Shown here: positions 1 to 64,000 of the stretch, in pieces
Position numbering within the stretch: the stretch's first letter is position 1
Layout of the letters: every line of letters starts with the position of its first letter
From: Sphingobacterium arenae
Lineage (GTDB): Bacteria; Bacteroidota; Bacteroidia; Sphingobacteriales; Sphingobacteriaceae
Assembly: GCF_014692505.1 (NCBI RefSeq)
Contig: NZ_JACNYK010000003.1
Location: 372,001-436,000, forward strand
Reading direction: 5' to 3'
DNA: 64,000 nucleotides
The notes under the pieces: generated by a model
What the model saw: only the letters and a program-made list of their open reading frames with translations
Database searches by the model: none
Told to the model about the DNA's origin: nothing
Translations under genes and position numbers: made by a program

Positions 1-138
1 CCATTTGAACTGACCTGGGAATACGTTCGTGCAGACTACAGACCTTTTTTTGTCTATTACGGTATGGAATACAGAGCAACGGCTGAACGAATTGACAAGA
101 GTGTGCCACTTTACAAAGAATTTTTGGAAGCCTTTTGA
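1..138 (+). CDS. C-terminal end of an unidentified protein (cut by window edge)
   Basis: An open frame enters from the left edge and ends at a TGA after 45 codons. The tail is rich in aromatic and charged residues and ends in KEFLEAF. I do not recognise the family from this short piece. It runs in the same direction as the next small gene, with a gap of about 190 bp, so co-transcription is unclear. Confidence 0.5.
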   Translation, partial: PFELTWEYVRADYRPFFVYYGMEYRATAERIDKSVPLYKEFLEAF

Positions 139-324
139 GTAGGAACGCGTCAGGTCATTGTAATGCAGAAAGATATCACACTCATAAGTGATCAGCCCGT
201 TACCTGTGCCAGAGAGGAAACACCGTATATGTCTATATATTTATTTCTTGACCTAAGAAAAGTTATGAAGCCGTATAATTTGTTAATTTGCAGTCAATCT
301 TAACATATTTTATACTATACGACG

Positions 325-702
325 ATGCTTAAAATAAAAGTAAAAGCAGATTGTGGCAACTCACCCAAACGTGAATTTCTAAAAGATTTTAATATAGCTT
401 TTGGAAAGGGCGATGCTAAATTTATTATTGCCCAAGTGACGGATGAGATTGTTTGGGAGATGATTGGCGAACAAACAATTGAAGGAAAAGACAGCTTCTC
501 CAAAGCAATCAACGAAATGAAGAAGAAAGAGGTTGCCGAAATAAGCATAGAGAAAGTGGTAACACACGGTAAGGAAGGTGCCGTAAACGGTATCATGAGA
601 ATGAAAGATGGTAAACAGTACGCCTTTTCAGATTTTTATGAATTTAAAAATACGACGAGTACAAGTATAAAAGCCATGACTTCTTACGTTATCGAAATAT
701 AA
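325..702 (+). CDS. SnoaL-like / NTF2-fold small protein
   Basis: A 125-residue cytosolic protein with no signal peptide. The pattern 'long N-terminal helix, then VTDEIVWEMIG, then a beta-rich C-terminal half ending in SYVIEI' is typical of SnoaL-like NTF2-fold proteins. These have a cone-shaped alpha+beta fold that binds a small ligand or acts as a small enzyme, and the substrate cannot be read from the sequence. A similar but diverged protein is encoded at 18522-18887, sharing the VVWEM core and the YVI end. An internal stretch of a close paralogue (about 94 bp) survives as a relic at 42110-42203. The start at 325 is the first ATG of the frame. Confidence 0.75.
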   Translation: MLKIKVKADCGNSPKREFLKDFNIAFGKGDAKFIIAQVTDEIVWEMIGEQTIEGKDSFSKAINEMKKKEVAEISIEKVVTHGKEGAVNGIMRMKDGKQYAFSDFYEFKNTTSTSIKAMTSYVIEI

Positions 703-712
703 CGTATAATAC

Positions 713-2604
713 TCACTTTCGCACTGAAGAATTTCGAGTCGGCAAACCTTTGTCCGGAGGCATTTCTACAACAATTTCATCGGTCAGGCGATCACTAGTT
801 TTAGCTAAGCGACCATCTACCCATATGCGCAATTCACTTTGATTTCCCTCTTTTTGCAGATCCCAATCTTTTTTCCAGATGATGTCGATTGTCCTTCCGT
901 GGTAGGCAATATTTCCCAGATAAAAATGCGACCAAGTATTTTCAGGCAATAGTGGCTGCAGAATAAACAGGTCTTGGTGTAAGGCTTTAAACCCTAATAG
1001 ATCTTCGATAATAATATCCGGAAATGTCGAGTGGAAGTAGTCTTTCTCACCACCGAAAGTTCCCCGTTCACTCGGAATATACCATTCCCCTATATTCGGT
1101 TTTTCGCCATGTGTAGCGACTAATTTCCGTACATAGTTGTAAAGTAATTGTCTGTCATGCTCCGTAACCGGCGTTTTATAATTTCTCAAATAGTTGGCAT
1201 ACGCTTTATACACGACCGAATTCTGAAACGGCCAACCACGTCCATTCCAGGCATAAGCCTGTTCGTTATAATAAGGGTGTTGCTGTTCGGCGGTCGTCAT
1301 ACCTCCAGTATTGAAAAAGCCTTTTTCGGATGCAAACATCTCCCAAGCTTTTTCGTATTTCTCATTATCCGAAAAGGGGATCATATTGAAATACCAAGGC
1401 GTATAACCCACGGATTCGCGAACGCGTGATTCAAAATCGCGGGCACCAAATTTATTATCGCCAGCGGTGTAACTATAGAAAAACTGATCTTCTTCATTCC
1501 ACAGCACGTCGAGTATCTTTCTTTGAATTTCCTCTGCTTTTATTTTATATTTCGTCGCCTGTGTTTTAGCTTCTAGATCAGCAAAATTACTATGCATTAA
1601 GTTGTATAGGTTAGATAGCGAACGTAGGTTGGCATAGGCATAAGCGTTTAAGGTAGGTCTCACTATGTAGAAATCGGGATATCCGTTCCGATAAGCCTTA
1701 GGATACCGTTTGGCATGTGGAGACTGAGCGGCATTGTCGGTCGTTTCCCAACCTAAATAATAGTTACGCCAATTGTCAACTGTATAAAGGCCATAAGCGT
1801 CGTCACTTTCTATAAGTCCAAGTACCGTAGATAGACTGAATTCCATTCCATCGTAGAGATCCAGAAATTTATACATACGTGCTGTTTTTGCCTGCAAGTC
1901 CGTTACGGTAAACAGGGTATCCCAAACCTGTTGGTGAGCAGCCAAGTGGGGGAGGATGCTCTGTAGCCACTCCCTGTCGGGGTGCACTTTAAGGAAAGCC
2001 TCAATACCATCGATCATCCAACTAGAGAAATGATGACTTTCCGGACGGGACGTATAGGTCAAGAAGTTCGCATTTTCCCGCTGATTAAGACGGGAGGCCG
2101 ACCCACGCATATAGTAATCAGCGTAAGATCGTAAGAATTCCGGGTTCCGAAGCCAACGTACGTCGTAAAACTGATGCCCCGCCGGGCAAGGTATAGCACC
2201 ACTAAGCGTGGCCCAAGGTTTGTCGCCGAAGAACTCCGTAAATACCCATACGTCTGTTCATCATAAGGATCAACATATGCCTTGAGATGTTTGGAGATCA
2301 TCCACCAACGGTAATTGTAGACTTTTGTGATGTTGCTGTCCGAGCATAAAAACAGCGGGATGTTATCACGAAGAAACGCCTTGTTATTTCGCTTGTCGAT
2401 ATGTCCATCAGAAGCAGGTCGGTCAATATAACTGTTAAACTCATCGACCTGCTTATCCAGGATACTTATCGCTGAAGTTTTACTGCCTGTTAGGTCTGCA
2501 TGTGTTAAATGTCTGGTCGTCGAACAGGCAGATAGATATAATACACAGGACAGATAAACAAAATAAATTTTTATCCGACTTAATGCTTTAAAGGTTTCGC
2601 TCAT
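713..2604 (-). pseudogene. MGH1-like glycoside hydrolase lipoprotein, single frameshift
   Basis: Two minus-strand frames together give a protein of about 630 residues. The N-terminal part (start 2604) has a lipoprotein signal peptide with lipobox LSAC. The C-terminal part has (alpha/alpha)6-barrel features of the GH63/MGH1-like family, such as YAWNGRGWPFQNS and the GEKDYFHSTFPD region, and ends with a beta-sandwich-like tail. The frame breaks near 2234: the 5' frame reads LRSSSAT and the other frame resumes as FFGDKPWATLSG, which one missing base would explain. The downstream frame is open from the break onward, so the ATG at 2110 is internal. This is a recent inactivation or a sequencing error. 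The enzyme would be a surface-exposed exo-glycosidase of unknown specificity. Confidence 0.75.
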
Positions 2605-2717
2605 GGTGTTTAATAATTCCTAACAACGGAATACCGTTAATTTATCCATTTCCATTTTTATCGCTATACATAACGATGAATGGCAATGTAGTAAATTTTC
2701 AGCATCGTTGCGAAACA

Positions 2718-3035
2718 TCAAAATATCTTCAGACCTATGATGCCCGCTACAATAAGACATGCCGACAATAAACGCATGATCGTGGCCGAATCACCAAAGA
2801 AAAGTATCCCTACCAACAGTGTGCCTACTGCACCCAGCCCCGTCCATACTGCATACGCCGTTCCCATCGGGATTGTCTTTTGTGCGTAAAACAAGAGGCT
2901 CCCACTGATGGCCATAGACATCAGCGCGACTACGATCCATCCAACTTTACTACCCTGCGGTTGCTGTGCCATTTTTAATCCTAGCGGCCAGCCAATTTCG
3001 AAAACTCCAGCTACAATAAGTGCTACCCAGTTCAT
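2718..3035 (-). CDS. gdx: SMR-family guanidinium/quaternary ammonium exporter (Gdx/SugE type)
   Basis: A 105-residue inner-membrane protein with four hydrophobic segments, the normal SMR size. The essential glutamate of the family is present in helix 1 (E13, in VFEIGWPLGLK). The block GTAYAVWTGLGAVG and the C-terminal IVAGIIGLK closely match the SugE/Gdx branch, whose characterised members exchange guanidinium for protons as antiparallel dimers. The gene lies 64 bp downstream of a Crp/Fnr-type regulator on the same strand, so joint transcription is plausible. No guanidine riboswitch is apparent in the short gap. Confidence 0.88.
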   Translation of the reverse strand: MNWVALIVAGVFEIGWPLGLKMAQQPQGSKVGWIVVALMSMAISGSLLFYAQKTIPMGTAYAVWTGLGAVGTLLVGILFFGDSATIMRLLSACLIVAGIIGLKIF

Positions 3036-3099
3036 ATATAACGATTTAAATTACCCTTGCAAAGGTAATCCATCATCTATTCCAATTTTTTGATCTACA

Positions 3100-3660
3100 T
3101 CAAAATCTTCTTATTCTACTCAATGTTTCCTGCGTGATCCCTAAATAAGAGGCAATATGTCCGAGGTTGACCCTTTTCAATACGTTAGGTTGCAGTTTTA
3201 TCAGTAAATCGTAACGTTCAAAAGCACTCTGCGTATGCAGTGATATCGTTCGTTCTTCCAATATCACACACACTTCTTCAGCTATCTTTCTGCCTATAAG
3301 ATTTAACTCGGGATATTGTAAGTACAACGCATTCAAATCACTCGCAGATATGGCATAGATCTCTGAATCTTCTAAAAACTGGATATATTCAAGCGCAGGT
3401 CTGTCCGTGTAAACCTGTAGTATGGAGCAGAATATCTGGTTTTCCTCACCAAACCACGTATTCACTTCCTTGCCATTTCGGTAGAAAAAGGCACGTATCA
3501 ATCCCTTTTTGATCACAAAGTAGCTAGATACCTTCTGTCCTGCCTTCAGAAAATAATCATGTTTCTTTTTAACGATCTGTTTTGTACAGGATGCGATATC
3601 ACGCTGAGCTTCCATACTAAGCCGGCCATATCTTTGCAATTGTTCAATAAGCAGGTTCAT
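3100..3660 (-). CDS. Crp/Fnr-family transcriptional regulator
   Basis: A 186-residue protein. An N-terminal cyclic-nucleotide-binding-like beta-roll (about residues 20-125) contains the typical HDYFLKAGQKVSSYFVIKKG and NTWFGEENQIF blocks. A short C-terminal helix-turn-helix follows (LGHIASYLGITQETLSRIRR, about 165-185). This is the common Bacteroidota layout with a compact DNA-binding tail; the ligand is unknown. It is upstream of the SMR exporter and probably controls it, since regulators of this subfamily often sit beside small efflux or stress genes. The ATG at 3660 follows an AT-rich upstream region. Confidence 0.85.
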   Translation of the reverse strand: MNLLIEQLQRYGRLSMEAQRDIASCTKQIVKKKHDYFLKAGQKVSSYFVIKKGLIRAFFYRNGKEVNTWFGEENQIFCSILQVYTDRPALEYIQFLEDSEIYAISASDLNALYLQYPELNLIGRKIAEEVCVILEERTISLHTQSAFERYDLLIKLQPNVLKRVNLGHIASYLGITQETLSRIRRF

Positions 3661-3778
3661 TTAATGTCAAGAATCAATTTTTGGCAAATTACTTAATAAG
3701 TTCCGTTTTTTTAAAACGTTTATATTCCTAAATTTACCGATAGCTGCTCATAAAAATAATCATTAGAAAGGAGATCTT

Positions 3779-4903
3779 ATGCAAAACAGACCGTTCGCCA
3801 TACCATTTTTCCTATGTCTTGTCCTGTTATTTATTTCCTGTGAACCATCGGGAAAGCAACAGGAAGAAGAAAGTCAGCCGGATGTTGTCAAAGTAACGCA
3901 AAGGTCTTTGGATGAAGCAGTAGCGAAACGTATTTTTAAGCTGCCTACACACTGTTTAACAATCGAGTACCCCAATAAGCTCGGACAAGTTCTGGGGAGC
4001 GAAGCCGACCTAAAATCTCCTAAAGCACTACGCCCCATTTTCTTCGGCTGTTTTGACTGGCATTCTTCTGTACACGGCTATTGGACTATTGTACGGTTGT
4101 TGAAACAATATCCAGAACTAGATGCAGACGGGAATGTACGACAACTTTTAAAAGATCATATCACGAAGGAAAACCTTGCCGTTGAATTAGCATTTTTCGC
4201 AGATAAAAACAACTTAAGCTTTGAGCGTACATACGGCTGGGCTTGGCTGTTCAAGTTACAGGAGGAATTAATATCTTGGCGAAATACCGATGCGCAAGAG
4301 TGGGCGAAGATACTGCAACCGTTGGTCGATCTGCTATCCGAACGCACGCAGCAATATTTATCTAAACTCGTTTACCCTATCCGCACTGGGCAACACGACA
4401 ATACCGCCTTTAGCCTTACACTAATGTACGAATATGCCGAAGCGGCTGGGGATACGGCATTGCTTCATGCCATAAAGACAAACAGTATACGCTTCTTCGA
4501 AGCGGATCAAAACTGTAATCTGGCTTATGAACCTAGCGGCTACGATTTCCTTTCGCCTTGCCTAGAGGAAGCATACCTCATGAGCAAGATCATGCAGAAA
4601 GAAGAATATAAAAAATGGTTGCTGAATTTTTTACCCATCTTGTTTGAGGAGAAAATAGAAAGCCTGCAACCGGCTCTGGTAAGCGATCGCACGGACGGCA
4701 AACTGGTTCACCTAGACGGTTTGAATTTCAGCCGGGCGAATTGTCTGTATGGCATCGCCTATTTATTGCCAGAGTTAGAGCATACCTTGGTGCCACTGGC
4801 CAATGCGCATATCGATTTCTCGCTGAAGAATATTTCCGATGACGACTATATGGGAAGTCATTGGTTGGGTTCATTCGCGCTATTGGCGCTGTCGAATCGC
4901 TGA
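3779..4903 (+). CDS. DUF2891 family lipoprotein
   Basis: A 374-residue protein preceded by an AGGAG ribosome-binding site. The signal peptide ends in the lipobox FISC (cysteine about 21), so it is anchored as a lipoprotein. The block FFGCFDWHSSVHGYW and the alpha-helical remainder, with conserved NCLYGIAYL and SHWLGSFALLAL near the C-terminus, identify DUF2891. No biochemical role is established for this family. The helical repeats resemble (alpha/alpha)-toroid enzymes, but that is only an impression. It is convergent with the next gene, with a 15-bp gap. Confidence 0.82.
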   Translation: MQNRPFAIPFFLCLVLLFISCEPSGKQQEEESQPDVVKVTQRSLDEAVAKRIFKLPTHCLTIEYPNKLGQVLGSEADLKSPKALRPIFFGCFDWHSSVHGYWTIVRLLKQYPELDADGNVRQLLKDHITKENLAVELAFFADKNNLSFERTYGWAWLFKLQEELISWRNTDAQEWAKILQPLVDLLSERTQQYLSKLVYPIRTGQHDNTAFSLTLMYEYAEAAGDTALLHAIKTNSIRFFEADQNCNLAYEPSGYDFLSPCLEEAYLMSKIMQKEEYKKWLLNFLPILFEEKIESLQPALVSDRTDGKLVHLDGLNFSRANCLYGIAYLLPELEHTLVPLANAHIDFSLKNISDDDYMGSHWLGSFALLALSNR

Positions 4904-4918
4904 GATTAGCTATTTATT

Positions 4919-5572
4919 TTAGTGTTGGTATGCTGAAATCTCTTTTATTTCCTTTAGAATAACGACTTTAAGCGTTTCCTTAAATTTAAAATAGGAAGCG
5001 ATCATGGCTTTTGCCAGTCGGTTTGTTGATATAGGTTCATAGCCCTTGAACAAACCGATGGCATTGCATGCGTTTAAGAGTTTCATCATAACTCTCTCTC
5101 CTTTTCGGTTGGAACCGGGTCTTTCAATACCACCAGGATGAAGAATAACCAATTGTTTGAAATTCAATTTTTTAATATTATCCTCTAACTTGCCTTTCAT
5201 TTTATTATAAAAAAAATAAGAATTAGCATTGGCTCCGAAGGCCGAAAGCAGCACAAAACTTTCCACTCCACTCGCTCTGGCAATAGCCGCAAATTCTAAT
5301 TGGTAATCATGATCCACACGCCACTGCGCATCTTTACCCCCGGCATCCTTCAGGGTAGTACCGAGGCACGAAAAGGCGACATCGCCCTGAATGTGCACTT
5401 TATATTCATTTAGTCTTTCAAAATCAACAACGATTTCGGTCAGTTTAGCTTGCTGACCGAAAAACGGCCGACGAACCAATACGGTCACCGCAACGAATCG
5501 ACTGTCTTCCAAAAGTTGTGCGACCAACTCCTTTCCCGTGGCTCCTGTGCCACCAATCACGATTGCTTTCAT
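4919..5572 (-). CDS. NAD(P)H-binding SDR-like protein (TIP30/HTATIP2 type)
   Basis: A 217-residue Rossmann protein. The nucleotide-binding glycine motif GGTGATG is at residues 8-14, and LSAFGAN plus FYNKMKGKLE supply the usual Ser and Tyr-x-x-x-Lys positions of atypical short-chain dehydrogenases. It is cytosolic. Length and motif layout match NAD(P)-binding oxidoreductases related to human TIP30; substrates of the bacterial members are largely unknown. It is transcribed divergently from the GH20 gene across a 160-bp gap. Confidence 0.8.
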   Translation of the reverse strand: MKAIVIGGTGATGKELVAQLLEDSRFVAVTVLVRRPFFGQQAKLTEIVVDFERLNEYKVHIQGDVAFSCLGTTLKDAGGKDAQWRVDHDYQLEFAAIARASGVESFVLLSAFGANANSYFFYNKMKGKLEDNIKKLNFKQLVILHPGGIERPGSNRKGERVMMKLLNACNAIGLFKGYEPISTNRLAKAMIASYFKFKETLKVVILKEIKEISAYQH

Positions 5573-5674
5573 ACTCTTCCTCGATTAATTCTTTAAATTA
5601 AAGACTTCGGTCAATAATTCCAAACAGTTCAGTCCATTACCATTATATTGTAACTAATCTTTTTCTTCACATCA

Positions 5675-5704
5675 CTAGTACTATTTTGAACGCGGTGCGA
5701 TCTA
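5675..5704 (+). promoter_or_regulatory. Candidate ECF-sigma promoter box upstream of GH20
   Basis: A 30-bp box (CTAGTACTATTTTGAA, then CGGTGCGAT) lies about 30 bp before the GH20 start. It is 26/30 identical to a box at 8059-8088 just before fecR. The identity is far above the surrounding sequence. ECF sigma factors of this class commonly activate their own anti-sigma/susCD operon, so the pair marks a likely regulon site. Confidence 0.55.
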
Positions 5705-5733
5705 AGCATAGCGATTTACATTTCTTTTAAAAT

Positions 5734-7290
5734 ATGAATTTGAAATATTCTTTTGTTTTCATTGTGTTTCTCAGCACGCTCACGTGCTTATCTCTTTACG
5801 CACAGCCCTCGAGAAACAATTTTTCTGATTTTCAAGTTAAGGGATTTCATCTAGACCTGAGAATACAGGTGATGACCATGCCGGCGTTAAAGTCATTTGC
5901 CAAAAAACTAAGTGAAAATGGGATTAACACCTTGATTATGGAGTGGGAGGGTACATATCCTTTTGAGAAGCACCCACTGATCGCCAATAGATTCGTTTAC
6001 TCCCGAGAAGAAGTGATTGATTTTATATCATATTGCAATCAATTGAAAATTGACGTGATCCCGCTGCAACAAAGTTTCGGGCACGTAGAATATATCCTGC
6101 GGCACCCACGTTATAAGGAATTACGCGAAGACTCAAAAGACTATTCGCAAGTGAATCCACTTAAGGAAGAGTTGAATCGAGAACTGTTTACGGAACTTTA
6201 TCAGGATCTAATTTCTACCCACACGTCCGAATACATTCATATCGGCGGAGACGAGACATACTTATTGGGGCATTCCCCAGCGTCAAAGAAAAAGGTCGCC
6301 GAGCTGGGCAAAGGAAGATTGTACGGTGACTTTATCAAATTACTCTGCGACATTGTGGTAAGCCTGGGCAAACGCCCGGTGCTTTGGGCCGACATTGCGC
6401 TGAAATATCCCGATGCATTGGAAGGGTTACCGAAAGAGACCGTTTTTGTCGATTGGAATTACGGTTGGGATATAAATATGTTTGGCGACCACAATAACTT
6501 ATTGAACAGCGGTTTTGAAATATGGGGAGCACCGGCTCTGAGGAGCCATCCTGACAATTACTTCCTAACCCAATGGGAAGAACATTTCCATAATATTCGG
6601 GATTTTATACCATTGGCGCGGGAATTCGGTTACAACGGTCTGGTTATGACATCTTGGTCCACTTCGGGATTATACTCCGCGCTGTGGGAGTCTACCAGAG
6701 ATATAACCGATCTGTATGCTATTCGGCGTGTGTATCCAATTACAGGCTTTAATATATTGATCGATGCCTTTTTTGAAGGAGTGAACAATGAAAAGCCTTT
6801 GGAGGTCGAGGCGTTTGTGTTACAATATGCGCAAGAGCAATACGGCTTTGACCGAGTTCAAGCAGATCAATTTTGGTCGGCCTTAAAAGCTATTCCCTAT
6901 GAAATAGTCCAGGGTCGAATCAGTAAAGCGGACCTTCCTATGTCCACCTTTTTAGATAGCGCAGAAATGGTGGCATCTACTATGCATCGTTTGCAACCCG
7001 TTCGCAACCTACGGGCGTTTGAACATTATCGTCTGATGTCGGATATCCGCCTCCAATATCTGAAGTATATGGAGATCGAGAAAAGGGTCAATTCCGCAGA
7101 ATTCCGAGAAGAAGATATACCGGAGGTACTAGCTGCGTTGGAAGCTTTGGACACCTCTGGATTGGATAAACGTTTTATGAAATTGAATCATGGCGCTTTT
7201 TACGAAGGAGAGCTAAAACAAGAGAACGAATACCGAAACAGCAAAATACGGCTTTTACACCAACGCTTATCTAGAAATCGAGTGGATTAG
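5734..7290 (+). CDS. GH20-type beta-N-acetylhexosaminidase, secreted
   Basis: A 518-residue protein with an N-terminal signal peptide ending near YAQP, so it is periplasmic or secreted. The barrel carries family-20 features: VKGFHLDLR at the first strand, QSFGHVEYILRHP, and the acid/base pair in HIGGDET (Asp-Glu), with WADI and VMTSWSTSG further on. GH20 enzymes remove terminal GlcNAc/GalNAc through substrate-assisted catalysis. It lacks the usual N-terminal GH20b domain. It lies just upstream of the sigma/fecR/susCD cluster and shares the 30-bp promoter box with fecR, so it is probably co-regulated with that locus. Confidence 0.82.
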   Translation: MNLKYSFVFIVFLSTLTCLSLYAQPSRNNFSDFQVKGFHLDLRIQVMTMPALKSFAKKLSENGINTLIMEWEGTYPFEKHPLIANRFVYSREEVIDFISYCNQLKIDVIPLQQSFGHVEYILRHPRYKELREDSKDYSQVNPLKEELNRELFTELYQDLISTHTSEYIHIGGDETYLLGHSPASKKKVAELGKGRLYGDFIKLLCDIVVSLGKRPVLWADIALKYPDALEGLPKETVFVDWNYGWDINMFGDHNNLLNSGFEIWGAPALRSHPDNYFLTQWEEHFHNIRDFIPLAREFGYNGLVMTSWSTSGLYSALWESTRDITDLYAIRRVYPITGFNILIDAFFEGVNNEKPLEVEAFVLQYAQEQYGFDRVQADQFWSALKAIPYEIVQGRISKADLPMSTFLDSAEMVASTMHRLQPVRNLRAFEHYRLMSDIRLQYLKYMEIEKRVNSAEFREEDIPEVLAALEALDTSGLDKRFMKLNHGAFYEGELKQENEYRNSKIRLLHQRLSRNRVD

Positions 7291-7388
7291 AAATTATCAA
7301 TTAGATTAATAAAGAAAAGTTTCGGTGCTATAGAAATAAAGAAAATAGCGGTATTCGGAATAAAATTACTTCGTGTGCAATTAATATA

Positions 7389-7419
7389 TTGTAAGGATAG
7401 CTAGTATTTGCTATTTTTG
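7389..7419 (+). promoter_or_regulatory. Housekeeping-type promoter of the ECF sigma gene
   Basis: TTG at 7389-7391 is followed 20 bp later by TATTTTTG (7412-7419), matching the Bacteroidota -33/-7 consensus TTG-N19..20-TAnnTTTG. It is 75 bp upstream of the sigma gene start. The second sigma gene (30562) has the same arrangement with the same 20-bp spacing. Confidence 0.65.
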
Positions 7420-7493
7420 AAATAGCGACTTGTTAATTCGATTGCAAGGTGGGATAATGCGACCAGTGACCGTAAAATATAAACTTAACGAAA

Positions 7494-8042
7494 ATGGTGT
7501 CTGAAGCAGTATTTGTTGATTTTAAAGCAGGATATTCAAAAGCATTTAGAATAATATTTGATCTGTATCATCGAATTATTCTACAGCACGCTTATGGGTT
7601 TTGTCACAATAGGGAAGAGGCGGAAGAAATTGCGCAGGATACCTTCACTCAACTTTTTATTTATAAAGACAGAATCCCGTATGAAGAAAGTATATTACCG
7701 TTTTTGTATGCTGTCTCTAAAAGGATCGCGATCTCCCACTTTCGTAAGAAAATAGTCCGAGAAGAAGCTTTAGAACAAATCAGAAGCCGTTCGGATAGAA
7801 ATTCGTTTGATACACAGGCCACTGTTTTGGCCAATGAATTGCGTACCAGTTTAGACAACATTTTAGACGAGTTGCCCCAACAACAAAAGAAAGTGTTTGT
7901 ATTAAGTAAGCTGGATGATTTGTCTTATCAGGAGATTGCAGAGCAGTTGGCTGTTTCCAAGCATACCGTAAAAAACCATTTGGCCGTAGCCACCAAAACT
8001 GTTCGGATTAAGTTACAGAGGCTGATGATCATTTTATTTTGA
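7494..8042 (+). CDS. ECF RNA polymerase sigma factor (FecI/SusC-associated type)
   Basis: A 182-residue sigma-70-family factor. Region 2 is seen in HAYGFCHNREEAEEIAQDTF (about 34-53), and region 4 in LPQQQKKVFVLSKLDDLSYQ followed by EIAEQLAVSKHTVKNHL. There is no region 3 and no C-terminal extension. It precedes fecR (67-bp gap) and susC in the order typical of trans-envelope signalling loci: SusC's STN domain senses substrate import and relays through FecR to release the sigma factor. It probably drives fecR-susCD and the GH20 gene through the shared 30-bp box. Confidence 0.9.
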   Translation: MVSEAVFVDFKAGYSKAFRIIFDLYHRIILQHAYGFCHNREEAEEIAQDTFTQLFIYKDRIPYEESILPFLYAVSKRIAISHFRKKIVREEALEQIRSRSDRNSFDTQATVLANELRTSLDNILDELPQQQKKVFVLSKLDDLSYQEIAEQLAVSKHTVKNHLAVATKTVRIKLQRLMIILF

Positions 8043-8058
8043 TTTTTTTTCTATCCAC

Positions 8059-8088
8059 CTAGTACTATTTGGAATACGGTGCGATATA
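8059..8088 (+). promoter_or_regulatory. Candidate ECF-sigma promoter box upstream of fecR
   Basis: The box (CTAGTACTATTTGGAA, then CGGTGCGAT) is 26/30 identical to the one before GH20 and ends about 20 bp before the fecR start. This position, between sigma and fecR, fits autoactivation of the anti-sigma/susCD unit separately from the sigma gene. Confidence 0.55.
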
Positions 8089-8109
8089 GTTGTATAAAAG
8101 CACAGTAAA

Positions 8110-9309
8110 TTGGATAGGCAACGGTTAATATACCTTATAAAAAGAAGTCGACAAGGAAAATGTTCCATTTCGGAAAAGGCCGAACTTTATGAATTGATGC
8201 AAAACCCCTCTGTTGAGCAGGAAATGTTGACACTTTGGGATCAATTACAAGACGAGAAGCCCCTTGATGTTTCAGAAGACGACAGCAATAGACTGTACGA
8301 TAAGATACGTGTACAAACAGAAGCAAATGGACCTCTCAGATCGAACGATAAATTGCAACGGCGTATACCGCCTTTCTTTCAGAAAGTCATCTCGGTAGCC
8401 GCCTTATTGACGATATTTTTTGTCGCTTACATGGTGACGTTCCACCCCATTTCAGAAGACGAAGTGATTGCGGAGGACTCGGAACTGCACGCAGAAGTAA
8501 CACCCGGCAGTAAAAAAGCACGAATCGTTTTTGAAGATGGTACCTACCAAGAATTAGGAAACGGGGCAGCGCCAAATAGTAACCATATGTTTCGTGTAGG
8601 AAAAGAAGATGGCGTCTCTTATGTCGAATCATTTGGAGCTCACGAGAAAGCTACAATCCATACGCTTATCACGCCTGTAGGTGGAGAGTATGTTGTTCGT
8701 TTGAATGACGGAACCAAGGTGTGGCTGAATGCAAACTCCTCTCTTAAATATCCAGTTTCCTTTAGCGACGTTGACATTAGAGAGGTGGAATTGGAAGGAG
8801 AGGCATACTTCGATGTCGCAAAATTAGAAATTCACGGCAAACGTATACCGTTTGTCGTCAAATCGCAAGGGCAGATATTGAAAGTACTGGGAACCGAATT
8901 TAATATCAATACATTCAGAGATAAAGTAACCACTACATTGGTTGAAGGTAGCGTCCAAGTGTCGTTTGACGGCATGAAAAGGGAGCAGCCCTACGTTCTA
9001 AAGCCCAATGATCAGGCCATTTACGACAGTCGATCAAAACAAACCAACATCGTACAGATAGATCCCTATTATGTCACCGCATGGAAAAATGGTGATTTTG
9101 CCTTTGACAATGCGCCACTAAAAAATGTCATGGAAGATATCTCAAGATGGTACGATGTCGAGATAGAATATAAGACCGGCGTAAATGATATAAGATTTTC
9201 AGGTAAAGTATCCAAATTCGAAAGTATTGAAACTTTACTCCAAACAATAGAATGGACCGGTTCGGTGAAACTAAAACTTGATGGAAGGAGGATAACTGTA
9301 ATGAAATAA
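8110..9309 (+). CDS. FecR-family anti-sigma factor
   Basis: A 399-residue protein read from a TTG start at 8110. It has an N-terminal cytoplasmic helical part (residues 1-90), one membrane segment (VISVAALLTIFFVAYMVTF, about 93-111), a periplasmic FecR domain (TPVGGEYVVRLNDGTKVWLN onward, about 190-290) and a C-terminal DUF4974-like domain that usually contacts the STN domain of SusC. It holds the upstream sigma factor at the membrane until the outer-membrane receptor signals. The TTG start is inferred from the frame and leaves a full-length N-terminal anti-sigma region. Confidence 0.88.
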   Translation: MDRQRLIYLIKRSRQGKCSISEKAELYELMQNPSVEQEMLTLWDQLQDEKPLDVSEDDSNRLYDKIRVQTEANGPLRSNDKLQRRIPPFFQKVISVAALLTIFFVAYMVTFHPISEDEVIAEDSELHAEVTPGSKKARIVFEDGTYQELGNGAAPNSNHMFRVGKEDGVSYVESFGAHEKATIHTLITPVGGEYVVRLNDGTKVWLNANSSLKYPVSFSDVDIREVELEGEAYFDVAKLEIHGKRIPFVVKSQGQILKVLGTEFNINTFRDKVTTTLVEGSVQVSFDGMKREQPYVLKPNDQAIYDSRSKQTNIVQIDPYYVTAWKNGDFAFDNAPLKNVMEDISRWYDVEIEYKTGVNDIRFSGKVSKFESIETLLQTIEWTGSVKLKLDGRRITVMK

Positions 9310-9319
9310 GACAAATATC

Positions 9320-9406
9320 AAAAAATAGGAGGTGTTACCAGCACCCCCTAAAGATTTAGTCTGATAGACTAACGATTGAAAACTAATGTGTTAAATTATA
9401 AATCAA
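9320..9406 (-). ncRNA. Candidate cis-antisense RNA opposite the susC leader (DonS-like)
   Basis: On the minus strand a perfect -7 box, TACATTTG (9414-9421), overlaps the susC start codon. About 65 nt downstream lies an intrinsic terminator: TAGGGGGTG/CACCTCCTA (9326-9350) followed by TTTTTT (9320-9325). The stem is complete in the antisense RNA through a G-U pair but has an A-C mismatch in the sense RNA, and the sense side has no U-tract. So the hairpin works as a terminator only in the antisense direction. The layout matches DonS-type RNAs known from Bacteroides polysaccharide loci. No clear -33 TTG is visible. Confidence 0.45.
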
Positions 9407-9416
9407 CCGAATACAA

Positions 9417-12400
9417 ATGTATGAAAAAAACTGGTTGGACATATTACTATGGGAAATATGCCACATAAAGATAAATTCCGCATTCATGAAGTTATCTCTA
9501 GCTATACCCCTTCTATTGATGGCGACATTGCAGGTCAACGCATCTGCTATTGCCCAAGAAGTAACACTTAAAAAGCGGGGTGTCAAATTAGATTATGTCC
9601 TGAGAGAACTTCAGAAACAAAGTGGATATAATATCCTCTTTGATCAAAGGATTATTCCAGAGTCAGCAACGATTAACGTCAATTACGAAAACGTACAACT
9701 GAATAAGGTACTCGACGAGATACTTGTGCCCTTTGGTATTAAATATAAGCAAACGGGGAAAAACATAGTTTTAAATAAAGAAGTCAAGCCTATCCCCAAG
9801 GCTGTATATATTAATAAGCAGCAAACCCCTATTCGAGGAACAGTAAGAGATGCCACGGGGTCGCCTATTTCAGGTGTTACCGTGAGTCTGAATGATGGAG
9901 GTGGCGACGACGTGCAGACCGCTCAAAACGGTACGTTTTCGATCTCAGCCCAATCCCAAGATAGGCTTACATTCACCTATGTTGGTAAAGAGCCGGTAAC
10001 GATTACAGTAGGAAATGAAAGAGAGCTGTCTATCGTTTTGAAGGATCAAATGGTGATGATGGATGAGATGGTTGTTGTTGCATATGGCCAACAGAAAAAA
10101 AGAAATCTAACCGGATCTGTTGCTTCCGTTGGCAGCGAAGAAATCGAAAAAACAACCCTTCAAGACCCGATTTCCATTTTGCAGGGGCGTGCCCCCGGGG
10201 TGCAGATCACTTCTAATTCCGGTGCTCCAGGCGGAGAAATGACCATCAGAGTTCGGGGAAATTCTTCTCTCAATTCTGGTAACAACCCTTTATTTGTTGT
10301 GGATGGCGTACCTATCGAATCCAATTCACTATCGTCACTAAATGGAACAGAAAACTTTGGATTAAACCCATTGGCAGACATTAATCCAAGTGACATTGCT
10401 TCCATAGAGATACTAAAAGATGCAGCCTCTACGGCAATTTACGGCTCTCGGGCCGCAAATGGGGTAGTCTTGATTACCACCAAGCGTGGCGCCGAAGGGA
10501 AAGCACAGATAACAGCCAATTTTATGAGCGGTGTGAGTAGCATTACCCGTCATTTGAGTGTTTTGAATGCAGCCCAATACCGTTCAGCAGTTATCGACTC
10601 CTATCGCAATATGGATAACCCAGAAGAGCCCTTTTGGACGGTTCTAGATTCTTTAAACCCTTCCAATAATGGCGATATCGACTGGCAGAGAGAGTTATTG
10701 CGTAGCGCAGGGCAATATAAAGTAGATTTGGCAGTCCGTGGTGGAAGCGACAAGGTACAATATGCTTGGAGCAATTCATATCTAGATCAGGACGGTATTA
10801 TCATCAACAACAATTATAAGCGGATTACTTCCCGTCTAAATGTAGATTTTAAAATATCCGACCGGTTGAAGATTGGACAAAGCCTCGCATATACGAATGG
10901 CACCAACAACCGGATCAATGCTGGAGGAACAGGAAACCTAAGCGTGATTCGCGAACTGTTGGTCCGACCACCTGTAATGTCCATGTACTTCCCAGACGGA
11001 TCGCTGAATGGGTACCAGCTTGGGCGTCGCAATCCAGTAGGTATAGCGATGCATGCAACACATTATAATAAAAGCCACCGTCTTATTGGGAGTGAATATC
11101 TAGAGTATGAAATTTTGGACGGCTTGAGTTTTCGCAGTAATCTCCATTTTGATCTGATCACGATGAAGGAGGATGAATTTATGCCCTCTATATTAGATTA
11201 TCGCGAAGGATATAATACGGGGGCAGTACGGAGCACAAACAACATCACATGGTCAAACGAAAATATCTTACGTTACAACAAGGTATTCGCTAAGGATCAT
11301 AATTTTGGCGCCCTGCTTGGTTTCAGTTTGCAAGATTGGAGATTCGAGCGCACCGGGTTGAACGGTATGTTTTTCCCGAGTGACGACATTCGGACTTTGA
11401 ATGCGGCGAGCGTTATTTCCAATAAAGATTCAGACGGGGCAGATATCAATACCGTTGGCGAAAGTGCCATGCTTTCGTATTTTGGCAGAACTTCGTACGA
11501 TTATAAAGGAAAATATTTGGCAGAAGTCAACCTACGTGTTGATGGTTCTTCCAGATTCGGCCGTGATAAGAGATTCGGTTTCTTTCCCTCAGCATCGGCC
11601 GGTTGGCGTTTTACTGACGAGCCATTCATGGAAGGTATCCGAAGCGTGATGAACGACGGTAAAGTTCGCTTCAGTATGGGAAGTACAGGGAACCATGCTA
11701 TTGGAAACTATACCTCCCAAGGTGAATTTTTAGTTGGACTCAATTACTTAGATTTTTCTGGCGCAGCACCGTCAGTGATGCCCAATTCCGGCCTGACTTG
11801 GGAAACGACTGTACAATACAATGCCGGTCTGGATCTGTCGTTCTTAGCGAACAGAATCACGCTAAACGCAGATTATTACGTAAAAAACACACATGATCTC
11901 TTGTACGCCGTGCCTATCCCTACCACGACAGGATTTGGGGTAATCACCCAAAATATAGGCGATATCCAGAATAAAGGAGTAGAGTTTTTACTGTCGACTA
12001 AAAATCTTGTAGGGAATTTCGGTTGGTCGACTAATTTTAACATTAGTGCAAATAGAAATCACATCATATCGCTACCCGAGAGTCTACTGACCAATGGTTA
12101 TATCCAGAATGGCACTTTTCATATTCTGCGGGAGGGGCAGCCTATCGGTACTTTCTATGGATGGCGGTTCGATGGTGTTTATGCACGTGATGAAGACAAC
12201 GTAAATGGAGTGACGCAGGGGAGCGCCTCAGGACGCGCATTCCAGGGAGGAGATCCGATCTGGCACGATCTCAATGGAGATGGCGTGATCAATGACGACG
12301 ATCGGCAGATTATCGGAAACGCAGAACCTACATTTTTTGGAGGGATTTCTAATGATTTTACTTACAAGAATTTTTCATTGAATGTATTATTTCAGTTTTC

Positions 12401-12824
12401 CTATGGTAATGACATTTATAGCGAGATCAACCACCAACGTAATGCGATCGTACGGTATAACAACTTGTCGACAGATGCCTTAAGAAGGTGGCGCGAACAA
12501 GGAGACCTCACCGATTATCCACGACCCGTGCGTGATGACCCTATGCAGAGCGAAAGCCGTGTACAAAGCCGTTGGGTAGAAGACGGATCCTATATCCGGT
12601 TGAAAAATCTTAATCTTCGTTACCGTTTCCCATCCACCTGGGTGAGCCGGATCGGGATCAGGAGCTTAGACGCGTTTGTAACGGGAACCAATTTGATCAC
12701 GTGGACAAAGTATACAGGATTTGACCCAGATGTTAATTCCTATTCCGGGTTGCGAGTAGGCGTGGATGAAGGATCCTATCCACAGAGCCGTACATTTATT
12801 TTTGGTTTGAATATAGGTCTTTAA
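9417..12824 (+). CDS. SusC/RagA TonB-dependent outer-membrane transporter with STN domain
   Basis: A 1135-residue protein. A signal peptide (best seen from M24, MKLSLAIPLLLMATL) is followed by an STN signalling domain (about 60-115), a CarboxypepD_reg-like beta-sandwich (about 138-205), a TonB-box/plug domain with the SusC hallmark GTVRDATGSPISGVTV and the later VVVAYGQQKKRNLTGSV, then a 22-strand barrel ending in RTFIFGLNIGL. With SusD it imports oligosaccharides, powered by TonB. The STN domain couples uptake to FecR. It lies 107 bp downstream of fecR and 10 bp upstream of susD. ATG 9417 gives a long leader; an in-frame ATG at 9486 would place the signal peptide at the very N-terminus. Confidence 0.95.
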   Translation: MYEKNWLDILLWEICHIKINSAFMKLSLAIPLLLMATLQVNASAIAQEVTLKKRGVKLDYVLRELQKQSGYNILFDQRIIPESATINVNYENVQLNKVLDEILVPFGIKYKQTGKNIVLNKEVKPIPKAVYINKQQTPIRGTVRDATGSPISGVTVSLNDGGGDDVQTAQNGTFSISAQSQDRLTFTYVGKEPVTITVGNERELSIVLKDQMVMMDEMVVVAYGQQKKRNLTGSVASVGSEEIEKTTLQDPISILQGRAPGVQITSNSGAPGGEMTIRVRGNSSLNSGNNPLFVVDGVPIESNSLSSLNGTENFGLNPLADINPSDIASIEILKDAASTAIYGSRAANGVVLITTKRGAEGKAQITANFMSGVSSITRHLSVLNAAQYRSAVIDSYRNMDNPEEPFWTVLDSLNPSNNGDIDWQRELLRSAGQYKVDLAVRGGSDKVQYAWSNSYLDQDGIIINNNYKRITSRLNVDFKISDRLKIGQSLAYTNGTNNRINAGGTGNLSVIRELLVRPPVMSMYFPDGSLNGYQLGRRNPVGIAMHATHYNKSHRLIGSEYLEYEILDGLSFRSNLHFDLITMKEDEFMPSILDYREGYNTGAVRSTNNITWSNENILRYNKVFAKDHNFGALLGFSLQDWRFERTGLNGMFFPSDDIRTLNAASVISNKDSDGADINTVGESAMLSYFGRTSYDYKGKYLAEVNLRVDGSSRFGRDKRFGFFPSASAGWRFTDEPFMEGIRSVMNDGKVRFSMGSTGNHAIGNYTSQGEFLVGLNYLDFSGAAPSVMPNSGLTWETTVQYNAGLDLSFLANRITLNADYYVKNTHDLLYAVPIPTTTGFGVITQNIGDIQNKGVEFLLSTKNLVGNFGWSTNFNISANRNHIISLPESLLTNGYIQNGTFHILREGQPIGTFYGWRFDGVYARDEDNVNGVTQGSASGRAFQGGDPIWHDLNGDGVINDDDRQIIGNAEPTFFGGISNDFTYKNFSLNVLFQFSYGNDIYSEINHQRNAIVRYNNLSTDALRRWREQGDLTDYPRPVRDDPMQSESRVQSRWVEDGSYIRLKNLNLRYRFPSTWVSRIGIRSLDAFVTGTNLITWTKYTGFDPDVNSYSGLRVGVDEGSYPQSRTFIFGLNIGL

Positions 12825-12834
12825 GATAGAGGAA

Positions 12835-14229
12835 ATGAAAAAAATTACAATACAATCGATAGTTCTGTTATCCGTATTGCTCATGGGATCGTGTTCATTT
12901 TTGGACAAAGAACCCGTTAGTAGTTTCTCAGCACAAGGTTTCTATAAAACAGTAAGTGACGCACAAGCTGGCGTTTACGGAATATATAATGGCATGCAGT
13001 CCGCATTTCGATTAAACTTTGCCTATTGGGGCGAGGGCCGCGCGGATAATGTTGGAACCAATCATGCTGGAGATCCTTTTGCGCTTAGTCGAAATACGTT
13101 GACAAGTTTGATTACAACATCCAATACCGCTACATCAGCGAATTGGACAAGTCTATATACCATTATCAGTCGGGCCAATTATGCGATCAAGTATATTCCC
13201 GAGATTTTTGAAGATGAGAATAATGCACTAAGAAACCAATTAATTGGGCAATCAAGAGCCTTACGCGCTATCGCCTATTTCTATCTGGTGCGGGTTTGGG
13301 GAGATGTCCCTTTTACCTTAGAACCCTTTGAAAGCGCAGAACAGGACGTGTTTTTTTCGGTAACTGACAAGGACGTCATTCTAGATCAAATTGTGGACGA
13401 TCTGCTGTATGCATCCGAGTTTTGCGCACCCAGTTATGGCGGGGAGCGCGATCGCGTGCTAGTTACGCAGGGAAGTGCCGATGGCATCCTGACGCAAGTA
13501 TATATGTGGCGTAAGCAATATGCGGAAGCCGTTATCACCGCACAGCGGGTGATAGACAATCCGTTATATACCTTAGTATCCATAGGCAATTGGAATAATA
13601 TGTTTTCCACGGGGCTAAGCAATGAAAGCGTGTTTGAGGTCGGGTATAATGAAATCCAGACCAATGGTATGCGAAACCTTTTTGCACAAGGTAATGATGC
13701 GCAATATTTTCCAAGCGAGAAATTCAGGGAATCGTTCGAAGAAGGAGATTTACGTAAACCCAAAATATGGAATAACACACAGACGACACCCCGAATGATC
13801 TGGAAATTTTTCGGGGAAGGCTTTAGCGACGAAAGCCCAGACCCCTCTCAAAACAATATTATTTTAGTTCGACTCGCTGACGTGATGTTGTTAAAGGCAG
13901 AGGCACATGCCCGTTTGAGTCAGTATAGCGAGGCATTGCCCCTATTGAACACCATACGCAAACGTGCAGGACTGGATGCCCTTACCGAAGCTACTGCCGA
14001 GGAGAAATTCGGAGATGTCGTTTCGGCTATCATGCATGAACGATCAATCGAACTTTGTTTCGAGGGACATCGTTGGTTTGACCTCGTCCGGACGGATAAA
14101 GCCATCGCGGTAATGGAACCCATAAACGGGCTGGATGAGCCCGGTAATATTGTGTGGCCGATCCATGAAGATGCGCTCAATCGCAACCCCAATTTAGACC
14201 AGAACGAGTTTTATAGAACGAAAGATTGA
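12835..14229 (+). CDS. SusD/RagB-family surface glycan-binding lipoprotein
   Basis: A 464-residue lipoprotein with lipobox LMGSC (cysteine 20). SusD features include the N-terminal FLDKEPVSSFSAQGFYKT block, the helical TPR-like core (SRALRAIAYFYLVRVWGDVP) and the C-terminal HERSIELCFEGHRWFDLVRT motif. It caps the SusC barrel and delivers glycan. It is translated 10 bp after susC and 16 bp before the next lipoprotein gene, so the four genes 9417-16482 form one operon. Confidence 0.95.
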   Translation: MKKITIQSIVLLSVLLMGSCSFLDKEPVSSFSAQGFYKTVSDAQAGVYGIYNGMQSAFRLNFAYWGEGRADNVGTNHAGDPFALSRNTLTSLITTSNTATSANWTSLYTIISRANYAIKYIPEIFEDENNALRNQLIGQSRALRAIAYFYLVRVWGDVPFTLEPFESAEQDVFFSVTDKDVILDQIVDDLLYASEFCAPSYGGERDRVLVTQGSADGILTQVYMWRKQYAEAVITAQRVIDNPLYTLVSIGNWNNMFSTGLSNESVFEVGYNEIQTNGMRNLFAQGNDAQYFPSEKFRESFEEGDLRKPKIWNNTQTTPRMIWKFFGEGFSDESPDPSQNNIILVRLADVMLLKAEAHARLSQYSEALPLLNTIRKRAGLDALTEATAEEKFGDVVSAIMHERSIELCFEGHRWFDLVRTDKAIAVMEPINGLDEPGNIVWPIHEDALNRNPNLDQNEFYRTKD

Positions 14230-14245
14230 CAAAAAATCATTAGTT

Positions 14246-15706
14246 ATGCAAACGAAAAGAATTTTAAACCGATTTTTGATGAGCTGCGTTACTTTGGTGC
14301 TTTTAGCGACCAGTTGTGAAATTCAGGAAGATTTCAAATACGAGCCTGCTAATATCGATGGTGTATTGGGGGTAACCGCATGGGAGTTTATTCAGAATAA
14401 CCCGGACTTTGAGGTGTTGCGCGAAGCCATCAGCCGCACAGGGCTTCAAAGCCTGTATCAAGATGAAGAAAGGACTTTTATCATCCCAAATAATAACGCA
14501 TTTAACACCTATCTTAAAAACAGTACCTATAATTCCATAGAAGATATACCTGAGCCTATCTTACGGAATATGTTGCGGTATCATATCGTCAAAGACCATG
14601 TTATTTTTACGGATCCAAGCATGGATCGTGATCTTCCAGTAGCCTATGAGACAGAAAACGGACAAACCATGTTTCTTTCTCGCAATAACAACTATATAGG
14701 GCAGATCAATCAGGGAACCACGCGGCAATGGGAAATCCGTACTTCCAATCTGGAGCCAACAAACGGCGTCATGCACGCGGTGAACGATATTGTATATTTT
14801 TCAGCTCCAGCAGTTGATAATAGCTCGGAAACAACAATGGAGAAAGATACGATATATGCAATACACGATTCGTTTGTTGCAGGCGGAGCCAATGAAAACA
14901 CGAATTATAACTCAAATCAATATATCAGACCAAAGAGAATGTTAACAACGGATGGGAATAGTGCCGATGATCGGAAAGGCTATCTCATGTTTAACCTGGA
15001 AGATTTCGACAAGCCAGGAATAGTAGTAGATATGAGTCTTAGCCTCAAGGTCTACTTTGCTCGTGGCGGCTACGATATACACCTTTTTGAAATCGCGAAT
15101 AGTAACTGGACAGAGTCTACCATCACGGGGCGTAATGCGCCCACCCCCACACAGCCTATGATTAGTTCCGTTTTTTCGCCAGCCGTGGGAGGAGATAACA
15201 GACCAGGAACTTTGTCTCTTGATATTACAAATTACTACCGAAATGCCTCTCCAACTGGAAGAATATCCTTTATGTTGGATACGCAACCCTGGGCGAATGG
15301 AGTCGATGAATACTATACAAGAGAGACCCCAGACCCTATGTTACGCCCGATGTTGGTCGCAACACTGGCCACGGGTCAAAATAACTTAGTCTTGGATATA
15401 AATGAGCCTGTTATCGTTTCAGAAGGTGGTTCTGAAGTTTTAAATGAAGATATCTTAAAGATTTCCGGTGCCGAACCATCTGATATCATTTATACCATCG
15501 ATACGGCACCCGCGAAAGGTTGGCTGATCAGAGGGGCCGACGTTATGGTACAAGATGACGAATTTTTGCAGACCGATCTCCAATCCCTTAGCTTGATCTA
15601 TATCCATAATGGGAAAAGCAGTGGAGAAGACACGATTGTCTTATCTGCTAAGGATAGAACAGGTGCGGTATTAGAAGATATAGAAGTGAAGATAAATATT
15701 CAATAA
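14246..15706 (+). CDS. Fasciclin/DNRLRE-domain surface lipoprotein
   Basis: A 486-residue lipoprotein (LLATSC, cysteine 24). Residues about 35-195 form a fasciclin (FAS1) domain, seen in TFIIPNNNAF, the MLRYHIVKDHV core and the closing GVMHAVNDIVYFS. Residues about 205-375 resemble the DNRLRE/CBM96-like beta-sandwich (GYLMFNLEDFD, LSLDITNYYR). The last 100 residues look cadherin-like. No enzymatic motif is visible. Its place between susD and a GH16-like gene suggests a surface glycan-binding protein. Domain limits are by eye. Confidence 0.72.
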   Translation: MQTKRILNRFLMSCVTLVLLATSCEIQEDFKYEPANIDGVLGVTAWEFIQNNPDFEVLREAISRTGLQSLYQDEERTFIIPNNNAFNTYLKNSTYNSIEDIPEPILRNMLRYHIVKDHVIFTDPSMDRDLPVAYETENGQTMFLSRNNNYIGQINQGTTRQWEIRTSNLEPTNGVMHAVNDIVYFSAPAVDNSSETTMEKDTIYAIHDSFVAGGANENTNYNSNQYIRPKRMLTTDGNSADDRKGYLMFNLEDFDKPGIVVDMSLSLKVYFARGGYDIHLFEIANSNWTESTITGRNAPTPTQPMISSVFSPAVGGDNRPGTLSLDITNYYRNASPTGRISFMLDTQPWANGVDEYYTRETPDPMLRPMLVATLATGQNNLVLDINEPVIVSEGGSEVLNEDILKISGAEPSDIIYTIDTAPAKGWLIRGADVMVQDDEFLQTDLQSLSLIYIHNGKSSGEDTIVLSAKDRTGAVLEDIEVKINIQ

Positions 15707-15711
15707 TTGTT

Positions 15712-16482
15712 ATGAAATTGCTTTTTAATAGTTTCAAGATATTGTTCATTGCTACCCTGCTATTGCTTTCCTGTTCTTCTTCCAGCGACCTCGACGAGTT
15801 GCCGATTGTGCAAACGGAAAGAATCATAAAGTTTTCGGGGTATGACTGGCTGGTGCGTACCTCTAACGATGTCCGGTTGGGACCCGGACCTAATTTGTTC
15901 TCGGATTCGGAAGACAATGTTTGGGTAGACGATAACGGACACATGCATTTAAAAATCGTACATAAAGGTAACGGATGGTATTGCGCGGGTGTTATTCTGA
16001 GACGATCCCTAGGGTACGGGAAATATATTTTTCATGTCGGCAGTGACGTAACTAAACTAGATGAAAATGTCGTCGGAGGCTTATTTACCTATCTAAATGA
16101 CGAGGAAGAGATCGATATAGAGTTTTCTAGATGGTCCAATCCGAACAGCGAGGATTCTCAATTTGCGGTACAACCGTCGCATCTGCCTGGAAATAAAGTA
16201 CGATATGATCTCCATTTACTAACGGATCGCTCGACGCATGCGTTCGATTGGCGTGCAGATAGGATTGATTTCTTCAGCAGACAAGGGCACGGCTTGACCG
16301 TCGATGATGAAAATCTTATCCGCGAATGGACCTATCAAGGTAACCATGTTCCGCCTCATCGAGGGACTGAACGATTGAGAATGAACCTGTGGCTATTTCG
16401 GGGAGAAGCTCCTTCCAATGGAGAGGAACAGGAAATGATTATCGAGAAATTCGAATTTATCAAGGCGGAGGGGAGTAATTAA
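15712..16482 (+). CDS. GH16-like endo-glycanase lipoprotein
   Basis: A 256-residue lipoprotein (LLLSC, cysteine 21) with a concanavalin-like beta-jelly roll. The family-16 catalytic signature E-x-D-x-E is seen as EIDIE at residues 133-137, giving nucleophile and acid/base candidates E133 and E137. The LRRSLGYGKYIFHV strand upstream is typical of the fold. GH16 enzymes cut beta-1,3/1,4-linked glucans or galactans internally. Fifth gene of the fecR-susCD unit, 5 bp after the fasciclin gene. With GH20 upstream, a HexNAc-containing galactan such as poly-LacNAc is a conceivable target, but this is inference. Confidence 0.75.
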   Translation: MKLLFNSFKILFIATLLLLSCSSSSDLDELPIVQTERIIKFSGYDWLVRTSNDVRLGPGPNLFSDSEDNVWVDDNGHMHLKIVHKGNGWYCAGVILRRSLGYGKYIFHVGSDVTKLDENVVGGLFTYLNDEEEIDIEFSRWSNPNSEDSQFAVQPSHLPGNKVRYDLHLLTDRSTHAFDWRADRIDFFSRQGHGLTVDDENLIREWTYQGNHVPPHRGTERLRMNLWLFRGEAPSNGEEQEMIIEKFEFIKAEGSN

Positions 16483-16491
16483 TACACAAAT

Positions 16492-16571
16492 AAAAAGAGG
16501 CCGTCTCAATGCGGTGCCCCCAAAGAGTTAAACACTTTCTGGGGGCAGTCCAAAAAGAGACCGCCTCTTTT
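16492..16571. terminator. 80-bp nested inverted repeat at the end of the locus
   Basis: The outer arms AAAAGAGGCCGTCTC and GAGACCGCCTCTTTT pair at 14 of 15 positions. The inner arms TGCCCCCAAAG and CTTTCTGGGGGCA form a second stem around a 10-nt loop. It follows the GH16 gene and faces the convergent VOC gene, so it can act as a bidirectional terminator. The arms also resemble insertion-sequence or MITE ends. Confidence 0.6.
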
Positions 16572-16605
16572 GCCCAATCTTCCCCACAGAGCAATCTCTA
16601 TTCAT

Positions 16606-16995
16606 CTAATCCGGCTGATATAAATCAAATTGATTTCCATATAAGTCTTCAAAACCAACACCCCTGCCTCCCGGCACCGCCGCCGGAGCCCCATGAAAGA
16701 TGACACCTTTCTCTTTCATCGCTATATAATCGCCCTCGATATCGCTAGAATGAAACATGATAAAAACCTGTCCCCCAGCTTGATTACCGACTAGCTTGTG
16801 TTGTTCGGGAGTTTCAGCATTAACAAGTTCAAAAATCGTAGCATTGTCTCTTTGCGGAGCCACTGCCAAGTATCGCCAATCCGGAGAAAACATTTGGTCA
16901 ACACATACCGTAAACCCCAGCTTTTCCGTATAAAATCTTTTCGCTTCTTCTACGTCCTTGACCAAAATTGTTATTTGAGTTGCTCTTGTTATCAT
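16606..16995 (-). CDS. VOC-family (glyoxalase/bleomycin-resistance fold) protein
   Basis: About 129 residues from the internal ATG at 16995 (MITRATQITILVKDVEEAK), which fits the family start. The upstream in-frame ATG at 17052 would add 19 residues of unrelated sequence. The paired beta-alpha-beta-beta-beta modules are clear: ITILVKDVEEAKRFYTEKLG first, and GVGFEDLYGNQFDLYQPD last. VOC proteins bind a metal or small molecule; the function of this one is unknown. Convergent with the GH16 operon. Confidence 0.8.
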   Translation of the reverse strand: MITRATQITILVKDVEEAKRFYTEKLGFTVCVDQMFSPDWRYLAVAPQRDNATIFELVNAETPEQHKLVGNQAGGQVFIMFHSSDIEGDYIAMKEKGVIFHGAPAAVPGGRGVGFEDLYGNQFDLYQPD

Positions 16996-17086
16996 ACCTC
17001 GTTTATTTAATAATACAATTTTACACGTATTCATTTTTAACCGACTTCGCATAAGACAGGAAATTATACTGAATATACGCTATACT

Positions 17087-18223
17087 TCATTTCATATCGG
17101 CGAGCACCCTTTCAAGATTATTTCCATAACAGTAACAGCTTACCAGATGACATTTGCCCACCCTCGAGAGATCATAAAGTTTTATTTCAGAAAACTTAAA
17201 CAAAGAATTAAACTTCGATTGCAATTTTAAGGCCGCCCCTTTATAATTACATCCCAATGTAGTGTTGCCATACTTGTATGGACCAGGACCAAATATCCCA
17301 ATTCTGTTGTCTTTCTTTCGCAGGACAAAATCATCCTCATTATACACGATGTACAAATGATAATTATCTGTGGAGGAAATATCATTGGTTGGTCTCCGTT
17401 TCATATAATTCTCTACGATCATATCACCAGAAACCGCTGGAGCGATAAGGCATATATTTACTCGAGTGTTTGTCGGCGTATCACTCGGAATTTGCGATAT
17501 ATCCAGAAGAGAGTGCAATGCAACTTTGGCGCCCAAGCTATGTGAAACAACGTCTAATGTATCCTTCGAAATTTTGCTAGCTATTTTTCGAAGCGTATTC
17601 CCCGCTTTCTCGGCATGTGTCTGTGCCAGTTCGAAAAGTTCAAATAAAGGCCTGTTCTTTTTGCTGCTCGCTGAAAAACAACATTCATACAGCGCATCCC
17701 AATATACAGACACTATTTTCGTTTGTGTGGAATTAAATCTTTGGAAAGTTGCCGCTAACGTTTCAAAATCTTCGGGCGAACTGGAGTCACCATTTTGTGG
17801 CGCAAAAGGCTTTCTAAATCCATGGATGAGAAATGTCATCGTATTGGTCGGCGCCATATTTAGCCGCCTACTCAATGTTTCCACAATCGAGTCGTTCAAG
17901 ACCGCTGCGTTAATATCACTATAGCTCGCGAAATCACAGTTGTAGCCCCGAGCTATTTCCACAAACTCTTTTTCGTTTTTTTTATACCATTCCTGTAAAC
18001 TACTATTTGCTTCCCGCAGCTCATCGTTCGGAATTCTTACGTTCGGATAAATGATTCCATTTTTGTCAAGATATATGCCCGCTGTGTCTGCAGCGATGAC
18101 TCGTTCTCCGTACAGTACGTTATTATGTGGCTGCCCCATCAATGTCGTTGACGGTAGGAATTGCTGCGCTTTTGTATTACTCAGCGCAAAGATGCCGGTT
18201 AGTAATAAAAGTAATCGTTTCAC
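17087..18223 (-). CDS. Secreted alpha/beta-hydrolase (DUF900-like)
   Basis: A 378-residue protein with a signal peptide (LLLLLTGIFALSNTKAQ). The hydrolase core shows FLIHGFRKPF (oxyanion-side HG motif), VYWDALY and the nucleophile elbow VSHSLGAK (Ser of S-H-S-L-G), as in DUF900-type lipase/esterase-like proteins. The catalytic Asp and His lie in the C-terminal half but cannot be assigned firmly. The substrate is unknown. It stands alone on the minus strand, with R element 1 about 95 bp beyond its 5' end. Confidence 0.7.
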   Translation of the reverse strand: MKRLLLLLTGIFALSNTKAQQFLPSTTLMGQPHNNVLYGERVIAADTAGIYLDKNGIIYPNVRIPNDELREANSSLQEWYKKNEKEFVEIARGYNCDFASYSDINAAVLNDSIVETLSRRLNMAPTNTMTFLIHGFRKPFAPQNGDSSSPEDFETLAATFQRFNSTQTKIVSVYWDALYECCFSASSKKNRPLFELFELAQTHAEKAGNTLRKIASKISKDTLDVVSHSLGAKVALHSLLDISQIPSDTPTNTRVNICLIAPAVSGDMIVENYMKRRPTNDISSTDNYHLYIVYNEDDFVLRKKDNRIGIFGPGPYKYGNTTLGCNYKGAALKLQSKFNSLFKFSEIKLYDLSRVGKCHLVSCYCYGNNLERVLADMK

Positions 18224-18316
18224 AATGATCAGGTTAGTCGTAAAATGTACACTAATCTAATAACTTTTTTCGATATACGTTCATTTATATTGCAATTGTC
18301 TTGACACTAATAATGT

Positions 18317-18400
18317 AAAAAAAATCCCGAAGCGGGCGCCTCAGGATTTTACTAACTAACCAATTATTAACCTAAATTATGAATTACTAGAAAACCTTCA
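18317..18400 (-). repeat. R element, copy 1
   Basis: The hairpin AAATCCCGAAGC.. GGATTT is followed (plus strand) by CTAACTAACCAATTATTAAC and the block CCTAAATTATGAATTAC. It is the most diverged copy and the only one outside the 30-58 kb island. It lies between divergent genes, so it terminates neither of them. The minus strand ends in a run of eight T. Confidence 0.75.
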
Positions 18401-18521
18401 ATTCATGTGCCGTTTTTATTTTCATAACATCAATTTAACAAATATTAACATTACAATACCATTCTCTACGTAACTTGAACAGTCCATCAGAACAATTATT
18501 TTAATAAGCTGTTTATCGATT

Positions 18522-18887
18522 ATGGAAAATACAAGAAAATTGGTCGAAAAAATCAACACGCTTTTTGAAGAGGGAAATATGGAAAGCTTCATGGACTATT
18601 TAGCGGACGACGTCGTTTGGGAGATGTTTACCTCCTCTTCTGGACATACCACAATGAATGGTAAAAAGGAAGTGTTTGACATGGACGATAGCGGTATGCC
18701 CGAACATACCGGATTCGAATTTGGTACTATTGTAGTCGAAGGTGAAACGGCGTCTGTGCAAGGCAAAAGCACCGGTAAGCTAAAAGACGGAACGGAATAT
18801 AATGGACATTTCTGTGATGTGTATCATTTTAGAAATAACAAGATCGTTAAAATCGAATCTTACGTGATCGATAGCAGAAAAATCTGA
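18522..18887 (+). CDS. SnoaL-like / NTF2-fold small protein
   Basis: A 121-residue cytosolic protein. An N-terminal helix pair (LVEKINTLFEEGNMESFMDY) precedes DDVVWEMF, and the beta-sheet ends in FRNNKIVKIESYVIDSRK, the usual SnoaL-like closing strand. The ligand or reaction is unknown. A distant relative of the 325-702 protein. Bounded downstream by a hairpin terminator at 18938-18966. Confidence 0.78.
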   Translation: MENTRKLVEKINTLFEEGNMESFMDYLADDVVWEMFTSSSGHTTMNGKKEVFDMDDSGMPEHTGFEFGTIVVEGETASVQGKSTGKLKDGTEYNGHFCDVYHFRNNKIVKIESYVIDSRKI

Positions 18888-18937
18888 TAGCATAAAAAGA
18901 CGTCAAGAACCGAAACCAAAAAATTAATACCATAAAA

Positions 18938-18966
18938 AAGAAGGTGACCTTTTGGGACACCTTCTT
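18938..18966. terminator. Bidirectional hairpin terminator
   Basis: AAGAAGGTG (18938-18946) pairs with CACCTTCTT (18958-18966) between the convergent SnoaL-like and TlpA-like genes. A-runs on the left side give U-tracts to the minus-strand transcript. Confidence 0.65.
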
Positions 18967-18986
18967 GTATGCAATAAGACAGATTT

Positions 18987-20075
18987 TTACAGTGTTTTTT
19001 CCAAGTGGCGGATTAATTGTTCCCCCCGTAGACCGACTGCAACAATCTTACCCTCAGGATCGATAAGATAATTTATAGGAATGGACTGTACGCCATAGCT
19101 TTTGGCAGCGGCATTATCAAAGCCTTTTAAATCAGATACGTGAATCCAGGGAAGACCATCCTTTTCGATCGCGTCAAGCCATTTTTGTTTACCACTTTCT
19201 TTATCGAGGGAGACGCCGAGTATCGTAAAGTTTTTGTCTTTAAATTTCTCATATGCTTTGACAAGTTGTGGATTTTCGGCACGACAGGGTATACACCAAG
19301 AAGCCCAGAAGTCTAGAAGTACATATTGACCACGAAAATCAGACAGGCTGATCGGATTGCCCGACACGTCGTTCATCGTAAAATCAATAGCATCCTTTCC
19401 TATGCCTAATTTTTTAGCACCAAGTAACAATCTGCCAACCCGCTGTCCATCTTGGGAATCGCGCCATTCCTCTGATAGATTGTTGTATATTTCAGACATC
19501 TCATTGTATCGTTCCGCTAAGAGATTGGGTCTGCCTATTTCTTTCATTAAGTCGAACGAAACCTGAGAAGCAGGATAGGACTTTAAGAAGGCTAGGTGAA
19601 CACTATCTCTTTTTGCGAGGATGAGATCTTCTTTTTTGCCCATAACCGTCCAACCGATAGATTCAAGGCTCTGCTGAAGCATAGCGAAATCACGTTGTGC
19701 AGCGCTTCCTGTTATAGTGGCAGTTGCTAAACGTTCTCCTTTTATAGTTGTTATTCCTGAATCTAGATAAAGATGAATGGTTTCACCTCTTTTCTTTGTT
19801 TTTGCTTCTTCTTCTTTAGAATAACCGATGAAAAGAAGGGCCTTCACAGGTTTTCCGACAGTTCCTTTCAGTTCGAAGTGACCTTGACGGATACGTGTCG
19901 TATCATTTTTAAACGATTTTCCGTTATGGTACGCCAACAAAACTACGCTACCTTCCGTCACAGGACTTGATAAATTTCCTTTAAGCTGGAAAGTTTCCTG
20001 TGCAATCCCCGTATTTAGCACGAATAAGCCGAACCACAGCACAGATAGTGATTTTAAGTTTTTAAATCTACGCAT
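18987..20075 (-). CDS. TlpA-like thiol-disulfide oxidoreductase with DUF4369 domain (1)
   Basis: A 362-residue exported protein (signal peptide to about residue 25). The N-terminal beta domain (about 27-125) resembles DUF4369, then a helical linker and a C-terminal thioredoxin domain with active site CIPC (261-264) in FWASWCIPCRAEN and a cis-Pro loop at SIPINYLI. Such proteins reduce or isomerise disulfides in the periplasm. Last gene of the second SusCD locus, 5 bp after its paralogue. CIPC rather than CGPC suggests a different redox potential from the neighbour. Confidence 0.88.
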   Translation of the reverse strand: MRRFKNLKSLSVLWFGLFVLNTGIAQETFQLKGNLSSPVTEGSVVLLAYHNGKSFKNDTTRIRQGHFELKGTVGKPVKALLFIGYSKEEEAKTKKRGETIHLYLDSGITTIKGERLATATITGSAAQRDFAMLQQSLESIGWTVMGKKEDLILAKRDSVHLAFLKSYPASQVSFDLMKEIGRPNLLAERYNEMSEIYNNLSEEWRDSQDGQRVGRLLLGAKKLGIGKDAIDFTMNDVSGNPISLSDFRGQYVLLDFWASWCIPCRAENPQLVKAYEKFKDKNFTILGVSLDKESGKQKWLDAIEKDGLPWIHVSDLKGFDNAAAKSYGVQSIPINYLIDPEGKIVAVGLRGEQLIRHLEKTL

Positions 20076-20080
20076 CTTAC

Positions 20081-21199
20081 TTATTTTAGCAGTTCCTGAA
20101 TCTTATTAAACAAGGCTTCGCCACGAAGATTAGATGCAACAATCTTTCCCTTGCCATCAATCAATATGTTTTGTGGAATGGCCCGCACACCATATAGTGC
20201 AGCCGCGGGTTCCTTCCATCCTTTAAGGCTTGATACATGATACCAAGGCATCCCATCCTGCTCAATGGCAGCTTTCCACCGACTTTCGTCATCGTCTAGC
20301 GAAACACTGAGCACCGTAAATCCTTTGTCTTTAAACGCGTTATATGCTTCCACTACATGTGGATTTTCTTTGCGACACGGGCCGCACCAGCTGGCCCAGA
20401 AATCGACCAACGTAAATTTATTTTTAGTAACGATTTCCTTTAGACTAAGGGCATTGCCCTGTGGCGTAGTAGAAGAAAAGTCTTTATAGATTGTTCCTGT
20501 CAACTGACCTTTGGCGGCAAGTAATCGTTCTTCTAATTGCTTCCCAAGTACAGTCTCCTTCAATTCGGTACTCAATTTTTCAAAATACGGATAGGTGGTC
20601 TCATAGTTGGCCAATCTGCCCTGTGCCGTTTTATCGAGATAATAAAGAGCGACGTAAGAAGTGGGGTTTTCCGATACAAATTCATGAACTATTTTCTGCT
20701 TAGCGCTGTGTTGCTTACTGATCTCCGGTATCAATTTTGCTAAATATGCTTTCTTTTCTTCACCCTCTGGCATCATTTTAAACGTGTTCAACCCATCGAA
20801 GAGCTTGGTTTCTGAAGGCCTTATTTGTTTCGCCAATCGCTCGTGTGCTTCTGCCATTTTTGTGCCACTAACCTGAGCATAACGAATAGAATCTTTTGCA
20901 GATACACGAATGGTTCCTTTTGACAGAAACAGATCAATGAAATCGACAGTTTGTCCCTCCTGAATACCTAGCTTGCCAACGGTAGGCGAAATTACGTGCC
21001 CTTGTATTTTGAAACGACCGTTCTTTACCATCACGCTATCTGTGATTTTGGTCGTATCGTTAACGTAGTACAACTTGATGAACTTATCATTGTGCCTTGG
21101 ATTGGCTTTGCCTTTAATAGTAAAATCGCCACTTTGAGAAAAGGACGCTACCGGCCCGCATAAAATTGCGATAAATACCCAAATTTGTGTTCGTTTCAT
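20081..21199 (-). CDS. TlpA-like thiol-disulfide oxidoreductase with DUF4369 domain (2)
   Basis: About 372 residues from ATG 21199 (MKRTQIWVFIAILCG), which begins a proper signal peptide. The earlier in-frame start at 21244 would overlap the upstream gene and spoil it. The architecture matches the neighbour: DUF4369-like beta domain, helical linker, and a thioredoxin domain with CGPC (272-275) in FWASWCGPCRKEN and cis-Pro at AIPQNILI. It is paired with the CIPC paralogue in one operon. Confidence 0.88.
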   Translation of the reverse strand: MKRTQIWVFIAILCGPVASFSQSGDFTIKGKANPRHNDKFIKLYYVNDTTKITDSVMVKNGRFKIQGHVISPTVGKLGIQEGQTVDFIDLFLSKGTIRVSAKDSIRYAQVSGTKMAEAHERLAKQIRPSETKLFDGLNTFKMMPEGEEKKAYLAKLIPEISKQHSAKQKIVHEFVSENPTSYVALYYLDKTAQGRLANYETTYPYFEKLSTELKETVLGKQLEERLLAAKGQLTGTIYKDFSSTTPQGNALSLKEIVTKNKFTLVDFWASWCGPCRKENPHVVEAYNAFKDKGFTVLSVSLDDDESRWKAAIEQDGMPWYHVSSLKGWKEPAAALYGVRAIPQNILIDGKGKIVASNLRGEALFNKIQELLK

Positions 21200-21225
21200 G
21201 TTTATTTTTTTTATAATGTTTTTAA

Positions 21226-22770
21226 TTAATTTACTGCTCGCCAATTGATGTCTTTTACCTTAATCATATCTGTCCAAGTGCTGTTTTCTTGAGGTAATAG
21301 TTCCACGACATTCGGATTAGTCCCCACAAGGAAGCGACGTAACGTACCTTTTGTTTCGCTGTTATAGGTAGCGATATATAAGCTGTTCGATAAATGGTCA
21401 ATCTGTGTGTCGAACTTCAACATGGTGATTTCATCTGTACTAAGGTCAGGATAAGTATAAATTTTTTCGAAACCAGGATTATAGTCATATGCATATAACT
21501 TATTTTTTACCGAGTAGAAGATCACACTGCGGTTGGAAGAAAAAGCATAAAATTCAGCCTTATCAAAATCTGTAGCAAGCGCTTTTATCATATATGCAGC
21601 ACGCTTACCAGGGTTGGTCCCGTTCGCATAAAACTTATAGACAAGATGTGTATTATCTGCATCCTTCATAATCGCAAACGAGTTTCCATTGGTAGATGAC
21701 CCGTCGTTATTTCGCGTATTTTCGGCATACACTAACGTTCGTCCTGCCGGTTGGTTCCAGGGGAACGGTCCACCGTCATCCGGTAAAATCGTTGAAGATG
21801 TAGCTACCGCTATACCGGTATAGTTAAGAAAGCGTTGGTTTTGCGTGTCGTACCACATTATCGAGCTCATGCTGCCAATAGGGTAGAGTAAATAGGGAGC
21901 GGCTGGAATTCGTACCTCGGGTGCGGATGCCAATCGATTAATCGGATTGTTGAAAAAATCTCCTCCAGATATAATTGGTGCGCCAGCAAATACATCACCG
22001 CCTGAGGTTACCATTGCCCGATACAAGCTACTTCCAATAGCGCCGGCCGCTGTCCGTATTTGAGGTGCTACGACGACGGGATGTAATGTCTCCGGGTCTA
22101 TGTTTTCTGATATATATAACATCCGACTGAAATTATTGCTCGTCGTAGCAGTTAGTGTCGAGCGATCAAGATAGTAGGAACCGGATTTGGTAAAAGCCCA
22201 TAGCTTTCTATAATTTGCGCTCCCACCCGTGTGTACTAGGCTGATCGGATCTTTTAGGGGAGGAAGCCCGCTTGTAGAAAGAATTCGCCTGATATGAACC
22301 GTATCTGGTAGCATGGTGAGCATTTCTGCCTCGGCAAAACCTTGTTCGTCTTCTCCGATAATGAGTAAACCTCTGGAATAAGCGGTGCTAACGATAAGAC
22401 GTGTATTCGCAATCCAAGTGACGCCTGTCTTCTTATCAAACGCCCTGTAATACAGATCGAATTCCCCCGGCTCCAGTCGTACGGCATAATCGAGATCACG
22501 TCCGCGACCGATCGTATCACGAACTGTTTTTCCTTCCCTTTTCAGTATCCACAAATAGCTGTAGTCTCCTGTATCTTCGTCATGTTTAGTTGCTTCGATA
22601 TCGGGGTGAATATGTAATGTGTCTATACCCGTACGCAGTATGTATTCGCTTTCCACATCCAGGATTGTCAACTCATTAATAGCTGAATATTCGTAATTCC
22701 CCAAATCTTTGCTACAAGACGCTATTGTCAGGAAAGACAAAACTGCTATGAAGTAAAAAAGTAATTTCAT
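21226..22770 (-). CDS. PKD-like family lipoprotein
   Basis: A 514-residue lipoprotein (LTIASC, cysteine 19). It begins with the Ig/PKD-like segment seen after SusD/DUF4843 genes (YSYLWILKREGKTVRDTIG, RLEPGEFDLYYRAFDKKTG, followed by RGLLIIGEDEQG). The rest is beta-rich and may form a propeller (NRSVIFYSVKNKLYAYDYN; ITMLKFDTQ). It is likely a surface-exposed binding partner of the SusCD complex. No catalytic motif is visible. It is encoded between DUF4843 and the TlpA genes. Confidence 0.8.
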   Translation of the reverse strand: MKLLFYFIAVLSFLTIASCSKDLGNYEYSAINELTILDVESEYILRTGIDTLHIHPDIEATKHDEDTGDYSYLWILKREGKTVRDTIGRGRDLDYAVRLEPGEFDLYYRAFDKKTGVTWIANTRLIVSTAYSRGLLIIGEDEQGFAEAEMLTMLPDTVHIRRILSTSGLPPLKDPISLVHTGGSANYRKLWAFTKSGSYYLDRSTLTATTSNNFSRMLYISENIDPETLHPVVVAPQIRTAAGAIGSSLYRAMVTSGGDVFAGAPIISGGDFFNNPINRLASAPEVRIPAAPYLLYPIGSMSSIMWYDTQNQRFLNYTGIAVATSSTILPDDGGPFPWNQPAGRTLVYAENTRNNDGSSTNGNSFAIMKDADNTHLVYKFYANGTNPGKRAAYMIKALATDFDKAEFYAFSSNRSVIFYSVKNKLYAYDYNPGFEKIYTYPDLSTDEITMLKFDTQIDHLSNSLYIATYNSETKGTLRRFLVGTNPNVVELLPQENSTWTDMIKVKDINWRAVN

Positions 22771-22830
22771 TAAATTTCAATTATTGTTAATATGAAAATG
22801 CTAAAATATGTACGTCTCCTATCGTTATGA

Positions 22831-23682
22831 TTATGGGCCAGGAACCCATGGAACGCCGATATAAGAGGTCCAAGGAACACTACCAATAAACATGAGCCGA
22901 CCATCATCTTCTAATATCGGATCGCCTGCATTGTAGCGTTCGATTAAGATCTTTGAAGCATCGCTTCCAATAAGCAGCGAGCGTGCTAGTGGCATGGTTT
23001 CCTCGCTCGCAAAGTCTTCGTAGGTTAACCCCAGATTATCAATCAAAAACTCCATTTTTTTCCGAGTGAAGGCACCAAATAGTCCGCTTTCACGGTTTCC
23101 ACTTTGTATCGAACCTCGCCAGATCTCCGGTTCGACCATAATGTCATTTATCCTCAACGTATGTAAGCTGGCGTCAAACTCTTCAACAGTAGCACCGCCG
23201 TCAAGAGAGGGGATGGCGTCCCATTCGGGGAAAGACAATGCAAGGTCATTACTGCCAGTTAAACGAAGGCCCAACGTTTTCGGCTCTTCTTCCAGATCCG
23301 GTGTGCGCTTTAAGTGCACCTTAACTGTCGTGGATATTGCCCCTGCAGGAATAACCCAGTCACGTGCAATTGCTTCATAATGCTGATTCAGGATAGCCGT
23401 TGTCGAATCAGGATTTACATCTATATAAAAGACGCGATCATATTCTTTTACAGGTCCTGTAATACCAATTTTTATTGGAATCTCAACCTCATCGAGTCCA
23501 ATCCTTACAAAATCTACATTGGAGTAAGGCTGATAAGGCCAAGATTCCGGAGACCGATTGCTGTCGCCATGTTGCACAGCAAAATAGACGCCTTCACGTC
23601 CTTCATAATCCATTAATTCTTTTTCGCAACTCAGGAATGCTGCCGTTTGAAAAAGTAGGATATACATTAATATTTTTTTCAT
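22831..23682 (-). CDS. DUF4843 family lipoprotein
   Basis: About 283 residues from ATG 23682 (MKKILMYILLFQTAAFLSC), which puts a clean lipobox at the N-terminus; the upstream start at 23724 would overlap susD. The block YEGREGVYFAVQ, the VEIPIKIGITGPVKEYDR strand pair and the C-terminal GRLMFIGSVPWTSYIGVPW fit DUF4843, a family almost always found right after susD. The function is unknown and is presumed to be accessory substrate binding at the surface. Confidence 0.82.
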   Translation of the reverse strand: MKKILMYILLFQTAAFLSCEKELMDYEGREGVYFAVQHGDSNRSPESWPYQPYSNVDFVRIGLDEVEIPIKIGITGPVKEYDRVFYIDVNPDSTTAILNQHYEAIARDWVIPAGAISTTVKVHLKRTPDLEEEPKTLGLRLTGSNDLALSFPEWDAIPSLDGGATVEEFDASLHTLRINDIMVEPEIWRGSIQSGNRESGLFGAFTRKKMEFLIDNLGLTYEDFASEETMPLARSLLIGSDASKILIERYNAGDPILEDDGRLMFIGSVPWTSYIGVPWVPGP

Positions 23683-23701
23683 ATCGCAATATTTCGTGAG
23701 A

Positions 23702-25168
23702 TTAGTTTCGTTGAGAGGTTTCACTATCGGGTAGCGGAACGGTGTAATTATTCAAAACCATTGTTTTGACACCCGTTATTGTCGCGTGATTAGGTATCGA
23801 CTGGTAGGCATTTCGTTTGTAAAAAAAGAACTGTTGCCCTTCGCCGATCATTTCCCTTCGGTATTCTTTACCGATTTCTAACTTTAGGGCTGCTTCCGTC
23901 GCAGGTACGAGGTCGACTGTATTTCGAGCAGTTCTTAATACGTTAAGGTACTCCGTTGCGATCGTTAAGTCGGGGTGGCATTCTGCGGCAATCAGTAGTA
24001 ATTCGGAAACCCGGATCAGCGGAATCATATACCTTCCCGGACCGTCCACGATATCAGCATATTTCATATTGGTTGTAGCAGATTCCGTCGCGTTAGATGC
24101 CGTTTGCCAAATTCGCTTGCGGTAGTCGTTCCCATCATCGTACATGTCGTCGACGCGCCGCTCGTCCTCGTCGCCAGCACTAAACGATAACTTGTTCGCC
24201 GGCGTTAGGTTTACACTGAAGAGCCTGTCATACATCAGTTTCCGATTGATGTCATACAATGCAAACATTACCTCCGAACTAAACACGCGATCTGGCGTCG
24301 TCGGATCGGTCGCTTGTGCGAATGTAACGAAAGGAAAAACCGTCTGGTCGGCAGCAAATACCTCATCCAGTACCTCTGCAGCTTGCCTCAGCGCATCTAC
24401 TTTATTGTTTTGCCATAAGTATGCGCGTGCCAGTAGCGCCTTGGTGGCATAGTAATTTAGACGATATTGGCGATAATAGAGGTCATTAGAACCCGAAGGA
24501 TTAGCCCCATTGCGGACACCTTCTGTGCGTATAGGATCGGTATCTTCCATTAGTAATATAGCAGCTTCAAGATCAGCCACGACATGTGTCATTATCTCTT
24601 CAGATCCAAGTAAAGGCGTTATATCGTATCCGGTTTTATTAACGTAAGGGATAGCCAAAGTTGCCTTGTTTTCGTCCGTATAGATCGGTCCGAACAAGCG
24701 CAACATATCCAAATGCAGCATGGCGCGCAAGGCCAAAGTCTCCCCCTTAATAATGCCGTAATACGGCTGAGGGAGGATATCACTAGGCTCATTACCGCAC
24801 TTCTCTAAAATAACATTGCAGTTAGCAATTAATTCATAAGCCTTTTGCCAGGCTTTATCAAACGTAGTTTTTACGTCGCTTTCCGTATAGGCGAACGTAG
24901 CATATCTGTAATAGTTATGCGTAGAACTACTCATAAAATAATACTGCCCAAGTACGTCTATTGCTCCGGTCGTCATGGCCTGCCCGTAAAGTGCCGTATG
25001 AGCCATTTCAACATATACGCCATTTAATGCTTTCAGGTAGCCTTCCCGGTTTATAAACAGTTGATCTTCATCCAGCCGATCGGTAGGCTTTACATCTATC
25101 CATTTACTACACGAATGGGTCAACAAGCTTAATACCAGGAAAATATATATTGTGTGTATTGTTTTCAT
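23702..25168 (-). CDS. SusD/RagB-family lipoprotein
   Basis: A 488-residue lipoprotein (LTHSC, cysteine 20). SusD features include WIDVKPTDRLDEDQLF after the lipobox, the ALRAMLHLDMLRLFGP helix, and the C-terminal LKLEIGKEYRREMIGEGQQF segment. It partners the SusC encoded 14 bp upstream. The following DUF4843 gene starts about 20 bp beyond its stop, so the locus is one operon. Confidence 0.93.
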   Translation of the reverse strand: MKTIHTIYIFLVLSLLTHSCSKWIDVKPTDRLDEDQLFINREGYLKALNGVYVEMAHTALYGQAMTTGAIDVLGQYYFMSSSTHNYYRYATFAYTESDVKTTFDKAWQKAYELIANCNVILEKCGNEPSDILPQPYYGIIKGETLALRAMLHLDMLRLFGPIYTDENKATLAIPYVNKTGYDITPLLGSEEIMTHVVADLEAAILLMEDTDPIRTEGVRNGANPSGSNDLYYRQYRLNYYATKALLARAYLWQNNKVDALRQAAEVLDEVFAADQTVFPFVTFAQATDPTTPDRVFSSEVMFALYDINRKLMYDRLFSVNLTPANKLSFSAGDEDERRVDDMYDDGNDYRKRIWQTASNATESATTNMKYADIVDGPGRYMIPLIRVSELLLIAAECHPDLTIATEYLNVLRTARNTVDLVPATEAALKLEIGKEYRREMIGEGQQFFFYKRNAYQSIPNHATITGVKTMVLNNYTVPLPDSETSQRN

Positions 25169-25182
25169 ATTATACTTATCAA

Positions 25183-28100
25183 TTAAAATCGAACTGCTGC
25201 CGAAAAGGCTACCGATCGCGCAAATGGGTAATCAATACCACGTTCATTCTTTATGGTCGATAGATGGAAAATATCATTCATATACGCCCTAAACGTCACG
25301 GACGACGCACGTATAGATTGTAACCAAGCGGCATTGGTATTTTCATAACCCAACGAAAATGATTCCCCAATGAGTTGATTGTTATCTTCCACAAAACGAG
25401 ATGACATCGGTGTCGTCTCAGTAAGAGCAATGCTTTTGAAACGAGCTACATCTCCCGGCTTCTGCCAGCGTTCATAAAGCGCACGTTTATCTTGATTTAG
25501 GGTTACATTAGCCCGAGATATGTTCTCCACCTTCTCATAAAGCGTTTGCATAAAAGCTTGCCCGCCGATACGGTACCTTAAGTAGGCAGAAGCTGTAAAA
25601 CCTTTGTAGAAAAAATTTGTCCCGATTACACCTTCAAGATCTGGGTCGCTGTTTCCGACGATGACCTCATCCTGATAGTTATGTACAAAGGTCTGTTCAT
25701 TATTGCGATTCAGGAATATTTCTCTCCCTGTAGCCGGGTCTATACCCGCCGAACGGACGGCCCAAAGATCCGAAGGGCTTCCGCCATCGTAATAGCGGAC
25801 AAGATTTCGGCTCTTATTGGCTTCATTAAAGTTAGCCAATTGATTCCCCATATTACGGTATTGAGCCTTTAGCTGACGTAGGTTAAGATTAATCCGCCAA
25901 TTTAGTTGACTTCGTTTTAGTACCGTATAATCCGTTATTAAAGTGAAACCATGTGTTACTTGTTCGCCGATGTTTTGTGCCACTTTACTTACTCCAGTCG
26001 ACGATGGCAGGGATACAAAAACGAGTAGCGGATCGGTATTTTTAACAAAGTAATCCGCATTGATCCTTAACCGGTTATCCAATACCGTTAGATCAAGACC
26101 GACGTTACGATCTAAGGTAGTTTGCCATCGCAGACTCCTATTTCCCATGTTGCTAATTATCGTGCTGGCACCAAAAGGATTGCGATTCTCGTTGTTATAG
26201 CGGTAGAGCCGCATCGAGATATAATTGTCAAAATTTTGATTACCCGGATTACCAATCGATCCACGAATACGGAGTTGGTTAATCCAGCTCAAGGCACCAT
26301 CTTTGATGAAATGTTCATTATGTGCATTCCAAGCTACTCCCGTAGACCAGATGGTAGAAAACTGTCTTTCAGATCCAAAAACAGATGATCCGTCAGATCG
26401 TAAGGTCGCATCAAACAAATAGCGCTGATCGTAGGCGTATCCTGTATTCAGGAAAAAACTTGCACCTCTCCGTACCGCTTCCTCATAATGAGGTTGCTGC
26501 TGTATATAATACCCTAATGCAAAACTGGGATTAGAAAATTCATCATCGATAAAACCCGCTGCACCGAAGGAACTTTGGTGACGTTTATTTTGCTCCATCC
26601 GCGCACCGGCAACTGCATTTACCATGTGCTTATCTGCTAATAGCTTTCCGTAGGTCAAACTGAAATCACCATCATAATTCACGTTTTTTCCATTCGATTC
26701 ATTATAGCGTCCTCTCTCCAGAACATCTATTTCTATAAATTCCGTATTGAAAGGGGAGCGGAATTGCTCCCGATTGATACTCATACTACGAATACCGAAG
26801 CGACCACGTGCTCGTAACGATTCCATTATCCGCCATTCTATTTCGAAGTTATTGGTAAAACCCTGTGTTTCCTCTAGGTCTATATTTAGATTTTCTTGAT
26901 CATACAAGGGACTATAAACATTGACCGTTTGCGGTTGGAAATTAGCATTATTATAAATGTAGCTTTCCAGAAGCATATTGGGACGGCCATCTGCATCGTA
27001 TTTACGATAATAGGGGTTGGCTCGAGAGAAGCTAGCGAAACTTACGCTCTCGCGGTTTGCGCGTATATTATCTATGCTCAGCGAGTTATTAACAGAAATG
27101 TTTCCTTTACGATAGAGCAGGCGTATATTACCATTAGTCGCTTGTCGATCAGACCCCTTCATCACACCTTTGTTAAGACCATGATTGATCGATGCGCTAT
27201 ATCTTAGATTGGCATCACCTCCTTCAGCAAACAGCGTGTGTCGCTGGTTCAGCGTGGTGCGCAACGGCTCATTGGGCCAGTAGGTATTCACACCCCGACG
27301 AACTTCCTTTAAACGGTTATTATAATTCGCCTCACTGGCGGAGTTGGCACCCACTATGAGATTACCGTCTTCATTCAACAAACCGTAGAAGCCCGATAAA
27401 AGTTCGAATTGCAGCTTTTCTTCCGCATTCATTAAATTATAGTCCGTTAAATCTGCGAAATTGACCGAGCCATTTAAGTTGTAATTGATGCGTAGTTGCC
27501 CAGGTTCCGGTCGTTTCGTCTCGACAACAACCACACCGTTTGCAGCCTTTGAACCATAGATAGCCGTAGCAGAAGCATCTTTTAATAAAGTGATGCTTTC
27601 GACGCGATCCATACTCAGATCGCTGATGATCTGTAACGTACTCTCGAAACCATCAAGAATAAACAACGGCTGATTTGGATCCGAGCTAAATTCGTCGGTT
27701 AAACCAATAACACTGCTTTTGCCGCGTATTTCGATGTTGGCCATACGGTTGGGATCCGATCCAAATTGATTGTTATCGATGACAGCAAAGGAGGGGTCTA
27801 ATGTTTTTAAACTTTGAAGAACATTTTGATTGCCTACCACCTGCAGCTCTTTTGCCGTATACGTAGTCGATGACCCCGTAAAACTTTCTTTTTTACGTTC
27901 ATAGATCCCTGTAATCACCACATCTTTGATCGCACTGGCAGCAGGTTCCAATTGGGCGGACAAGCTTTCTTGCCCTTTATACTCCATTTCCAAGGTTTTC
28001 ATTCCAATGCAGGTGAAAACTAAATATGTTTTCCCAGTTCCGTTTGGCAGGATGAGTCTAAAGCGTCCCTTGCTATCGGTACTGCTGCTCAGCTGAGTCC

Positions 28101-28539
28101 CTTTGATCTGTACGGTAACACCTTCCAGATACGCTTTGGTTTCCGAGTGCTGTACAGTTCCTACAATAAAGAACTGCTGAACGTTCGCTTTAGGGATCTG
28201 GGGGGCGGGCCTGGATTTCGCTTTCTGGGAAAAGGAAATGGTTTTGTCTTCCAGCTGATAAGCGATAGATTGATCGGCTGTAATTTCCCCCAAAAAATCC
28301 ACTAATTGCATGCCCCGCACATCAACAGTGACGGGTTTGGCTTCTTCCAACAAACTTTTAGAACTAAATACAGTATAGCCTGTTTGCTGCCGAATAGCCT
28401 CTACAATACGTGCAAAGGGAATGTTTTTTCCTTTTAGCGTAATCTGCTGAGAATAGCTAGACGCACTTACTGTTAACAGCCCAGCTATGGTTAAGAACAT
28501 GGCGATCTTCATCACTCGTGTTAAGTAATTTATATTCAT
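25183..28539 (-). CDS. SusC/RagA TonB-dependent outer-membrane transporter with STN domain
   Basis: An 1118-residue protein. The signal peptide is followed by an STN domain (QQITLKGKNIPFARIVEAIR onward, about 30-105), a carboxypeptidase-regulatory-like domain (about 122-205, FIVGTVQHSETKAYLEGVTV), a plug (LYILD-type block LFILDGFES; ASATAIYGSKAANGVVVVET) and the barrel, ending in FAAAVRF-like residues. The STN domain and upstream FecR/sigma genes indicate transenvelope autoregulation. There are no glycosidases in the locus, and TlpA proteins follow, so the cargo may not be a polysaccharide. Confidence 0.94.
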   Translation of the reverse strand: MNINYLTRVMKIAMFLTIAGLLTVSASSYSQQITLKGKNIPFARIVEAIRQQTGYTVFSSKSLLEEAKPVTVDVRGMQLVDFLGEITADQSIAYQLEDKTISFSQKAKSRPAPQIPKANVQQFFIVGTVQHSETKAYLEGVTVQIKGTQLSSSTDSKGRFRLILPNGTGKTYLVFTCIGMKTLEMEYKGQESLSAQLEPAASAIKDVVITGIYERKKESFTGSSTTYTAKELQVVGNQNVLQSLKTLDPSFAVIDNNQFGSDPNRMANIEIRGKSSVIGLTDEFSSDPNQPLFILDGFESTLQIISDLSMDRVESITLLKDASATAIYGSKAANGVVVVETKRPEPGQLRINYNLNGSVNFADLTDYNLMNAEEKLQFELLSGFYGLLNEDGNLIVGANSASEANYNNRLKEVRRGVNTYWPNEPLRTTLNQRHTLFAEGGDANLRYSASINHGLNKGVMKGSDRQATNGNIRLLYRKGNISVNNSLSIDNIRANRESVSFASFSRANPYYRKYDADGRPNMLLESYIYNNANFQPQTVNVYSPLYDQENLNIDLEETQGFTNNFEIEWRIMESLRARGRFGIRSMSINREQFRSPFNTEFIEIDVLERGRYNESNGKNVNYDGDFSLTYGKLLADKHMVNAVAGARMEQNKRHQSSFGAAGFIDDEFSNPSFALGYYIQQQPHYEEAVRRGASFFLNTGYAYDQRYLFDATLRSDGSSVFGSERQFSTIWSTGVAWNAHNEHFIKDGALSWINQLRIRGSIGNPGNQNFDNYISMRLYRYNNENRNPFGASTIISNMGNRSLRWQTTLDRNVGLDLTVLDNRLRINADYFVKNTDPLLVFVSLPSSTGVSKVAQNIGEQVTHGFTLITDYTVLKRSQLNWRINLNLRQLKAQYRNMGNQLANFNEANKSRNLVRYYDGGSPSDLWAVRSAGIDPATGREIFLNRNNEQTFVHNYQDEVIVGNSDPDLEGVIGTNFFYKGFTASAYLRYRIGGQAFMQTLYEKVENISRANVTLNQDKRALYERWQKPGDVARFKSIALTETTPMSSRFVEDNNQLIGESFSLGYENTNAAWLQSIRASSVTFRAYMNDIFHLSTIKNERGIDYPFARSVAFSAAVRF

Positions 28540-28575
28540 TAATTTTACCGTTGATTTTGGTTGGTGCTATATTGC

Positions 28576-28640
28576 TTGTTTAGGTAATTGTCGTAAATCA
28601 GATCGCAGAGGAAAGGATCGCCGTCCTTTCCTTCTTTTTT
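28576..28640 (+). ncRNA. Candidate cis-antisense RNA opposite the second susC leader (DonS-like)
   Basis: On the plus strand, in the fecR-susC gap, GGAAAGGA (28610-28617) pairs perfectly with TCCTTTCC (28624-28631) and is followed by TTCTTTTTT, a strong intrinsic terminator. In the susC direction the same stem is followed by CTCTGCG, with no U-tract. A -7-like TATATTGC lies at 28568-28575. The architecture repeats that of the first susC (9320-9406). The promoter match is weak, so the 5' end is a guess. Confidence 0.4.
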
Positions 28641-28707
28641 GATTTTACGTACAATCTGTTCGGATTGATTATTCGTATTATTTCATAGGCATTTAGATTT
28701 TTAAGTG

Positions 28708-29877
28708 TTATATTTTCTTTCCTTTAATGATAAGTTTGCGCTGGACAGGATCTAGGCTATAATTAATGTCGGCGACGTCGAGTACGCGCAGCACAAGACT
28801 TATGTTCTGGTTACGGAAGGCATCGCCTGCTAACTCGACGGCTGGCACTTGTCCTTCATAGACAATGGTCAGATCATACCAATGCCCAATTTCAGTCATT
28901 ACGTCGGAAAAAGATTTACCATCAAAGCTAAACTTTCCGTCGCGCCAGGCGACGTAATTACCTGCATCAACCTGTTGAACACGTGTGCCTAGATGCGTTG
29001 TTACAGCCTGATCGCCTGGTGACAATAACATCTGCTTGTGTTGGTCTGTCAACGCTATTTTACCTTCGATGAGCGTGGTTTTGCTCGACGTTTGATCAGG
29101 GTAGGCGGAGATATTGAATTGTGTACCCAATACGTCAATCTCTTGCTGGCTGCTGATCACCTTAAAAGGTTTTTTTGATCCATCATTTCGATATGCCGAC
29201 TGCACATCAAAGTAGGCTTCGCCTTCTAGCTCGACAACACGTTGTTCATTCGTAAAATGGGTAGGGTAGGTTAACTTAGAAGCTGCATTTAACCACACCA
29301 GGGTGCCATCAGGCAAGGTAACCCGATAAGTGCCACCCCGTGGAGTCTGTAATACCAACTTTGCGACCTTGTCGTTGGCATCATCTAATAATCCGTTTTC
29401 TTGCAAAGTTGTACCATCGCCGTAGGTGATACCGTTGTTGACAATAATGCCATCCTGTGAAGTACTAAGATTAATCTGTCTGCCGTCGGTCAAGGTAAGT
29501 GTAGCCTTGTTGCCTCCCGGCTCAATTGTCGTACGAACCAATGTAGCAGGTTCTACCCCTTTGTTTACATAAACATGGTTGGTCCAAATGCCTATAAATA
29601 TAATTAATATTGCCACAGCAGCAGCCCAATAAAGCTTTCGAATATTAGAACGAGGGTAGGGTGTAGGTTTATCTTCTTGAATTTTTGAAAGCAGGCCATC
29701 AAGCATCCGGGTCTTTATCTGATGGTGACTTTTTTCATCATCAGATAAAGGTATAGTAACCAAGGTGTCATCATGGCTATTATACCAATCGATTAAAACT
29801 TGTAGCTCATAAGAGTCAATGCTGCCGTTTTTGAACTTATAAACTAATTGCTCAATATATTTAGGATCGTGGATCAT
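28708..29877 (-). CDS. FecR-family anti-sigma factor
   Basis: A 389-residue protein with a cytoplasmic N-terminal part (1-80), a single membrane span (LYWAAAVAILIIFIGIW, about 83-99), a periplasmic FecR domain (TPRGGTYRVTLPDGTLVWLN and VELEGEAYFDVQS) and a C-terminal DUF4974-like region (FSDVMTEIGHWYDLTIVYEG). It regulates the sigma factor encoded 97 bp upstream. Same family as the 8110-9309 protein, but a separate signalling pair. Confidence 0.9.
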   Translation of the reverse strand: MIHDPKYIEQLVYKFKNGSIDSYELQVLIDWYNSHDDTLVTIPLSDDEKSHHQIKTRMLDGLLSKIQEDKPTPYPRSNIRKLYWAAAVAILIIFIGIWTNHVYVNKGVEPATLVRTTIEPGGNKATLTLTDGRQINLSTSQDGIIVNNGITYGDGTTLQENGLLDDANDKVAKLVLQTPRGGTYRVTLPDGTLVWLNAASKLTYPTHFTNEQRVVELEGEAYFDVQSAYRNDGSKKPFKVISSQQEIDVLGTQFNISAYPDQTSSKTTLIEGKIALTDQHKQMLLSPGDQAVTTHLGTRVQQVDAGNYVAWRDGKFSFDGKSFSDVMTEIGHWYDLTIVYEGQVPAVELAGDAFRNQNISLVLRVLDVADINYSLDPVQRKLIIKGKKI

Positions 29878-29913
29878 CTTTATTCTGCCTGTTTATCTAT
29901 ATAGACAGAAAAA

Positions 29914-29940
29914 TACGTGATCCGGGTGAGTCGGAACTAC
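29914..29940 (-). promoter_or_regulatory. Candidate ECF-sigma promoter upstream of the second fecR
   Basis: On the minus strand, GTAGTTCCGACTCACCCGG followed by ATCACGTA lies between sigma and fecR, ending about 37 bp before the fecR start. It is GC-rich within AT-rich flanks and occupies the same place as the 8059-8088 box of the first locus, sharing the TAGT-x-C beginning. It has no second copy in this window. Confidence 0.35.
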
Positions 29941-29974
29941 ATTTTTTTTAAAAAATTGGTTTTTAAAGGATAGA

Positions 29975-30562
29975 TTATTGAAAAAAAATAGGGATAAATA
30001 TGATCGTGGTTAATAATTCCGTGTTATTACGGATGTCTTTATTCGCTTTTTTCAAATGAGACTTAACAGTATTTTCAGAAAGTTGAAGTTTTTCGGCAAT
30101 TTGCTTTGTAGAAAGACCCTCGTGTCGGCTTAAGGTGAATACCAATTTGCATTGTGCAGGCAAAGAATGAATCGCCTTGTCTATTTGTTGTGCTAACTCA
30201 CGCACAATCAGCTCGCGTTCCGGCGTGTGTAGGTTTATCATTTCAATAGGAGTATAACCTTCTGCCTTTTGACGTTCGCGGTAGCGGCGATCTAAAATAT
30301 TAAATGATTGATTACGTACTGCGCGAGCTAAATAGTATGCAAGTTCATCTTTGGCTAAGGAGAAATCATTGCGCAACTTCCATAATTTGCATAATACGTC
30401 CTGAACGCATTCCTCCGCTTCTTCTAGATTACCTAATCGATTAAACGCAACAGCCAACATTTTTTCCCAATAGCGGTCGTATATCTCCACTAAGACACGC
30501 TCATCTCCACTACGCATAAACTGCACCAAGTCCTGGTCGTCGTAAACCTTGTAATCCACCAT
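29975..30562 (-). CDS. ECF RNA polymerase sigma factor (FecI/SusC-associated type)
   Basis: A 195-residue factor. Region 2 appears in FNRLGNLEEAEECVQDVLCK (about 40-60), region 4 in LPAQCKLVFTLSRHEGLSTK followed by QIAEKLQLSENTVKSHLKKA. It heads the second SusCD locus and is presumably held by the FecR encoded downstream. Its own promoter is a canonical housekeeping one (30586-30616). Confidence 0.9.
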   Translation of the reverse strand: MVDYKVYDDQDLVQFMRSGDERVLVEIYDRYWEKMLAVAFNRLGNLEEAEECVQDVLCKLWKLRNDFSLAKDELAYYLARAVRNQSFNILDRRYRERQKAEGYTPIEMINLHTPERELIVRELAQQIDKAIHSLPAQCKLVFTLSRHEGLSTKQIAEKLQLSENTVKSHLKKANKDIRNNTELLTTIIFIPIFFQ

Positions 30563-30585
30563 TTAGTATGTATCTGCTTGCCTTA

Positions 30586-30616
30586 CAAACTTATATATAT
30601 TTGCTTTTATATGCAA
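30586..30616 (-). promoter_or_regulatory. Housekeeping-type promoter of the second ECF sigma gene
   Basis: On the minus strand, TTG (30616-30614), then 20 bp, then TAAGTTTG (30593-30586), ending 24 bp before the sigma start codon. It matches the Bacteroidota -33/-7 consensus and has the same spacing as the promoter at 7389-7419. Confidence 0.68.
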
Positions 30617-30647
30617 TTATTATTACGTGGCACGCAATATTCGACAA

Positions 30648-30693
30648 CGAACTCCCACATTTCTTGATAAATGCGGCAAAAAAATCGGTAAAC
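30648..30693 (-). repeat. Relic of the NTF2-gene leader module
   Basis: This stretch aligns with the segment CTCCCGCATTTCTCGG ... GCGGTAAAAAAATCGGTGAA found upstream of each of the four NTF2-like genes, but no NTF2 gene is attached. It runs straight into R element 2, preserving the leader-then-R order seen in complete units. Confidence 0.55.
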
Positions 30694-30775
30694 AAAAAAA
30701 TCCTGAAGCGGGGAACTCCAGGATTTTTAACTAACTAACCAATTATAAACCTAAATTATGAAGTACAGATATAAC
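30694..30775 (-). repeat. R element, copy 2
   Basis: The hairpin ATCCTGAAGC/ACTCCAGGAT is flanked by A7 and T5, followed (plus strand) by AACTAACTAACCAATTATAA and CCTAAATTATGAAGTAC. It belongs to the subtype whose minus strand has a TATATTTG/TATATCTG-like box about 40 nt before the hairpin. It lies 125 bp beyond the stop of the lipoprotein gene at 30900 and may terminate it. Confidence 0.8.
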
Positions 30776-30899
30776 GACAAAAGCTGTAGCTTTTGTATCT
30801 CATTGGTGTATATAGGACACATATTGACAAATGGATGACGTTTGTGCCTCCGTACTTGCTGCGTTAGCTGATACAGCGATTCAAACATTACTCTGATTT

Positions 30900-31889
30900 C
30901 TATTCTTCTCCCTCCGTTTCCTTTTCTTTAGTCAATACCTCAAGTATAGATTTAAGAACAGCTGTTCCTGATTCACTAGTTGCTTCTACAAATGCAGCAC
31001 GTTGTTCAGCCTTTATTTTAGCAGGGTTGACCTCAGTTACCACCACCTCTACTTCGTACAAGCCCGTATTGATGTTGATTGGTTGTACCTTTTGTTTTAC
31101 GACATCTTTCGTAACCACTTTTTCCGTAGTTGTTATTGAAGGTTTTGTTCCTTCACTCTTTGTGGTGATTTTGGTATCTGTTACATCGGTCGTATCTGTC
31201 TTGGTAATCACCGATTTAGGGAGTATAGGAATCCATCCACTATATATATTATTTGCTACCGTTGGCTTCCCAACTCTCACCATAGGAATATTCATAGATA
31301 CCGTCCTGATATCATTTAGTTTGTATTCCCCTGAAGCAATAGAAAGGCTTTTGACCTTAATCTCTACTGTGAGATCTACAAAACGTGAATTTCCTTTTAA
31401 TTTGGCAATGGAGTAATTGTAATTGAAGGAAGTACTATCAAGACGATATCTGAACGCCGTTTGATCCGCAGATTGAATAGGGATTAGTTTAAATGAAACC
31501 GCTGTGATGGGTTTTTCTTCTAACGATTGGGTACCTAATACAATGTCCCTTGTGAGCTCAAGTCCTGGCAAAGCGATTTCCTGTGATGTAATTCGAAAAT
31601 TCTCTGCTGAATTAAATGCTTTATACGAGCCCGTATATTTGAGCGCGTCTGATTTCAGTTTTTGCTGAACACTTTTAACCCCAAAGTCAATTAAAGTGGG
31701 ACCGATTGTCGCAGCAATTCCAGCAATACCAGCCATCTGATTTTTATTTGTTTTGGTTGATACAGGCCTAATCGTTAGTGTTGTTTTTTCAGACACTATC
31801 TTAGCATCTGCTGTACCGCTATAATTTCTTAAGCTACTACAGCTACTTCCCAAAATGAGGGTGGCAAAAAGTAAAATGTTAGTTTTCAT
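30900..31889 (-). CDS. Hypothetical lipoprotein paired with a trypsin-like protease
   Basis: A 329-residue lipoprotein (LGSSC, cysteine 17) that I cannot assign to a family. After the anchor there is a short glycine/alanine-rich hydrophobic stretch (MAGIAGIAATIGPTLIDFG), then a beta-rich body (PITAVSFKLIPIQ, FRYRLDSTSFNYNYS), then a threonine/lysine-rich linker near 235-265 and a helical, acidic C-terminus. It begins 4 bp after the stop of the protease gene, so the two are almost certainly co-translated. It could be a surface or periplasmic partner or inhibitor of the protease. Confidence 0.6.
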   Translation of the reverse strand: MKTNILLFATLILGSSCSSLRNYSGTADAKIVSEKTTLTIRPVSTKTNKNQMAGIAGIAATIGPTLIDFGVKSVQQKLKSDALKYTGSYKAFNSAENFRITSQEIALPGLELTRDIVLGTQSLEEKPITAVSFKLIPIQSADQTAFRYRLDSTSFNYNYSIAKLKGNSRFVDLTVEIKVKSLSIASGEYKLNDIRTVSMNIPMVRVGKPTVANNIYSGWIPILPKSVITKTDTTDVTDTKITTKSEGTKPSITTTEKVVTKDVVKQKVQPININTGLYEVEVVVTEVNPAKIKAEQRAAFVEATSESGTAVLKSILEVLTKEKETEGEE

Positions 31890-31893
31890 GAAT

Positions 31894-32832
31894 TTAAGAA
31901 GTTTGTTTTTTTACAGAGTTTAATATATAGTCAAATGAAATTGCAACAGCATTATTCGCACCATCGCCCTGACAGTGGAGACCTACTATTTTTATTTCAG
32001 AAGAATTATCGTTTACGATCCACAACGATCCAGAATCACCATCTAATGATATCGGCCGACTTTTGTCTTGAAATTCGGGGTCTAACATAATGCTAAGCCT
32101 AGGGGGATTTATCAACGATTGCCCTATTACAGTACCATATGTAAGACCTGTAGTTGTCCCCGTCTTTTTTACTTTGGTTTGCCCATAAATAGGATTTACG
32201 AATACGATCTGATTGATTATTCCTGGAAGACCGTTCAGAGATTGGGTTTGGTTAACTGCTGCTTCTATTCTAAAAAGCGCGTAATCAAGTGCTTGATCAA
32301 ATATTGTTGAGGCAATCCCAATACTGTTATCCGATGAAGGGTTTGGCAAATGCTGATATACTTTGTATTTGCCCGCATAATCTTGTCTAACGATCTCCGG
32401 AGGGACTGATCCAAATAGTACATGATAGTTTGTAATCCCTACATAGCTGCCATCCATGGTCAATATTGCTCCCAATGTTCCATAAGCGTATGGATCACTC
32501 ACAAAAAGTTCGCTCAGAATTTGCAATCCACCGATTAGAGGACGAATTCTAGTTCGTGGCGGCCATGATGCTCCCTGTAGTTTATTGTCAACAGCTACTA
32601 CATCCGTCTTAAATCCAGCAATTTCCTTCGGCAAGACAAGGTTGCTCTTTAATTTTTCTAGAGGTTCTTTCTTTTTGACATTAAACCGTATACATAATTC
32701 ATCCGTAATAATTCCATCAGTGAGCCTGACGCCAAATTCTATATCTGTGATATCTGGTCTGTAGGCATAACCTTTGATGGCCTTTGCTGCCTTTTTGTAG
32801 AGTTGCTTTTGTTTTCGAAGTGTTAGCTTCAT
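31894..32832 (-). CDS. Trypsin-like serine protease without signal peptide (Nal1-like layout)
   Basis: A 312-residue protein. The chymotrypsin-fold triad is readable: His137 in ITNYHVLFG, Asp183 in DQALDYALFRIE and Ser267 in SLDGDSGSLW. An N-terminal domain of about 90 residues (IEFGVRLTDGIITDELCIRF, DVVAVDNKLQ) is like that preceding the protease domain in Nal1-like putative serine proteases. There is no signal peptide, so it should act in the cytoplasm, which is unusual for this fold, yet its operon partner is a lipoprotein. It lies inside the repeat-rich island, bracketed by R elements 2 and 3. Confidence 0.75.
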   Translation of the reverse strand: MKLTLRKQKQLYKKAAKAIKGYAYRPDITDIEFGVRLTDGIITDELCIRFNVKKKEPLEKLKSNLVLPKEIAGFKTDVVAVDNKLQGASWPPRTRIRPLIGGLQILSELFVSDPYAYGTLGAILTMDGSYVGITNYHVLFGSVPPEIVRQDYAGKYKVYQHLPNPSSDNSIGIASTIFDQALDYALFRIEAAVNQTQSLNGLPGIINQIVFVNPIYGQTKVKKTGTTTGLTYGTVIGQSLINPPRLSIMLDPEFQDKSRPISLDGDSGSLWIVNDNSSEIKIVGLHCQGDGANNAVAISFDYILNSVKKQTS

Positions 32833-32909
32833 AGAATATTTAAAGATTTAGTTTGTAGGATGTTAATTTAGATAGCGTTATGATATTCTACAATACCTAG
32901 TGGTAGGTA

Positions 32910-32993
32910 TTTATTATTACAACAAGAACGAACACGTAGGCGATGGCGCTATTTACAAAACTTACCGTTAGAGAAATAGAAGAGCTGAAATAA
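32910..32993 (+). pseudogene. Relic of an Rpn nuclease gene (only both ends left)
   Basis: TATTACAACAAGAA-GAACACGTAGG corresponds to codons about 48-56 of the intact Rpn gene at 57393. After a short junction the sequence resumes with GAAATAGAAGAGCTGAAATAA, the last codons of that gene. About 700 bp are missing in between. R element 3 follows immediately, as it does after the intact gene. Confidence 0.65.
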
Positions 32994-32994
32994 T

Positions 32995-33080
32995 AAAAAA
33001 AATCCTGAAGCGGGGAGCTCCAGGATTTTTAACTAACTAACCAATTATAAACCTAAATTATGAAGTACAAATATAACGAT
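32995..33080 (-). repeat. R element, copy 3
   Basis: The hairpin AAAATCCTGAAGC.. GGATTTTT is followed by AACTAACTAACCAATTATAA and CCTAAATTATGAAGTAC. The minus strand shows a perfect -7 box TATATTTG about 42 nt before the hairpin and a T7 tail after it. It directly follows the Rpn relic. Confidence 0.85.
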
Positions 33081-33195
33081 AAGTATAGCAATATAGTGTC
33101 ACCTTAGTGTATAATTAACACATATTAACAAGTATCTCGACTTATATGCAATAATGAAAACATATTCGTAATTGGATTCGAATATAACAAAAATT

Positions 33196-33220
33196 CAAAG
33201 CCTGCATCCGCAGGCTTTGC
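33196..33220. terminator. Terminator of NTF2-like gene copy B
   Basis: CAAAGCCTGCATCCGCAGGCTTTG is a near-perfect hairpin 57 bp beyond the stop of the NTF2-like gene at 33277. The same hairpin plus CTAACTAAACTAAAC occurs after all four copies (also 35466, 43258 and 56590). Confidence 0.75.
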
Positions 33221-33276
33221 TAACTAAACTAAACACAGGGAGATATCTCACGACATGTCCCATATTGAAACAAAAA

Positions 33277-33711
33277 CTAAATCTTTTCTGGATAAGTCGT
33301 TTCCACCTTGCTCACCTTCCAACCGTCTTTGCTCTGATTTAAGGTAATATAATCTACGCGGGTGAAGTTGTCGAATGTCATGGTTGCTTTAGCTACGCAT
33401 ACCTTGCCGTCCTGCGACAGGATTTGGTAGCTGCTCTTACAGTCATATTTGTTACCCTTGTTGGCATTCAGATATTTAATGTATTCCTTTTTGCCCGCAC
33501 GGTCGTTGTTGTTCACGTTGCGGTACTGGAAATCATCCGTAAAAAGGAACTTGTTCAGCTCGATGCTGCCTAGGGTAACAGCTTCTAGGTATGTATTCAG
33601 AATCATGCTTGATTCCACATCTTTCAAAGGATTGGGCCTCTCCGAAGCAAAGGAGCTTAAGGATGTTACCATGATCAATGCAGCTGCGATAGTTTTCAAT
33701 GTCGTTTTCAT
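33277..33711 (-). CDS. Secreted NTF2-like/lumazine-binding-type protein, copy B
   Basis: A 144-residue protein with a cleavable signal peptide (IAAALIMVTSLSSFA). The body, with VESSMILNTYLEAV at the N-terminus and KVCVAKATMTFDNFTRVDYI to the C-terminus, fits the NTF2-like fold of the 'putative lumazine-binding' group. The function is unknown. One of four near-identical minus-strand copies. It has its own promoter (minus-strand TACTTTTG at about 33766-33773), a 70-bp leader and a dedicated hairpin terminator. This copy is three residues longer at the C-terminus (EKI) and carries unique substitutions such as DDFQYRN. Confidence 0.8.
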   Translation of the reverse strand: MKTTLKTIAAALIMVTSLSSFASERPNPLKDVESSMILNTYLEAVTLGSIELNKFLFTDDFQYRNVNNNDRAGKKEYIKYLNANKGNKYDCKSSYQILSQDGKVCVAKATMTFDNFTRVDYITLNQSKDGWKVSKVETTYPEKI

Positions 33712-33995
33712 ATCTGTAGTTTTTAATGTGAGGTATATTATTTTTTCTATTTCTTATTTGATATCTCAAAAGTAGGGCAGCAGACTTATTTACCGAATAA
33801 CGATTAGACCAAGCTCCCGCATTTCTCGGTAACTGCGGTAAAAAAATCGGTGAATGCAAATATCTACCTGTTTGTTCATGCCAAAAGGATTGCAAGCCCA
33901 TTGCCAAGTGTTCAAAACGTTGTTTTAGAGATATTTGTGTTTCTAGGGGGATTTCCAGTTGTTCACCGGCGAACAGCTTGTGTCCGGTAATGAAC

Positions 33996-34052
33996 AAAAA
34001 AATCCTGAAGTGGGGAGCTCCAGGATCTCTTAACTAACTAACCAATTGTAAA
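33996..34052 (-). repeat. R element, copy 4 (3' tail cut by a gene junction)
   Basis: The hairpin AAATCCTGAAGTGGGGAGCT.. AGGAT is followed by TAACTAACTAACCAATTGTAA, then the sequence switches to the stop region of the gene at 34055. Here R lies 2 bp beyond the stop of a minus-strand gene and can serve as its terminator. Confidence 0.8.
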
Positions 34053-34054
34053 CT

Positions 34055-34738
34055 TTATTTTAGAGAGATTTTATGAAGTGTTTTTACGATATGGCGTTTT
34101 TGATACCAGTCGTTGTACACCAGTTCGATCTCCTTCGGTTTAAAAGAACCAAAATCGACATCTCTGTAATTTTCCAACCGTTCTGCAAACTTCAGAGGTG
34201 TCTTTATTTGCTCCCGGAACCGAACAGCCGTAATATGCGCGGTAGTTAACCGGTATCTGGCGTCGATTGTCTGCTGTAATGCAGCAGCTTTAAAGTTATC
34301 TCTCAACTGATCCCTGAATCTTTCAAGTCCTTCGTTCAGCGGAAACCCTTGGATCATCACGGCCTCAGGAGAGGCAGATATCCCCTGAAAGTAAAGACCA
34401 ATATCCATTATATCTTTGGCACTTTGCTCAAAAAGGCGGATATATTTTGAAGGCTCTATCTGCCCGAGATTAAAACCGTCATAACACGAAATAATGGATA
34501 ATACCGTTACGTGCATATCTGGGCGCGGTTGATAATACTGCTCTTTGTCGATAACCATCAACTCCTGTTGAAAGCGAGCAATCGCTTCCTGAATATTATC
34601 GTTGGGTCTGATCACGACTGTTAAGCCTCGTCTTTTATCATTTTTGTCGTCTATTAACCGATCGATTTTATTGGTCCCATTTCGAATGTTGTCAATCGAT
34701 CTTGTATAGAGGTTATTATAAAGTTCTGTCAAGTTCAT
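34055..34738 (-). CDS. 2H phosphoesterase-superfamily protein (2'-5' RNA ligase-like)
   Basis: A 227-residue cytosolic protein with the two H-x-T signature motifs: HVT at residues 76-78 (PDMHVTVLS) and HIT at 168-170 (TTAHITAVRF), about 90 residues apart as the fold requires. 2H enzymes act on 2',5' or cyclic phosphodiester bonds in RNA or nucleotides; some remove cyclic-oligonucleotide signals or repair RNA. A long N-terminal helix precedes the core. Single-gene cargo between R4 and a run of gene fragments. Confidence 0.75.
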   Translation of the reverse strand: MNLTELYNNLYTRSIDNIRNGTNKIDRLIDDKNDKRRGLTVVIRPNDNIQEAIARFQQELMVIDKEQYYQPRPDMHVTVLSIISCYDGFNLGQIEPSKYIRLFEQSAKDIMDIGLYFQGISASPEAVMIQGFPLNEGLERFRDQLRDNFKAAALQQTIDARYRLTTAHITAVRFREQIKTPLKFAERLENYRDVDFGSFKPKEIELVYNDWYQKRHIVKTLHKISLK

Positions 34739-34932
34739 ACAAATCAGTATTCAGCTTGCTAATATACTATTCAATTGAAGGAATTAGGTAATCGATTGGG
34801 ATTATCGATACCCAATACTACTATATCATATCATTTAATTTGTATGTTTATATTGGACTCGTATTGATGGCAAAATATGTCAGTCAGGTAATATTTATAC
34901 TTTTTGCCATTTCTGGAATGGTAACATGCTGA

Positions 34933-35036
34933 TTATTGTATACCAGTACCTCCGGCTGCATTTGTAAAAGCGCAAATTTCTTCACTGAGTTCCTCGAGCT
35001 TGTTAGGTACCCGAATCTTAAAATCTGCATTGTAGC
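34933..35036 (-). pseudogene. Fragment of an AlbA_2/Schlafen-type DNA-binding protein
   Basis: About 34 codons read GYNADFKIRVPN, then KLEELSEEICAFTNAAGG, then a stop. This matches the N-terminal AlbA_2 signature (E/D-x-K ... EICAFANAAGG) of ATP-binding Schlafen-like proteins, with the rest missing. It lies divergently from the Fic fragment, with two inverted repeats between them. Confidence 0.6.
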
Positions 35037-35039
35037 CTG

Positions 35040-35064
35040 CGGAGAATAACTAACTTATTCTCCG
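35040..35064. terminator. Hairpin between two gene fragments
   Basis: CGGAGAATA and TATTCTCCG form a perfect 9-bp stem around ACTAACT, followed by a T-run on the plus strand. It is the only intrinsic-terminator-like element between the AlbA_2 and Fic fragments. Confidence 0.5.
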
Positions 35065-35071
35065 CTTTTTT

Positions 35072-35100
35072 TGCGGTAAATAATACTTGTATTTACCGCA
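35072..35100. promoter_or_regulatory. Inverted-repeat operator before the Fic fragment
   Basis: TGCGGTAAATA and TATTTACCGCA are a perfect 11-bp inverted repeat (7-bp spacer) directly before a -7 box TAATTTTG (35103-35110) and the Fic start at 35116. The position suggests a repressor site controlling the former Fic gene. Confidence 0.5.
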
Positions 35101-35115
35101 TATAATTTTGAGATC

Positions 35116-35220
35116 ATGGCAGTCTATATACACGAACGACATAACAGGGTAGATTTCCAGTGGGAAGATGAAAAGATACTCAATCTATTAAGTGAGGTTC
35201 GGCATCTCCAAGGGATCTCG
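35116..35220 (+). pseudogene. N-terminal fragment of a Fic-family protein (DUF4172)
   Basis: The first 35 codons begin MAVYIHERHNRVDFQWEDEK and continue ILNLLSEVRHLQG, the N-terminal DUF4172 signature that precedes the Fic AMP-transferase domain. The frame hits TAG right after. The whole Fic catalytic domain is missing. Promoter and operator are kept, so the deletion removed only the 3' part. Confidence 0.7.
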
Positions 35221-35289
35221 TAGCTGCTCTAGATTAGCCTTCACCGGAGCAAAGGTTAATCAATGACAGTAGTTCAGTAATAAACAAAT

Positions 35290-35370
35290 AAAAAATCCTG
35301 AAGCGGGGAGCTCCAGGATTTTTAACTAACTAACCAATTATAAACCTAATTATGAAGTACAAATATAACG
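35290..35370 (-). repeat. R element, copy 5
   Basis: The hairpin AAATCCTGAAGC.. GGATTTTT is followed by AACTAACTAACCAATTATAA and CCTAATTATGAAGTAC (one base shorter than other copies). The minus-strand TATATTTG box is conserved. It lies between the Fic fragment and the terminator of NTF2 copy A. Confidence 0.85.
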
Positions 35371-35465
35371 ATAAGTGCGGTAATATAGTGTCACCTTAGT
35401 GTATAATTAACACATATTAACAATTCCTTCGTCGTATATGCAGTATTTACGAATACAAAAAAAAC

Positions 35466-35490
35466 CAAAGCCTGCATCCGCAGGCTTTGC
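35466..35490. terminator. Terminator of NTF2-like gene copy A
   Basis: CAAAGCCTGCATCCGCAGGCTTTG hairpin 68 bp beyond the stop of the gene at 35558, followed by CTCACTAAACTAAAC. Same module as at 33196. Confidence 0.75.
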
Positions 35491-35557
35491 TCACTAAACT
35501 AAACATCGGGAATTATCTCACGACATGTCCCTATTGAAACAAAAATCTAAAACTCTT

Positions 35558-35983
35558 CTACGGATAAGTCGTTTCCACTTTGCTCACTTTCCAGCCGTCC
35601 TTTCCCTGGTTCAAGGTAATATAATCTACGCGGGTAAAATTGTCGAATGCCATTATTGCCTTGGCTACGCATACTTTGCCGTCCTGCGATAGGATCTGGT
35701 AGCTGCTTTCGCAGTCATATTGCATGCCTTTGTTGGCCTTTAGGTATTTGATGTATTCCTTTTTGCCTGCGCGATCATTGTTGTTCACGTTGCTGTACTG
35801 GAAATCATCTGCAAAAAGAAACTTATTCAGGTCGATGCTACCCACGGTAACCGCTTCTAGGTATGTATTCAGAATCATGCTTGATTCCACGTCTTTCAAA
35901 GGATTGGCTTTTTCCGAAGCAAACGAGCTTAGTGATGTAACCATGATCAAAGCTGCTGCGATAGTTTTTAATGTCGTTTTCAT
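35558..35983 (-). CDS. Secreted NTF2-like/lumazine-binding-type protein, copy A
   Basis: A 141-residue protein with a signal peptide (AAALIMVTSLSSFA). The N-terminal part matches copy B (VESSMILNTYLEAV), whereas the centre (ANKGMQYDC, VAKAIMAFDNF) matches copy C, so this copy is a mosaic. The minus-strand -7 box TACCTTTG and the leader with the GCATTTCTCGGTAACTGCGG palindrome are conserved upstream. A decayed Rpn gene lies divergently beyond the leader, as an intact one does for copy D. Confidence 0.8.
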   Translation of the reverse strand: MKTTLKTIAAALIMVTSLSSFASEKANPLKDVESSMILNTYLEAVTVGSIDLNKFLFADDFQYSNVNNNDRAGKKEYIKYLKANKGMQYDCESSYQILSQDGKVCVAKAIMAFDNFTRVDYITLNQGKDGWKVSKVETTYP

Positions 35984-36215
35984 ATCTGTAGTTTTTATGT
36001 GTTATGTATAATGTTTTTTCTATTTCTTATTTGATATCTCAAAGGTAGGGTGGATCGCAGATTTACCGAATAACGATTAGACCAAGCTCCCGCATTTCTC
36101 GGTAACTGCGGTAAAAAAATCGGTGAATGCATTTTCAATTCCTTTCTGTCCATGCCTCGGCGATCCATAGCCGTTTTTAAACGTTTATAAACGACTATAA
36201 ATAGAAGGGTAACAG

Positions 36216-36454
36216 CAATTACCTCCATGACATCTGCCTATGCAACAGGGATTCAGGGGGAATTTTAACGAACATCTTGGGGTTATTTATATCGAACCCC
36301 GAAGGGCTCTATCATGCCACAAAAAATAGATATATTTATGATAAATTGATTAATTTTACAAAAGGCGAATAGTAAACTAAACAAGGAGGAACGCGATATG
36401 TACGATGCAAGAGCTACCGGTTTATCGGCTGAAGAAATAGAAAAACTAAAATAA
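36216..36454 (+). pseudogene. Relic of an Rpn nuclease gene (multiply deleted)
   Basis: Segments of the intact gene at 57393 appear in order: CTCCATGACATCTG-CTATGCAAC, CGAACATCTTGGGGTTATTTA, ATTGATTAATTTTAC-AAAGGCGAA, then a jump to AAGGAGGAACGCGATATGTA, then GAGCTACCGGTTTATCGGC to the stop. There are frameshifts and two large deletions. Upstream it keeps the AACGTTTATAAACGACTATA leader of the intact gene and downstream R element 6. Confidence 0.75.
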
Positions 36455-36458
36455 TAAT

Positions 36459-36540
36459 AAAAAAATCCTGAAGCGGGGAGCCTCAGGATTTTTACTAACT
36501 AACCAATTATTAACCTAAATTATGAATTACTAAAATAACG
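36459..36540 (-). repeat. R element, copy 6
   Basis: AAATCCTGAAGC.. GGATTTTT is followed by ACTAACTAACCAATTATTAA and CCTAAATTATGAATTAC. It follows an Rpn relic 4 bp after its stop. Homology with copy 12 continues for about 200 bp downstream through 36735. Confidence 0.85.
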
Positions 36541-36614
36541 TCAATTTGTGTGCCTTTATTATTTTTGCAATGCCTTTTTAACAAATATTAACGAAATATA
36601 ATCCTAACAGCATA

Positions 36615-36735
36615 ATGCAATATTTCATTACCAATAAGTATCTCCGCTGTTGTATATATGCGCATATACTTAAATTATAATCTATTATCTTTATATGATA
36701 TGTTGTCCGTAATCACTTCTATAGCAACGGCGCCC
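36615..36735 (+). pseudogene. Decayed copy of the small membrane-protein gene at 58443
   Basis: The frame starts MQYFITNKYLRCC and continues into a stop after about 21 codons, while the nucleotide match to 58443-58565 runs on through the stop (TCCGTAATCACTTCTATAGCA). The Rpn - R - small gene order is the same as at 57.4-58.7 kb. Confidence 0.65.
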
Positions 36736-36750
36736 TAGAATTTTAAAATT

Positions 36751-37425
36751 ATGAAGAATTTATTTTACGTTTGTTTATTTGTGTTGATGTTTTCAATAGA
36801 CACGCCTGTGTATGCACAAGGTGACACTTTGTTTAATCGCTATATCGACACGGTTATGAACCGCTTCTTTTCTATTAAAGGGAAGCTGCCCAATGGGTTT
36901 ACCGTACTTAGGGCGACTGACCCCATCAATATTCCGTTTTGGAAGAATCGAAATGCAGAGGATCAAGCTAAAGGACTGTATGATTTCCATTACTTACAGT
37001 CTGTAGATGGAGAATGCCTCCTGCTATATCCTATTATGCCATATCCTTATTTTTATAAGGAAACCCGCCTTCCTTATCATCGCATAACAACTCGTTTAAC
37101 AAAAGCTTTAGGGCTATCGTCAACGGACTCCTCGTTCATTTTCGACGAACATGTCACTACGGTCACCGGAAAATTTGTTCGGGATATGTTCAATGCGGAT
37201 AGCATCCATTTTTATAATATTCCTTTGGAAGAAGCCTTTGAAGAAAAATATATATACTGTACGGAAATGGTGATAACGAAAGCTGACCGGGCGAGTCTCT
37301 ATTTCAAATGGTACTTCACCGAAAAGGGAAAAGAGAAGGAGAGGGAATATATAGAGAAGTTAAAAGGAAACCTCTGGTTTAAGGAAGAGTGGAGACTTAA
37401 AACAGAGACAGAAGGAAAGAAGTAA
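36751..37425 (+). CDS. Hypothetical secreted protein
   Basis: A 224-residue protein with a signal peptide (LFYVCLFVLMFSIDTPVYAQ). I do not recognise the mature part, which is rich in aromatic residues (YPIMPYPYFYKETRLPYHR) and ends in a lysine/glutamate-rich helix. It contains no cysteine pair or catalytic signature that I can name. Preceded by the decayed copy of the 58443 gene and R element 6. It is complete and in frame, so likely expressed. Confidence 0.6.
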   Translation: MKNLFYVCLFVLMFSIDTPVYAQGDTLFNRYIDTVMNRFFSIKGKLPNGFTVLRATDPINIPFWKNRNAEDQAKGLYDFHYLQSVDGECLLLYPIMPYPYFYKETRLPYHRITTRLTKALGLSSTDSSFIFDEHVTTVTGKFVRDMFNADSIHFYNIPLEEAFEEKYIYCTEMVITKADRASLYFKWYFTEKGKEKEREYIEKLKGNLWFKEEWRLKTETEGKK

Positions 37426-37583
37426 TGAATCATACTGCTGAAATGATTATAGGTCAGGCTTCGAATTCTTTCCCTTGATGGGCGACATGATTCCATTAGT
37501 TGTAAAAATTAAAAATAATGGTTAGTTTTATGCATAACTTCTAACTAACGAGATACTTATAATTTATAAACAAACTTACAATT

Positions 37584-39014
37584 ATGACCCCCGATCAGTT
37601 TAAAACCAAATGCAGGGAGTACAATGTTATTTCTCCGCAACCCTTGCTCCGCATCAGTGAAAAGGTACAGCATGCAAAATCACAAGATGGACATATCTAT
37701 GATGTCCATGTACATACCTTTCACAAAGATTGTATCAATGAGTTCTACTTTCTATTGAAAATGCTCGGCGAGCGGACACGTGGAATTCAAAGTCTGCATG
37801 ATGGAGATGTGGCACCATTTACTCCGCGAAAAACCGAAGAAATAGACTATGCAGTTGAAGAATTTAGAAATACCTATCATTATTCTACAGAAGAGGATAT
37901 TTATGAAAATCCGCCAACAGATATCACTTGGAAAGATATAGAAGACACCTTCGAGAAGGCGCATAGTCGAGCTCCGCTTATCGAGCATATAGACAGCGGG
38001 CGTGAAGCGGCATATTACGTTTTTAGTCGGTTCTTGCGAAAAAACAGCCAAGAAGAGATTTTAAAAGACTTCTTTAAAAATTTTGCCGTCACCAATATAA
38101 ATGGGTTTAAGGGAAAATCATTAATCACCTGTGCCCTCATGATGGATTTTTATAATGAATTTAAGGGGCCGGTAAAGCGTTCTCTTAGTAAACAGATAGA
38201 AGATTATAATACCTTAGCCCGCGCTTACCCCGTCTTGCCTTTTTTAGCGATAGACCCGCGTAGAATGGACGAGGACGAAGATAGTGAAGAACATCTCTTT
38301 AATTTATTTTTGAAGGCTTTTGACCGGAAAAAAGCCGGATTGTTTTTTGGAGTTAAATTCTATCCCGCACTAGGATACTCCCCGAGTGATTATCGTTTGG
38401 AGCCAATTTACGAAATATGCCAGGAATTTCAGATTCCAATAGTAACGCACTGTGGAGGGGAGATCGTCAGTACTTTTAGCAAAGATATCTGGGTTTACGA
38501 AGATTTTAAACAGGAAAAAAGTGTTGTCCCTGGTGATACAAGAAAAGACCGCGTATTCTATCTCAATGACCCCAAACGGTGGGAGAGTGTCCTCAGAAAA
38601 TATCCCAACCTCAAAATCAACTTTGCCCATTTCGGAAATGACGAAGCCTTTTTCGACGAGAATATACATAGCAGCAGAGATTATCTAGCACGAAAACGTA
38701 CTATTTTGAATCTAATGAAATGCTATAGCGGTGTTTTTGCCGATTTTTCGTACGCATTTACAAGTCCACATGTATATGGCTCCTTCATGAAAACATTGAA
38801 TGAGAACACGTCCGGCGTGCAAGATAGAATCCTGTTTGGTACCGATTTCTGGGTGGCCTTATTTGCCAAAGGCGAACGTTTCGTTACACACCAAACAGCA
38901 TTTATACAGCTGTTTGAAAGTAATCCCAATCTTCGCGATAAAATTTTCAGAACGAATGCAGAAAGATACTTGTTTGAAATCGTGGAAGACAATCCAGCTT
39001 CACCATGTAAATAA
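37584..39014 (+). CDS. Amidohydrolase-family (PF04909-like) metal-dependent hydrolase
   Basis: A 476-residue TIM-barrel protein. The metal-site motif D-x-H-x-H is DVHVH (residues 40-44); a later strand carries IVTHCGGE, another INFAHFG, and the C-terminal Asp lies in ILFGTDFW. This is the layout of the PF04909 amidohydrolase/decarboxylase group. A long insertion (about 60-200), largely helical and charged, sits between the first metal motif and the rest of the barrel. The substrate is unknown. Alone on the plus strand, with GC and codon use similar to its neighbours. Confidence 0.82.
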   Translation: MTPDQFKTKCREYNVISPQPLLRISEKVQHAKSQDGHIYDVHVHTFHKDCINEFYFLLKMLGERTRGIQSLHDGDVAPFTPRKTEEIDYAVEEFRNTYHYSTEEDIYENPPTDITWKDIEDTFEKAHSRAPLIEHIDSGREAAYYVFSRFLRKNSQEEILKDFFKNFAVTNINGFKGKSLITCALMMDFYNEFKGPVKRSLSKQIEDYNTLARAYPVLPFLAIDPRRMDEDEDSEEHLFNLFLKAFDRKKAGLFFGVKFYPALGYSPSDYRLEPIYEICQEFQIPIVTHCGGEIVSTFSKDIWVYEDFKQEKSVVPGDTRKDRVFYLNDPKRWESVLRKYPNLKINFAHFGNDEAFFDENIHSSRDYLARKRTILNLMKCYSGVFADFSYAFTSPHVYGSFMKTLNENTSGVQDRILFGTDFWVALFAKGERFVTHQTAFIQLFESNPNLRDKIFRTNAERYLFEIVEDNPASPCK

Positions 39015-39080
39015 TTCCAGATATTCTAACCTATAAAATCAACATCATGAACTATCGCGATATTATGCACTGTACAAATT

Positions 39081-39125
39081 AACTGTAATTAAACTTATTA
39101 CAGTTATAAATTTGTCTTAACTTTG
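39081..39125 (+). promoter_or_regulatory. Rrf2-operon promoter with a perfect inverted repeat
   Basis: AACTGTAAT-N7-ATTACAGTT (39081-39105) is a perfect 9-bp inverted repeat immediately upstream of the -7 box TAACTTTG (39118-39125). The start codon follows 7 bp later. The repeat covers the -33 area, so a bound dimer would block transcription. It is very likely the operator of the Rrf2 regulator it precedes. Confidence 0.7.
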
Positions 39126-39132
39126 CGTCATT

Positions 39133-39543
39133 ATGAACAATACAAGATTTGCAACCATCATTCATATCTTGACGCTATTGGCGAAATATCCCGACCAATG
39201 GTTAAGTTCTGAGTGGATTGCAGAAAGCATCAAGATCAATCCCGTAATCGTGCGAAAAGAGCTTTCTGTTTTGCATAAACAAGGTTGGGTGATGAGTAAA
39301 AAAGGAAAAGACGGCGGCTCGATGTTAAGTCAGTCAAGTTGTGAGATTTCGATGGCAGATATATTCAATGCAGTGAAAAATTCCAATGTTCTTGGAAAGA
39401 AAAATACCTGCGATGATACGAATTGTCCGATCGGAAAGGAAATCAATATCGAATTAGAAAAATTATTTAATGAGACTGATGATATTGTAATCCATGCCTT
39501 GGAAAAGAAATCATTGAAATCTTTTGTTGATCAATTTAAATAA
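39133..39543 (+). CDS. Rrf2-family transcriptional regulator
   Basis: A 136-residue winged-helix protein. The N-terminal helix-turn-helix (LSSEWIAESIKINPVIVRKE) and wing (GWVMSKKGKDGGSML) are typical. Cysteines at 70, 93 and 98 (NTCDDTNCPIG) could serve as redox or thiol sensors; the classical three-Cys Fe-S spacing is not exact. It is the first gene of a five-gene plus-strand series with DoxX, DUF3861, VOC and FUSC genes, suggesting control of a stress or electrophile response. An inverted repeat overlaps its promoter. Confidence 0.85.
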   Translation: MNNTRFATIIHILTLLAKYPDQWLSSEWIAESIKINPVIVRKELSVLHKQGWVMSKKGKDGGSMLSQSSCEISMADIFNAVKNSNVLGKKNTCDDTNCPIGKEINIELEKLFNETDDIVIHALEKKSLKSFVDQFK

Positions 39544-39598
39544 TTTTTTTTAACCATAAGTGTAACAAAAGATGTTACAAATTTAAAGCAATTTTAAA

Positions 39599-40000
39599 AT
39601 GAAAAAAAACATTGATTTAGGATTATTAATCTTTCGATTAACGTTGGGGATCTTGATGTTTATGCACGGATTTCACAAAGTAATTAATGGTGTAGATGGC
39701 ATCAAAGGCATGTTGGCAAATATCGGAATGCCTGAGTTTCTGGCGTACGGCGTTCATTCAGGCGAAACCATTGCGGCATTGATGCTGATTATTGGTTACA
39801 GAACCCGATTAGCAGCTGTGGTGTTTACTGCGGTGATGGTGGTAGCCTTTTTGATGGCACACATAGAACCGCTTTTCGCTTTAGGTAAATCAGGAGCCTG
39901 GTTACATGAAGGAATCGCTTTATTCCTCTTTGGCGGATTGGGATTGATTTTTACAGGTGGTGGAAAATATGCTGTTTCATCAAAGCACAAATGGGATTAA
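39599..40000 (+). CDS. DoxX-family membrane protein
   Basis: A 133-residue integral membrane protein with four hydrophobic helices. The DoxX signature is visible as LIFRLTLGILMFMHGFHKV at the start and GAWLHEGIALFLFGGLGLIF toward the end. DoxX-like proteins are membrane components linked with thiol/oxidative stress and respiration; the precise role is not established. It follows the Rrf2 gene by 55 bp. Confidence 0.85.
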   Translation: MKKNIDLGLLIFRLTLGILMFMHGFHKVINGVDGIKGMLANIGMPEFLAYGVHSGETIAALMLIIGYRTRLAAVVFTAVMVVAFLMAHIEPLFALGKSGAWLHEGIALFLFGGLGLIFTGGGKYAVSSKHKWD

Positions 40001-40111
40001 AAACTGATTCTTAATTACGAGCGCAAACACCAGACTTTTTTAAACAAGTAATTAACGCATATGCAGATTGGTTGCAGCAATTATTGAAATAATAACCCAG
40101 AACAGGAAATA

Positions 40112-40408
40112 ATGAATAAAAGAGCACACGAATACGAAGTAACTTTTAACTATTTAAAAGACAATAAAGGTGAAGTTGTGGATAAGGAACCCATTCGTTT
40201 TCCCTTTAATAACCACGATAATATCTATAAAATCTTAGACGTTCTTACAGAAAAGAAACTCTTTGAAGACGATAACCAAACAGTTCAATTTGCCATTGGC
40301 TTAAAGCTGTTAGGTGATGTAGTTATGAAGAACAAGGACAAAGAATTGTTCTCTGAATTACAACCGGCTTTTGTTGAGTTTATGAAAAAATTGAAGAGCA
40401 AAGAATAA
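40112..40408 (+). CDS. DUF3861-type small protein
   Basis: A 98-residue cytosolic protein. The pattern HEYEVTFNYLKDNKGE, then PIRFPFNNHDNIYKILD, then FAIGLKLLGDVVMKNKDKELF matches DUF3861, a small alpha+beta family with solved structures but no known function. It lies between DoxX and VOC genes in the Rrf2-headed series; operon membership is inferred from spacing (about 110 bp before, 31 bp after). Confidence 0.65.
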   Translation: MNKRAHEYEVTFNYLKDNKGEVVDKEPIRFPFNNHDNIYKILDVLTEKKLFEDDNQTVQFAIGLKLLGDVVMKNKDKELFSELQPAFVEFMKKLKSKE

Positions 40409-40439
40409 ATCATGTAATTTTAATTAAACACTATAACAA

Positions 40440-40931
40440 ATGGAAGCATATAAAATACCCGCTCAAACAAGAATAGGTCATGTTCATCTCAAAGTATCCG
40501 ATTTAGAAAAGTCTTTATCCTTTTATTCAGGTCTTTTGGGATTTGAAATAACCACGATGTATGGCGATCAGGCTGCTTTTATTTCAGCCGGAGGCTATCA
40601 TCACCATATCGGTTTGAATACCTGGCACAGCCAAGGCGCTCCACCAGCATCAGTCAATGGTGTCGGTCTCTATCATACAGCTATTCTTTATCCTGACAGA
40701 AAAGATCTGGCCGAAATATTCGAGCGGATACGCGCAGCAAATTATCCGCTTACCGGAGCCAGCGACCATGGTGTATCGGAAGCATTGTATCTTGACGATC
40801 CGGATGGCCACGGTGTTGAACTGTATTGGGATCGCCCTAAGGAATTGTGGCCTAAAAAGGCAGATGGAACCTTGGAAATGTACACGAGACCTTTGGATCT
40901 GGTTTCTTTACGAAACGAATTGAATTTATAA
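40440..40931 (+). CDS. VOC-family dioxygenase/glyoxalase-like protein
   Basis: A 163-residue protein with one complete VOC module pair. The metal ligands appear in place: His in IGHVHLKVSDLEKSLSFYS, His in GVGLYHTAILYPDR, and Glu in DDPDGHGVELYWDRP. This resembles catechol-2,3-dioxygenase-like or glyoxalase-like metalloenzymes. In the operon it might detoxify an electrophile or quinone that the Rrf2 regulator senses, but this is inference. Confidence 0.83.
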   Translation: MEAYKIPAQTRIGHVHLKVSDLEKSLSFYSGLLGFEITTMYGDQAAFISAGGYHHHIGLNTWHSQGAPPASVNGVGLYHTAILYPDRKDLAEIFERIRAANYPLTGASDHGVSEALYLDDPDGHGVELYWDRPKELWPKKADGTLEMYTRPLDLVSLRNELNL

Positions 40932-40943
40932 AACTATTATCGA

Positions 40944-42014
40944 TTGCAAGAGAAGTTGGAACAAATATTTTCATTTAATAAGTCAAACAGGCAATGGCAT
41001 TTACCTTTTATTGCGGGCTTGTGCGTAGGTACCCCCATGATTATAGGTTGGCTTATAGATAATATTGAAGCCGGAAAACTGGGGTCTTTAGCCGGATTAT
41101 CCATTCTGTACATCCAATCAAATAATTTGGAAAAGCGGATGATCCTGCTGATGACCTGTTGTTTTGGAATCATGATTTCCTATACGGTTGGTTTGTTATT
41201 TTCTTTCAGCCCCGTATTTGCCCCATTGGCATTAGGTGTTCTTTCATTTGGCATACACTATTCATTGCATAAGCTAAAGCTTAACCGACCTCCCGGAAAT
41301 TTCTTTTTTATCATGGTGGCTTCCATGGCGATAAGCACTCCTTTTGACTGGGAACGCATTCCCGAAAAAATTGGCTATGTAGCATTAGGAACCATCCTTA
41401 CCTGCGGCATCGGGCTCATCTATAGTCTGCTCACCCTAAAACCAGCTGATAACACGGAGGCAGAATGGCCACAGAAGAAACCTTATATTAATATTGTGGA
41501 ATCTTTGATATTCGGACTGTTTGTTGGCCTATCTTTGATGATAGCTTTTTTGCTTGATTTTGATAATCCTTACTGGATACCTATTTCTTGCCTTGCCGTT
41601 ATGCAGGGACAGACTACGAAACATATTTGGTTAAGAGCATCACAACGCGTTTTGGGCACCTTATTGGGCTTGGGTATTACCTGGTTAATCGCTTTTGGCA
41701 ATCCAACACCTTTGTTTATGGTGATCGGCATTACTATTTTACAAATTATTGTAGAATATTTAGTGGTGAGAAAATACGCCATTGCTGTGGTATTTATTAC
41801 TATTCTTACCATTTTTTTGGCAGAATCGCACGGTGTACTCTCCCAAAATACCAATCAGGTTTTCTTTGCAAGATTGGTAGACATTACGATCGGTAGCACA
41901 ATTGGGGCCTTGGGCGGCTGGGTATTATTTCAGGAAAGGATGCACTATAAAGCTGCGATTCATTTGAGGAGAGCAAGGGTATGGAGGCGAAAAAGCCGAA
42001 ACAATAATAACTGA
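40944..42014 (+). CDS. FUSC-family membrane protein
   Basis: A 356-residue protein read from TTG 40944, 12 bp after the VOC gene. Two sets of hydrophobic segments (about 20-160 and 185-330) flank a short hydrophilic linker. The C-terminal half with PYWIPISCLAVMQGQTTKHI and LRASQRVLGTLLGLGITWLI is the FUSC/aromatic-acid-exporter signature. It probably exports a small toxic compound from the cytoplasm. The first clear ATG in frame is far downstream (M32), so the TTG start is the better choice, although unproven. Confidence 0.78.
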   Translation: MQEKLEQIFSFNKSNRQWHLPFIAGLCVGTPMIIGWLIDNIEAGKLGSLAGLSILYIQSNNLEKRMILLMTCCFGIMISYTVGLLFSFSPVFAPLALGVLSFGIHYSLHKLKLNRPPGNFFFIMVASMAISTPFDWERIPEKIGYVALGTILTCGIGLIYSLLTLKPADNTEAEWPQKKPYINIVESLIFGLFVGLSLMIAFLLDFDNPYWIPISCLAVMQGQTTKHIWLRASQRVLGTLLGLGITWLIAFGNPTPLFMVIGITILQIIVEYLVVRKYAIAVVFITILTIFLAESHGVLSQNTNQVFFARLVDITIGSTIGALGGWVLFQERMHYKAAIHLRRARVWRRKSRNNNN

Positions 42015-42109
42015 AAAGCTATTTTTAAAAGAAGCGGATATTTTTTCGCGTTTAATCATCTAAATTCCAAGTTCTGTTGTTATAAATTCTTTTGCACCGC
42101 TGCACTAAC

Positions 42110-42203
42110 CATAGAGAAAGTGATAACACACGGCAAGGAAGATGCCGTGAACGGTATAATGAAAATGAAAGACGGTAAACAGTATGCCTTTGTAGATTTT
42201 TTT
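42110..42203 (+). pseudogene. Internal fragment of a SnoaL-like gene (paralogue of 325-702)
   Basis: About 94 bp aligns closely with 549-642 of the first small gene (ATAGAGAAAGTGATAACACA, then GGTAAACAGTATGCCTTT). Both ends of the gene are missing. A short minus-strand coding fragment beginning MAKSINFIERGIEK adjoins it (42307 leftward), itself cut by the relic. Confidence 0.6.
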
Positions 42204-42482
42204 TGATCCTGACCGTTCTCCTTCTTTTCGAGCATAAGATTGCGCTCCTTTAATCTTTGAATATTTTTTTCAATTCCCCTTTCAATAAAGTTTATACTTT
42301 TTGCCATTTCTGGAATAAACTGTATAGCTATTTTAGGACGGGGTCACCCATTTGATGACGGGAATGATCTTACACTACACCATCTTATGAACGGTCGAAC
42401 TTCAAAATAGCGATTGCTTCATAAATAAAGCACTTCATAAATAAAGCATAAATTATGTAAAATTGCTTTTTAAAATTAACAT

Positions 42483-42502
42483 AAAGCAAATGTATTTGCT
42501 TT
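42483..42502. promoter_or_regulatory. Palindromic operator before the AAA/DUF4143 remnant
   Basis: AAAGCAAATGTATTTGCTTT is a perfect inverted repeat with a 2-bp centre, 16 bp before the start codon at 42518. Half-sites (TTGCTT, AGCAAAT) recur on each side, and an imperfect tandem repeat CTTCATAAATAAAGCA x2 lies at about 42415-42450. Likely regulator site. Confidence 0.5.
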
Positions 42503-42517
42503 TTATAAACAGCAAAT

Positions 42518-43239
42518 ATGGAAAGTTTATTGTTGGAATTTCAATTGAAAATATCCCAAATATCGCTCGAGATACAACGTTATCTTGTACATCAAATAGA
42601 TTTGAATAACCGACTGATTGCAATAAAAGGTGCGAGAGGTTCTGGAAAAACCACATTGAAAACGAAAATCTATACATCCAAAAATTACAAAATACCATTA
42701 ATCTTATTATTGAGATCGACATCAATGCAGTTGAGGAGCTTCAATACGAGACGTTGCTAAAGCTGAAAAAACTTCTAATAACCATAGCTTCAAGTGTTCC
42801 ATTTACACCAAATATCACAAAATTGAGTGAAAAAATAGGCGTATCCCGAAATATGTTGGTGCAAAGCATAAAAATATTAGAACGTGCCGGATTAGTAAAT
42901 GAACTATACAGAGATAATTCCGGCATCGGCGTACTTACGAAACCCAAAAAGCTATACCTAAACAATAGCAACTTGATGTTTGCCCTCGCAAAAGATAATA
43001 CCAATATAGGGAATGTAAGAGAAACATTTTTCCTCAATCGGTCCAAGGGCTTACACGAAATAAATCTTTCTGAAGCTGCCGATTTTGTGATTGACAAAAG
43101 TTATACATTTGAAATCGGAGGTAAAAACAAAGCCAAAAAGCAAATTCTTAGTACAGAAAATGCGTTCGTAGCGAAAGACGGGATAGAAATAGGTTTTGGT
43201 AATATTATTCCCGTTTGGCTTTTTGGTTTTATGTATTAA
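42518..43239 (+). pseudogene. AAA ATPase/DUF4143 gene with internal deletion
   Basis: The first frame begins MESLLLEFQLKISQIS and keeps the Walker A motif GARGSGKTT, then is broken. In another frame the reading resumes as QKLQNTINLIIEIDINAVEE and continues through the DUF4143 winged-helix part (TPNITKLSEKIGVSRNMLVQ) to a normal C-terminus. The central ATPase core (Walker B, sensor) of about 150 residues is gone. Intact members are about 380-400 residues and often occur as isolated, horizontally moving genes. Confidence 0.75.
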
Positions 43240-43257
43240 ATTGATACCTCAAAAAAA

Positions 43258-43282
43258 TCAAAGCCTGCGGATGCAGGCTTTG
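43258..43282. terminator. Terminator of NTF2-like gene copy C
   Basis: AAAGCCTGCGGATGCAGGCTTT hairpin 70 bp beyond the stop of the gene at 43353, followed by GCTAACTAAACTAAAC. Its loop is the reverse of that in copies A and B (CGGA versus TCCG), so the loop has been inverted or re-created. Confidence 0.75.
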
Positions 43283-43352
43283 CTAACTAAACTAAACATC
43301 TGGAATTATCTCACGACATGTCCCACTATTGAAACAAAAATCTAAAATTCTG

Positions 43353-43778
43353 CTACGGATATGTGGTTTCCACTTTGCTTACTTTCCAGCCGTCCTTTCC
43401 CTGGTTCAGGGTAATATAATCTACGCGGGTAAAATTGTCGAATGCCATTATTGCCTTGGCTACGCATACCTTGCCATCCTGCGATAGTATCTGGTAGCTG
43501 CTCTTGCAGTCATATTGCATGCCCTTGTTGGCTTTCAGATATTTGATATATTCCTTTTTGCCCGCACGGTCGTTGTTGTTCACGTTGCTGTACTGGAAAT
43601 CATCTGCAAAAAGGAACTTGTTCAGGTCGATGCTACCCACGGTAACAGCATCCACATAGGAGCCAATTACCATGTCCGATTCCACGTTTTTCAAAGGATT
43701 GGCTTTTTCCGAAGCAAAGGAGCTTAGTGATGTTACCATAATTAATGCTGCTGCGATAGTTTTCAATGTCGTTCTCAT
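43353..43778 (-). CDS. Secreted NTF2-like/lumazine-binding-type protein, copy C
   Basis: A 141-residue protein with start at ATG 43778, chosen because it begins the signal peptide shared by all copies; the longer frame to 43928 is leader sequence. The N-terminal region has the second type (VESDMVIGSYVDAV, as copy D), but the centre (ANKGMQYDC, KAIMAFDNF) matches copy A. The -7 box TACCTTTG and leader are conserved. Beyond the leader is a 150-bp sequence also found beyond copy B (CATGCCAAAAGGATTGCAAG) in place of an Rpn gene. Confidence 0.8.
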   Translation of the reverse strand: MRTTLKTIAAALIMVTSLSSFASEKANPLKNVESDMVIGSYVDAVTVGSIDLNKFLFADDFQYSNVNNNDRAGKKEYIKYLKANKGMQYDCKSSYQILSQDGKVCVAKAIMAFDNFTRVDYITLNQGKDGWKVSKVETTYP

Positions 43779-44066
43779 ATCTGTAGTTTTTAATGTGATG
43801 TGTATATTATTTTTTCTATTTCTTATTTGATATCTCAAAGGTAGTGTGGTGGACAGATTTACCGAATAACGATTAGACCAAGCTCCCGCATTTCTCGGTA
43901 ACGGCGGTAAAAAAATCGGTGAATGCATTTATCTATTTGTTTGTTCATGCCAAAAGGATTGCAAGCCAACTGCCAAAGTGTTCAATTTGCTGTTTTGAAG
44001 GTGTTTGTGTTTTTTGAAGAGATTTCCGGCTGTTCAGTACCCGACAGGTGGTGTCCGGTACTGAAC

Positions 44067-44151
44067 AAAAAAATCCTGAAGCGGGGAGCCTCAGGATTTT
44101 TAACTAACTAACCAATTATAAACCTAAATTATGAAGTACAAATATAACGAC
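44067..44151 (-). repeat. R element, copy 7
   Basis: AAATCCTGAAGC.. CAGGATTTTT is followed by AACTAACTAACCAATTATAA and CCTAAATTATGAAGTAC. The minus-strand TATATTTG box is present. Homology with copy 10 continues to about 44225, where a NUDIX-gene relic begins at the same point in both. Confidence 0.85.
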
Positions 44152-44225
44152 AATGGTGTGCATTTCGTTTCTTGTAAGTGTATATTTAACACATATTAAC
44201 AAGTGCCTCGTCGTATATGCCGTAT

Positions 44226-44385
44226 TTCCTTTACTACCGGCACATCCGCCTCTGCCCAATCATAGTTTTTCATGCTATTGTAAGAAAACCATATAGCTTG
44301 CGCGTGTTCGGCAATAGCTAGTGAACCGGCAGTCCATCTGCACAAAAGGGTAGAGGCGGAGCGAAATTCAGGATAATGGATTAAA
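44226..44385 (-). pseudogene. C-terminal relic of the NUDIX gene
   Basis: About 160 bp aligns with 61868-62035 of the intact NUDIX gene (ATCCGCCTCTGCCCAATCAT, GCTTGCGCGTGTTCGGCAAT, AAAAGGGTAGAGGCGGAGCG). It encodes the last third of the protein (the HAQAIW region to the end) and lacks the NUDIX box. It begins directly where the extended R element ends. Confidence 0.7.
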
Positions 44386-44543
44386 ACAATCCAGTGGTTA
44401 AGCTATGTGGTAAGGGCATGGAGCTGGAGGAATGTGTGGCGGACAAACTATTATGGGATCAGGTGGCATTAGATCACACATTAAAAATTGATGATGACTC
44501 GATCAAGGTTTTTTTGCCATCTTTGTATATAAAAAACTAACTG

Positions 44544-45011
44544 ATGAAAAAACAACACTTCTACGATGTGAGAATAAACTGGATTGGTAACAATGGAACC
44601 GGTACGAGTAGCTACGCTGCTTACAACAGAGATTTTGAAATATCAGGAACAGATAAACCTCCAATACCAGGATCATCTGACCCAGCATTCAGGGGCAATA
44701 AAATGCGCTATAACCCTGAAGAGCTTTTGGTGGCTTCGCTTTCCGCATGTCATATGCTTTGGTATCTTCACCTGTGCGCCGAGGCCGGGATCGTAGTTTT
44801 AAAATATAATGAGAATGCAAGCGGAGTAATGCAGGAAACTGAGGATGGAAGTGGCTTTTTCAAAGAAGTTACTTTAAATCCAGTTATAACGGTGAGCGAG
44901 AAAGCGATGATAGAGACAGCTATAGATTTGCATAAAAAGGCAAATGAAATGTGTTACATCGCAAAATCATGCAACTTCCCTGTTCATCATAAACCTACTG
45001 TCATCACGTAA
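44544..45011 (+). CDS. OsmC-family peroxidase-like protein
   Basis: A 155-residue cytosolic protein of the OsmC/Ohr fold. The core pattern RYNPEELLVASLSACHMLWY carries the first reactive cysteine (C69), followed by C78. OsmC/Ohr enzymes reduce organic hydroperoxides with a Cys pair, and the canonical second Cys would be the later SCNFPV residue. A short in-frame C-terminal scrap of an unknown gene (about 44400-44540, ending KVFLPSLYIKN) lies just upstream. A strong hairpin terminator follows at 45078. Confidence 0.82.
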   Translation: MKKQHFYDVRINWIGNNGTGTSSYAAYNRDFEISGTDKPPIPGSSDPAFRGNKMRYNPEELLVASLSACHMLWYLHLCAEAGIVVLKYNENASGVMQETEDGSGFFKEVTLNPVITVSEKAMIETAIDLHKKANEMCYIAKSCNFPVHHKPTVIT

Positions 45012-45077
45012 TACAGAATTTGAAAATCCCGAAATGATTATGGAAATCAACCTCAATCAACCTTGATAAGAAGTGTT

Positions 45078-45102
45078 AGAGGTTGCACAATGCAACCTCT
45101 TT
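45078..45102. terminator. Bidirectional terminator between convergent genes
   Basis: AGAGGTTGCA-CAA-TGCAACCTCT is a perfect 10-bp stem with a 3-nt loop, followed by TTTATAC. It separates the OsmC gene from the convergent phytanoyl-CoA dioxygenase gene. Confidence 0.8.
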
Positions 45103-45121
45103 ATACGCAATTCACTTCCGA

Positions 45122-45901
45122 CTATTCTAAAGCCAACCGAATAGCCTGTTCAACCGGAGCATAATCATCAGTAGAATCTGAAATAGATAATTCACCTCTC
45201 AACAGTAATGGCGGTTGTGCCATAAATTTAGGAATGGTTCCACTGTGTGGTTGAGCTGAATGAACCAGAAACGGATGACATAAATAAACTGTACCGGCTT
45301 TGCCCGTTGCATATACTTCTTTTCTTTCGGGCAGGTCGTTTAATTTACTGGCAAGTTCCATAAAAGAAAGGCCCAAATCATCTTCTTTAGCTAAAAGCTT
45401 CGCAACATCAATGTGAGAACCCTCATAAATGACCGTAGGTGCATCATTATCACTGACGTCCGAATACAATACGAGCATTAACAAAGCCCGCCCTTTTGAT
45501 TTTACATTGGCACGCCATTCAAAATAATTATTAGGATCATTTCCAGGAAAACTTACATCTACGTGTTTACCTGTATCATTAGGTTTCCGAACAGACGGAA
45601 ACCTGACTGGAAATGTCCCAACACTTCGACAAGGTATCCATCTATCTTTACCAATCAGCTGGTCAAAAATTAAATGCAATTTTTTGCTGTTTAGCGACTC
45701 CACAAATGGTTGTTGCGTATACATGCCCAACCGTATAACAGGCTCAGTCCAAGTGAAGGGATTGGATCTATCACAAGGAAGGTCATCCCATAAAACATCT
45801 AAAGCTGCATCTGCAATTTCTTGGGAAAAAGCATTTTCAATGCGAACAAAACCGTTAAGAACAAACTGCTCTATTTCCTTTTTACTTAGTATTTCTGACA
45901 T
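45122..45901 (-). CDS. Phytanoyl-CoA dioxygenase-family protein (1)
   Basis: A 259-residue Fe(II)/2-oxoglutarate oxygenase. The facial triad can be placed as H-x-D in GKHVDVSFPG and a distal His in CHPFLVHSAQPHSG, followed by the oxoglutarate-binding Arg candidate in LLRGELS. Substrates of bacterial PhyH-like enzymes are diverse small molecules, and this one is unassigned. A second, unrelated-looking PhyH gene occurs at 54200. It lies in a stretch with few repeats, bordered by a decayed leader module at 46148. Confidence 0.8.
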   Translation of the reverse strand: MSEILSKKEIEQFVLNGFVRIENAFSQEIADAALDVLWDDLPCDRSNPFTWTEPVIRLGMYTQQPFVESLNSKKLHLIFDQLIGKDRWIPCRSVGTFPVRFPSVRKPNDTGKHVDVSFPGNDPNNYFEWRANVKSKGRALLMLVLYSDVSDNDAPTVIYEGSHIDVAKLLAKEDDLGLSFMELASKLNDLPERKEVYATGKAGTVYLCHPFLVHSAQPHSGTIPKFMAQPPLLLRGELSISDSTDDYAPVEQAIRLALE

Positions 45902-46147
45902 AATTTTTCGAGATAAAAACTAATACTTGGAGCAACAATTGTTTGTTGACCGAATTAGTTTAGATTATTAATGAAATTTTAAAAATAGAAAAACACGCTA
46001 CGTGTAAAGTACACAGCGCATTGCTTAAGAACTAAGCTAGAAAAGGATATTATAACATTACAGTCATTCTCATCTGACAAATATAAAACAATTTTTCGGC
46101 ACCCTGTTTATTTTCAAAGGTAGTTTTTCATGTATTGTATCTACATG

Positions 46148-46214
46148 TTTTCTATTTCTTATTTGATATCCCAAAAGTAGGGTAGCAGGGTTATTTAGGT
46201 AACGATATCGTTAG
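46148..46214 (-). repeat. Relic of the NTF2-gene leader without its gene
   Basis: TTCTATTTCTTATTTGATAT, CCAAAAGTAGGG and TTATTTAGGTAACGAT match the leader of the NTF2-like copies, including the minus-strand -7 box TACTTTTG. The coding region and terminator are gone, while R element 8 still follows 40 bp later. The rest of the 45902-46429 gap shows nothing else recognisable. Confidence 0.6.
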
Positions 46215-46255
46215 TTAATTTGGGTGCAATAAGAATCATTCGCCACGCACAAAAC

Positions 46256-46337
46256 AAAAAATCCTGAAGCGGGGAGCCTCAGGATTTTTAACTAACTAAC
46301 CAATTATTAACCTAAATTATGAATTACTAAAATAACG
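46256..46337 (-). repeat. R element, copy 8
   Basis: AAATCCTGAAGC.. CAGGATTTTT is followed by AACTAACTAACCAATTATTAA and CCTAAATTATGAATTAC. The downstream homology with copies 6 and 12 (GTGCCTTTATTATTTTTG, TTTTTAACAAATCTTAACG) extends to about 46400, just before the membrane-protein gene at 46430. Confidence 0.85.
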
Positions 46338-46429
46338 TCAATTCGTGTGCCTTTATTATTTTTGTAATGCCTTTTTAACAAATCTTAACGAAATATAATG
46401 TTTTACGAACAATTTTTTATGTTTGTGCT

Positions 46430-47155
46430 ATGACTGATTTATCTATCCCCGACCTTTACAAGTTTTATCGCGATCAATTGTCTTATCAAGCACTGATAAA
46501 TGGTGGAGGCTATAAGAAGCACAGAAACCGGATACTGTGTGTTTTGATTCTTCCCCTAATTATTGTGTTTGTATTCGGGCTAAGAACTTATAACTATCCG
46601 ATACTTGGCAGTGAAAGAATGATCAATATGATTATTTTTATTGGATTGTATATCATCTACCTTATCGGAATACAATATTATTTCAAGTTCATCGACAAAA
46701 AGAAGGGGAAATGGCTTAATTCGCAGAAAAATCCGGAGCAGCTTCCCTTTCCAGAGTTTGTCTATAAACATCGCCATCTAGCGCTTAAAGAATATCTTAT
46801 GAAACATGGTGTAAGTACACCCGAACAATGGCAACACACTATTGAAGAGTTGGAAAAACACCGTAAGAAATCCTTAGAAGAAATACTATTTTTAATGGCC
46901 CTAATCGGTGGAGCACTGGGGCTGCTTAATGACGATATCAGAAATCTCTTGGTAGGAAATATTGGAGATGCGCCTCTGCAATCATGGATGTATATTTTAT
47001 TCGTGTCAGCTTTGATAATTCCAGTCTATAAATTATTATTACTATTTCGTAATCAAGATACCGGGAAATGGCCTATCTATAAGCAGATGGTCAATATACT
47101 CAAGACTACCCAACCACCATCCTCGCCGATGCCGTCCAAAGATACTCCGGGATAG
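46430..47155 (+). CDS. Hypothetical four-helix membrane protein with altered C-terminus
   Basis: A 241-residue protein with hydrophobic segments at about 33-50, 64-82, 150-168 and 188-207, and a charged loop (FKFIDKKKGKWLNSQKN) between the second and third. I do not recognise the family. The last 16 or so codons (TTQPPSSPMPSKDTPG) are not native: they are read from the antisense strand of a relic of the DUF3427 helicase gene at 47106-47209, so the original 3' end has been replaced by a junction. It could still be functional. Confidence 0.6.
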   Translation: MTDLSIPDLYKFYRDQLSYQALINGGGYKKHRNRILCVLILPLIIVFVFGLRTYNYPILGSERMINMIIFIGLYIIYLIGIQYYFKFIDKKKGKWLNSQKNPEQLPFPEFVYKHRHLALKEYLMKHGVSTPEQWQHTIEELEKHRKKSLEEILFLMALIGGALGLLNDDIRNLLVGNIGDAPLQSWMYILFVSALIIPVYKLLLLFRNQDTGKWPIYKQMVNILKTTQPPSSPMPSKDTPG

Positions 47156-47209
47156 ATTCTTCCAGCTTCCACTGAATAGACATCGGTTTCGATCCCGTAT
47201 GGCTTACGT
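47106..47209 (-). pseudogene. C-terminal relic of the DUF3427-type helicase gene
   Basis: About 104 bp aligns with the 3' end of the intact helicase gene, 58720-58825 (CCACCATC-TCGCCGATGCCG, CTTCCACTGAATAGACATCG, GATCCCGTATGGCTTACGT), including the stop codon. Everything upstream is missing. It overlaps the altered tail of the membrane-protein gene on the other strand. Confidence 0.72.
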
Positions 47210-47287
47210 CAACATAAGAAACCGAACAAGGGGTTAAAATATCTATCTATTCGATGATTCTGAATGATAGAGAAGTAGTACTTTGAT

Positions 47288-47331
47288 AAAACAGTGGAAA
47301 TACTCCAATCTAGGAATATCCCCACTGTTTA
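47288..47331. terminator. Long hairpin beyond the RsgA fragment
   Basis: AAACAGTGG at the left pairs with CCACTGTTT at the right, with GGATATTCC/GGAGTATTT extending the stem on the minus strand and a TTTTATC tail. It lies 9 bp beyond the stop of the RsgA fragment, so it was probably the terminator of that gene. Confidence 0.6.
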
Positions 47332-47339
47332 AATAGAAA

Positions 47340-47582
47340 CTAGAAATTTGATTTGCGCTTCTTTACTTCTTCCAAAATTTTCGAGAAAGATTTTCCCCTC
47401 TTCCGCTTTTCATGTTCCGAAGTAGAGAAGTGCCAAGCTTCTTTACGAAGTTTCAAATAGCTTTCGTAGACTTTACGGTCTAATGTATTGTTGTTTATTG
47501 CTTCCAAAACAGCACATCCCGGTTCGTCTATGTGTTTACAATCTTTAAAACGACATGATTCAGAATAATCAGAAATGTGCAT
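47340..47582 (-). pseudogene. C-terminal fragment of a ribosome-assembly GTPase (RsgA-like)
   Basis: The 80 codons correspond to the zinc-binding C-terminal domain of RsgA: Cys-x4-Cys-x-His in SCRFKDCKHIDEPGCAVLEA, then VYESYLKLRKEA and a lysine-rich tail (GKSFSKILEEVKKRK). The N-terminal OB fold and the circularly permuted GTPase domain are missing. The 5' end meets a short R-flank-like sequence (ATTTAACACCTATTAACAAA at about 47584), suggesting the cut was at a repeated module. Confidence 0.7.
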
Positions 47583-47639
47583 TTAACACCTATTAACAAA
47601 TAAACTGCGCAGTAAACCTCAATACTTACCGCCAATGGC

Positions 47640-47925
47640 ATTTCCATGACCTATTTATCTTCGATATGGCCATTCCAACTGTCACGATTGCGCATCACCA
47701 GGACAAAGGTGCAGATGGCTGCGTGCTTTTTTGACAGATCGATGTGTAGGCTTCCCTATCCAATCCCACAAGTTGAATGGTTGTTTTGGTCTTCCGATCC
47801 TGTATAACGTTCAGTTCTATGTTCGGCACGATGATGGCAGCATTTGGATTCTCCAGGTGCTCCTGCACGTCAAACGGGATCAGCCAAATAAGTTTATACT
47901 ACATATTACTATTGGTTTTATCCCG
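47640..47925 (-). other. Unassigned coding relic in a 384-bp gap
   Basis: On the minus strand a stretch reads LIPFDVQEHLENPNAAIIVP and NIELNVIQDRKTKTTIQLVG without stops, then breaks near 47730, and a further frame reads CAIVTVGMAI-like residues. It has codon-like character but no complete start or stop, so it seems a relic of an unidentified gene. Nothing else is visible in 47583-47966. Confidence 0.35.
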
Positions 47926-47966
47926 CCTTTGCGTGCTCCATGTCTATAACGGAGGTTACTGTGTCT

Positions 47967-48839
47967 TTAAGAGATATTGGCAACTGGCTTTAGGGCGACT
48001 TGTTCAACTGCAAAGCCCATATTTTTTAATTGCTCGAGAATCCCGCATTTTCTTTTTAAATGAGAATATCCGACCGCAATAAATATATTTTGTTTTCTCA
48101 ACATATCGGGAAGAATTTTCATCCATTCCTTATTTCGCTGAGCAAGTAGGATATCCGATTCACATTCCTTTTCAAACTCATAATCTATATCAAATTTTCT
48201 ATACTTATCTGCAAGTCTACAAGCGTTCAAATTTGGCTTGTCACTTGTCATTTGCTTAATCCAATAACGAATATTCTTTCGTTCCTTTCTCCAATTTGGG
48301 CTTTTATTTTCTTCGTCGATTAAAGCTAACTGTAGACTATCTGTTTCCAGTCCATAAATCTCAATTTTATGTTTTTTCGCCGTATAAATTAAATAATTGT
48401 CGAAATGTTTGAACTTATCGGTGGGTTGCGTCGTTCTACATTTAATTTTTTGAAATTCTTGTTGTAGTTTCCAACTGATTTCTAACGGCTTTAGTTTGTA
48501 CAAATCAACACGCCAATCTTTCGCAATTTCTTTAAGTTTTATGAAGTCTTTTTTCTTGAGTCTCTTCTCAATTTCAAGTGATGATTTTCTGCGATCAATC
48601 ATTTTTCTTGTACTGTCTATATGATCAATTGATTCAAAAACAGCAAGTTCAGCATTCAGAAGCACTTTTTTAATTTCTGGAATTGAATCTACAAAGGAGC
48701 TTCCAAATTGATGAAAAGTTCCCACAATGTATGATTCCTTATTATTTATAGTATCCGATATTTTCCATAAAATCGTATTTTGGCCAAACGCGAATTGTTG
48801 GACGACAAGAAATATTAGTAGGCATAATTTATTTTTCAT
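47967..48839 (-). CDS. TraB/GumN-family protein
   Basis: A 290-residue protein with a signal peptide (LCLLIFLVVQQFAFGQ). The first conserved motif, SYIVGTFHQFGSSF (G-T-x-H), and the C-terminal IFIAVGYSHLKRKCGI block, followed by LEQLKNMGFAVEQV, define the TraB/GumN family (Tiki-like erythromycin-esterase-related fold). The enzymatic role in bacteria is unclear; a metal-dependent protease or hydrolase function has been suggested for relatives. It is complete. A 51-codon frame overlaps its start by 11 bp. Confidence 0.8.
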   Translation of the reverse strand: MKNKLCLLIFLVVQQFAFGQNTILWKISDTINNKESYIVGTFHQFGSSFVDSIPEIKKVLLNAELAVFESIDHIDSTRKMIDRRKSSLEIEKRLKKKDFIKLKEIAKDWRVDLYKLKPLEISWKLQQEFQKIKCRTTQPTDKFKHFDNYLIYTAKKHKIEIYGLETDSLQLALIDEENKSPNWRKERKNIRYWIKQMTSDKPNLNACRLADKYRKFDIDYEFEKECESDILLAQRNKEWMKILPDMLRKQNIFIAVGYSHLKRKCGILEQLKNMGFAVEQVALKPVANIS

Positions 48840-48984
48840 TATTTCCGATGTTTTTAGCGTATAGCCAACATTTATACCAAAAATCGTGGTTCAAAGAAGT
48901 ATTGGTTACTATTATGTGTCCAAGTTCAATACGCTCCGGGAACTCCCGTTCGAGCAGCGCGCTCTTTAACGCATCGATTGTCAT
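48829..48984 (-). CDS. Small open frame overlapping the TraB/GumN start
   Basis: The 51-codon frame starts MTIDALKSALLEREFPERIE and its N-terminal 27 residues vaguely resemble short DUF6965-type proteins (E-L-P-x-x-I-x-L, then V-T-x-T). The remainder looks like non-coding leader read through. It might be a truncated gene or a chance frame. It ends 11 bp inside the following gene. Confidence 0.25.
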   Translation of the reverse strand: MTIDALKSALLEREFPERIELGHIIVTNTSLNHDFWYKCWLYAKNIGNNEK

Positions 48985-49106
48985 TCGGCTAAGATAAGAT
49001 ATTGGTTTGTCTATTGAAACATAGAAAAGCTGAAATAACGATTAGCAGAAAATATCACGGCGCGAATTCTAGTGTAATCTTTAGATAATCAATTAATCAT
49101 ATAAAC

Positions 49107-49680
49107 ATGAAAACAAAACTCTTATCATTTATCGCGCTAGGTTGCATCGCGTTCGCTGCCTGTAAAAAGGATGACTCAAACCAATCCGGTATTTCTGAGG
49201 ACAAAATTCTTTTGAAAAATGGCATCGAATACCCTAGAGACTCTGTCATTACCAAACTATCTCTTTATTCAAATATTCCAGTAGATAGTTTAATTTATAA
49301 TGATGCAGAGAAAACCTTTTATATTCTAGGGTTCAATCTGGAAGTAGATCCAATTAAATACTTAGGCCTATAAATACGATTGGTACAACGTTTGAGCGTC
49401 CTTCGCTGCCATCTACAATAATTGGCCCCGACCAAATATGCGACGAGGGAATCTATACAATAACAAACCCTGGCACAGTATCATTGGAGAATGCTACAGG
49501 AGTAGCTAACTTGACAAGTCTTGGCAATAACTAATGGAAGGTTGAAAGAATAAATAACACCGCTGGAAACGTGTTTTTAAAGTCGGTTGTGGGGTCCAAT
49601 ACCTATGATAAGAATATAAGAATAGGGAATCAAGCCCCTATTTCAATAACAGGCAATAGCTTTAGTTTAGATTGGTCAAG
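49107..49680 (+). pseudogene. Lipoprotein gene with frameshift and nonsense mutation
   Basis: The intact 5' part (49107-49373) has a lipoprotein signal (FAACKK, Cys19) and 88 codons. In a shifted frame the reading continues as GPDQICDEGIYTITNPGTVS, then ENATGVANLTSLGNN, a TAA where a CAA (Gln) is expected, then WKVERI and SITGNSFSLDW. This resembles Ig/PKD-type repeats of Bacteroidota surface proteins. The sequence then runs into a repeated 78-bp segment and an Rpn relic. Confidence 0.65.
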
Positions 49681-49686
49681 AAGCTA

Positions 49687-49764
49687 TGCGTGTATTCCGC
49701 TAATACTTTCCGCACAGTTAAGCTTATATTTTCAGCGGCGATTAGGTAAATTATGTACTCGGAG
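49687..49764 (+). repeat. 78-bp segment repeated at 50994-51072
   Basis: TGCGTGTATTCCGCTAATAC, TTAAGCTTATATTTTCAGCG and GCGATTAGGTAAATTATGTA match the second copy in order and orientation with about 80 percent identity. Not coding in any conserved frame. It marks one of the duplication junctions. Confidence 0.5.
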
Positions 49765-49825
49765 CGCTATCACGTGTAGCACTTCCTACCTATACATCTT
49801 CCTCGTCTCTAGAAATAGCTCGATC

Positions 49826-50393
49826 AGCGGACCCCGCAGACGAATCTAAAAAAGCGGATGCTGTACTACGGCAGCAAACTGATTGCAGACCAGGCACCAA
49901 TTATCTCCATGACATCTGTCTATGTAACAGAGATTCACGCGAAGTTTTTTACGAACATCTTGGGTTTATTTATATCGAATTGATTAATTTTACCAAAGGC
50001 GAACAGGAACTGGCCGTTGATCTGGACAGGTGGCTGCATGTTCTGAAGAACATGTCCAAAATGGATAAGCTGCCTACCTATCTCCGTAAGCCGGTATTCG
50101 AAAAGCTCTTTGCTATTGCAGCATATACCAAGTTAAATAAGGAGGAACGCGATATGTATAATGCAAGTTTAAAGAATAAGTGGGATGCGGAGTCGATCCG
50201 CCAGACAGCCATCTTGGAGCAGAAAAAGGCGAGAAAGCAAGGCCTTGACGAGGGTCGGGAAGAAGGCCGGAAAGAAGGTCGGAAAGAAGGCGCTCTTGCT
50301 ATTGCTTTAAAATTGAAAAGCATGGATATGGCTGTGGAAGATATCGTCCAAGCTACCGGTTTATCAGTTGAAGAAATAGAAGAACTAAAATAA
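49826..50393 (+). pseudogene. 5'-truncated Rpn nuclease gene
   Basis: Homology to the intact gene starts at the TPQTNLKKRMLYYGSKLIAD part, then an in-block deletion of about 90 bp joins QAP to the LHDICLCN region, and from VNFTKGEQELAVDLDRWLH onward it is nearly identical to the C-terminus. An in-frame repeat of EGRKEGRKEG is expanded compared with the intact copy. The C-terminal frame from 49980 (137 codons) remains open, but the nuclease core is lost. R element 9 follows. Confidence 0.82.
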
Positions 50394-50397
50394 TAAC

Positions 50398-50457
50398 AAA
50401 AAATCCTGAAGCGGGGAGCTTCAGGATTTTTAACTAACTAACCAATTATTAACCTAT
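50398..50457 (-). repeat. R element, copy 9 (tail cut by a gene)
   Basis: AAATCCTGAAGC.. TTCAGGATTTTT is followed by AACTAACTAACCAATTATTAA and CCTA, and then the sequence changes to the stop region of the gene at 50454. It follows an Rpn relic on its left, and a minus-strand gene begins to its right, so it terminates both. Confidence 0.85.
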
Positions 50458-50972
50458 ATAATTTTATAGTTGAATATCTCGACGTATGGATTTCCGCTTA
50501 TCCCCAACAATTCACAAAAGGCGGGTTCGGTTTTTCTACCCCTTCTTTTCAGATCTCTTATTTTCTCGATGAATTTTTCATCTTTTGACTTGATAATTTG
50601 ATGCTCCTTAACCATATGTAGATATCCTGTCTGTTTCTCTGTCTCCGTAGTTGAAGCATAGATCTCCAGAGGAAGGTTTTCGATTTCGAAGTTGCAAACC
50701 AGATTTTTGTCAGTATGTCTTATGGCGAACTTTGTATGCGTTGCAAACAGTCGGATCAATAGCTTTTCCAACGACTCAAAATTTTCTGTTTGTAAGATAA
50801 TATCCAGATCACTTCTTTCAATATCAATATTGATAGGAATCGTTCCAACAACAAGGGGGCGGTAGCCCTTCAGTTTTTCGAGAATTTGATATTTCGTTAT
50901 GACGTCGTAGGCGCTACGTTGTCTTGCATTCCCTCTTTGTAAATAGCTTATATCTTTAAAATCAATCTCCAT
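50454..50972 (-). CDS. DUF4269 nucleotidyltransferase-like protein
   Basis: A 172-residue cytosolic protein. The nucleotidyltransferase-like core has GTIPINIDIERSDLDIILQT, with acidic residues D-x-D for metal binding, preceded by the usual helix with LKGYRPLVVG. This matches the DUF4269 family, whose substrates are unknown. Its 3' end abuts R element 9 and its 5' end a 78-bp repeated segment, so the gene looks like a single-cargo insert. Confidence 0.72.
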   Translation of the reverse strand: MEIDFKDISYLQRGNARQRSAYDVITKYQILEKLKGYRPLVVGTIPINIDIERSDLDIILQTENFESLEKLLIRLFATHTKFAIRHTDKNLVCNFEIENLPLEIYASTTETEKQTGYLHMVKEHQIIKSKDEKFIEKIRDLKRRGRKTEPAFCELLGISGNPYVEIFNYKII

Positions 50973-50993
50973 TTATTTTATTTACAGTTGTAC

Positions 50994-51072
50994 TGCGTGT
51001 ATCCGCTAATACCTGGTCGTAGTTAATCCTAGATTTTCAGCGGCGATTAGATAAATTATCTACGCCGAGCCT
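50994..51072 (+). repeat. Second copy of the 78-bp segment (see 49687)
   Basis: TGCGTGTATCCGCTAATAC, AGATTTTCAGCGGCGATTAG and TAAATTATCTACGCCGAGC align with 49687-49764 in the same orientation. It lies just upstream of the DUF4269 gene and next to the 3' end of the 51116 gene. Confidence 0.5.
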
Positions 51073-51115
51073 CAGCAGATTAAGATTTTAACATCCCGTT
51101 CTGTGACGGCGCTGG

Positions 51116-51754
51116 TTAGGCCTTGCTTGCTTCTTTGATTATCTCTTCAATAAAATCAAAGTGAGCTAGTTCGCGTTTAATTTTATACGGGTTGATTGTT
51201 TTATCTACTCGATAAAGTACATGTTCCCTAATCTTGCTCTCTGAAAATATCGAGCAGATAATAACATATTTATCCGTCAAATCGATTTTGGAAAGTAGAT
51301 CGTTTACATCGAAATGGTCCCCTCCACTGGACAATATCAGTATATCTGCTTTTGCGGCGGATAATTCCATTGTTTCTTCTGTTATCTCAGTCAAACGCTT
51401 GTCTTTCGAGAATACCTCGATCAATTCTTTCTTGTCGTCACAAAAGGTCTGCCATAAAAAATAACTGTATTTCTCTTTTATAGGTAGAGGTCTTCGTATA
51501 GACTTTATTTTTTTAGCTCTAGAGAGCAGATACTCGTGTGCGCTAGCGACAGATGCAAACATCGGCTCATTCATCGCCTCTACCAGCAATGATTCATCAA
51601 TTGGATAATTTTCTGGTAAAAAAGTAGCAGCAGATCTGATCATCTCTTCCTTTTTCTCAGGGCAAGTTTCACGACTACTAACGTTCCTTTCTTCTTTTAG
51701 GTTTAATTCGGTGCCCTTCCAGTACCGTATAATTCGTTGAATAAATTCTTGCAT
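51116..51754 (-). CDS. Hypothetical protein
   Basis: A 212-residue cytosolic protein that I cannot assign. The N-terminal half is helical and basic (FIQRIIRYWKGTELNLKEER; SRAKKIKSIRRPLPIKEKY). The C-terminal half is alpha/beta with ADILILSSGGDHFDVNDLLS and DKYVIICSIFSESKIREHVL, which looks like a nucleotide- or signal-sensing fold, but no known motif is exact. It is complete, with no paralogue in the window. Flanked by the 78-bp repeat and a NUDIX relic. Confidence 0.55.
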   Translation of the reverse strand: MQEFIQRIIRYWKGTELNLKEERNVSSRETCPEKKEEMIRSAATFLPENYPIDESLLVEAMNEPMFASVASAHEYLLSRAKKIKSIRRPLPIKEKYSYFLWQTFCDDKKELIEVFSKDKRLTEITEETMELSAAKADILILSSGGDHFDVNDLLSKIDLTDKYVIICSIFSESKIREHVLYRVDKTINPYKIKRELAHFDFIEEIIKEASKA

Positions 51755-51825
51755 ATATTTCGGCTTATTTGTACGCTGGTGCAGTAAAGTTAAGATGTAA
51801 ATGTTGCAATTTCAACTATTAATTC

Positions 51826-51902
51826 CCATTTCAGGGGCAACTTCATCCGCTCGGATTGTTGGCAGATCAAGATTTCGTTGTTGTGTTCTATGATTAATTT
51901 TT
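51826..51902 (-). pseudogene. N-terminal relic of the NUDIX gene
   Basis: The minus strand encodes IIEHNNEILICQQSERMKLP and LKWE, equal to residues 8-31 of the intact NUDIX protein (IIENDKKILICQRSKQMKLP), then loses homology before the NUDIX box. The nucleotide match (CCATTTCAGGGGCAACTTCATC) is clear. Confidence 0.65.
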
Positions 51903-51911
51903 CGGATATCC

Positions 51912-52761
51912 TTATTTCAGCCGTTTAATCGCTTTATTCTCCAACAGCGACCTCATCTGCGTAATAGCCACTTTATTCAGTTCAATAAGCCGCTCACTTT
52001 GCAACAACCCTTGTTGGATTAGTAATGCATTGATACTTTCTAAGTTGCTTAGGACGACGAGCTGTTCTAGGGTAGCATGAATGATCCCGCACATTCCCTT
52101 TTTTATCTGTATTCCTTTCTCGCCATTCTTTAGCTGTAATGCCAAAAAGAGCTACATTAAGTATATCCGCTTCGGTAGCATAGACAAATCCAGCCTGTTG
52201 TTTTGTGATTTCCTTTGGTATCAAGTTTTCTTTGATAGCATCGGTATGGATGTGATAATTGACTTTAGCCAATGTCCGTTGTAGATTCCAGTCTAGTTTT
52301 AATCGGTCGTTTTCCTCGTCTTTAAGGCGTTGGAACTCTTTGATGACATACAATTTAAACTCGATGGAAATCCATGCTGCGAATTCTAGGGCAATATCCT
52401 TGTGAGCAAATGTTCCTCCGTATCTACCAGATTTTGAAACTATGCCTATGGCATTTGTGCTTTCAATCCATCGTTTAGGAGTCATCACAAAGCTATTCAA
52501 TCCGGCTTGTTTTCTAAACCCCTCGAATTCGAGGGGTTTAAAATCTGTATTGTAAATCGTTTCCCAAAAACCCAACAACTCAATGGTATTACGATTTCTC
52601 ATCCAATTTTGAATGATAGAGTCCGTATGTAAAGCGTCTTTATGTCTTGCGATATCAGTAAGAGAAATGAAATTTTCATCATTGTTTTGATACAATAGTA
52701 TATCAACTATCAGCCAACCAAACTCAGGAAGAAAGACTTCTGCCCAATTACGCCGCGGCAT
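51912..52761 (-). pseudogene. KilA-N domain protein gene with a frameshift
   Basis: The 5' frame (start 52761) encodes the KilA-N DNA-binding domain, typical of phage and plasmid proteins: FISLTDIARHKDALHTDSII, WMRNRNTIELLGFWETIYN, SGRYGGTFAHKDIALEFAAW. Near 52078 the frame shifts; the next frame continues as HATLEQLVVLSNLESINALL to IKRLK*, the normal C-terminus. One base change restores a protein of about 280 residues. The N-terminal 20 residues (MPRRNWAEVFLPEFGWLIVD) look foreign, as if replaced. The 5' end is duplicated at 55247. Confidence 0.75.
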
Positions 52762-52825
52762 CGAAATATTTCTAGTTTTATATCCTTCCGGGACACGTCC
52801 AAGAGGCGAGGAGTGGAGCTGCCAT

Positions 52826-52911
52826 AAAAAAAATCCTGAAGCGGGGAGCCTCAGGATTTTTAACTAACTAACCAATTATAAACCTAAATTATGAAGTACA
52901 AATATAACGAC
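52826..52911 (-). repeat. R element, copy 10
   Basis: AAATCCTGAAGC.. CAGGATTTTT is followed by AACTAACTAACCAATTATAA and CCTAAATTATGAAGTAC; the minus-strand TATATTTG box is intact. Together with 95 bp on its left side (GAGGCGAGGAGTGGAGCTGC) it is duplicated as copy 11. Confidence 0.85.
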
Positions 52912-52984
52912 AATTGCGTGCATTTCGTTTCTTGTAAGTGTATATTTAACACATATTAACAAGAACCTCATTATATATGTAGTA

Positions 52985-53037
52985 TCTCCTTTACTATCGG
53001 CCCATCCGTCTCTGCCCAGTTATAACTTCGTGATACT
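52985..53037 (-). pseudogene. C-terminal relic of the NUDIX gene
   Basis: CTTTACTATCGGCCCATCCG and TCTGCCCAGTTATAACTTCG match the last 50 bp of the NUDIX gene. The relic starts at the same distance from its R element as the one at 44226 and joins the 3' end of the erythromycin esterase gene. Confidence 0.6.
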
Positions 53038-54019
53038 ATCGCTCGTCGTCCAGTGGTATAGATGGTGTGGTTTCCCTGATATAGATCAGTGCATCAAAAC
53101 TTGCTCGCGGCAAAACCGGCAACGGTGTAGGGTCACCCTGCCAATTAGCATAGAGATTAGTGATCATATACTGTTTATCCTTCCAGGGGTTACACCGATT
53201 ATTCATATTTATAAAAAATGCAGGATATTTAACTTCCCCTAAAGCAGCTGCCGTGGCGTTCGCTTGGCCGGAGAAAGGATAGCTTTTTAGTTTTCCATTT
53301 TCGAGTACGTGGTAAGTTCCTTTATATGTATCTGTCAATATCAGGTAGTATTGATCATTATATCGACTCGCCAGATGATATCCCATGGTTCGATATGCTG
53401 CCATGGTTGTGTCTTTCGCCAGATGGATATTATGTCCCCATAAAATAGCTTTCTCAGTCAATACATCATATTGCCTATTAAAATTGTCTGCCATCAAGCT
53501 ATCTCTTGCCAGAGGATTAGACCAGTAACTTTCGCTGTCAAACCCCATTATCCGAACCATATCTTCATCCGGAAGAGACGAATTGAATCTGTATATCCAC
53601 TGAAATAGTTCATAAAGCTCGGCCGAATTATATAGACCGTAGGCGAGGAGCTCCTTGCGGATATCACCATTGCCTGTACGGACAAACCTATCCAATAACA
53701 TAGCCACTTCTTCATCCATTTCAAACGCAAGTACTTTGAAGCCAATGCTAGATATAAGGTGTTTAGAAATGCGGCTCTTTATGTTAAAGAATTCTTCGGT
53801 TCCGTGAGATGCTTCTCCGAGTCCTACCAAACACTTACAGCTTACCAATTCATCTAAAAACCGGAAATCATTTACCTGATCGGATGTATCGTCTTGTAAA
53901 TCAATTGCGTTTTTGTTTACCCATTGAGCCATCGAATCTTGCGCACGGATATTATCCGTGAGACAGCAGTAGAGGACAGCTAATAAGATTTTGGTATAAA
54001 GTTTAAAGCGTTCAGTCAT
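53036..54019 (-). CDS. Erythromycin esterase-family protein
   Basis: A 327-residue secreted protein (signal peptide to about residue 25, ILLAVLYCCLTDNIRAQ). The conserved LVGLGEASHGTEEFFNIKSR block and ILWGHNIHLAKD give the catalytic and metal-site residues of the family (E and H of GEASHGT, H of WGHNIH). The protein is shorter than typical members and its C-terminus (RETTPSIPLDDER) ends in a junction with a NUDIX relic, so the last strand may be altered. Natural substrates of chromosomal members are usually unknown. Confidence 0.78.
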   Translation of the reverse strand: MTERFKLYTKILLAVLYCCLTDNIRAQDSMAQWVNKNAIDLQDDTSDQVNDFRFLDELVSCKCLVGLGEASHGTEEFFNIKSRISKHLISSIGFKVLAFEMDEEVAMLLDRFVRTGNGDIRKELLAYGLYNSAELYELFQWIYRFNSSLPDEDMVRIMGFDSESYWSNPLARDSLMADNFNRQYDVLTEKAILWGHNIHLAKDTTMAAYRTMGYHLASRYNDQYYLILTDTYKGTYHVLENGKLKSYPFSGQANATAAALGEVKYPAFFINMNNRCNPWKDKQYMITNLYANWQGDPTPLPVLPRASFDALIYIRETTPSIPLDDER

Positions 54020-54117
54020 CTGTTTATCTTGTGGTACTAGTATAAAGATGATTAGAAGGGGAGTTTTCCATAAATTGATAGTTCAGTTTTCGCGCATGTT
54101 AGAATGGAATGGTTGTT

Positions 54118-54191
54118 AATTATTGTCGATAAAATATTGTTTGCGGCCCAGTTCAGCCATACGTTGCTTGAGCTGTTCAGTGATTGTATTG
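54118..54191 (-). pseudogene. N-terminal relic of the DUF3427-type helicase gene
   Basis: The minus strand encodes TITEQLKQRMAELGRKQYFI and DNN, then a stop. It aligns with residues 10-30 of the intact helicase (LITEQIKLRLAELDRKQYFI). Only this short N-terminal scrap remains, next to the 3' end of the following gene. Confidence 0.68.
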
Positions 54192-54199
54192 GTTTTTTG

Positions 54200-54961
54200 T
54201 CATATAATATATTTCTTAAATATTTTTGATTCTTTTAATGACTCCATCTCTTCGGTATTTGGACAATCATTTATGTTTAGGAATGATTTAAAGTCTTGCG
54301 TGTTATCGCAAAAGATGATGTCAAAAGTTAGGCGATTATTTCCGTACAATCCCCTATGAATCATATTAGCTGAAAAAACGAGTAAATCGCCTCGGTCCAT
54401 TTGTATAATTTTACCGCGTTGTAAATTATCACTCGGTTTTCTTCCGTTCAAAGAAAGCCTCGTTTCGAATTCTTCATCTGTATCCCATTCCTTATGAGTA
54501 GAAGGAATTAATTCTATCCCTAATTCCCGTCTTAATGGAATTCTAAAATGAACAATATTTTCTGTTTTGATTTTTTGCTTCTGCTCGTTGATAGACCTTC
54601 CCGTATATTGGATATCCCGATGCCAATAATTATGCTGATTTTGATTAAAAGGTTCAAAAAATAATTGCGTGTTTAAAAATAATGCTTCATCCGGAAAAAT
54701 TTCACCGACAATTTTTTCAATATTTCTTTTTGAGATAAATTTAAAAATGAAAAGTCTTTCTTCCTCATTTATATAGCTGCTCGAGGTAATGCTGTGACTA
54801 TTTATGAGCCCATTTTTGTAATCCTTTTGATTATTACTTAACCATATGTTGTGAAATTTTTCTAATATATATTCTAATTTGAGCAATTCATTTTCTTTAA
54901 AGAAGTTTTTGAAGACAACATATCCTTGTGTAGCATAAATATTTGAAGTCATTATTTTCAT
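54200..54961 (-). CDS. Phytanoyl-CoA dioxygenase-family protein (2)
   Basis: A 253-residue Fe(II)/2-oxoglutarate oxygenase. The H-x-D motif lies in HNYWHRDIQYTGRS and the distal histidine in SANMIHRGLYGNNR, with the Arg of the same strand as oxoglutarate ligand. Codon use is strikingly AT-rich compared with flanking genes, suggesting separate acquisition. The substrate is unknown. No close similarity to the PhyH protein at 45122 beyond motifs. Confidence 0.78.
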   Translation of the reverse strand: MKIMTSNIYATQGYVVFKNFFKENELLKLEYILEKFHNIWLSNNQKDYKNGLINSHSITSSSYINEEERLFIFKFISKRNIEKIVGEIFPDEALFLNTQLFFEPFNQNQHNYWHRDIQYTGRSINEQKQKIKTENIVHFRIPLRRELGIELIPSTHKEWDTDEEFETRLSLNGRKPSDNLQRGKIIQMDRGDLLVFSANMIHRGLYGNNRLTFDIIFCDNTQDFKSFLNINDCPNTEEMESLKESKIFKKYII

Positions 54962-55142
54962 GTTTTAGCAACAGTGATATCAATATTAATCTTAAAATAT
55001 CATTTTTCAAAATTTTTCGAGTCGTCGTGATTGTGCATTATTGCTTAATAAAGCGAGAAGCCTTGCACTAGAATCGCCAGTAGCTGATGAGCCGGCTTAG
55101 TGTTTTACAGTGTTACGGATTAAACCGTCTTTTTTATGGTAT

Positions 55143-55246
55143 TCATTCCTCCCATCCCGGACCATTCTTCCGTTTTAGATAATCCTTCATGACCTCATTG
55201 TATCGCTCCGCTCCAGAAGAAAAAACACCTACGTAGATCAATGTAT
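55143..55246 (-). pseudogene. C-terminal scrap of an unidentified gene
   Basis: The minus-strand reading LIYVGVFSSGAERYNEVMKD, then YLKRKNGPGWEE and a stop, is clean for about 33 codons and joins the duplicated KilA-N segment on its right. The family was not recognised. The rest of 54962-55142 holds nothing I can name. Confidence 0.4.
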
Positions 55247-55354
55247 AAGCCAACCAAACTCAGGAAGAAAGACTTCTGCCCAATTATGCAGTGGCATCGA
55301 AATCTTTTTAGTTTTATATCCTTCTGGGAAAGAGGCGAGGAGCGGAGCTGCCAT
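55247..55354 (-). pseudogene. Duplicated KilA-N gene start and upstream flank
   Basis: ACCAAACTCAGGAAGAAAGA, CTTCTGCCCAATTATGC and GGCATCGAAATCTTTTTAGT repeat 52716-52825 with about 90 percent identity. It contains the first 18 codons of the KilA-N frame and its upstream region, and passes into R element 11 at the same point as the original passes into copy 10. Confidence 0.72.
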
Positions 55355-55391
55355 AAAAAAAATTCTGAAGCGGGGAGCCTCAGGATTTTTT
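55355..55391 (-). repeat. R element, copy 11 (hairpin only)
   Basis: AAAATTCTGAAGC.. CAGGATTTTTT, with the AACTAACTAACC tail missing because the stop region of the gene at 55390 follows at once. It now serves as that gene's terminator. Confidence 0.8.
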
Positions 55392-56040
55392 AAGGATTTG
55401 CACTAGGATACATAAATGATGTATCACTTAATCTTTTGATTATTCGTTTACCCCTATTATCTTGATACAAAAAAGAAACACCCCCGCTTGTTCCATAGAG
55501 GTCAATTTTGTTGAGCAATTCTATATCCAATCCAAGCCACATCGCATTAAATATACTTAGTGTATCGCCATGAGATACGATGATTATATTTTCTTCCTCA
55601 TTAGTGATGATCTCTTCATAGAACGGTAGTAATCTTTTCCAAACATCATATCTCGATTCCGCATCAGCGAAGCACTTATCATAAACCATCAATTCTTCTT
55701 GTTCTATATTGTCCTTGAGCCATTGTACAGATTTGCCGATAGCTGCTCCAAGCCCTCGTTCTTTTAGCGATGCTGTTAATTTAGGAAACAGCCCTAATTT
55801 TTTTCCTACAATTTCAGCTGTTTGTACCCCTCTCTTCAGAGTAGAAGAATAGATAACGAAGTTTTCATGGTGAATCGTTTGCTTCAAATGACTAGAAATA
55901 TTTTCCGCTAAGCGCTTCCCTTTTTCAGAAAGTTCCCAATCTGTCCATGAACCAACCATTCCATTGGTATGATGCACAGATTCGGGATGTTGAATAGTTA
56001 TAATATTTTTTCTTTTTATAGCTGTCGTGTTTGATTGCAT
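55390..56040 (-). CDS. Histidine phosphatase-family protein with atypical N-terminal motif
   Basis: A 216-residue cytosolic protein. The phosphatase fold is clear in WTDWELSEKGKRLAENIS, VIYSSTLKRGVQTAEIVGKK and the C-terminal NIIIVSHGDTLSIF (second catalytic His). The first catalytic motif, normally R-H-G, reads IQHPES. The His is kept, but the Arg and Gly are replaced, as in a subgroup with Q-H-x-x-S. Activity may be altered, or the substrate may be a different phosphoester. Its stop codon overlaps the tail of R element 11. Confidence 0.78.
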   Translation of the reverse strand: MQSNTTAIKRKNIITIQHPESVHHTNGMVGSWTDWELSEKGKRLAENISSHLKQTIHHENFVIYSSTLKRGVQTAEIVGKKLGLFPKLTASLKERGLGAAIGKSVQWLKDNIEQEELMVYDKCFADAESRYDVWKRLLPFYEEIITNEEENIIIVSHGDTLSIFNAMWLGLDIELLNKIDLYGTSGGVSFLYQDNRGKRIIKRLSDTSFMYPSANP

Positions 56041-56123
56041 TTTCTACTCATGTTTTAAACGATGAATCACAATGTAGTGAATTTTATGTTTATGTTTGTG
56101 TATTTATTAACAAACGTTGAACG

Positions 56124-56549
56124 ATGGACATTAAAGAACTAGATCTTTCTAATATTGACAGTACTATTCGAGAAAAAATTATAGCATTATATAGGCAGCT
56201 AAGTCCCGGTAAAAAATATCAGGATCTTTCTCAAGTCTTGCGGGTGGACAATGGCGTTTATCTGATAGGAGGTTTTCAAGACGGGAATCTAGTTGGTATT
56301 GCGTCAATGGCTGTCTACTGTGTTATATCCGGACATAAAGGCTGGATAGAAGATGTTGTCGTTGATAATGCATATCGAGGTAAAGGAATCGGTAGGAAAT
56401 TGATAGAACATCTGCTCGACTATTCTAGTAAAATGAATTTGACGGAAGTGCTTTTATTTACCGAAAGCCACCGTACTGCTGCACGCAAACTTTATGAAAA
56501 TCTTGGTTTTAGAATAAAGGATAGTTCTATCTATGTATTGAAGCATTAA
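56124..56549 (+). CDS. GNAT-family N-acetyltransferase
   Basis: A 141-residue acetyltransferase. Motif A for acetyl-CoA binding is VVVDNAYRGKGIGRKLIEHL (the R-G-K-G-I-G loop), and motif B is AARKLYENLGFRIKDSS. The substrate is unknown. It is transcribed divergently from the histidine phosphatase, 83 bp apart, and is followed by the terminator of NTF2-like copy D. Confidence 0.85.
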   Translation: MDIKELDLSNIDSTIREKIIALYRQLSPGKKYQDLSQVLRVDNGVYLIGGFQDGNLVGIASMAVYCVISGHKGWIEDVVVDNAYRGKGIGRKLIEHLLDYSSKMNLTEVLLFTESHRTAARKLYENLGFRIKDSSIYVLKH

Positions 56550-56589
56550 TACATAGTTTGCAGGAGTTCCTGCTATTATAGCAAACAAA

Positions 56590-56612
56590 GAAAGCCTGCA
56601 TTTGCAGGCTTT
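56590..56612. terminator. Terminator of NTF2-like gene copy D and of the GNAT gene
   Basis: AAAGCCTGCATTTGCAGGCTTT hairpin followed by GCTAACTAAACTAAAC. It lies between the convergent GNAT and NTF2-like genes. The stem is conserved with the other three copies while the loop differs, so the pairing is being kept. Confidence 0.75.
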
Positions 56613-56670
56613 GCTAACTAAACTAAACGTCGGGAGGTATCACATGCTACCCCCACTAAACAAAAGTCTT

Positions 56671-57108
56671 CTATGGATAAGTCGTTTCCACCTTGCTTAC
56701 TTTCCAGCCGTCCTTTCCCTGGTTCAGCGTGATGTAGTCTACGCGGGTGAAATTGTCGAATGCTATCGTTGCTTTGGCTACGCATACCTTTCCGTCCTGC
56801 GATAGTATCTCGTAGCTGCTCTTGCAGTCATATTTGTTACCCTTGTTGGCCTTCAGGTATTTGATGTATTCCTTTTTGCCCGCGCTGTCATTATTGTTCA
56901 CGTTGCTGTACTGGAAATCATCTGCGAAAAGAAACTTGTTCAGGTCGATGCTACCCACGGTAACAGCATCCATATAGGAACCAATTACGATGTCCGATTC
57001 TACATTTTTCAGAGGATTGGCTTTTTCCGAAGCAAAGGAGCTTAGGGATGTTACCATGATCAATGCTGCTGGGATAGTTCTCCATGTCGTTTTCAATGTC
57101 GTTCTCAT
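56671..57108 (-). CDS. Secreted NTF2-like/lumazine-binding-type protein, copy D
   Basis: A 145-residue protein from ATG 57108. The signal peptide contains a local duplication of 12 bp (MRTTLKTTWRTIPAALIMVT instead of MRTTLKTIAAALIMVT). The N-terminal type matches copy C (VESDIVIGSYMDAV), the centre matches copy B (ANKGNKYDC, VAKATIAFDNF). A divergent intact Rpn gene lies beyond the shared leader. The minus-strand -7 box TACCTTTG is at 57166-57173. Confidence 0.8.
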   Translation of the reverse strand: MRTTLKTTWRTIPAALIMVTSLSSFASEKANPLKNVESDIVIGSYMDAVTVGSIDLNKFLFADDFQYSNVNNNDSAGKKEYIKYLKANKGNKYDCKSSYEILSQDGKVCVAKATIAFDNFTRVDYITLNQGKDGWKVSKVETTYP

Positions 57109-57165
57109 ATCTGTAGTTTTTAATGTGTTATGTATAATATTTTTTCTATTTCTTATTTGATATCT

Positions 57166-57350
57166 CAAAGGTATTGCGAGATGAAGATTTACCGAATAAC
57201 GATTAGACCAAGCTCCGGCATTTCTCGGTAATTGCATTAAAAAAATCGGTGAACGTTGTTTTAAAAATAGTCAGCAGCCGTTTTTAAACGTTTATAAACG
57301 ACTATAAGCGTTTGTTTACCGGCTTTTAGAGGTGCTACTGCCTAAGTTTG
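57166..57350. promoter_or_regulatory. Divergent leader between the NTF2-like and Rpn genes
   Basis: On the minus strand TACCTTTG (57166-57173) serves the NTF2 copy; on the plus strand TAAGTTTG (57343-57350) precedes the Rpn start by 43 bp. Between them are the palindromic block GCATTTCTCGGTAATTGCAT and the CGTTT-rich motif TTTTTAAACGTTTATAAACG, both also found at 36080-36200. The arrangement is the complete form of the module. Confidence 0.5.
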
Positions 57351-57392
57351 CTTCGCAATTATCAGAATTATGTACATCAAAATTTACTTATT

Positions 57393-58283
57393 ATGAAGCA
57401 ACAGGCAACACCTGTATTTATCGATCCGACGACCGACTTCGGTTTTAAGCGTATATTCGGAACCGAGACGAACAAGGATCTATTGATCTCCTTTCTCAAC
57501 GAGCTGTTCCGGGGGCGGAAGCTTATCGAGAACCTCTATTACAACAAGAATGAACACGTAGGTGACACCGAAGAAGTCGGTACGGTCATTTTTGACCTGA
57601 CGTGCACGGCAAGCGACGGTGAACAGTTCATTATCGAGGTACAGCGGACCCCGCAGACGAATCTAAAAAAACGTATGCTTTACTACGGCAGCAAACTGAT
57701 TGCAGACCAGGCGCCCAAAGGTAACCGGCGTGGATGGGGCTATACGATCAGCGAGGTTTATGTGATTGTGCTAATGGATGGCTTTCCCATGCCTGATGGC
57801 AACAGTAGCACGGAATATCTCCATGACATCTGTCTGTGCAACAGAGATTCCGGCGAAGTTTTTTACGACCATCTTGGGTTTATTTACATAGAATTGGTTA
57901 ATTTTACCAAAGGCGAACAGGAACTGACGGTTGATCTGGACAGGTGGCTGCATGTTTTGAAAAACATGTCCAAAATGGATAAGCTGCCGACCTATCTCCG
58001 TAAGCCAGTTTTTGAGAAGCTGTTCGCCATTGCGGCATATACTAAGTTAAATAAGGAGGAACGCGATATGTACAATGCAAGTTTAAAGAATAAGTGGGAT
58101 GCGGAGTCGATCCGCCAGACGGCTATTTTAGAACAGGAAAAGGCGAGAGCAAAGGGCCTTGAAGAAGGTCGGAAAGAAGGCGCTCTTGCTATTGCTCTAA
58201 AACTGAAAAACATGGATATGGCTGTGGAAGATATCGTCCAAGCTACCGGTTTATCGGCTGAAGAAATAGAAGAACTAAAATAA
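57393..58283 (+). CDS. rpn: Rpn-family recombination-promoting nuclease (PD-(D/E)XK)
   Basis: A 296-residue protein starting at ATG 57393 (MKQQATPVFIDPTTDFGFKR), the normal family start; the TTG at 57348 is upstream leader. The nuclease core shows FGTETNKDLLISFLNELF, VGTVIFDLTCTASDGE and QFIIEVQR (Asp and E-x-Q/R of the PD-(D/E)XK site). The C-terminal coiled coil ends in EGRKEGALAIALKLKNMDMA. Rpn proteins cut DNA and raise recombination. Three deleted relics of this gene occur at 32910, 36216 and 49826. An R element follows the stop in each case. Confidence 0.88.
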   Translation: MKQQATPVFIDPTTDFGFKRIFGTETNKDLLISFLNELFRGRKLIENLYYNKNEHVGDTEEVGTVIFDLTCTASDGEQFIIEVQRTPQTNLKKRMLYYGSKLIADQAPKGNRRGWGYTISEVYVIVLMDGFPMPDGNSSTEYLHDICLCNRDSGEVFYDHLGFIYIELVNFTKGEQELTVDLDRWLHVLKNMSKMDKLPTYLRKPVFEKLFAIAAYTKLNKEERDMYNASLKNKWDAESIRQTAILEQEKARAKGLEEGRKEGALAIALKLKNMDMAVEDIVQATGLSAEEIEELK

Positions 58284-58287
58284 TAAC

Positions 58288-58370
58288 AAAAAAATCCTGA
58301 AGCGGGGAGCTTCAGGATTTTTACTAACTAACCAATTATTAACCTAAATTATGAATTACTGAAATACTAT
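58288..58370 (-). repeat. R element, copy 12
   Basis: AAATCCTGAAGC.. TTCAGGATTTTT is followed by ACTAACTAACCAATTATTAA and CCTAAATTATGAATTAC. It follows the intact Rpn gene by 4 bp and is paired with copy 6 (homology to about 58565). Confidence 0.85.
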
Positions 58371-58442
58371 CAATTCCTATGCCTTCTTATTTTTGTAAAG
58401 CCCTTTTAACAAATTTTAACGAAATATAATTCTAACAGTATA

Positions 58443-58694
58443 ATGCAGTATTTCATTGTGAATAAATATCTCCGCTGTTGTAAGTATGCTCGCATATTTA
58501 TATTAATCGTTATCTTTATTTTTTTGTATAATATGGTATCCGTAATCACTTCTATAGCAGTTATCGCACTTGGATTGATGGCAAAATATGCCAGTCAAGA
58601 CGGTTGGTTACCTTTACGTAAGTACTGGAGTTATATTTTTATAGGTGGGCTGATTAGCCTGGTCATAGATATTTATCGGTACTTAAAATCATAA
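58443..58694 (+). CDS. Small membrane protein of the repeat module
   Basis: An 83-residue protein with two hydrophobic helices (IFILIVIFIFLYNMVSVITS and SYIFIGGLISLVIDIYRYL) and a basic N-terminus with a CC pair (YLRCCKYAR). The family was not recognised. A decayed copy with the same start (MQYFITNKYLRCC) follows R element 6 (36615-36735), and another scrap (GATGGCAAAATATGTCAGTC) lies at about 34866. Position and repeats suggest it is a real component, possibly an accessory of the Rpn module. Confidence 0.55.
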   Translation: MQYFIVNKYLRCCKYARIFILIVIFIFLYNMVSVITSIAVIALGLMAKYASQDGWLPLRKYWSYIFIGGLISLVIDIYRYLKS

Positions 58695-58719
58695 GTTAAA
58701 GCGTAACGGAAGAGCCAGA

Positions 58720-61700
58720 CTACCCCACCACCATCTTCGCCGATGCCGTCCAAAGGTACTCCGGAATAGGTTCCTCCAGCTTCCACTGAATAGACATCGG
58801 TTTCGATCCCGTATGGCTTACGTAGTGAGCAGGGCCTATAAACACATAACCTTGCGTAAAACCGTCCGCATCGTGGATAGCTTCCCTTACAAAAAGAAGA
58901 ATTTTTTTCCCAGTTTCATTTTGCGTGATGTAAGACAAACCTTTTTCCGAATAATCAGCCGTTTGATTTTGCGACTGCCAGTGGAACAACAGCTCATTGA
59001 TGGCGTAGTCATCATATAACGTGGTAGGAGAGAAGTCCTCCTCACTTTTCTTCAGATTGATAAATAATGCTTCTGTGTTTAGCGCTTTATTCAACGCTAC
59101 GCCTTCTCGATTCGAACTTTTCTTGCCCAGTGTACTTAGGCGCATCGCGACCAATATCTGTTCCCTAGTATAACATGCGTGGATCTGCAACGGGGAAGCA
59201 TATCCCAAGTCCACACAGGGAATCTCTTCAAATCCAATCTTATCAATTTTCACTTCCAGAAAATCTTTCATCTCAGCCACCAAGTCTTTATTCAAGCCGA
59301 TGGTTTTTATCGACTCTTCCAAAGTCATTTCATGAGTAGCCGTCTGACAAAAATCATAGTGTAGCATAAGCGCCATCAAGCGATTTTCCTCTGTGGGTGC
59401 AAGCTGGGTTAAATCAAAATCAACATCGATCAAAGCGAGGAGAAACCGGAAGTAACTAAGCGATTCCGTCACAATCCATTTTTTCGTTAACATCGCCTTA
59501 TAACGATCCAGATTTGCACTATCCAAACCAGTACCAAAAGCCTCCGCACGAAGCGTGGAGAATAGGTGGTGTTTATAAATGTGCTTGAGCTCCAGATTAT
59601 AAAACTTTAAGAAGTTTGCCAATGTAAATGGCTTGTCCGTATGATTGCGAAATCCCTGGATTCGCGCTATAAGCTGTCGTTTACCTAACTGGGTAGCTTT
59701 CCTGATATTATCGAGGATATACTCTTTCGCCTTTTTCTCCAACACTATCGAACAACCTAATGGAAGGTGCGGAAAATCCCGCTCAATTTCCGATAAGACC
59801 GTTGTATTTGTTTTTCCTATCAGCGCTCTAAACTTGTTTTCGAAATCATACTCATCCCGCGCATTCCCTACGAAATCCAATACGGTCAATATATCTTTGT
59901 TATCATGGAGACGAAGACCGCGACCGAGCTGTTGCAGAAATATGGTCAAACTCTCGGTTGGCCTTAGAAATAATACCGTATCGATCTCCGGAATATCTAT
60001 ACCTTCGTTTACGATATCTACCACAAACAAATAATGGATATCTTTTCGTCGGAGTGCATTTAATACATCCGTTCGTCTATTTGCATTCTCAGCAATCAGA
60101 TAGTCCGCTTGCAACCCCGCGTCGTTAAACTTACGCGCCATAAACTTTGCATGATCCTGGCTTACGCAGAATCCAACAGCACAAACGTCGCGGTAATCTT
60201 TCGAGTATGTCACGAGGTTTTCGATAATATTAGCCACACGCGTATCGTTCGACGTATAGATATTACTCAGCTGCTCCGTATCATATCGGCCATTTCTCCA
60301 GGCAACGCTGCTGTAGTCCACATTATCCGAGATACCAAAATATTGAAATGGACACAGTAATTTGTTATTCAGCGCATCCGGCAATCTAATCTCCGCTGCG
60401 ATGCGGTGGTTAAAGTCAGGCAAAATACTCTTGCCGTCCATACGCTCAGGCGTAGCGGTCAAACCTAAAAGCACCTTTGGTTTAAAATATTCCGTGACCT
60501 TTTTGTACGTACTAGCCTCGGCGTGATGTACTTCATCAATAACGATATAATCATAATAGTCAGCAGGGCAGAAGGAAGCAAAATCCAATTTGCTCAACGT
60601 CTGAATAGTCGCGAATACATTGTTTTTGCTTCTAGGCTCATGCCCATCACCGTAAAGTTCACCAAAGTTCGTATCCTTCAATACATTACGAAAGGTATGC
60701 AGCGACTGTCTTAAAATCTCAATACGGTGCGCTACGAACAGCAGTTTGGCTTTTGGATTCTTTTTAAGAAAATTCTTAAAATCAAATGCAGAGATCATCG
60801 TCTTTCCCGTACCTGTCGCGGCCACTACGAGGTTGCGGTAGGAGCCATGCACATCCCTTTCCACCTTCAGTTTTTCTAGAATTTCCGCTTGGTAATGGTA
60901 CGGTTTTATATCAAAAAACTGAACGATTTCATCTGTACTTTTTCCCAGTTTATTTTGTTTCAATGCTTCGTCCAGTCGGATAAGTTTCTCCGGTGTATAT
61001 AGTTCAAACTCTGCATTGTTCCAGTACGACTCAAACGTTTTCTGAAACTTATCAATAATATGCGGTATCTCCGCTGTTGTTACCTTCACGTTCCATTCTA
61101 GTCCATCTGTCAAAGCCGAGCGTGAAAAGTTGGACGAACCAATATATCCCGTGTGGAATCCGGTGTTACGATAAAAAAGATAAGCTTTTGCATGCAAGCG
61201 CTCATTTGCCGTGTTGTATGATACCTTTATCGTTGTGTTTTTAAGTTTTGAAAGCTCTTCAATGGCTTTTGCATCCGTGGCACCCATGTAGGTGGTCGTG
61301 ATCACGCGGAGCACACCTCCACGGTTGGTAAATTCCTCCAATGCATCTTTCAGGATTACGATCGCTTTCCATTTGATAAAAGAAACCAATAGATCCACCC
61401 GGTCGGCAGATCGGATTTCCTTTTTAAGCTCGCCATCTAGGGAAAGACCGACATTCCCGCCCGTGAATAATTCGCTTTGTGTAAGGCGAGATAATGGTGT
61501 AATTTCTTTCAGATGTAAACTGATGTCGGTATAATCTGAGTGCAATTGATCTAATACACCCTGTAAGATACACCCTTCTGCATTAAGCAAATCCTCTTCA
61601 AAGTTATATTGACTAATCTGTTGTGTCAGGTATCTCAGCAGGTTATTCGATATCTCTATTTGTTTGGTAACCAATAGATCTTTCTTCTCCACTTTAATAG

Positions 61701-61869
61701 CTTTTAAAGCATTGGAAATGGCCTTATTCAAATGTGCACTTAAATAAAAGACTGCTTCTTCGCTATCCAGCTTTTTATCGTCCGCAATAAAATATTGCTT
61801 GCGGTCCAGTTCAGCCAGACGCAACTTAATCTGTTCAGTGATTAAGCTTTCGTATATTCCTAACTCCAT
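58720..61869 (-). CDS. PLD-nuclease/DEAD-DEAH helicase with DUF3427 domain
   Basis: A 1049-residue protein. The N-terminal domain (about 150-260) is phospholipase-D-like with HAK (H226, K228) and SSNFSR (N247), a half HKD site. Superfamily-2 helicase motifs follow: Walker A ATGTGKT (351-357), DEVHHAEA (445-452), GLTATPERMDG, and motif VI QQLGRGLR. The C-terminal 400 residues are the DUF3427 region. It overlaps the upstream NUDIX gene by 10 bp and is the last gene of a minus-strand cluster with HNH, HIT, coiled-coil membrane and NUDIX genes. Helicase-nuclease proteins of this type are common in defence islands; the exact activity is unknown. Relics of its two ends occur at 47106 and 54118. Confidence 0.88.
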   Translation of the reverse strand: MELGIYESLITEQIKLRLAELDRKQYFIADDKKLDSEEAVFYLSAHLNKAISNALKAIKVEKKDLLVTKQIEISNNLLRYLTQQISQYNFEEDLLNAEGCILQGVLDQLHSDYTDISLHLKEITPLSRLTQSELFTGGNVGLSLDGELKKEIRSADRVDLLVSFIKWKAIVILKDALEEFTNRGGVLRVITTTYMGATDAKAIEELSKLKNTTIKVSYNTANERLHAKAYLFYRNTGFHTGYIGSSNFSRSALTDGLEWNVKVTTAEIPHIIDKFQKTFESYWNNAEFELYTPEKLIRLDEALKQNKLGKSTDEIVQFFDIKPYHYQAEILEKLKVERDVHGSYRNLVVAATGTGKTMISAFDFKNFLKKNPKAKLLFVAHRIEILRQSLHTFRNVLKDTNFGELYGDGHEPRSKNNVFATIQTLSKLDFASFCPADYYDYIVIDEVHHAEASTYKKVTEYFKPKVLLGLTATPERMDGKSILPDFNHRIAAEIRLPDALNNKLLCPFQYFGISDNVDYSSVAWRNGRYDTEQLSNIYTSNDTRVANIIENLVTYSKDYRDVCAVGFCVSQDHAKFMARKFNDAGLQADYLIAENANRRTDVLNALRRKDIHYLFVVDIVNEGIDIPEIDTVLFLRPTESLTIFLQQLGRGLRLHDNKDILTVLDFVGNARDEYDFENKFRALIGKTNTTVLSEIERDFPHLPLGCSIVLEKKAKEYILDNIRKATQLGKRQLIARIQGFRNHTDKPFTLANFLKFYNLELKHIYKHHLFSTLRAEAFGTGLDSANLDRYKAMLTKKWIVTESLSYFRFLLALIDVDFDLTQLAPTEENRLMALMLHYDFCQTATHEMTLEESIKTIGLNKDLVAEMKDFLEVKIDKIGFEEIPCVDLGYASPLQIHACYTREQILVAMRLSTLGKKSSNREGVALNKALNTEALFINLKKSEEDFSPTTLYDDYAINELLFHWQSQNQTADYSEKGLSYITQNETGKKILLFVREAIHDADGFTQGYVFIGPAHYVSHTGSKPMSIQWKLEEPIPEYLWTASAKMVVG

Positions 61870-62246
61870 AATTGCATGAGTTCATTCATAATAGGCACAT
61901 CCGCTTCTGCCCAGTCGTAATTTTGTAATTCGTTTTTATCAACCCAGATGGCCTGCGCATGCTCGGCAATAGCCAGCGAACCGCCTGTCCATTTGCAAAG
62001 AAAAGGGTAGAGGCGGAGCGAAAATTCAGGGTAGTGGTGGACCACCGGAGTGAGCGTCGATTCTATTTCAATCTCCAAGCCTAGCTCTTCGTGGATTTCT
62101 CTTTCCAAGCAATTTTCTTTGCTTTCTCCAATTTCAACTTTGCCGCCAGGGAATTCCCATTTCAGTGGAAGTTTCATCTGCTTGGAGCGTTGGCATATTA
62201 AGATTTTTTTATCGTTTTCTATGATGGCACAGGTTACGTGAAGCAT
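61860..62246 (-). CDS. NUDIX hydrolase (MutT-like (d)NTP pyrophosphohydrolase)
   Basis: A 128-residue cytosolic protein. The NUDIX box is complete: GGKVEIGESKENCLEREIHE, then ELGL (about residues 34-57), matching G-x5-E-x7-REU-x-EE-x-GU. Such enzymes hydrolyse 8-oxo-dGTP or other (d)NTPs. A -7-like TATATTTA lies 8-15 bp upstream of the start (62254-62261), so it may have its own promoter. Translation is coupled to the helicase (10-bp overlap). Three relics of this gene occur in the island, at 44226, 51826 and 52985. Confidence 0.9.
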   Translation of the reverse strand: MLHVTCAIIENDKKILICQRSKQMKLPLKWEFPGGKVEIGESKENCLEREIHEELGLEIEIESTLTPVVHHYPEFSLRLYPFLCKWTGGSLAIAEHAQAIWVDKNELQNYDWAEADVPIMNELMQLWS

Positions 62247-62449
62247 AATGCATTAAATATAGTAAAATTTGGTGTGGATATTATGTGTCGATTTGATGGG
62301 TTGGGTAAAACTCTTGTGAAATTGGAAAATGATGATATCCGTACTCTTTGTACCCGATATTGTCACTGACTTCGTTTTAAACGGTCTAAGGAAAAGAATA
62401 TAAAGCTTTCTAGATTGAATTCTGAAAGCTTTTGAAACGATACCGTAAC

Positions 62450-63064
62450 CTACCGTTCGATTATCTTTACTCTGTATTTGTTTCCGACCCAATTTAGCTC
62501 TAATATAATGATTTCGAAATTTCTTTTTTCAAAGTTGAATTGCCACCGTTGTCCTGCCAATATTTTAGAGAATTTAATTTCAGGACGATTTGGCAAATTG
62601 ATGACTCCAGAGGCATCCCTATCTATACTAATACTATTTATCCCAATTGATGTTCCTGTAAGATTGTCAACAAAAGCATGCCCGATGTCGATCAAGTCGC
62701 TTTCAATAATGTATTTAGTGTTTATGGAGTTTCCTATATTTTGGTAAGATGTATCTTTGTCCACTATAGATTTCTTTAAAGTAGCAATTTTTTCTTCGTA
62801 ATATTTTGTAGTTCCTGGTATCGATTGGAGAATTTCTGTCTGAGCTTTGATTTCGTTTCTTAAATTATCGTTTTCATATTCCAAAAGATTTATACGTTCG
62901 CGTTGGGTTTGAATTATTATATTTAAATTTTCTTTTTCGGCATTATGTCGTCTTTCTTTGTTTTCGTGTAATATGAAATATGCTGAAGCATATGCCGCCA
63001 CAAGTATTGTAAGCGTATATGCTATTATGGATTTTGTGGGATTATTTTCGAACCAATTACTCAT
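62450..63064 (-). CDS. Membrane-anchored coiled-coil protein
   Basis: A 204-residue protein with one N-terminal membrane helix (SIIAYTLTILVAAYASAYFIL, about 12-32), a long coiled coil (about 38-105: ERINLLEYENDNLRNEIKAQ) and a beta-rich globular C-terminus (IGINSISIDRDASGVINLP, FEIIILELNWVGNKYRVKII). No known family was recognised. It lies between the HIT and NUDIX genes, with about 40 bp to the first and 200 bp to the second. In the cluster it could anchor or sense at the membrane; this is inference. The 200-bp gap after it contains no clear signal beyond the NUDIX promoter box. Confidence 0.6.
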   Translation of the reverse strand: MSNWFENNPTKSIIAYTLTILVAAYASAYFILHENKERRHNAEKENLNIIIQTQRERINLLEYENDNLRNEIKAQTEILQSIPGTTKYYEEKIATLKKSIVDKDTSYQNIGNSINTKYIIESDLIDIGHAFVDNLTGTSIGINSISIDRDASGVINLPNRPEIKFSKILAGQRWQFNFEKRNFEIIILELNWVGNKYRVKIIER

Positions 63065-63106
63065 CTTATCAACTTATCTGTTTTCTACTATATTTATTCT
63101 CTAATT

Positions 63107-63478
63107 TCAATAATAACCTTTCCCGTCTACACAATGTCTCACACCGCCCAATGGATCTTCCATATCGCCTATGTATCTTGGTATCACATGGCAATGAAAG
63201 TGAAAAACCGTTTGACCAGCGGGCTCACCGCAGTTCATGCCTATGTTGAAGCCATCCGGATGATGATTTTCTTCGATAAGTTCTTTTGCTAGAAAAATGG
63301 CTGTATCCAAATCGGCCCTTTCATCAATAGATAGTTCAAAGTAATCTTTGCGCAGCACCTTTGATATTATTAGGATATGACCAGGCGATACCGGATAGCC
63401 ATCATAAATGAGGAAGAAATGCGCTGTCTGCCCTATATGCCTGTCTGCCGGAATTTCGAAAAAGTTATGGATGCTCAT
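63107..63478 (-). CDS. HIT-family nucleotide hydrolase/transferase
   Basis: A 123-residue cytosolic protein with the histidine-triad motif H-x-H-x-H at residues 93-97 (VFHFHCHVIPRY), and the usual PGHILIISK strand earlier. HIT enzymes hydrolyse or transfer nucleoside phosphates, for example AMP-lysine or dinucleoside polyphosphates. It starts 8 bp after the HNH gene ends, so the two are cotranscribed. In the cluster it may process a nucleotide made or released during the response; this is inference. Confidence 0.88.
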   Translation of the reverse strand: MSIHNFFEIPADRHIGQTAHFFLIYDGYPVSPGHILIISKVLRKDYFELSIDERADLDTAIFLAKELIEENHHPDGFNIGMNCGEPAGQTVFHFHCHVIPRYIGDMEDPLGGVRHCVDGKGYY

Positions 63479-63486
63479 CGTTTAGA

Positions 63487-64000
63487 TCAATATAAAAACT
63501 CAAACCCATTATTAGAAGCGATGGTCACCAACGGATTGATCACATCGTAAAATTTCTCCTTGGATAGTCCATACCGTAAATCCGTGCCTATATAAAAGTA
63601 GTCTTCTAAGAGTTTTTCATTCGGTTTGTCTAACAAATAGGTTTGCAGCGCCAGTTCCTGCATATTATAAAATGCATCAAAGTATTTTTCCAGTGGAGGG
63701 AGCTTATTGCTTTTACTCACGTTGAAGGTATTATCTGAGGGGATCAAATTCCAGATCTGGTCGTGCGATACAAAACTGTAAGGTACAAAGTGCTCCACAT
63801 GATAGCGCCCTTTGTATAATTCCTTGCCGGTATAGATGCAATAGAGCGGACGATTCTTATCGATGACATAATCCCAAAACTTCCGCTGTTTTACCAACGA
63901 ATTTCGCATGGCGGGTTTTATTAGCTTATTGGGGATATCCGGCACGTTGGGGTTTCTTGCCTGCAAGAATAGTGAAAGGTTCCAGTAAACGAAGTCCCGA
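63487..64000 (-). CDS. HNH endonuclease-domain protein (cut by window edge)
   Basis: The visible C-terminal 170 residues remain open to the right edge (continuing RDFVYWNLSLFLQARNPN), so the true start lies beyond 64000 and the TTG at 63966 is only internal. The HNH site is clear: CIYTGKELYKGRYHVEHFVP, then YSFVSHDQIWNLIPSDNTFN, VSKSNKLP, with His, Asn and His in place. It is the first visible gene of the HNH-HIT-coiled coil-NUDIX-helicase cluster. Confidence 0.8.
   Translation of the reverse strand, partial: RDFVYWNLSLFLQARNPNVPDIPNKLIKPAMRNSLVKQRKFWDYVIDKNRPLYCIYTGKELYKGRYHVEHFVPYSFVSHDQIWNLIPSDNTFNVSKSNKLPPLEKYFDAFYNMQELALQTYLLDKPNEKLLEDYFYIGTDLRYGLSKEKFYDVINPLVTIASNNGFEFLY

Follow-up and report, generated by a model that had tools for sequence, protein, structure and literature searches.

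Positions 30640 to 58700 of the window, the 64,000 nucleotides of Sphingobacterium arenae DNA that were analysed, consist of repeated modules with single genes set between them. What is the hairpin element R that recurs along this interval, and how do the modules and their cargo come to be shuffled? A preliminary description saw a hot spot in which modules multiply, recombine, and take up cargo, possibly with help from an Rpn nuclease.

Repeated modules and their cargo

Four NTF2-like genes are located on the minus strand, each with a leader upstream (Table 1). The hairpin AAAGCCTGC...GCAGGCTTT opens all four units. The shared succession of terminator hairpin, minus-strand NTF2-like gene, and leader was recovered as first described, but the hairpins are not identical, since the loop at 43260-43281 is inverted, with GGAT in place of ATCC. 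By eye, the leader contains a TAnnTTTG box reading into the NTF2 gene, indicating that it is probably the promoter and 5' untranslated region of that gene. Units surviving as leader plus R were also found, with leader remnants at 46145 and, by eye, at about 30640, and all copies of R and of the NTF2-like gene point one way, as had been noted.

The NTF2-like protein displays a signal peptide (by eye). Its best structural model had a pLDDT of 80.7, with two of the five models below 50, and the best PDB matches of the model were NTF2-like proteins (E = 1.3 × 10–6). The reading frame was open in all full-length copies (31 of 31), and the median dN/dS was 0.09 (283 pairs). The four genes of the window are under purifying selection and are separated by dS values of 0.42 to 0.79, which argues against the units being recent duplications.

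The interval belongs to a larger array of about 80 kb or more, which runs leftward beyond the window to about –20 kb. Related species harbor the same NTF2 and R modules with the cargo in another order; a flank gene is common to the array of the window and three of these species. Homologues in another array were detected for 9 of the 22 cargo ORFs of the interval. Some of the shared blocks of the window are 92 to 98.7% identical, versus a background of 80 to 84% for the long matches of a single 12-kb control region in six genomes (G051, G046, G049, G013, G007, and G019), on which the claim of excess identity depends and within which a 263-base piece reached 89 to 93%. Sequence comparison establishes both the reordering of the cargo and the excess identity of part of it, and these observations support the idea of a hot spot. 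In related genomes, the units were not found at unrelated places devoid of shared boundaries, and an assembly artefact is unlikely because homologous arrays exist in other assemblies. Thus, the interval is likely to be a section of a hypervariable gene array common to related species.

PADLOC models were matched by three of ten window proteins (mREase_IV, 775 bits; PDC-S07; PDC-S22), indicating clustering of defence-type genes; the window Rpn matched none of these models. The type IV restriction-like PLD/helicase and NUDIX genes on the right side both adjoin R in G051 too.

Table 1. Modules, predicted RNA genes, and cargo of the array (window coordinates).
Feature	Position	Strand	R at	Details
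Predicted R sRNA gene, twelfth copy, outside the interval	18310..18386	-	18355	sigma54-like box
Predicted R sRNA gene	30690..30765	-	30697	hairpin 30697-30727, conserved stretch 30735-30761, CGTTAT box upstream
Predicted R sRNA gene	32990..33067	-	32999	TATATTTG/CGTTAT box
NTF2 unit	33189..33998	-		terminator 33197-33218, NTF2-like gene 33277-33711, promoter/leader, ~150-bp spacer
R hairpin	33999..34029	-	33999	conserved part damaged
2'-5' RNA ligase-like gene	34055-34738	-		stop 25 bases beyond R hairpin 33999..34029
Predicted R sRNA gene	35283..35359	-	35292	conserved stretch minus 1 nt; TATATTTG/CGTTAT box
NTF2 unit	35458..36455	-		terminator 35467-35488, NTF2-like gene 35558-35983, leader, Rpn remnant
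Small Rpn remnant	36208-36409	+		inside NTF2 unit 35458..36455
Predicted R sRNA gene	36453..36529	-	36462	sigma54-like box AGGCAC-N5-TTG
NTF2 unit	43250..44060	-		terminator 43260-43281, NTF2-like gene 43353-43778, leader, ~150-bp spacer
Predicted R sRNA gene	44061..44138	-	44070	TATATTTG/CGTTAT box
Predicted R sRNA gene	46249..46326	-	46258	sigma54-like box; leader remnant 46145-46197 on left
Decayed Rpn	49825..50393	+		match 49825-50390, parts of residues 86-298; ORF 49980-50393 (137 aa) open
R hairpin, conserved stretch damaged	50391..50460	-	50400	abuts stop of DUF4269 gene 50454-50972
Predicted R sRNA gene	52821..52898	-	52830	TATATTTG/CGTTAT box
Cargo block	54186..55390	-		PhyH-like gene 54200-54961 up to hairpin; 98.3% identical to G051
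Cargo block	55355..56552		55359	hairpin 55359-55389; 95.5-95.7% identical to G013/G051
His_Phos gene	55390-56040	-		in cargo block 55355..56552
GNAT gene	56124-56549	+		in cargo block 55355..56552
Fullest unit	56582..58476	-		terminator 56591-56612, NTF2-like gene within ORF 56671-57237, leader, intact Rpn, R
Intact Rpn	57348-58283	+		in fullest unit
Predicted R sRNA gene	58282-58358	-	58291	sigma54-like box; belongs to fullest unit
Right side	58720..62246	-		type IV restriction-like PLD/helicase gene (mREase_IV model) and NUDIX gene

R as a predicted small-RNA gene

The interval contains 11 R hairpins in a single orientation. The 27-mer adjoining them has eight matches in the window, seven inside the interval, versus none in 100 dinucleotide shuffles. 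The conserved stretch survives in eight of the 11 copies of the interval, one of which lacks 1 nt of it; the copies at 33999, 50400, and 55359 retain the hairpin, the conserved stretch being lost or damaged.

R had been read on the strand opposite to the one on which it is properly read. In the corrected orientation, it displays the architecture of a small RNA, opening on the 5' side with a conserved stretch of 26 nt and closing with an intrinsic terminator whose loop is C-rich in most copies. A hairpin follows the 26-mer in 269 of 276 distinct copies (12 to 22 in five mononucleotide shuffles), and 253 of these hairpins carry CCC in the loop (0 to 1 in five such shuffles); of the 32 viral copies, only 15 have a loop with CCC. 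In an alignment of 38 sequences, all nine stem pairs were altered on both sides, a result matched by 17 of 500 shuffles, and the pair-change cells altered on both sides numbered 49, versus 14.5 in shuffles, none of the 500 being as high. Conservation of the 26-mer is forced by the search pattern in the sets of 273 and 276 copies; the constraint is weaker in the genus-wide survey and in the own genome, in which 19 of the 22 sites with at most three mismatches to the conserved stretch are exact. An unstructured conserved 5' stretch followed by an intrinsic terminator is the organization of FopS-like RNAs; one of three R examples folded had, at minimum energy, a weak helix in the 5' part.

Promoter-like motifs are present a short way upstream from R, at favoured spacings. 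A sigma54-like motif was found in 42 of 273 copies (mean of 0.25 and maximum of 1 in 20 shuffles), TAnnTTTG in 93 (shuffle mean 20, maximum 31), ending at –4 or –5 in 66 cases, and CGTTATA in 51 (shuffle mean 2.9, maximum 7), ending at –8 in 31. By simple sorting, 85 of the 273 upstream regions had none of the motifs sought. The own genome contains a sigma54 gene. Transcription of R would start at or just before the 26-nt stretch and stop at the intrinsic terminator.

The R1 model has 27 matches in the own genome, 14 of them outside the array. The family is present in all 36 same-genus genomes searched, the own genome included (5 to 41 copies each), and in 1 of 23 other genomes. Other Sphingobacteriaceae and viral contigs also contain it, strong matches being limited to one bacterial family among the genomes searched. 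The plasmid collection yielded no match, and a match in a Tenacibaculum phage was dropped as no hairpin followed it by eye. Rfam detected no family at gathering score within the window; matches to HrrF, BTnc005, PyrR, and others at R loci fell below these scores and were treated as chance.

The small-RNA architecture, the promoter-like geometry, the stem covariation, and the distribution are directly apparent from these analyses. We estimate at about 0.8 the probability that R is a small-RNA gene of about 70 nt, on the strand opposite to that first proposed and set in a shuffled array; its expression and a regulatory action are inferred.

The 26-mer and hairpin might instead form a 3'-end module of noncoding transcripts, serving in processing, stability, or termination and not in regulation, the promoter-borne copies giving short by-products. 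An ARAGORN tRNA ends within about 10 bases upstream from the element in 4 of the 11 viral loci scanned (tRNA-Asp in L229 and L242, a tRNA of unresolved type in L243 and L244), the other seven having no tRNA call directly upstream. This possibility is rather unlikely because a promoter-like motif precedes many copies by only a few bases, and the transcript would then be the module alone. By eye, R also appeared to lie behind a tRNA 3' end at seven loci of named genomes (L104 being from Mucilaginibacter), but ARAGORN called no tRNA at any of them, and these loci were set aside.

As a small RNA, R would, judged by its architecture, most likely act in trans, its single-stranded 5' stretch serving for base pairing or as a protein-binding site. 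Pairing of the 26-mer was evaluated by duplex energy at 259 translation starts in 400 kb of the own genome, for which the farthest upstream ATG of each long ORF was taken. Energies were inside the shuffle range and provided no support: 19 sites at –12 kcal/mol or below (shuffle mean 13, equaled by 6 of 60 shuffles) and 55 at –10 kcal/mol or below (shuffle mean 42, equaled by 7 of 60). Contiguous matches exceeded shuffles (27 versus 9 for 12 bases, 20 versus 2.5 for 13 bases) because of damaged R copies, five places remaining outside R. A broader scheme is possible, if doubtful. A dedicated partner, either protein or widely shared RNA site, may read the 26-nt stretch and so keep it nearly unchanged. 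R would then be a family-wide regulator under sigma54-like, housekeeping-like, and CGTTATA-type promoters, converting different signals into one output; phage copies behind tRNAs would feed or titrate the partner, and the array would reshuffle small-RNA dosage together with defence and accessory genes.

Routes of shuffling

Short transcription units of two types, the NTF2-fold gene and the predicted RNA gene of about 70 nt, recur in a constant orientation, while single accessory and defence-type genes would be gained, lost, and swapped between species, with junctions often near gene ends. The route that we infer involves ordinary recombination of imported DNA between the repeated modules and, additionally, end joining or template switching at gene ends, which together would account most simply for the shuffling; selection would remove junctions falling inside genes. 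The region could also be simply tolerant of change.

R might itself be a recombination site, of the integron attC type or other; a recombinase would then act on the hairpin and move the units as cassettes. Its single orientation throughout the array fits this proposal, as do the high-identity blocks that stop a few bases from the hairpin (55355, 55390, and 58285). Moreover, across five species the 3' end of one cargo gene has four distinct neighbours on its left, and its junction hairpins include chimeric, halved, and inverted forms. Linkage was broken at hairpins in 29 of 41 single-copy pairs versus 400 of 2135 pairs at other positions, the pairs of these counts being mutually dependent; before the single-copy filter, breaks amounted to 169 of 231 for R, 116 of 124 for bare hairpins, and 945 of 3456 for control positions. 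However, the excess did not hold up against a stricter control, since gene 3' ends far from hairpins were broken about as often (96 of 133) as those near them (33 of 39). A special role of the hairpin as breakpoint is therefore not supported. The core boxes of attC sites follow the motif GTTRRRY/RYYYAAC, and no such pair was seen by eye. The genome has only three tyrosine recombinases (PF00589 matches on contigs C12 and C14), none on the array contig C13, which stops about 5 kb to the right of the window. Finally, more than half of the matches of the R1 model in the own genome lie outside the array, and the RNA features of R explain its conservation. A dedicated recombination site is thus unlikely.

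It is less likely still that the Rpn nuclease drives duplication and uptake of modules, with R as substrate or partner. The intact protein matches PF12784 (PDDEXK_2) over residues 27-258 (240 bits, E = 3 × 10–71), which covers most of its length, and its C-terminus has charged repeats by eye. One intact and one decayed copy had been described, but Rpn sequence is present at three places, as an intact gene, a decayed copy, and a small remnant. Rpn ends immediately before R in several arrays. Overexpression of E. coli Rpn is reported to increase RecA-independent recombination, for which a template-switch model was proposed (PMC5350276), and the inverted loop at 43260 and an inverted hairpin in G007 suit template switching. 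Against this role, Rpn was not found in the array regions retrieved from five genomes (G013, G043, G022, G006, and G019), two of which, G013 and G019, still share shuffled cargo, nor in the second region of G046. Two of the three window copies are decayed, and the two other Rpn matches of the genome are on a contig (C1) devoid of R model matches. Later work is reported to treat Rpn as an anti-phage toxin-antitoxin rather than a conventional transposase (PMC10327210).

A role of R as 5' leader or attenuator for the right-hand gene, as in the orientation first proposed, is highly improbable: the forward sequence closes in a start-codon-like ...CCTAAATTATGAA, but ATGAATTACTAA in several copies is a three-codon ORF, the right-hand genes vary and face both ways, and the promoter motifs and longer T-tracts are on the other strand.

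Comparison with known systems

At a single locus, on a contig with no tyrosine recombinase, the array preserves a natural history of genes exchanged one by one among species, and it cautions that a repeated RNA gene can be mistaken for a recombination site. Much of the literature that we found on regulatory RNAs of Bacteroidota concerns gut Bacteroides. If confirmed, an RNA present in many copies, with a conserved element of 26 nt, several classes of promoter, and copies in viral contigs, would provide a direct handle on its binding partner.

The array resembles (super)integrons by its long series of small accessory genes and its repeated hairpins all facing one way. In contrast to integrons, its contig has no tyrosine recombinase, the hairpin belongs to a dispersed small-RNA family, and the cargo faces both ways, often with several genes between hairpins. 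It shares with genomic hot spots and defence islands a recurrent locus exchanging accessory genes, including mREase_IV, PDC-S07, PDC-S22, and Rpn, but is studded with a conserved predicted small RNA and NTF2-fold genes in fixed orientation, again on a contig lacking a tyrosine recombinase. The intact Rpn resembles the Rpn/PDDEXK_2 family by its domain match and C-terminal repeats and departs from it in being the only intact copy among three sequences in the window and in that action on R found no support.

FopS and GibS are reported as paralogous Bacteroides small RNAs, 14 in B. thetaiotaomicron, of about 65 to 70 nt, in which a conserved and single-stranded 5' part precedes an intrinsic terminator; occurrence in a phage is reported as well (PMC11697453). 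R differs by its several classes of promoter motif, a canonical promoter being reported for FopS, and by strong matches confined to one bacterial family in the genomes searched. A FopS-like trait is reported to be repression of susC-type mRNAs by start-codon pairing; the search for SusC leaders bearing the 27-mer gave a best match of 19 of 27 bases at the 30 of 56 SusC loci inspected. Rfam scans by E-value of five and six R loci gave only sub-threshold hits, none named FopS, the comparison being made by hit name. Like FopS and GibS, R is present as several paralogues per genome, has a predicted length of about 70 nt, combines a conserved 5' stretch with a terminator, and has viral copies.

Organization of the array and its occurrence in other genomes

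The interval spanning 30.6 to 58.7 kb of the window contained 11 copies of a 31-base hairpin in a single orientation, four minus-strand NTF2-like genes, each preceded by a conserved stretch, and Rpn sequence (PDDEXK_2 nuclease family) at three places, one of which was intact. The preliminary description, which depicted modules composed of these elements, was accurate, subject to correction of some of its details. The cargo located between the modules matched models for amidohydrolase, Rrf2, DoxX, FUSC, OsmC, TraB/GumN, DUF4269, KilA-N, erythromycin esterase, histidine phosphatase, and GNAT proteins, in addition to two PhyH matches and a 2'-5' RNA ligase-like gene that scored below the Pfam cut-offs.

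Coordinates of features of the array and variable region (window positions unless a contig or genome is named)
Feature	Position	Remark
R copies with sigma54-like motif	36498, 46295, 58327; 18355	18355 lies outside the interval
R copies with TATATTTG	33036, 35329, 44107, 52867	
R copy with CGTTAT only	30734	
PhyH match	45122	Below cut-off
PhyH match	54200	Above cut-off
Restriction/helicase gene 3' end, 107-base piece	47103-47209; 58717-58823	Duplicated in array (94%)
Longer duplicate of restriction/helicase gene piece	G051: 1280156-1281118	
SusC-type receptor gene	9831-12818	Within variable region
ECF sigma/FecR pair	28708-30562	Within variable region
1,118-aa ORF	25183-28539	Adjoins ECF sigma/FecR pair and SusC-type gene
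NTF2 terminator	43260-43281	Inverted loop, stem unchanged
C-terminal Rpn fragment	49980-50393	Open, 137 aa
Left-flank gene c20	C13:351216	
SusC genes	C13:357566, 381831	Within variable region

Gene c20 was common to the own genome and to three of the genomes compared (G013, G046, and G051), indicating that the variable region begins at about 351 kb on contig C13 and continues past 434 kb. The arrays of G051, G046, G049, G013, G007, and G019 harbored NTF2 and R, the element combining the hairpin and a conserved 26-nt stretch, oriented relative to each other as in the window, and their cargo was reordered; more distant versions were present in G043 and G006. Comparison of the window with six genomes, flank genes being counted, identified 63 ORF families in at least two species and 29 in at least three. 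Homologues in another array were found for 9 of the 22 cargo ORFs of the interval. Blocks of the window were 98.7% and 95.1% identical to G049, 98.3% and 95.7% to G051, 95.5% to G013, and 94.3% to G046, compared to 80-84% for the long matches of one 12-kb control region located elsewhere, a 263-base piece of which reached 89-93%. Since G051 and G046 have 94.6% identity across 23 kb, and G051 and G013 94.8% across 3.6 kb, sharing among these three genomes is not evidence of transfer. The recurrence of the modules with reordered cargo in six genomes, together with the high identity of the shared blocks, supported the earlier claim that the locus is a hot spot.

The shared blocks ended near genes. 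For the 2'-5' RNA ligase-like gene, the shared sequence reached from around the stop codon to a point 31-64 bases upstream of the start; in six arrays, this gene adjoined several different neighbors on the left. The 3' end of the histidine phosphatase gene had four different left neighbors in five species. By eye, the hairpin beside the latter gene was chimeric in the window, reduced to its right half in G046, and inverted in G007. Such chimeric, halved, and inverted hairpins would fit a model of template switching, or of recombination, at short palindromes. In G007 (contig C14), a terminator hairpin beside this gene (c5) had an inverted loop on an unchanged stem, as did one NTF2 terminator of the window; template switching at palindromes may have produced this arrangement. 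The proportion of gene-end pairs with broken linkage was 33/39 close to hairpins, 28/40 at intermediate distance, and 96/133 far from any hairpin. By this gene-end control, hairpins did not stand out as breakpoints. Selection against junctions within genes is sufficient to explain the junction pattern.

R as a predicted small RNA gene

From its sequence, R is best read as a predicted small RNA gene running leftwards. The hairpin is adjoined by CTAACCAATTATWAACCTAAATTATGA, found at 22 sites of the own genome with at most 3 mismatches (19 exact), and stems varied between the R copies of this genome despite the near constancy of this stretch. On the opposite strand, the order is a promoter-like motif, TCATAATTTAGGTTWATAATTGGTTWG, a stem-loop, and a T-tract. 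Among 276 distinct copies, the stem-loop was present in 269 (12-22 in five shuffles), was followed by four or more T within eight bases in 225 (2-7), and had a CCC-containing loop in 253 (0-1). The corresponding numbers for 32 viral copies were 26, 23, and 15. In an alignment of 38 copies, changes on both sides occurred at all nine stem pairs, a value equaled by 17 of 500 shuffles, and the count of cells changed on both sides exceeded that of all 500.

Upstream regions of 273 copies contained the sigma54-like motif [TC]GGCA[CT]-N5-TTG (42 copies; shuffle mean 0.25), TAnnTTTG (93; 20), or CGTTATA (51; 2.9), each at a preferred distance from the 26-mer, and simple sorting left 85 regions in no motif class. 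Sigma54 is encoded in the own genome. By the spacing rules of sigma54 and of the Bacteroidota box, these motifs, which differ in geometry, point to initiation of transcription at the 26-mer or immediately upstream of it. The conserved stretch persisted in 8 of the 11 R copies of the interval, one of which lacked a single nucleotide of it, and a motif accompanied each of the eight.

In complete genome G006, 27 of 31 copies were oriented against the replication fork, as were 24 of 30 in G043, fork direction being inferred from GC skew (20 samples per genome; patchy at about 1.5-3.4 Mb in G043). By clusters, the bias was 9 to 0 (p 0.002) and 10 to 4 (p 0.09), respectively. The count took in these two genomes and left out G004 and G012.

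Distribution of R

A covariance model detected 5-41 copies per genome in all 36 same-genus genomes, including the own genome, and one weak match in 23 other genomes. Of 295 genomes drawn from across the class, 13 matched. Strong matches were confined to the same family (three genomes of this genus and four of another), weak matches came from one more genome of this family and five of other families, and none was obtained in two genomes of a further same-family genus. The aligned hits from the five other-family genomes displayed the R layout in shortened or altered form. These single weak matches (loci L385-L388 and L390, from other Bacteroidota families), combining a shortened or altered 5' stretch with a terminator-like hairpin, suggest a wider and more variable family. 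The exact 26-mer occurred in at least 115 stretches of named genomes, the 80 matches listed being from Sphingobacterium, Mucilaginibacter, Parapedobacter, Olivibacter, and 'bacterium A37T11', and in 35 viral contig stretches. A tRNA call ended within about 10 bases upstream of R in 4 of 11 viral loci scanned. R-like elements lay directly behind tRNA calls in viral contigs L229, L242, L243, and L244; by eye, some lay between tRNAs, with no clear T-tract. A search of the window against Rfam yielded no hit at the gathering thresholds, and no such RNA family appeared among the records listed from the open-licence literature.

NTF2 and Rpn genes and proposed function of the array

All 31 full-length NTF2 copies, truncated ones being left out, were open. 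Among the 283 of 465 pairs whose dS was usable, the dN/dS ratio had a median of 0.09 and a maximum of 0.22. Together with the dS of 0.42-0.79 that separates the copies of the window, this indicates that the genes are old and maintained. Copies clustered by genome in the tree (15 label changes versus 22 in shuffles), which also paired some copies clearly across species, for instance that at 56671 with one of G051 (support 100/99). The structural model of the product is a predicted NTF2 fold, with residues 1-23 modeled at low confidence and, by eye, signal-peptide-like. The window, G051, G046, G049, and G007 had Rpn in their array regions; none was found in the fetched array regions of G013, G043, G022, G006, and G019 or in a second region of G046. 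By analogy with the short antitoxin form that PMC10327210 reports for Rpn proteins, the open Rpn fragment might act similarly.

The array is most likely a tolerant, often rearranged locus. DNA from relatives would recombine with the repeated NTF2/R modules or join at gene ends, and selection would retain arrangements leaving transcription units whole. Intact R copies would yield predicted R RNAs acting in trans via the 26-nt stretch; no marked complementarity between this stretch and the start regions of messengers emerged. The nearest analogue is FopS, a multicopy small RNA family of Bacteroides that uses its 5' stretch to repress susC messages (PMC11697453) and that R resembles in architecture.
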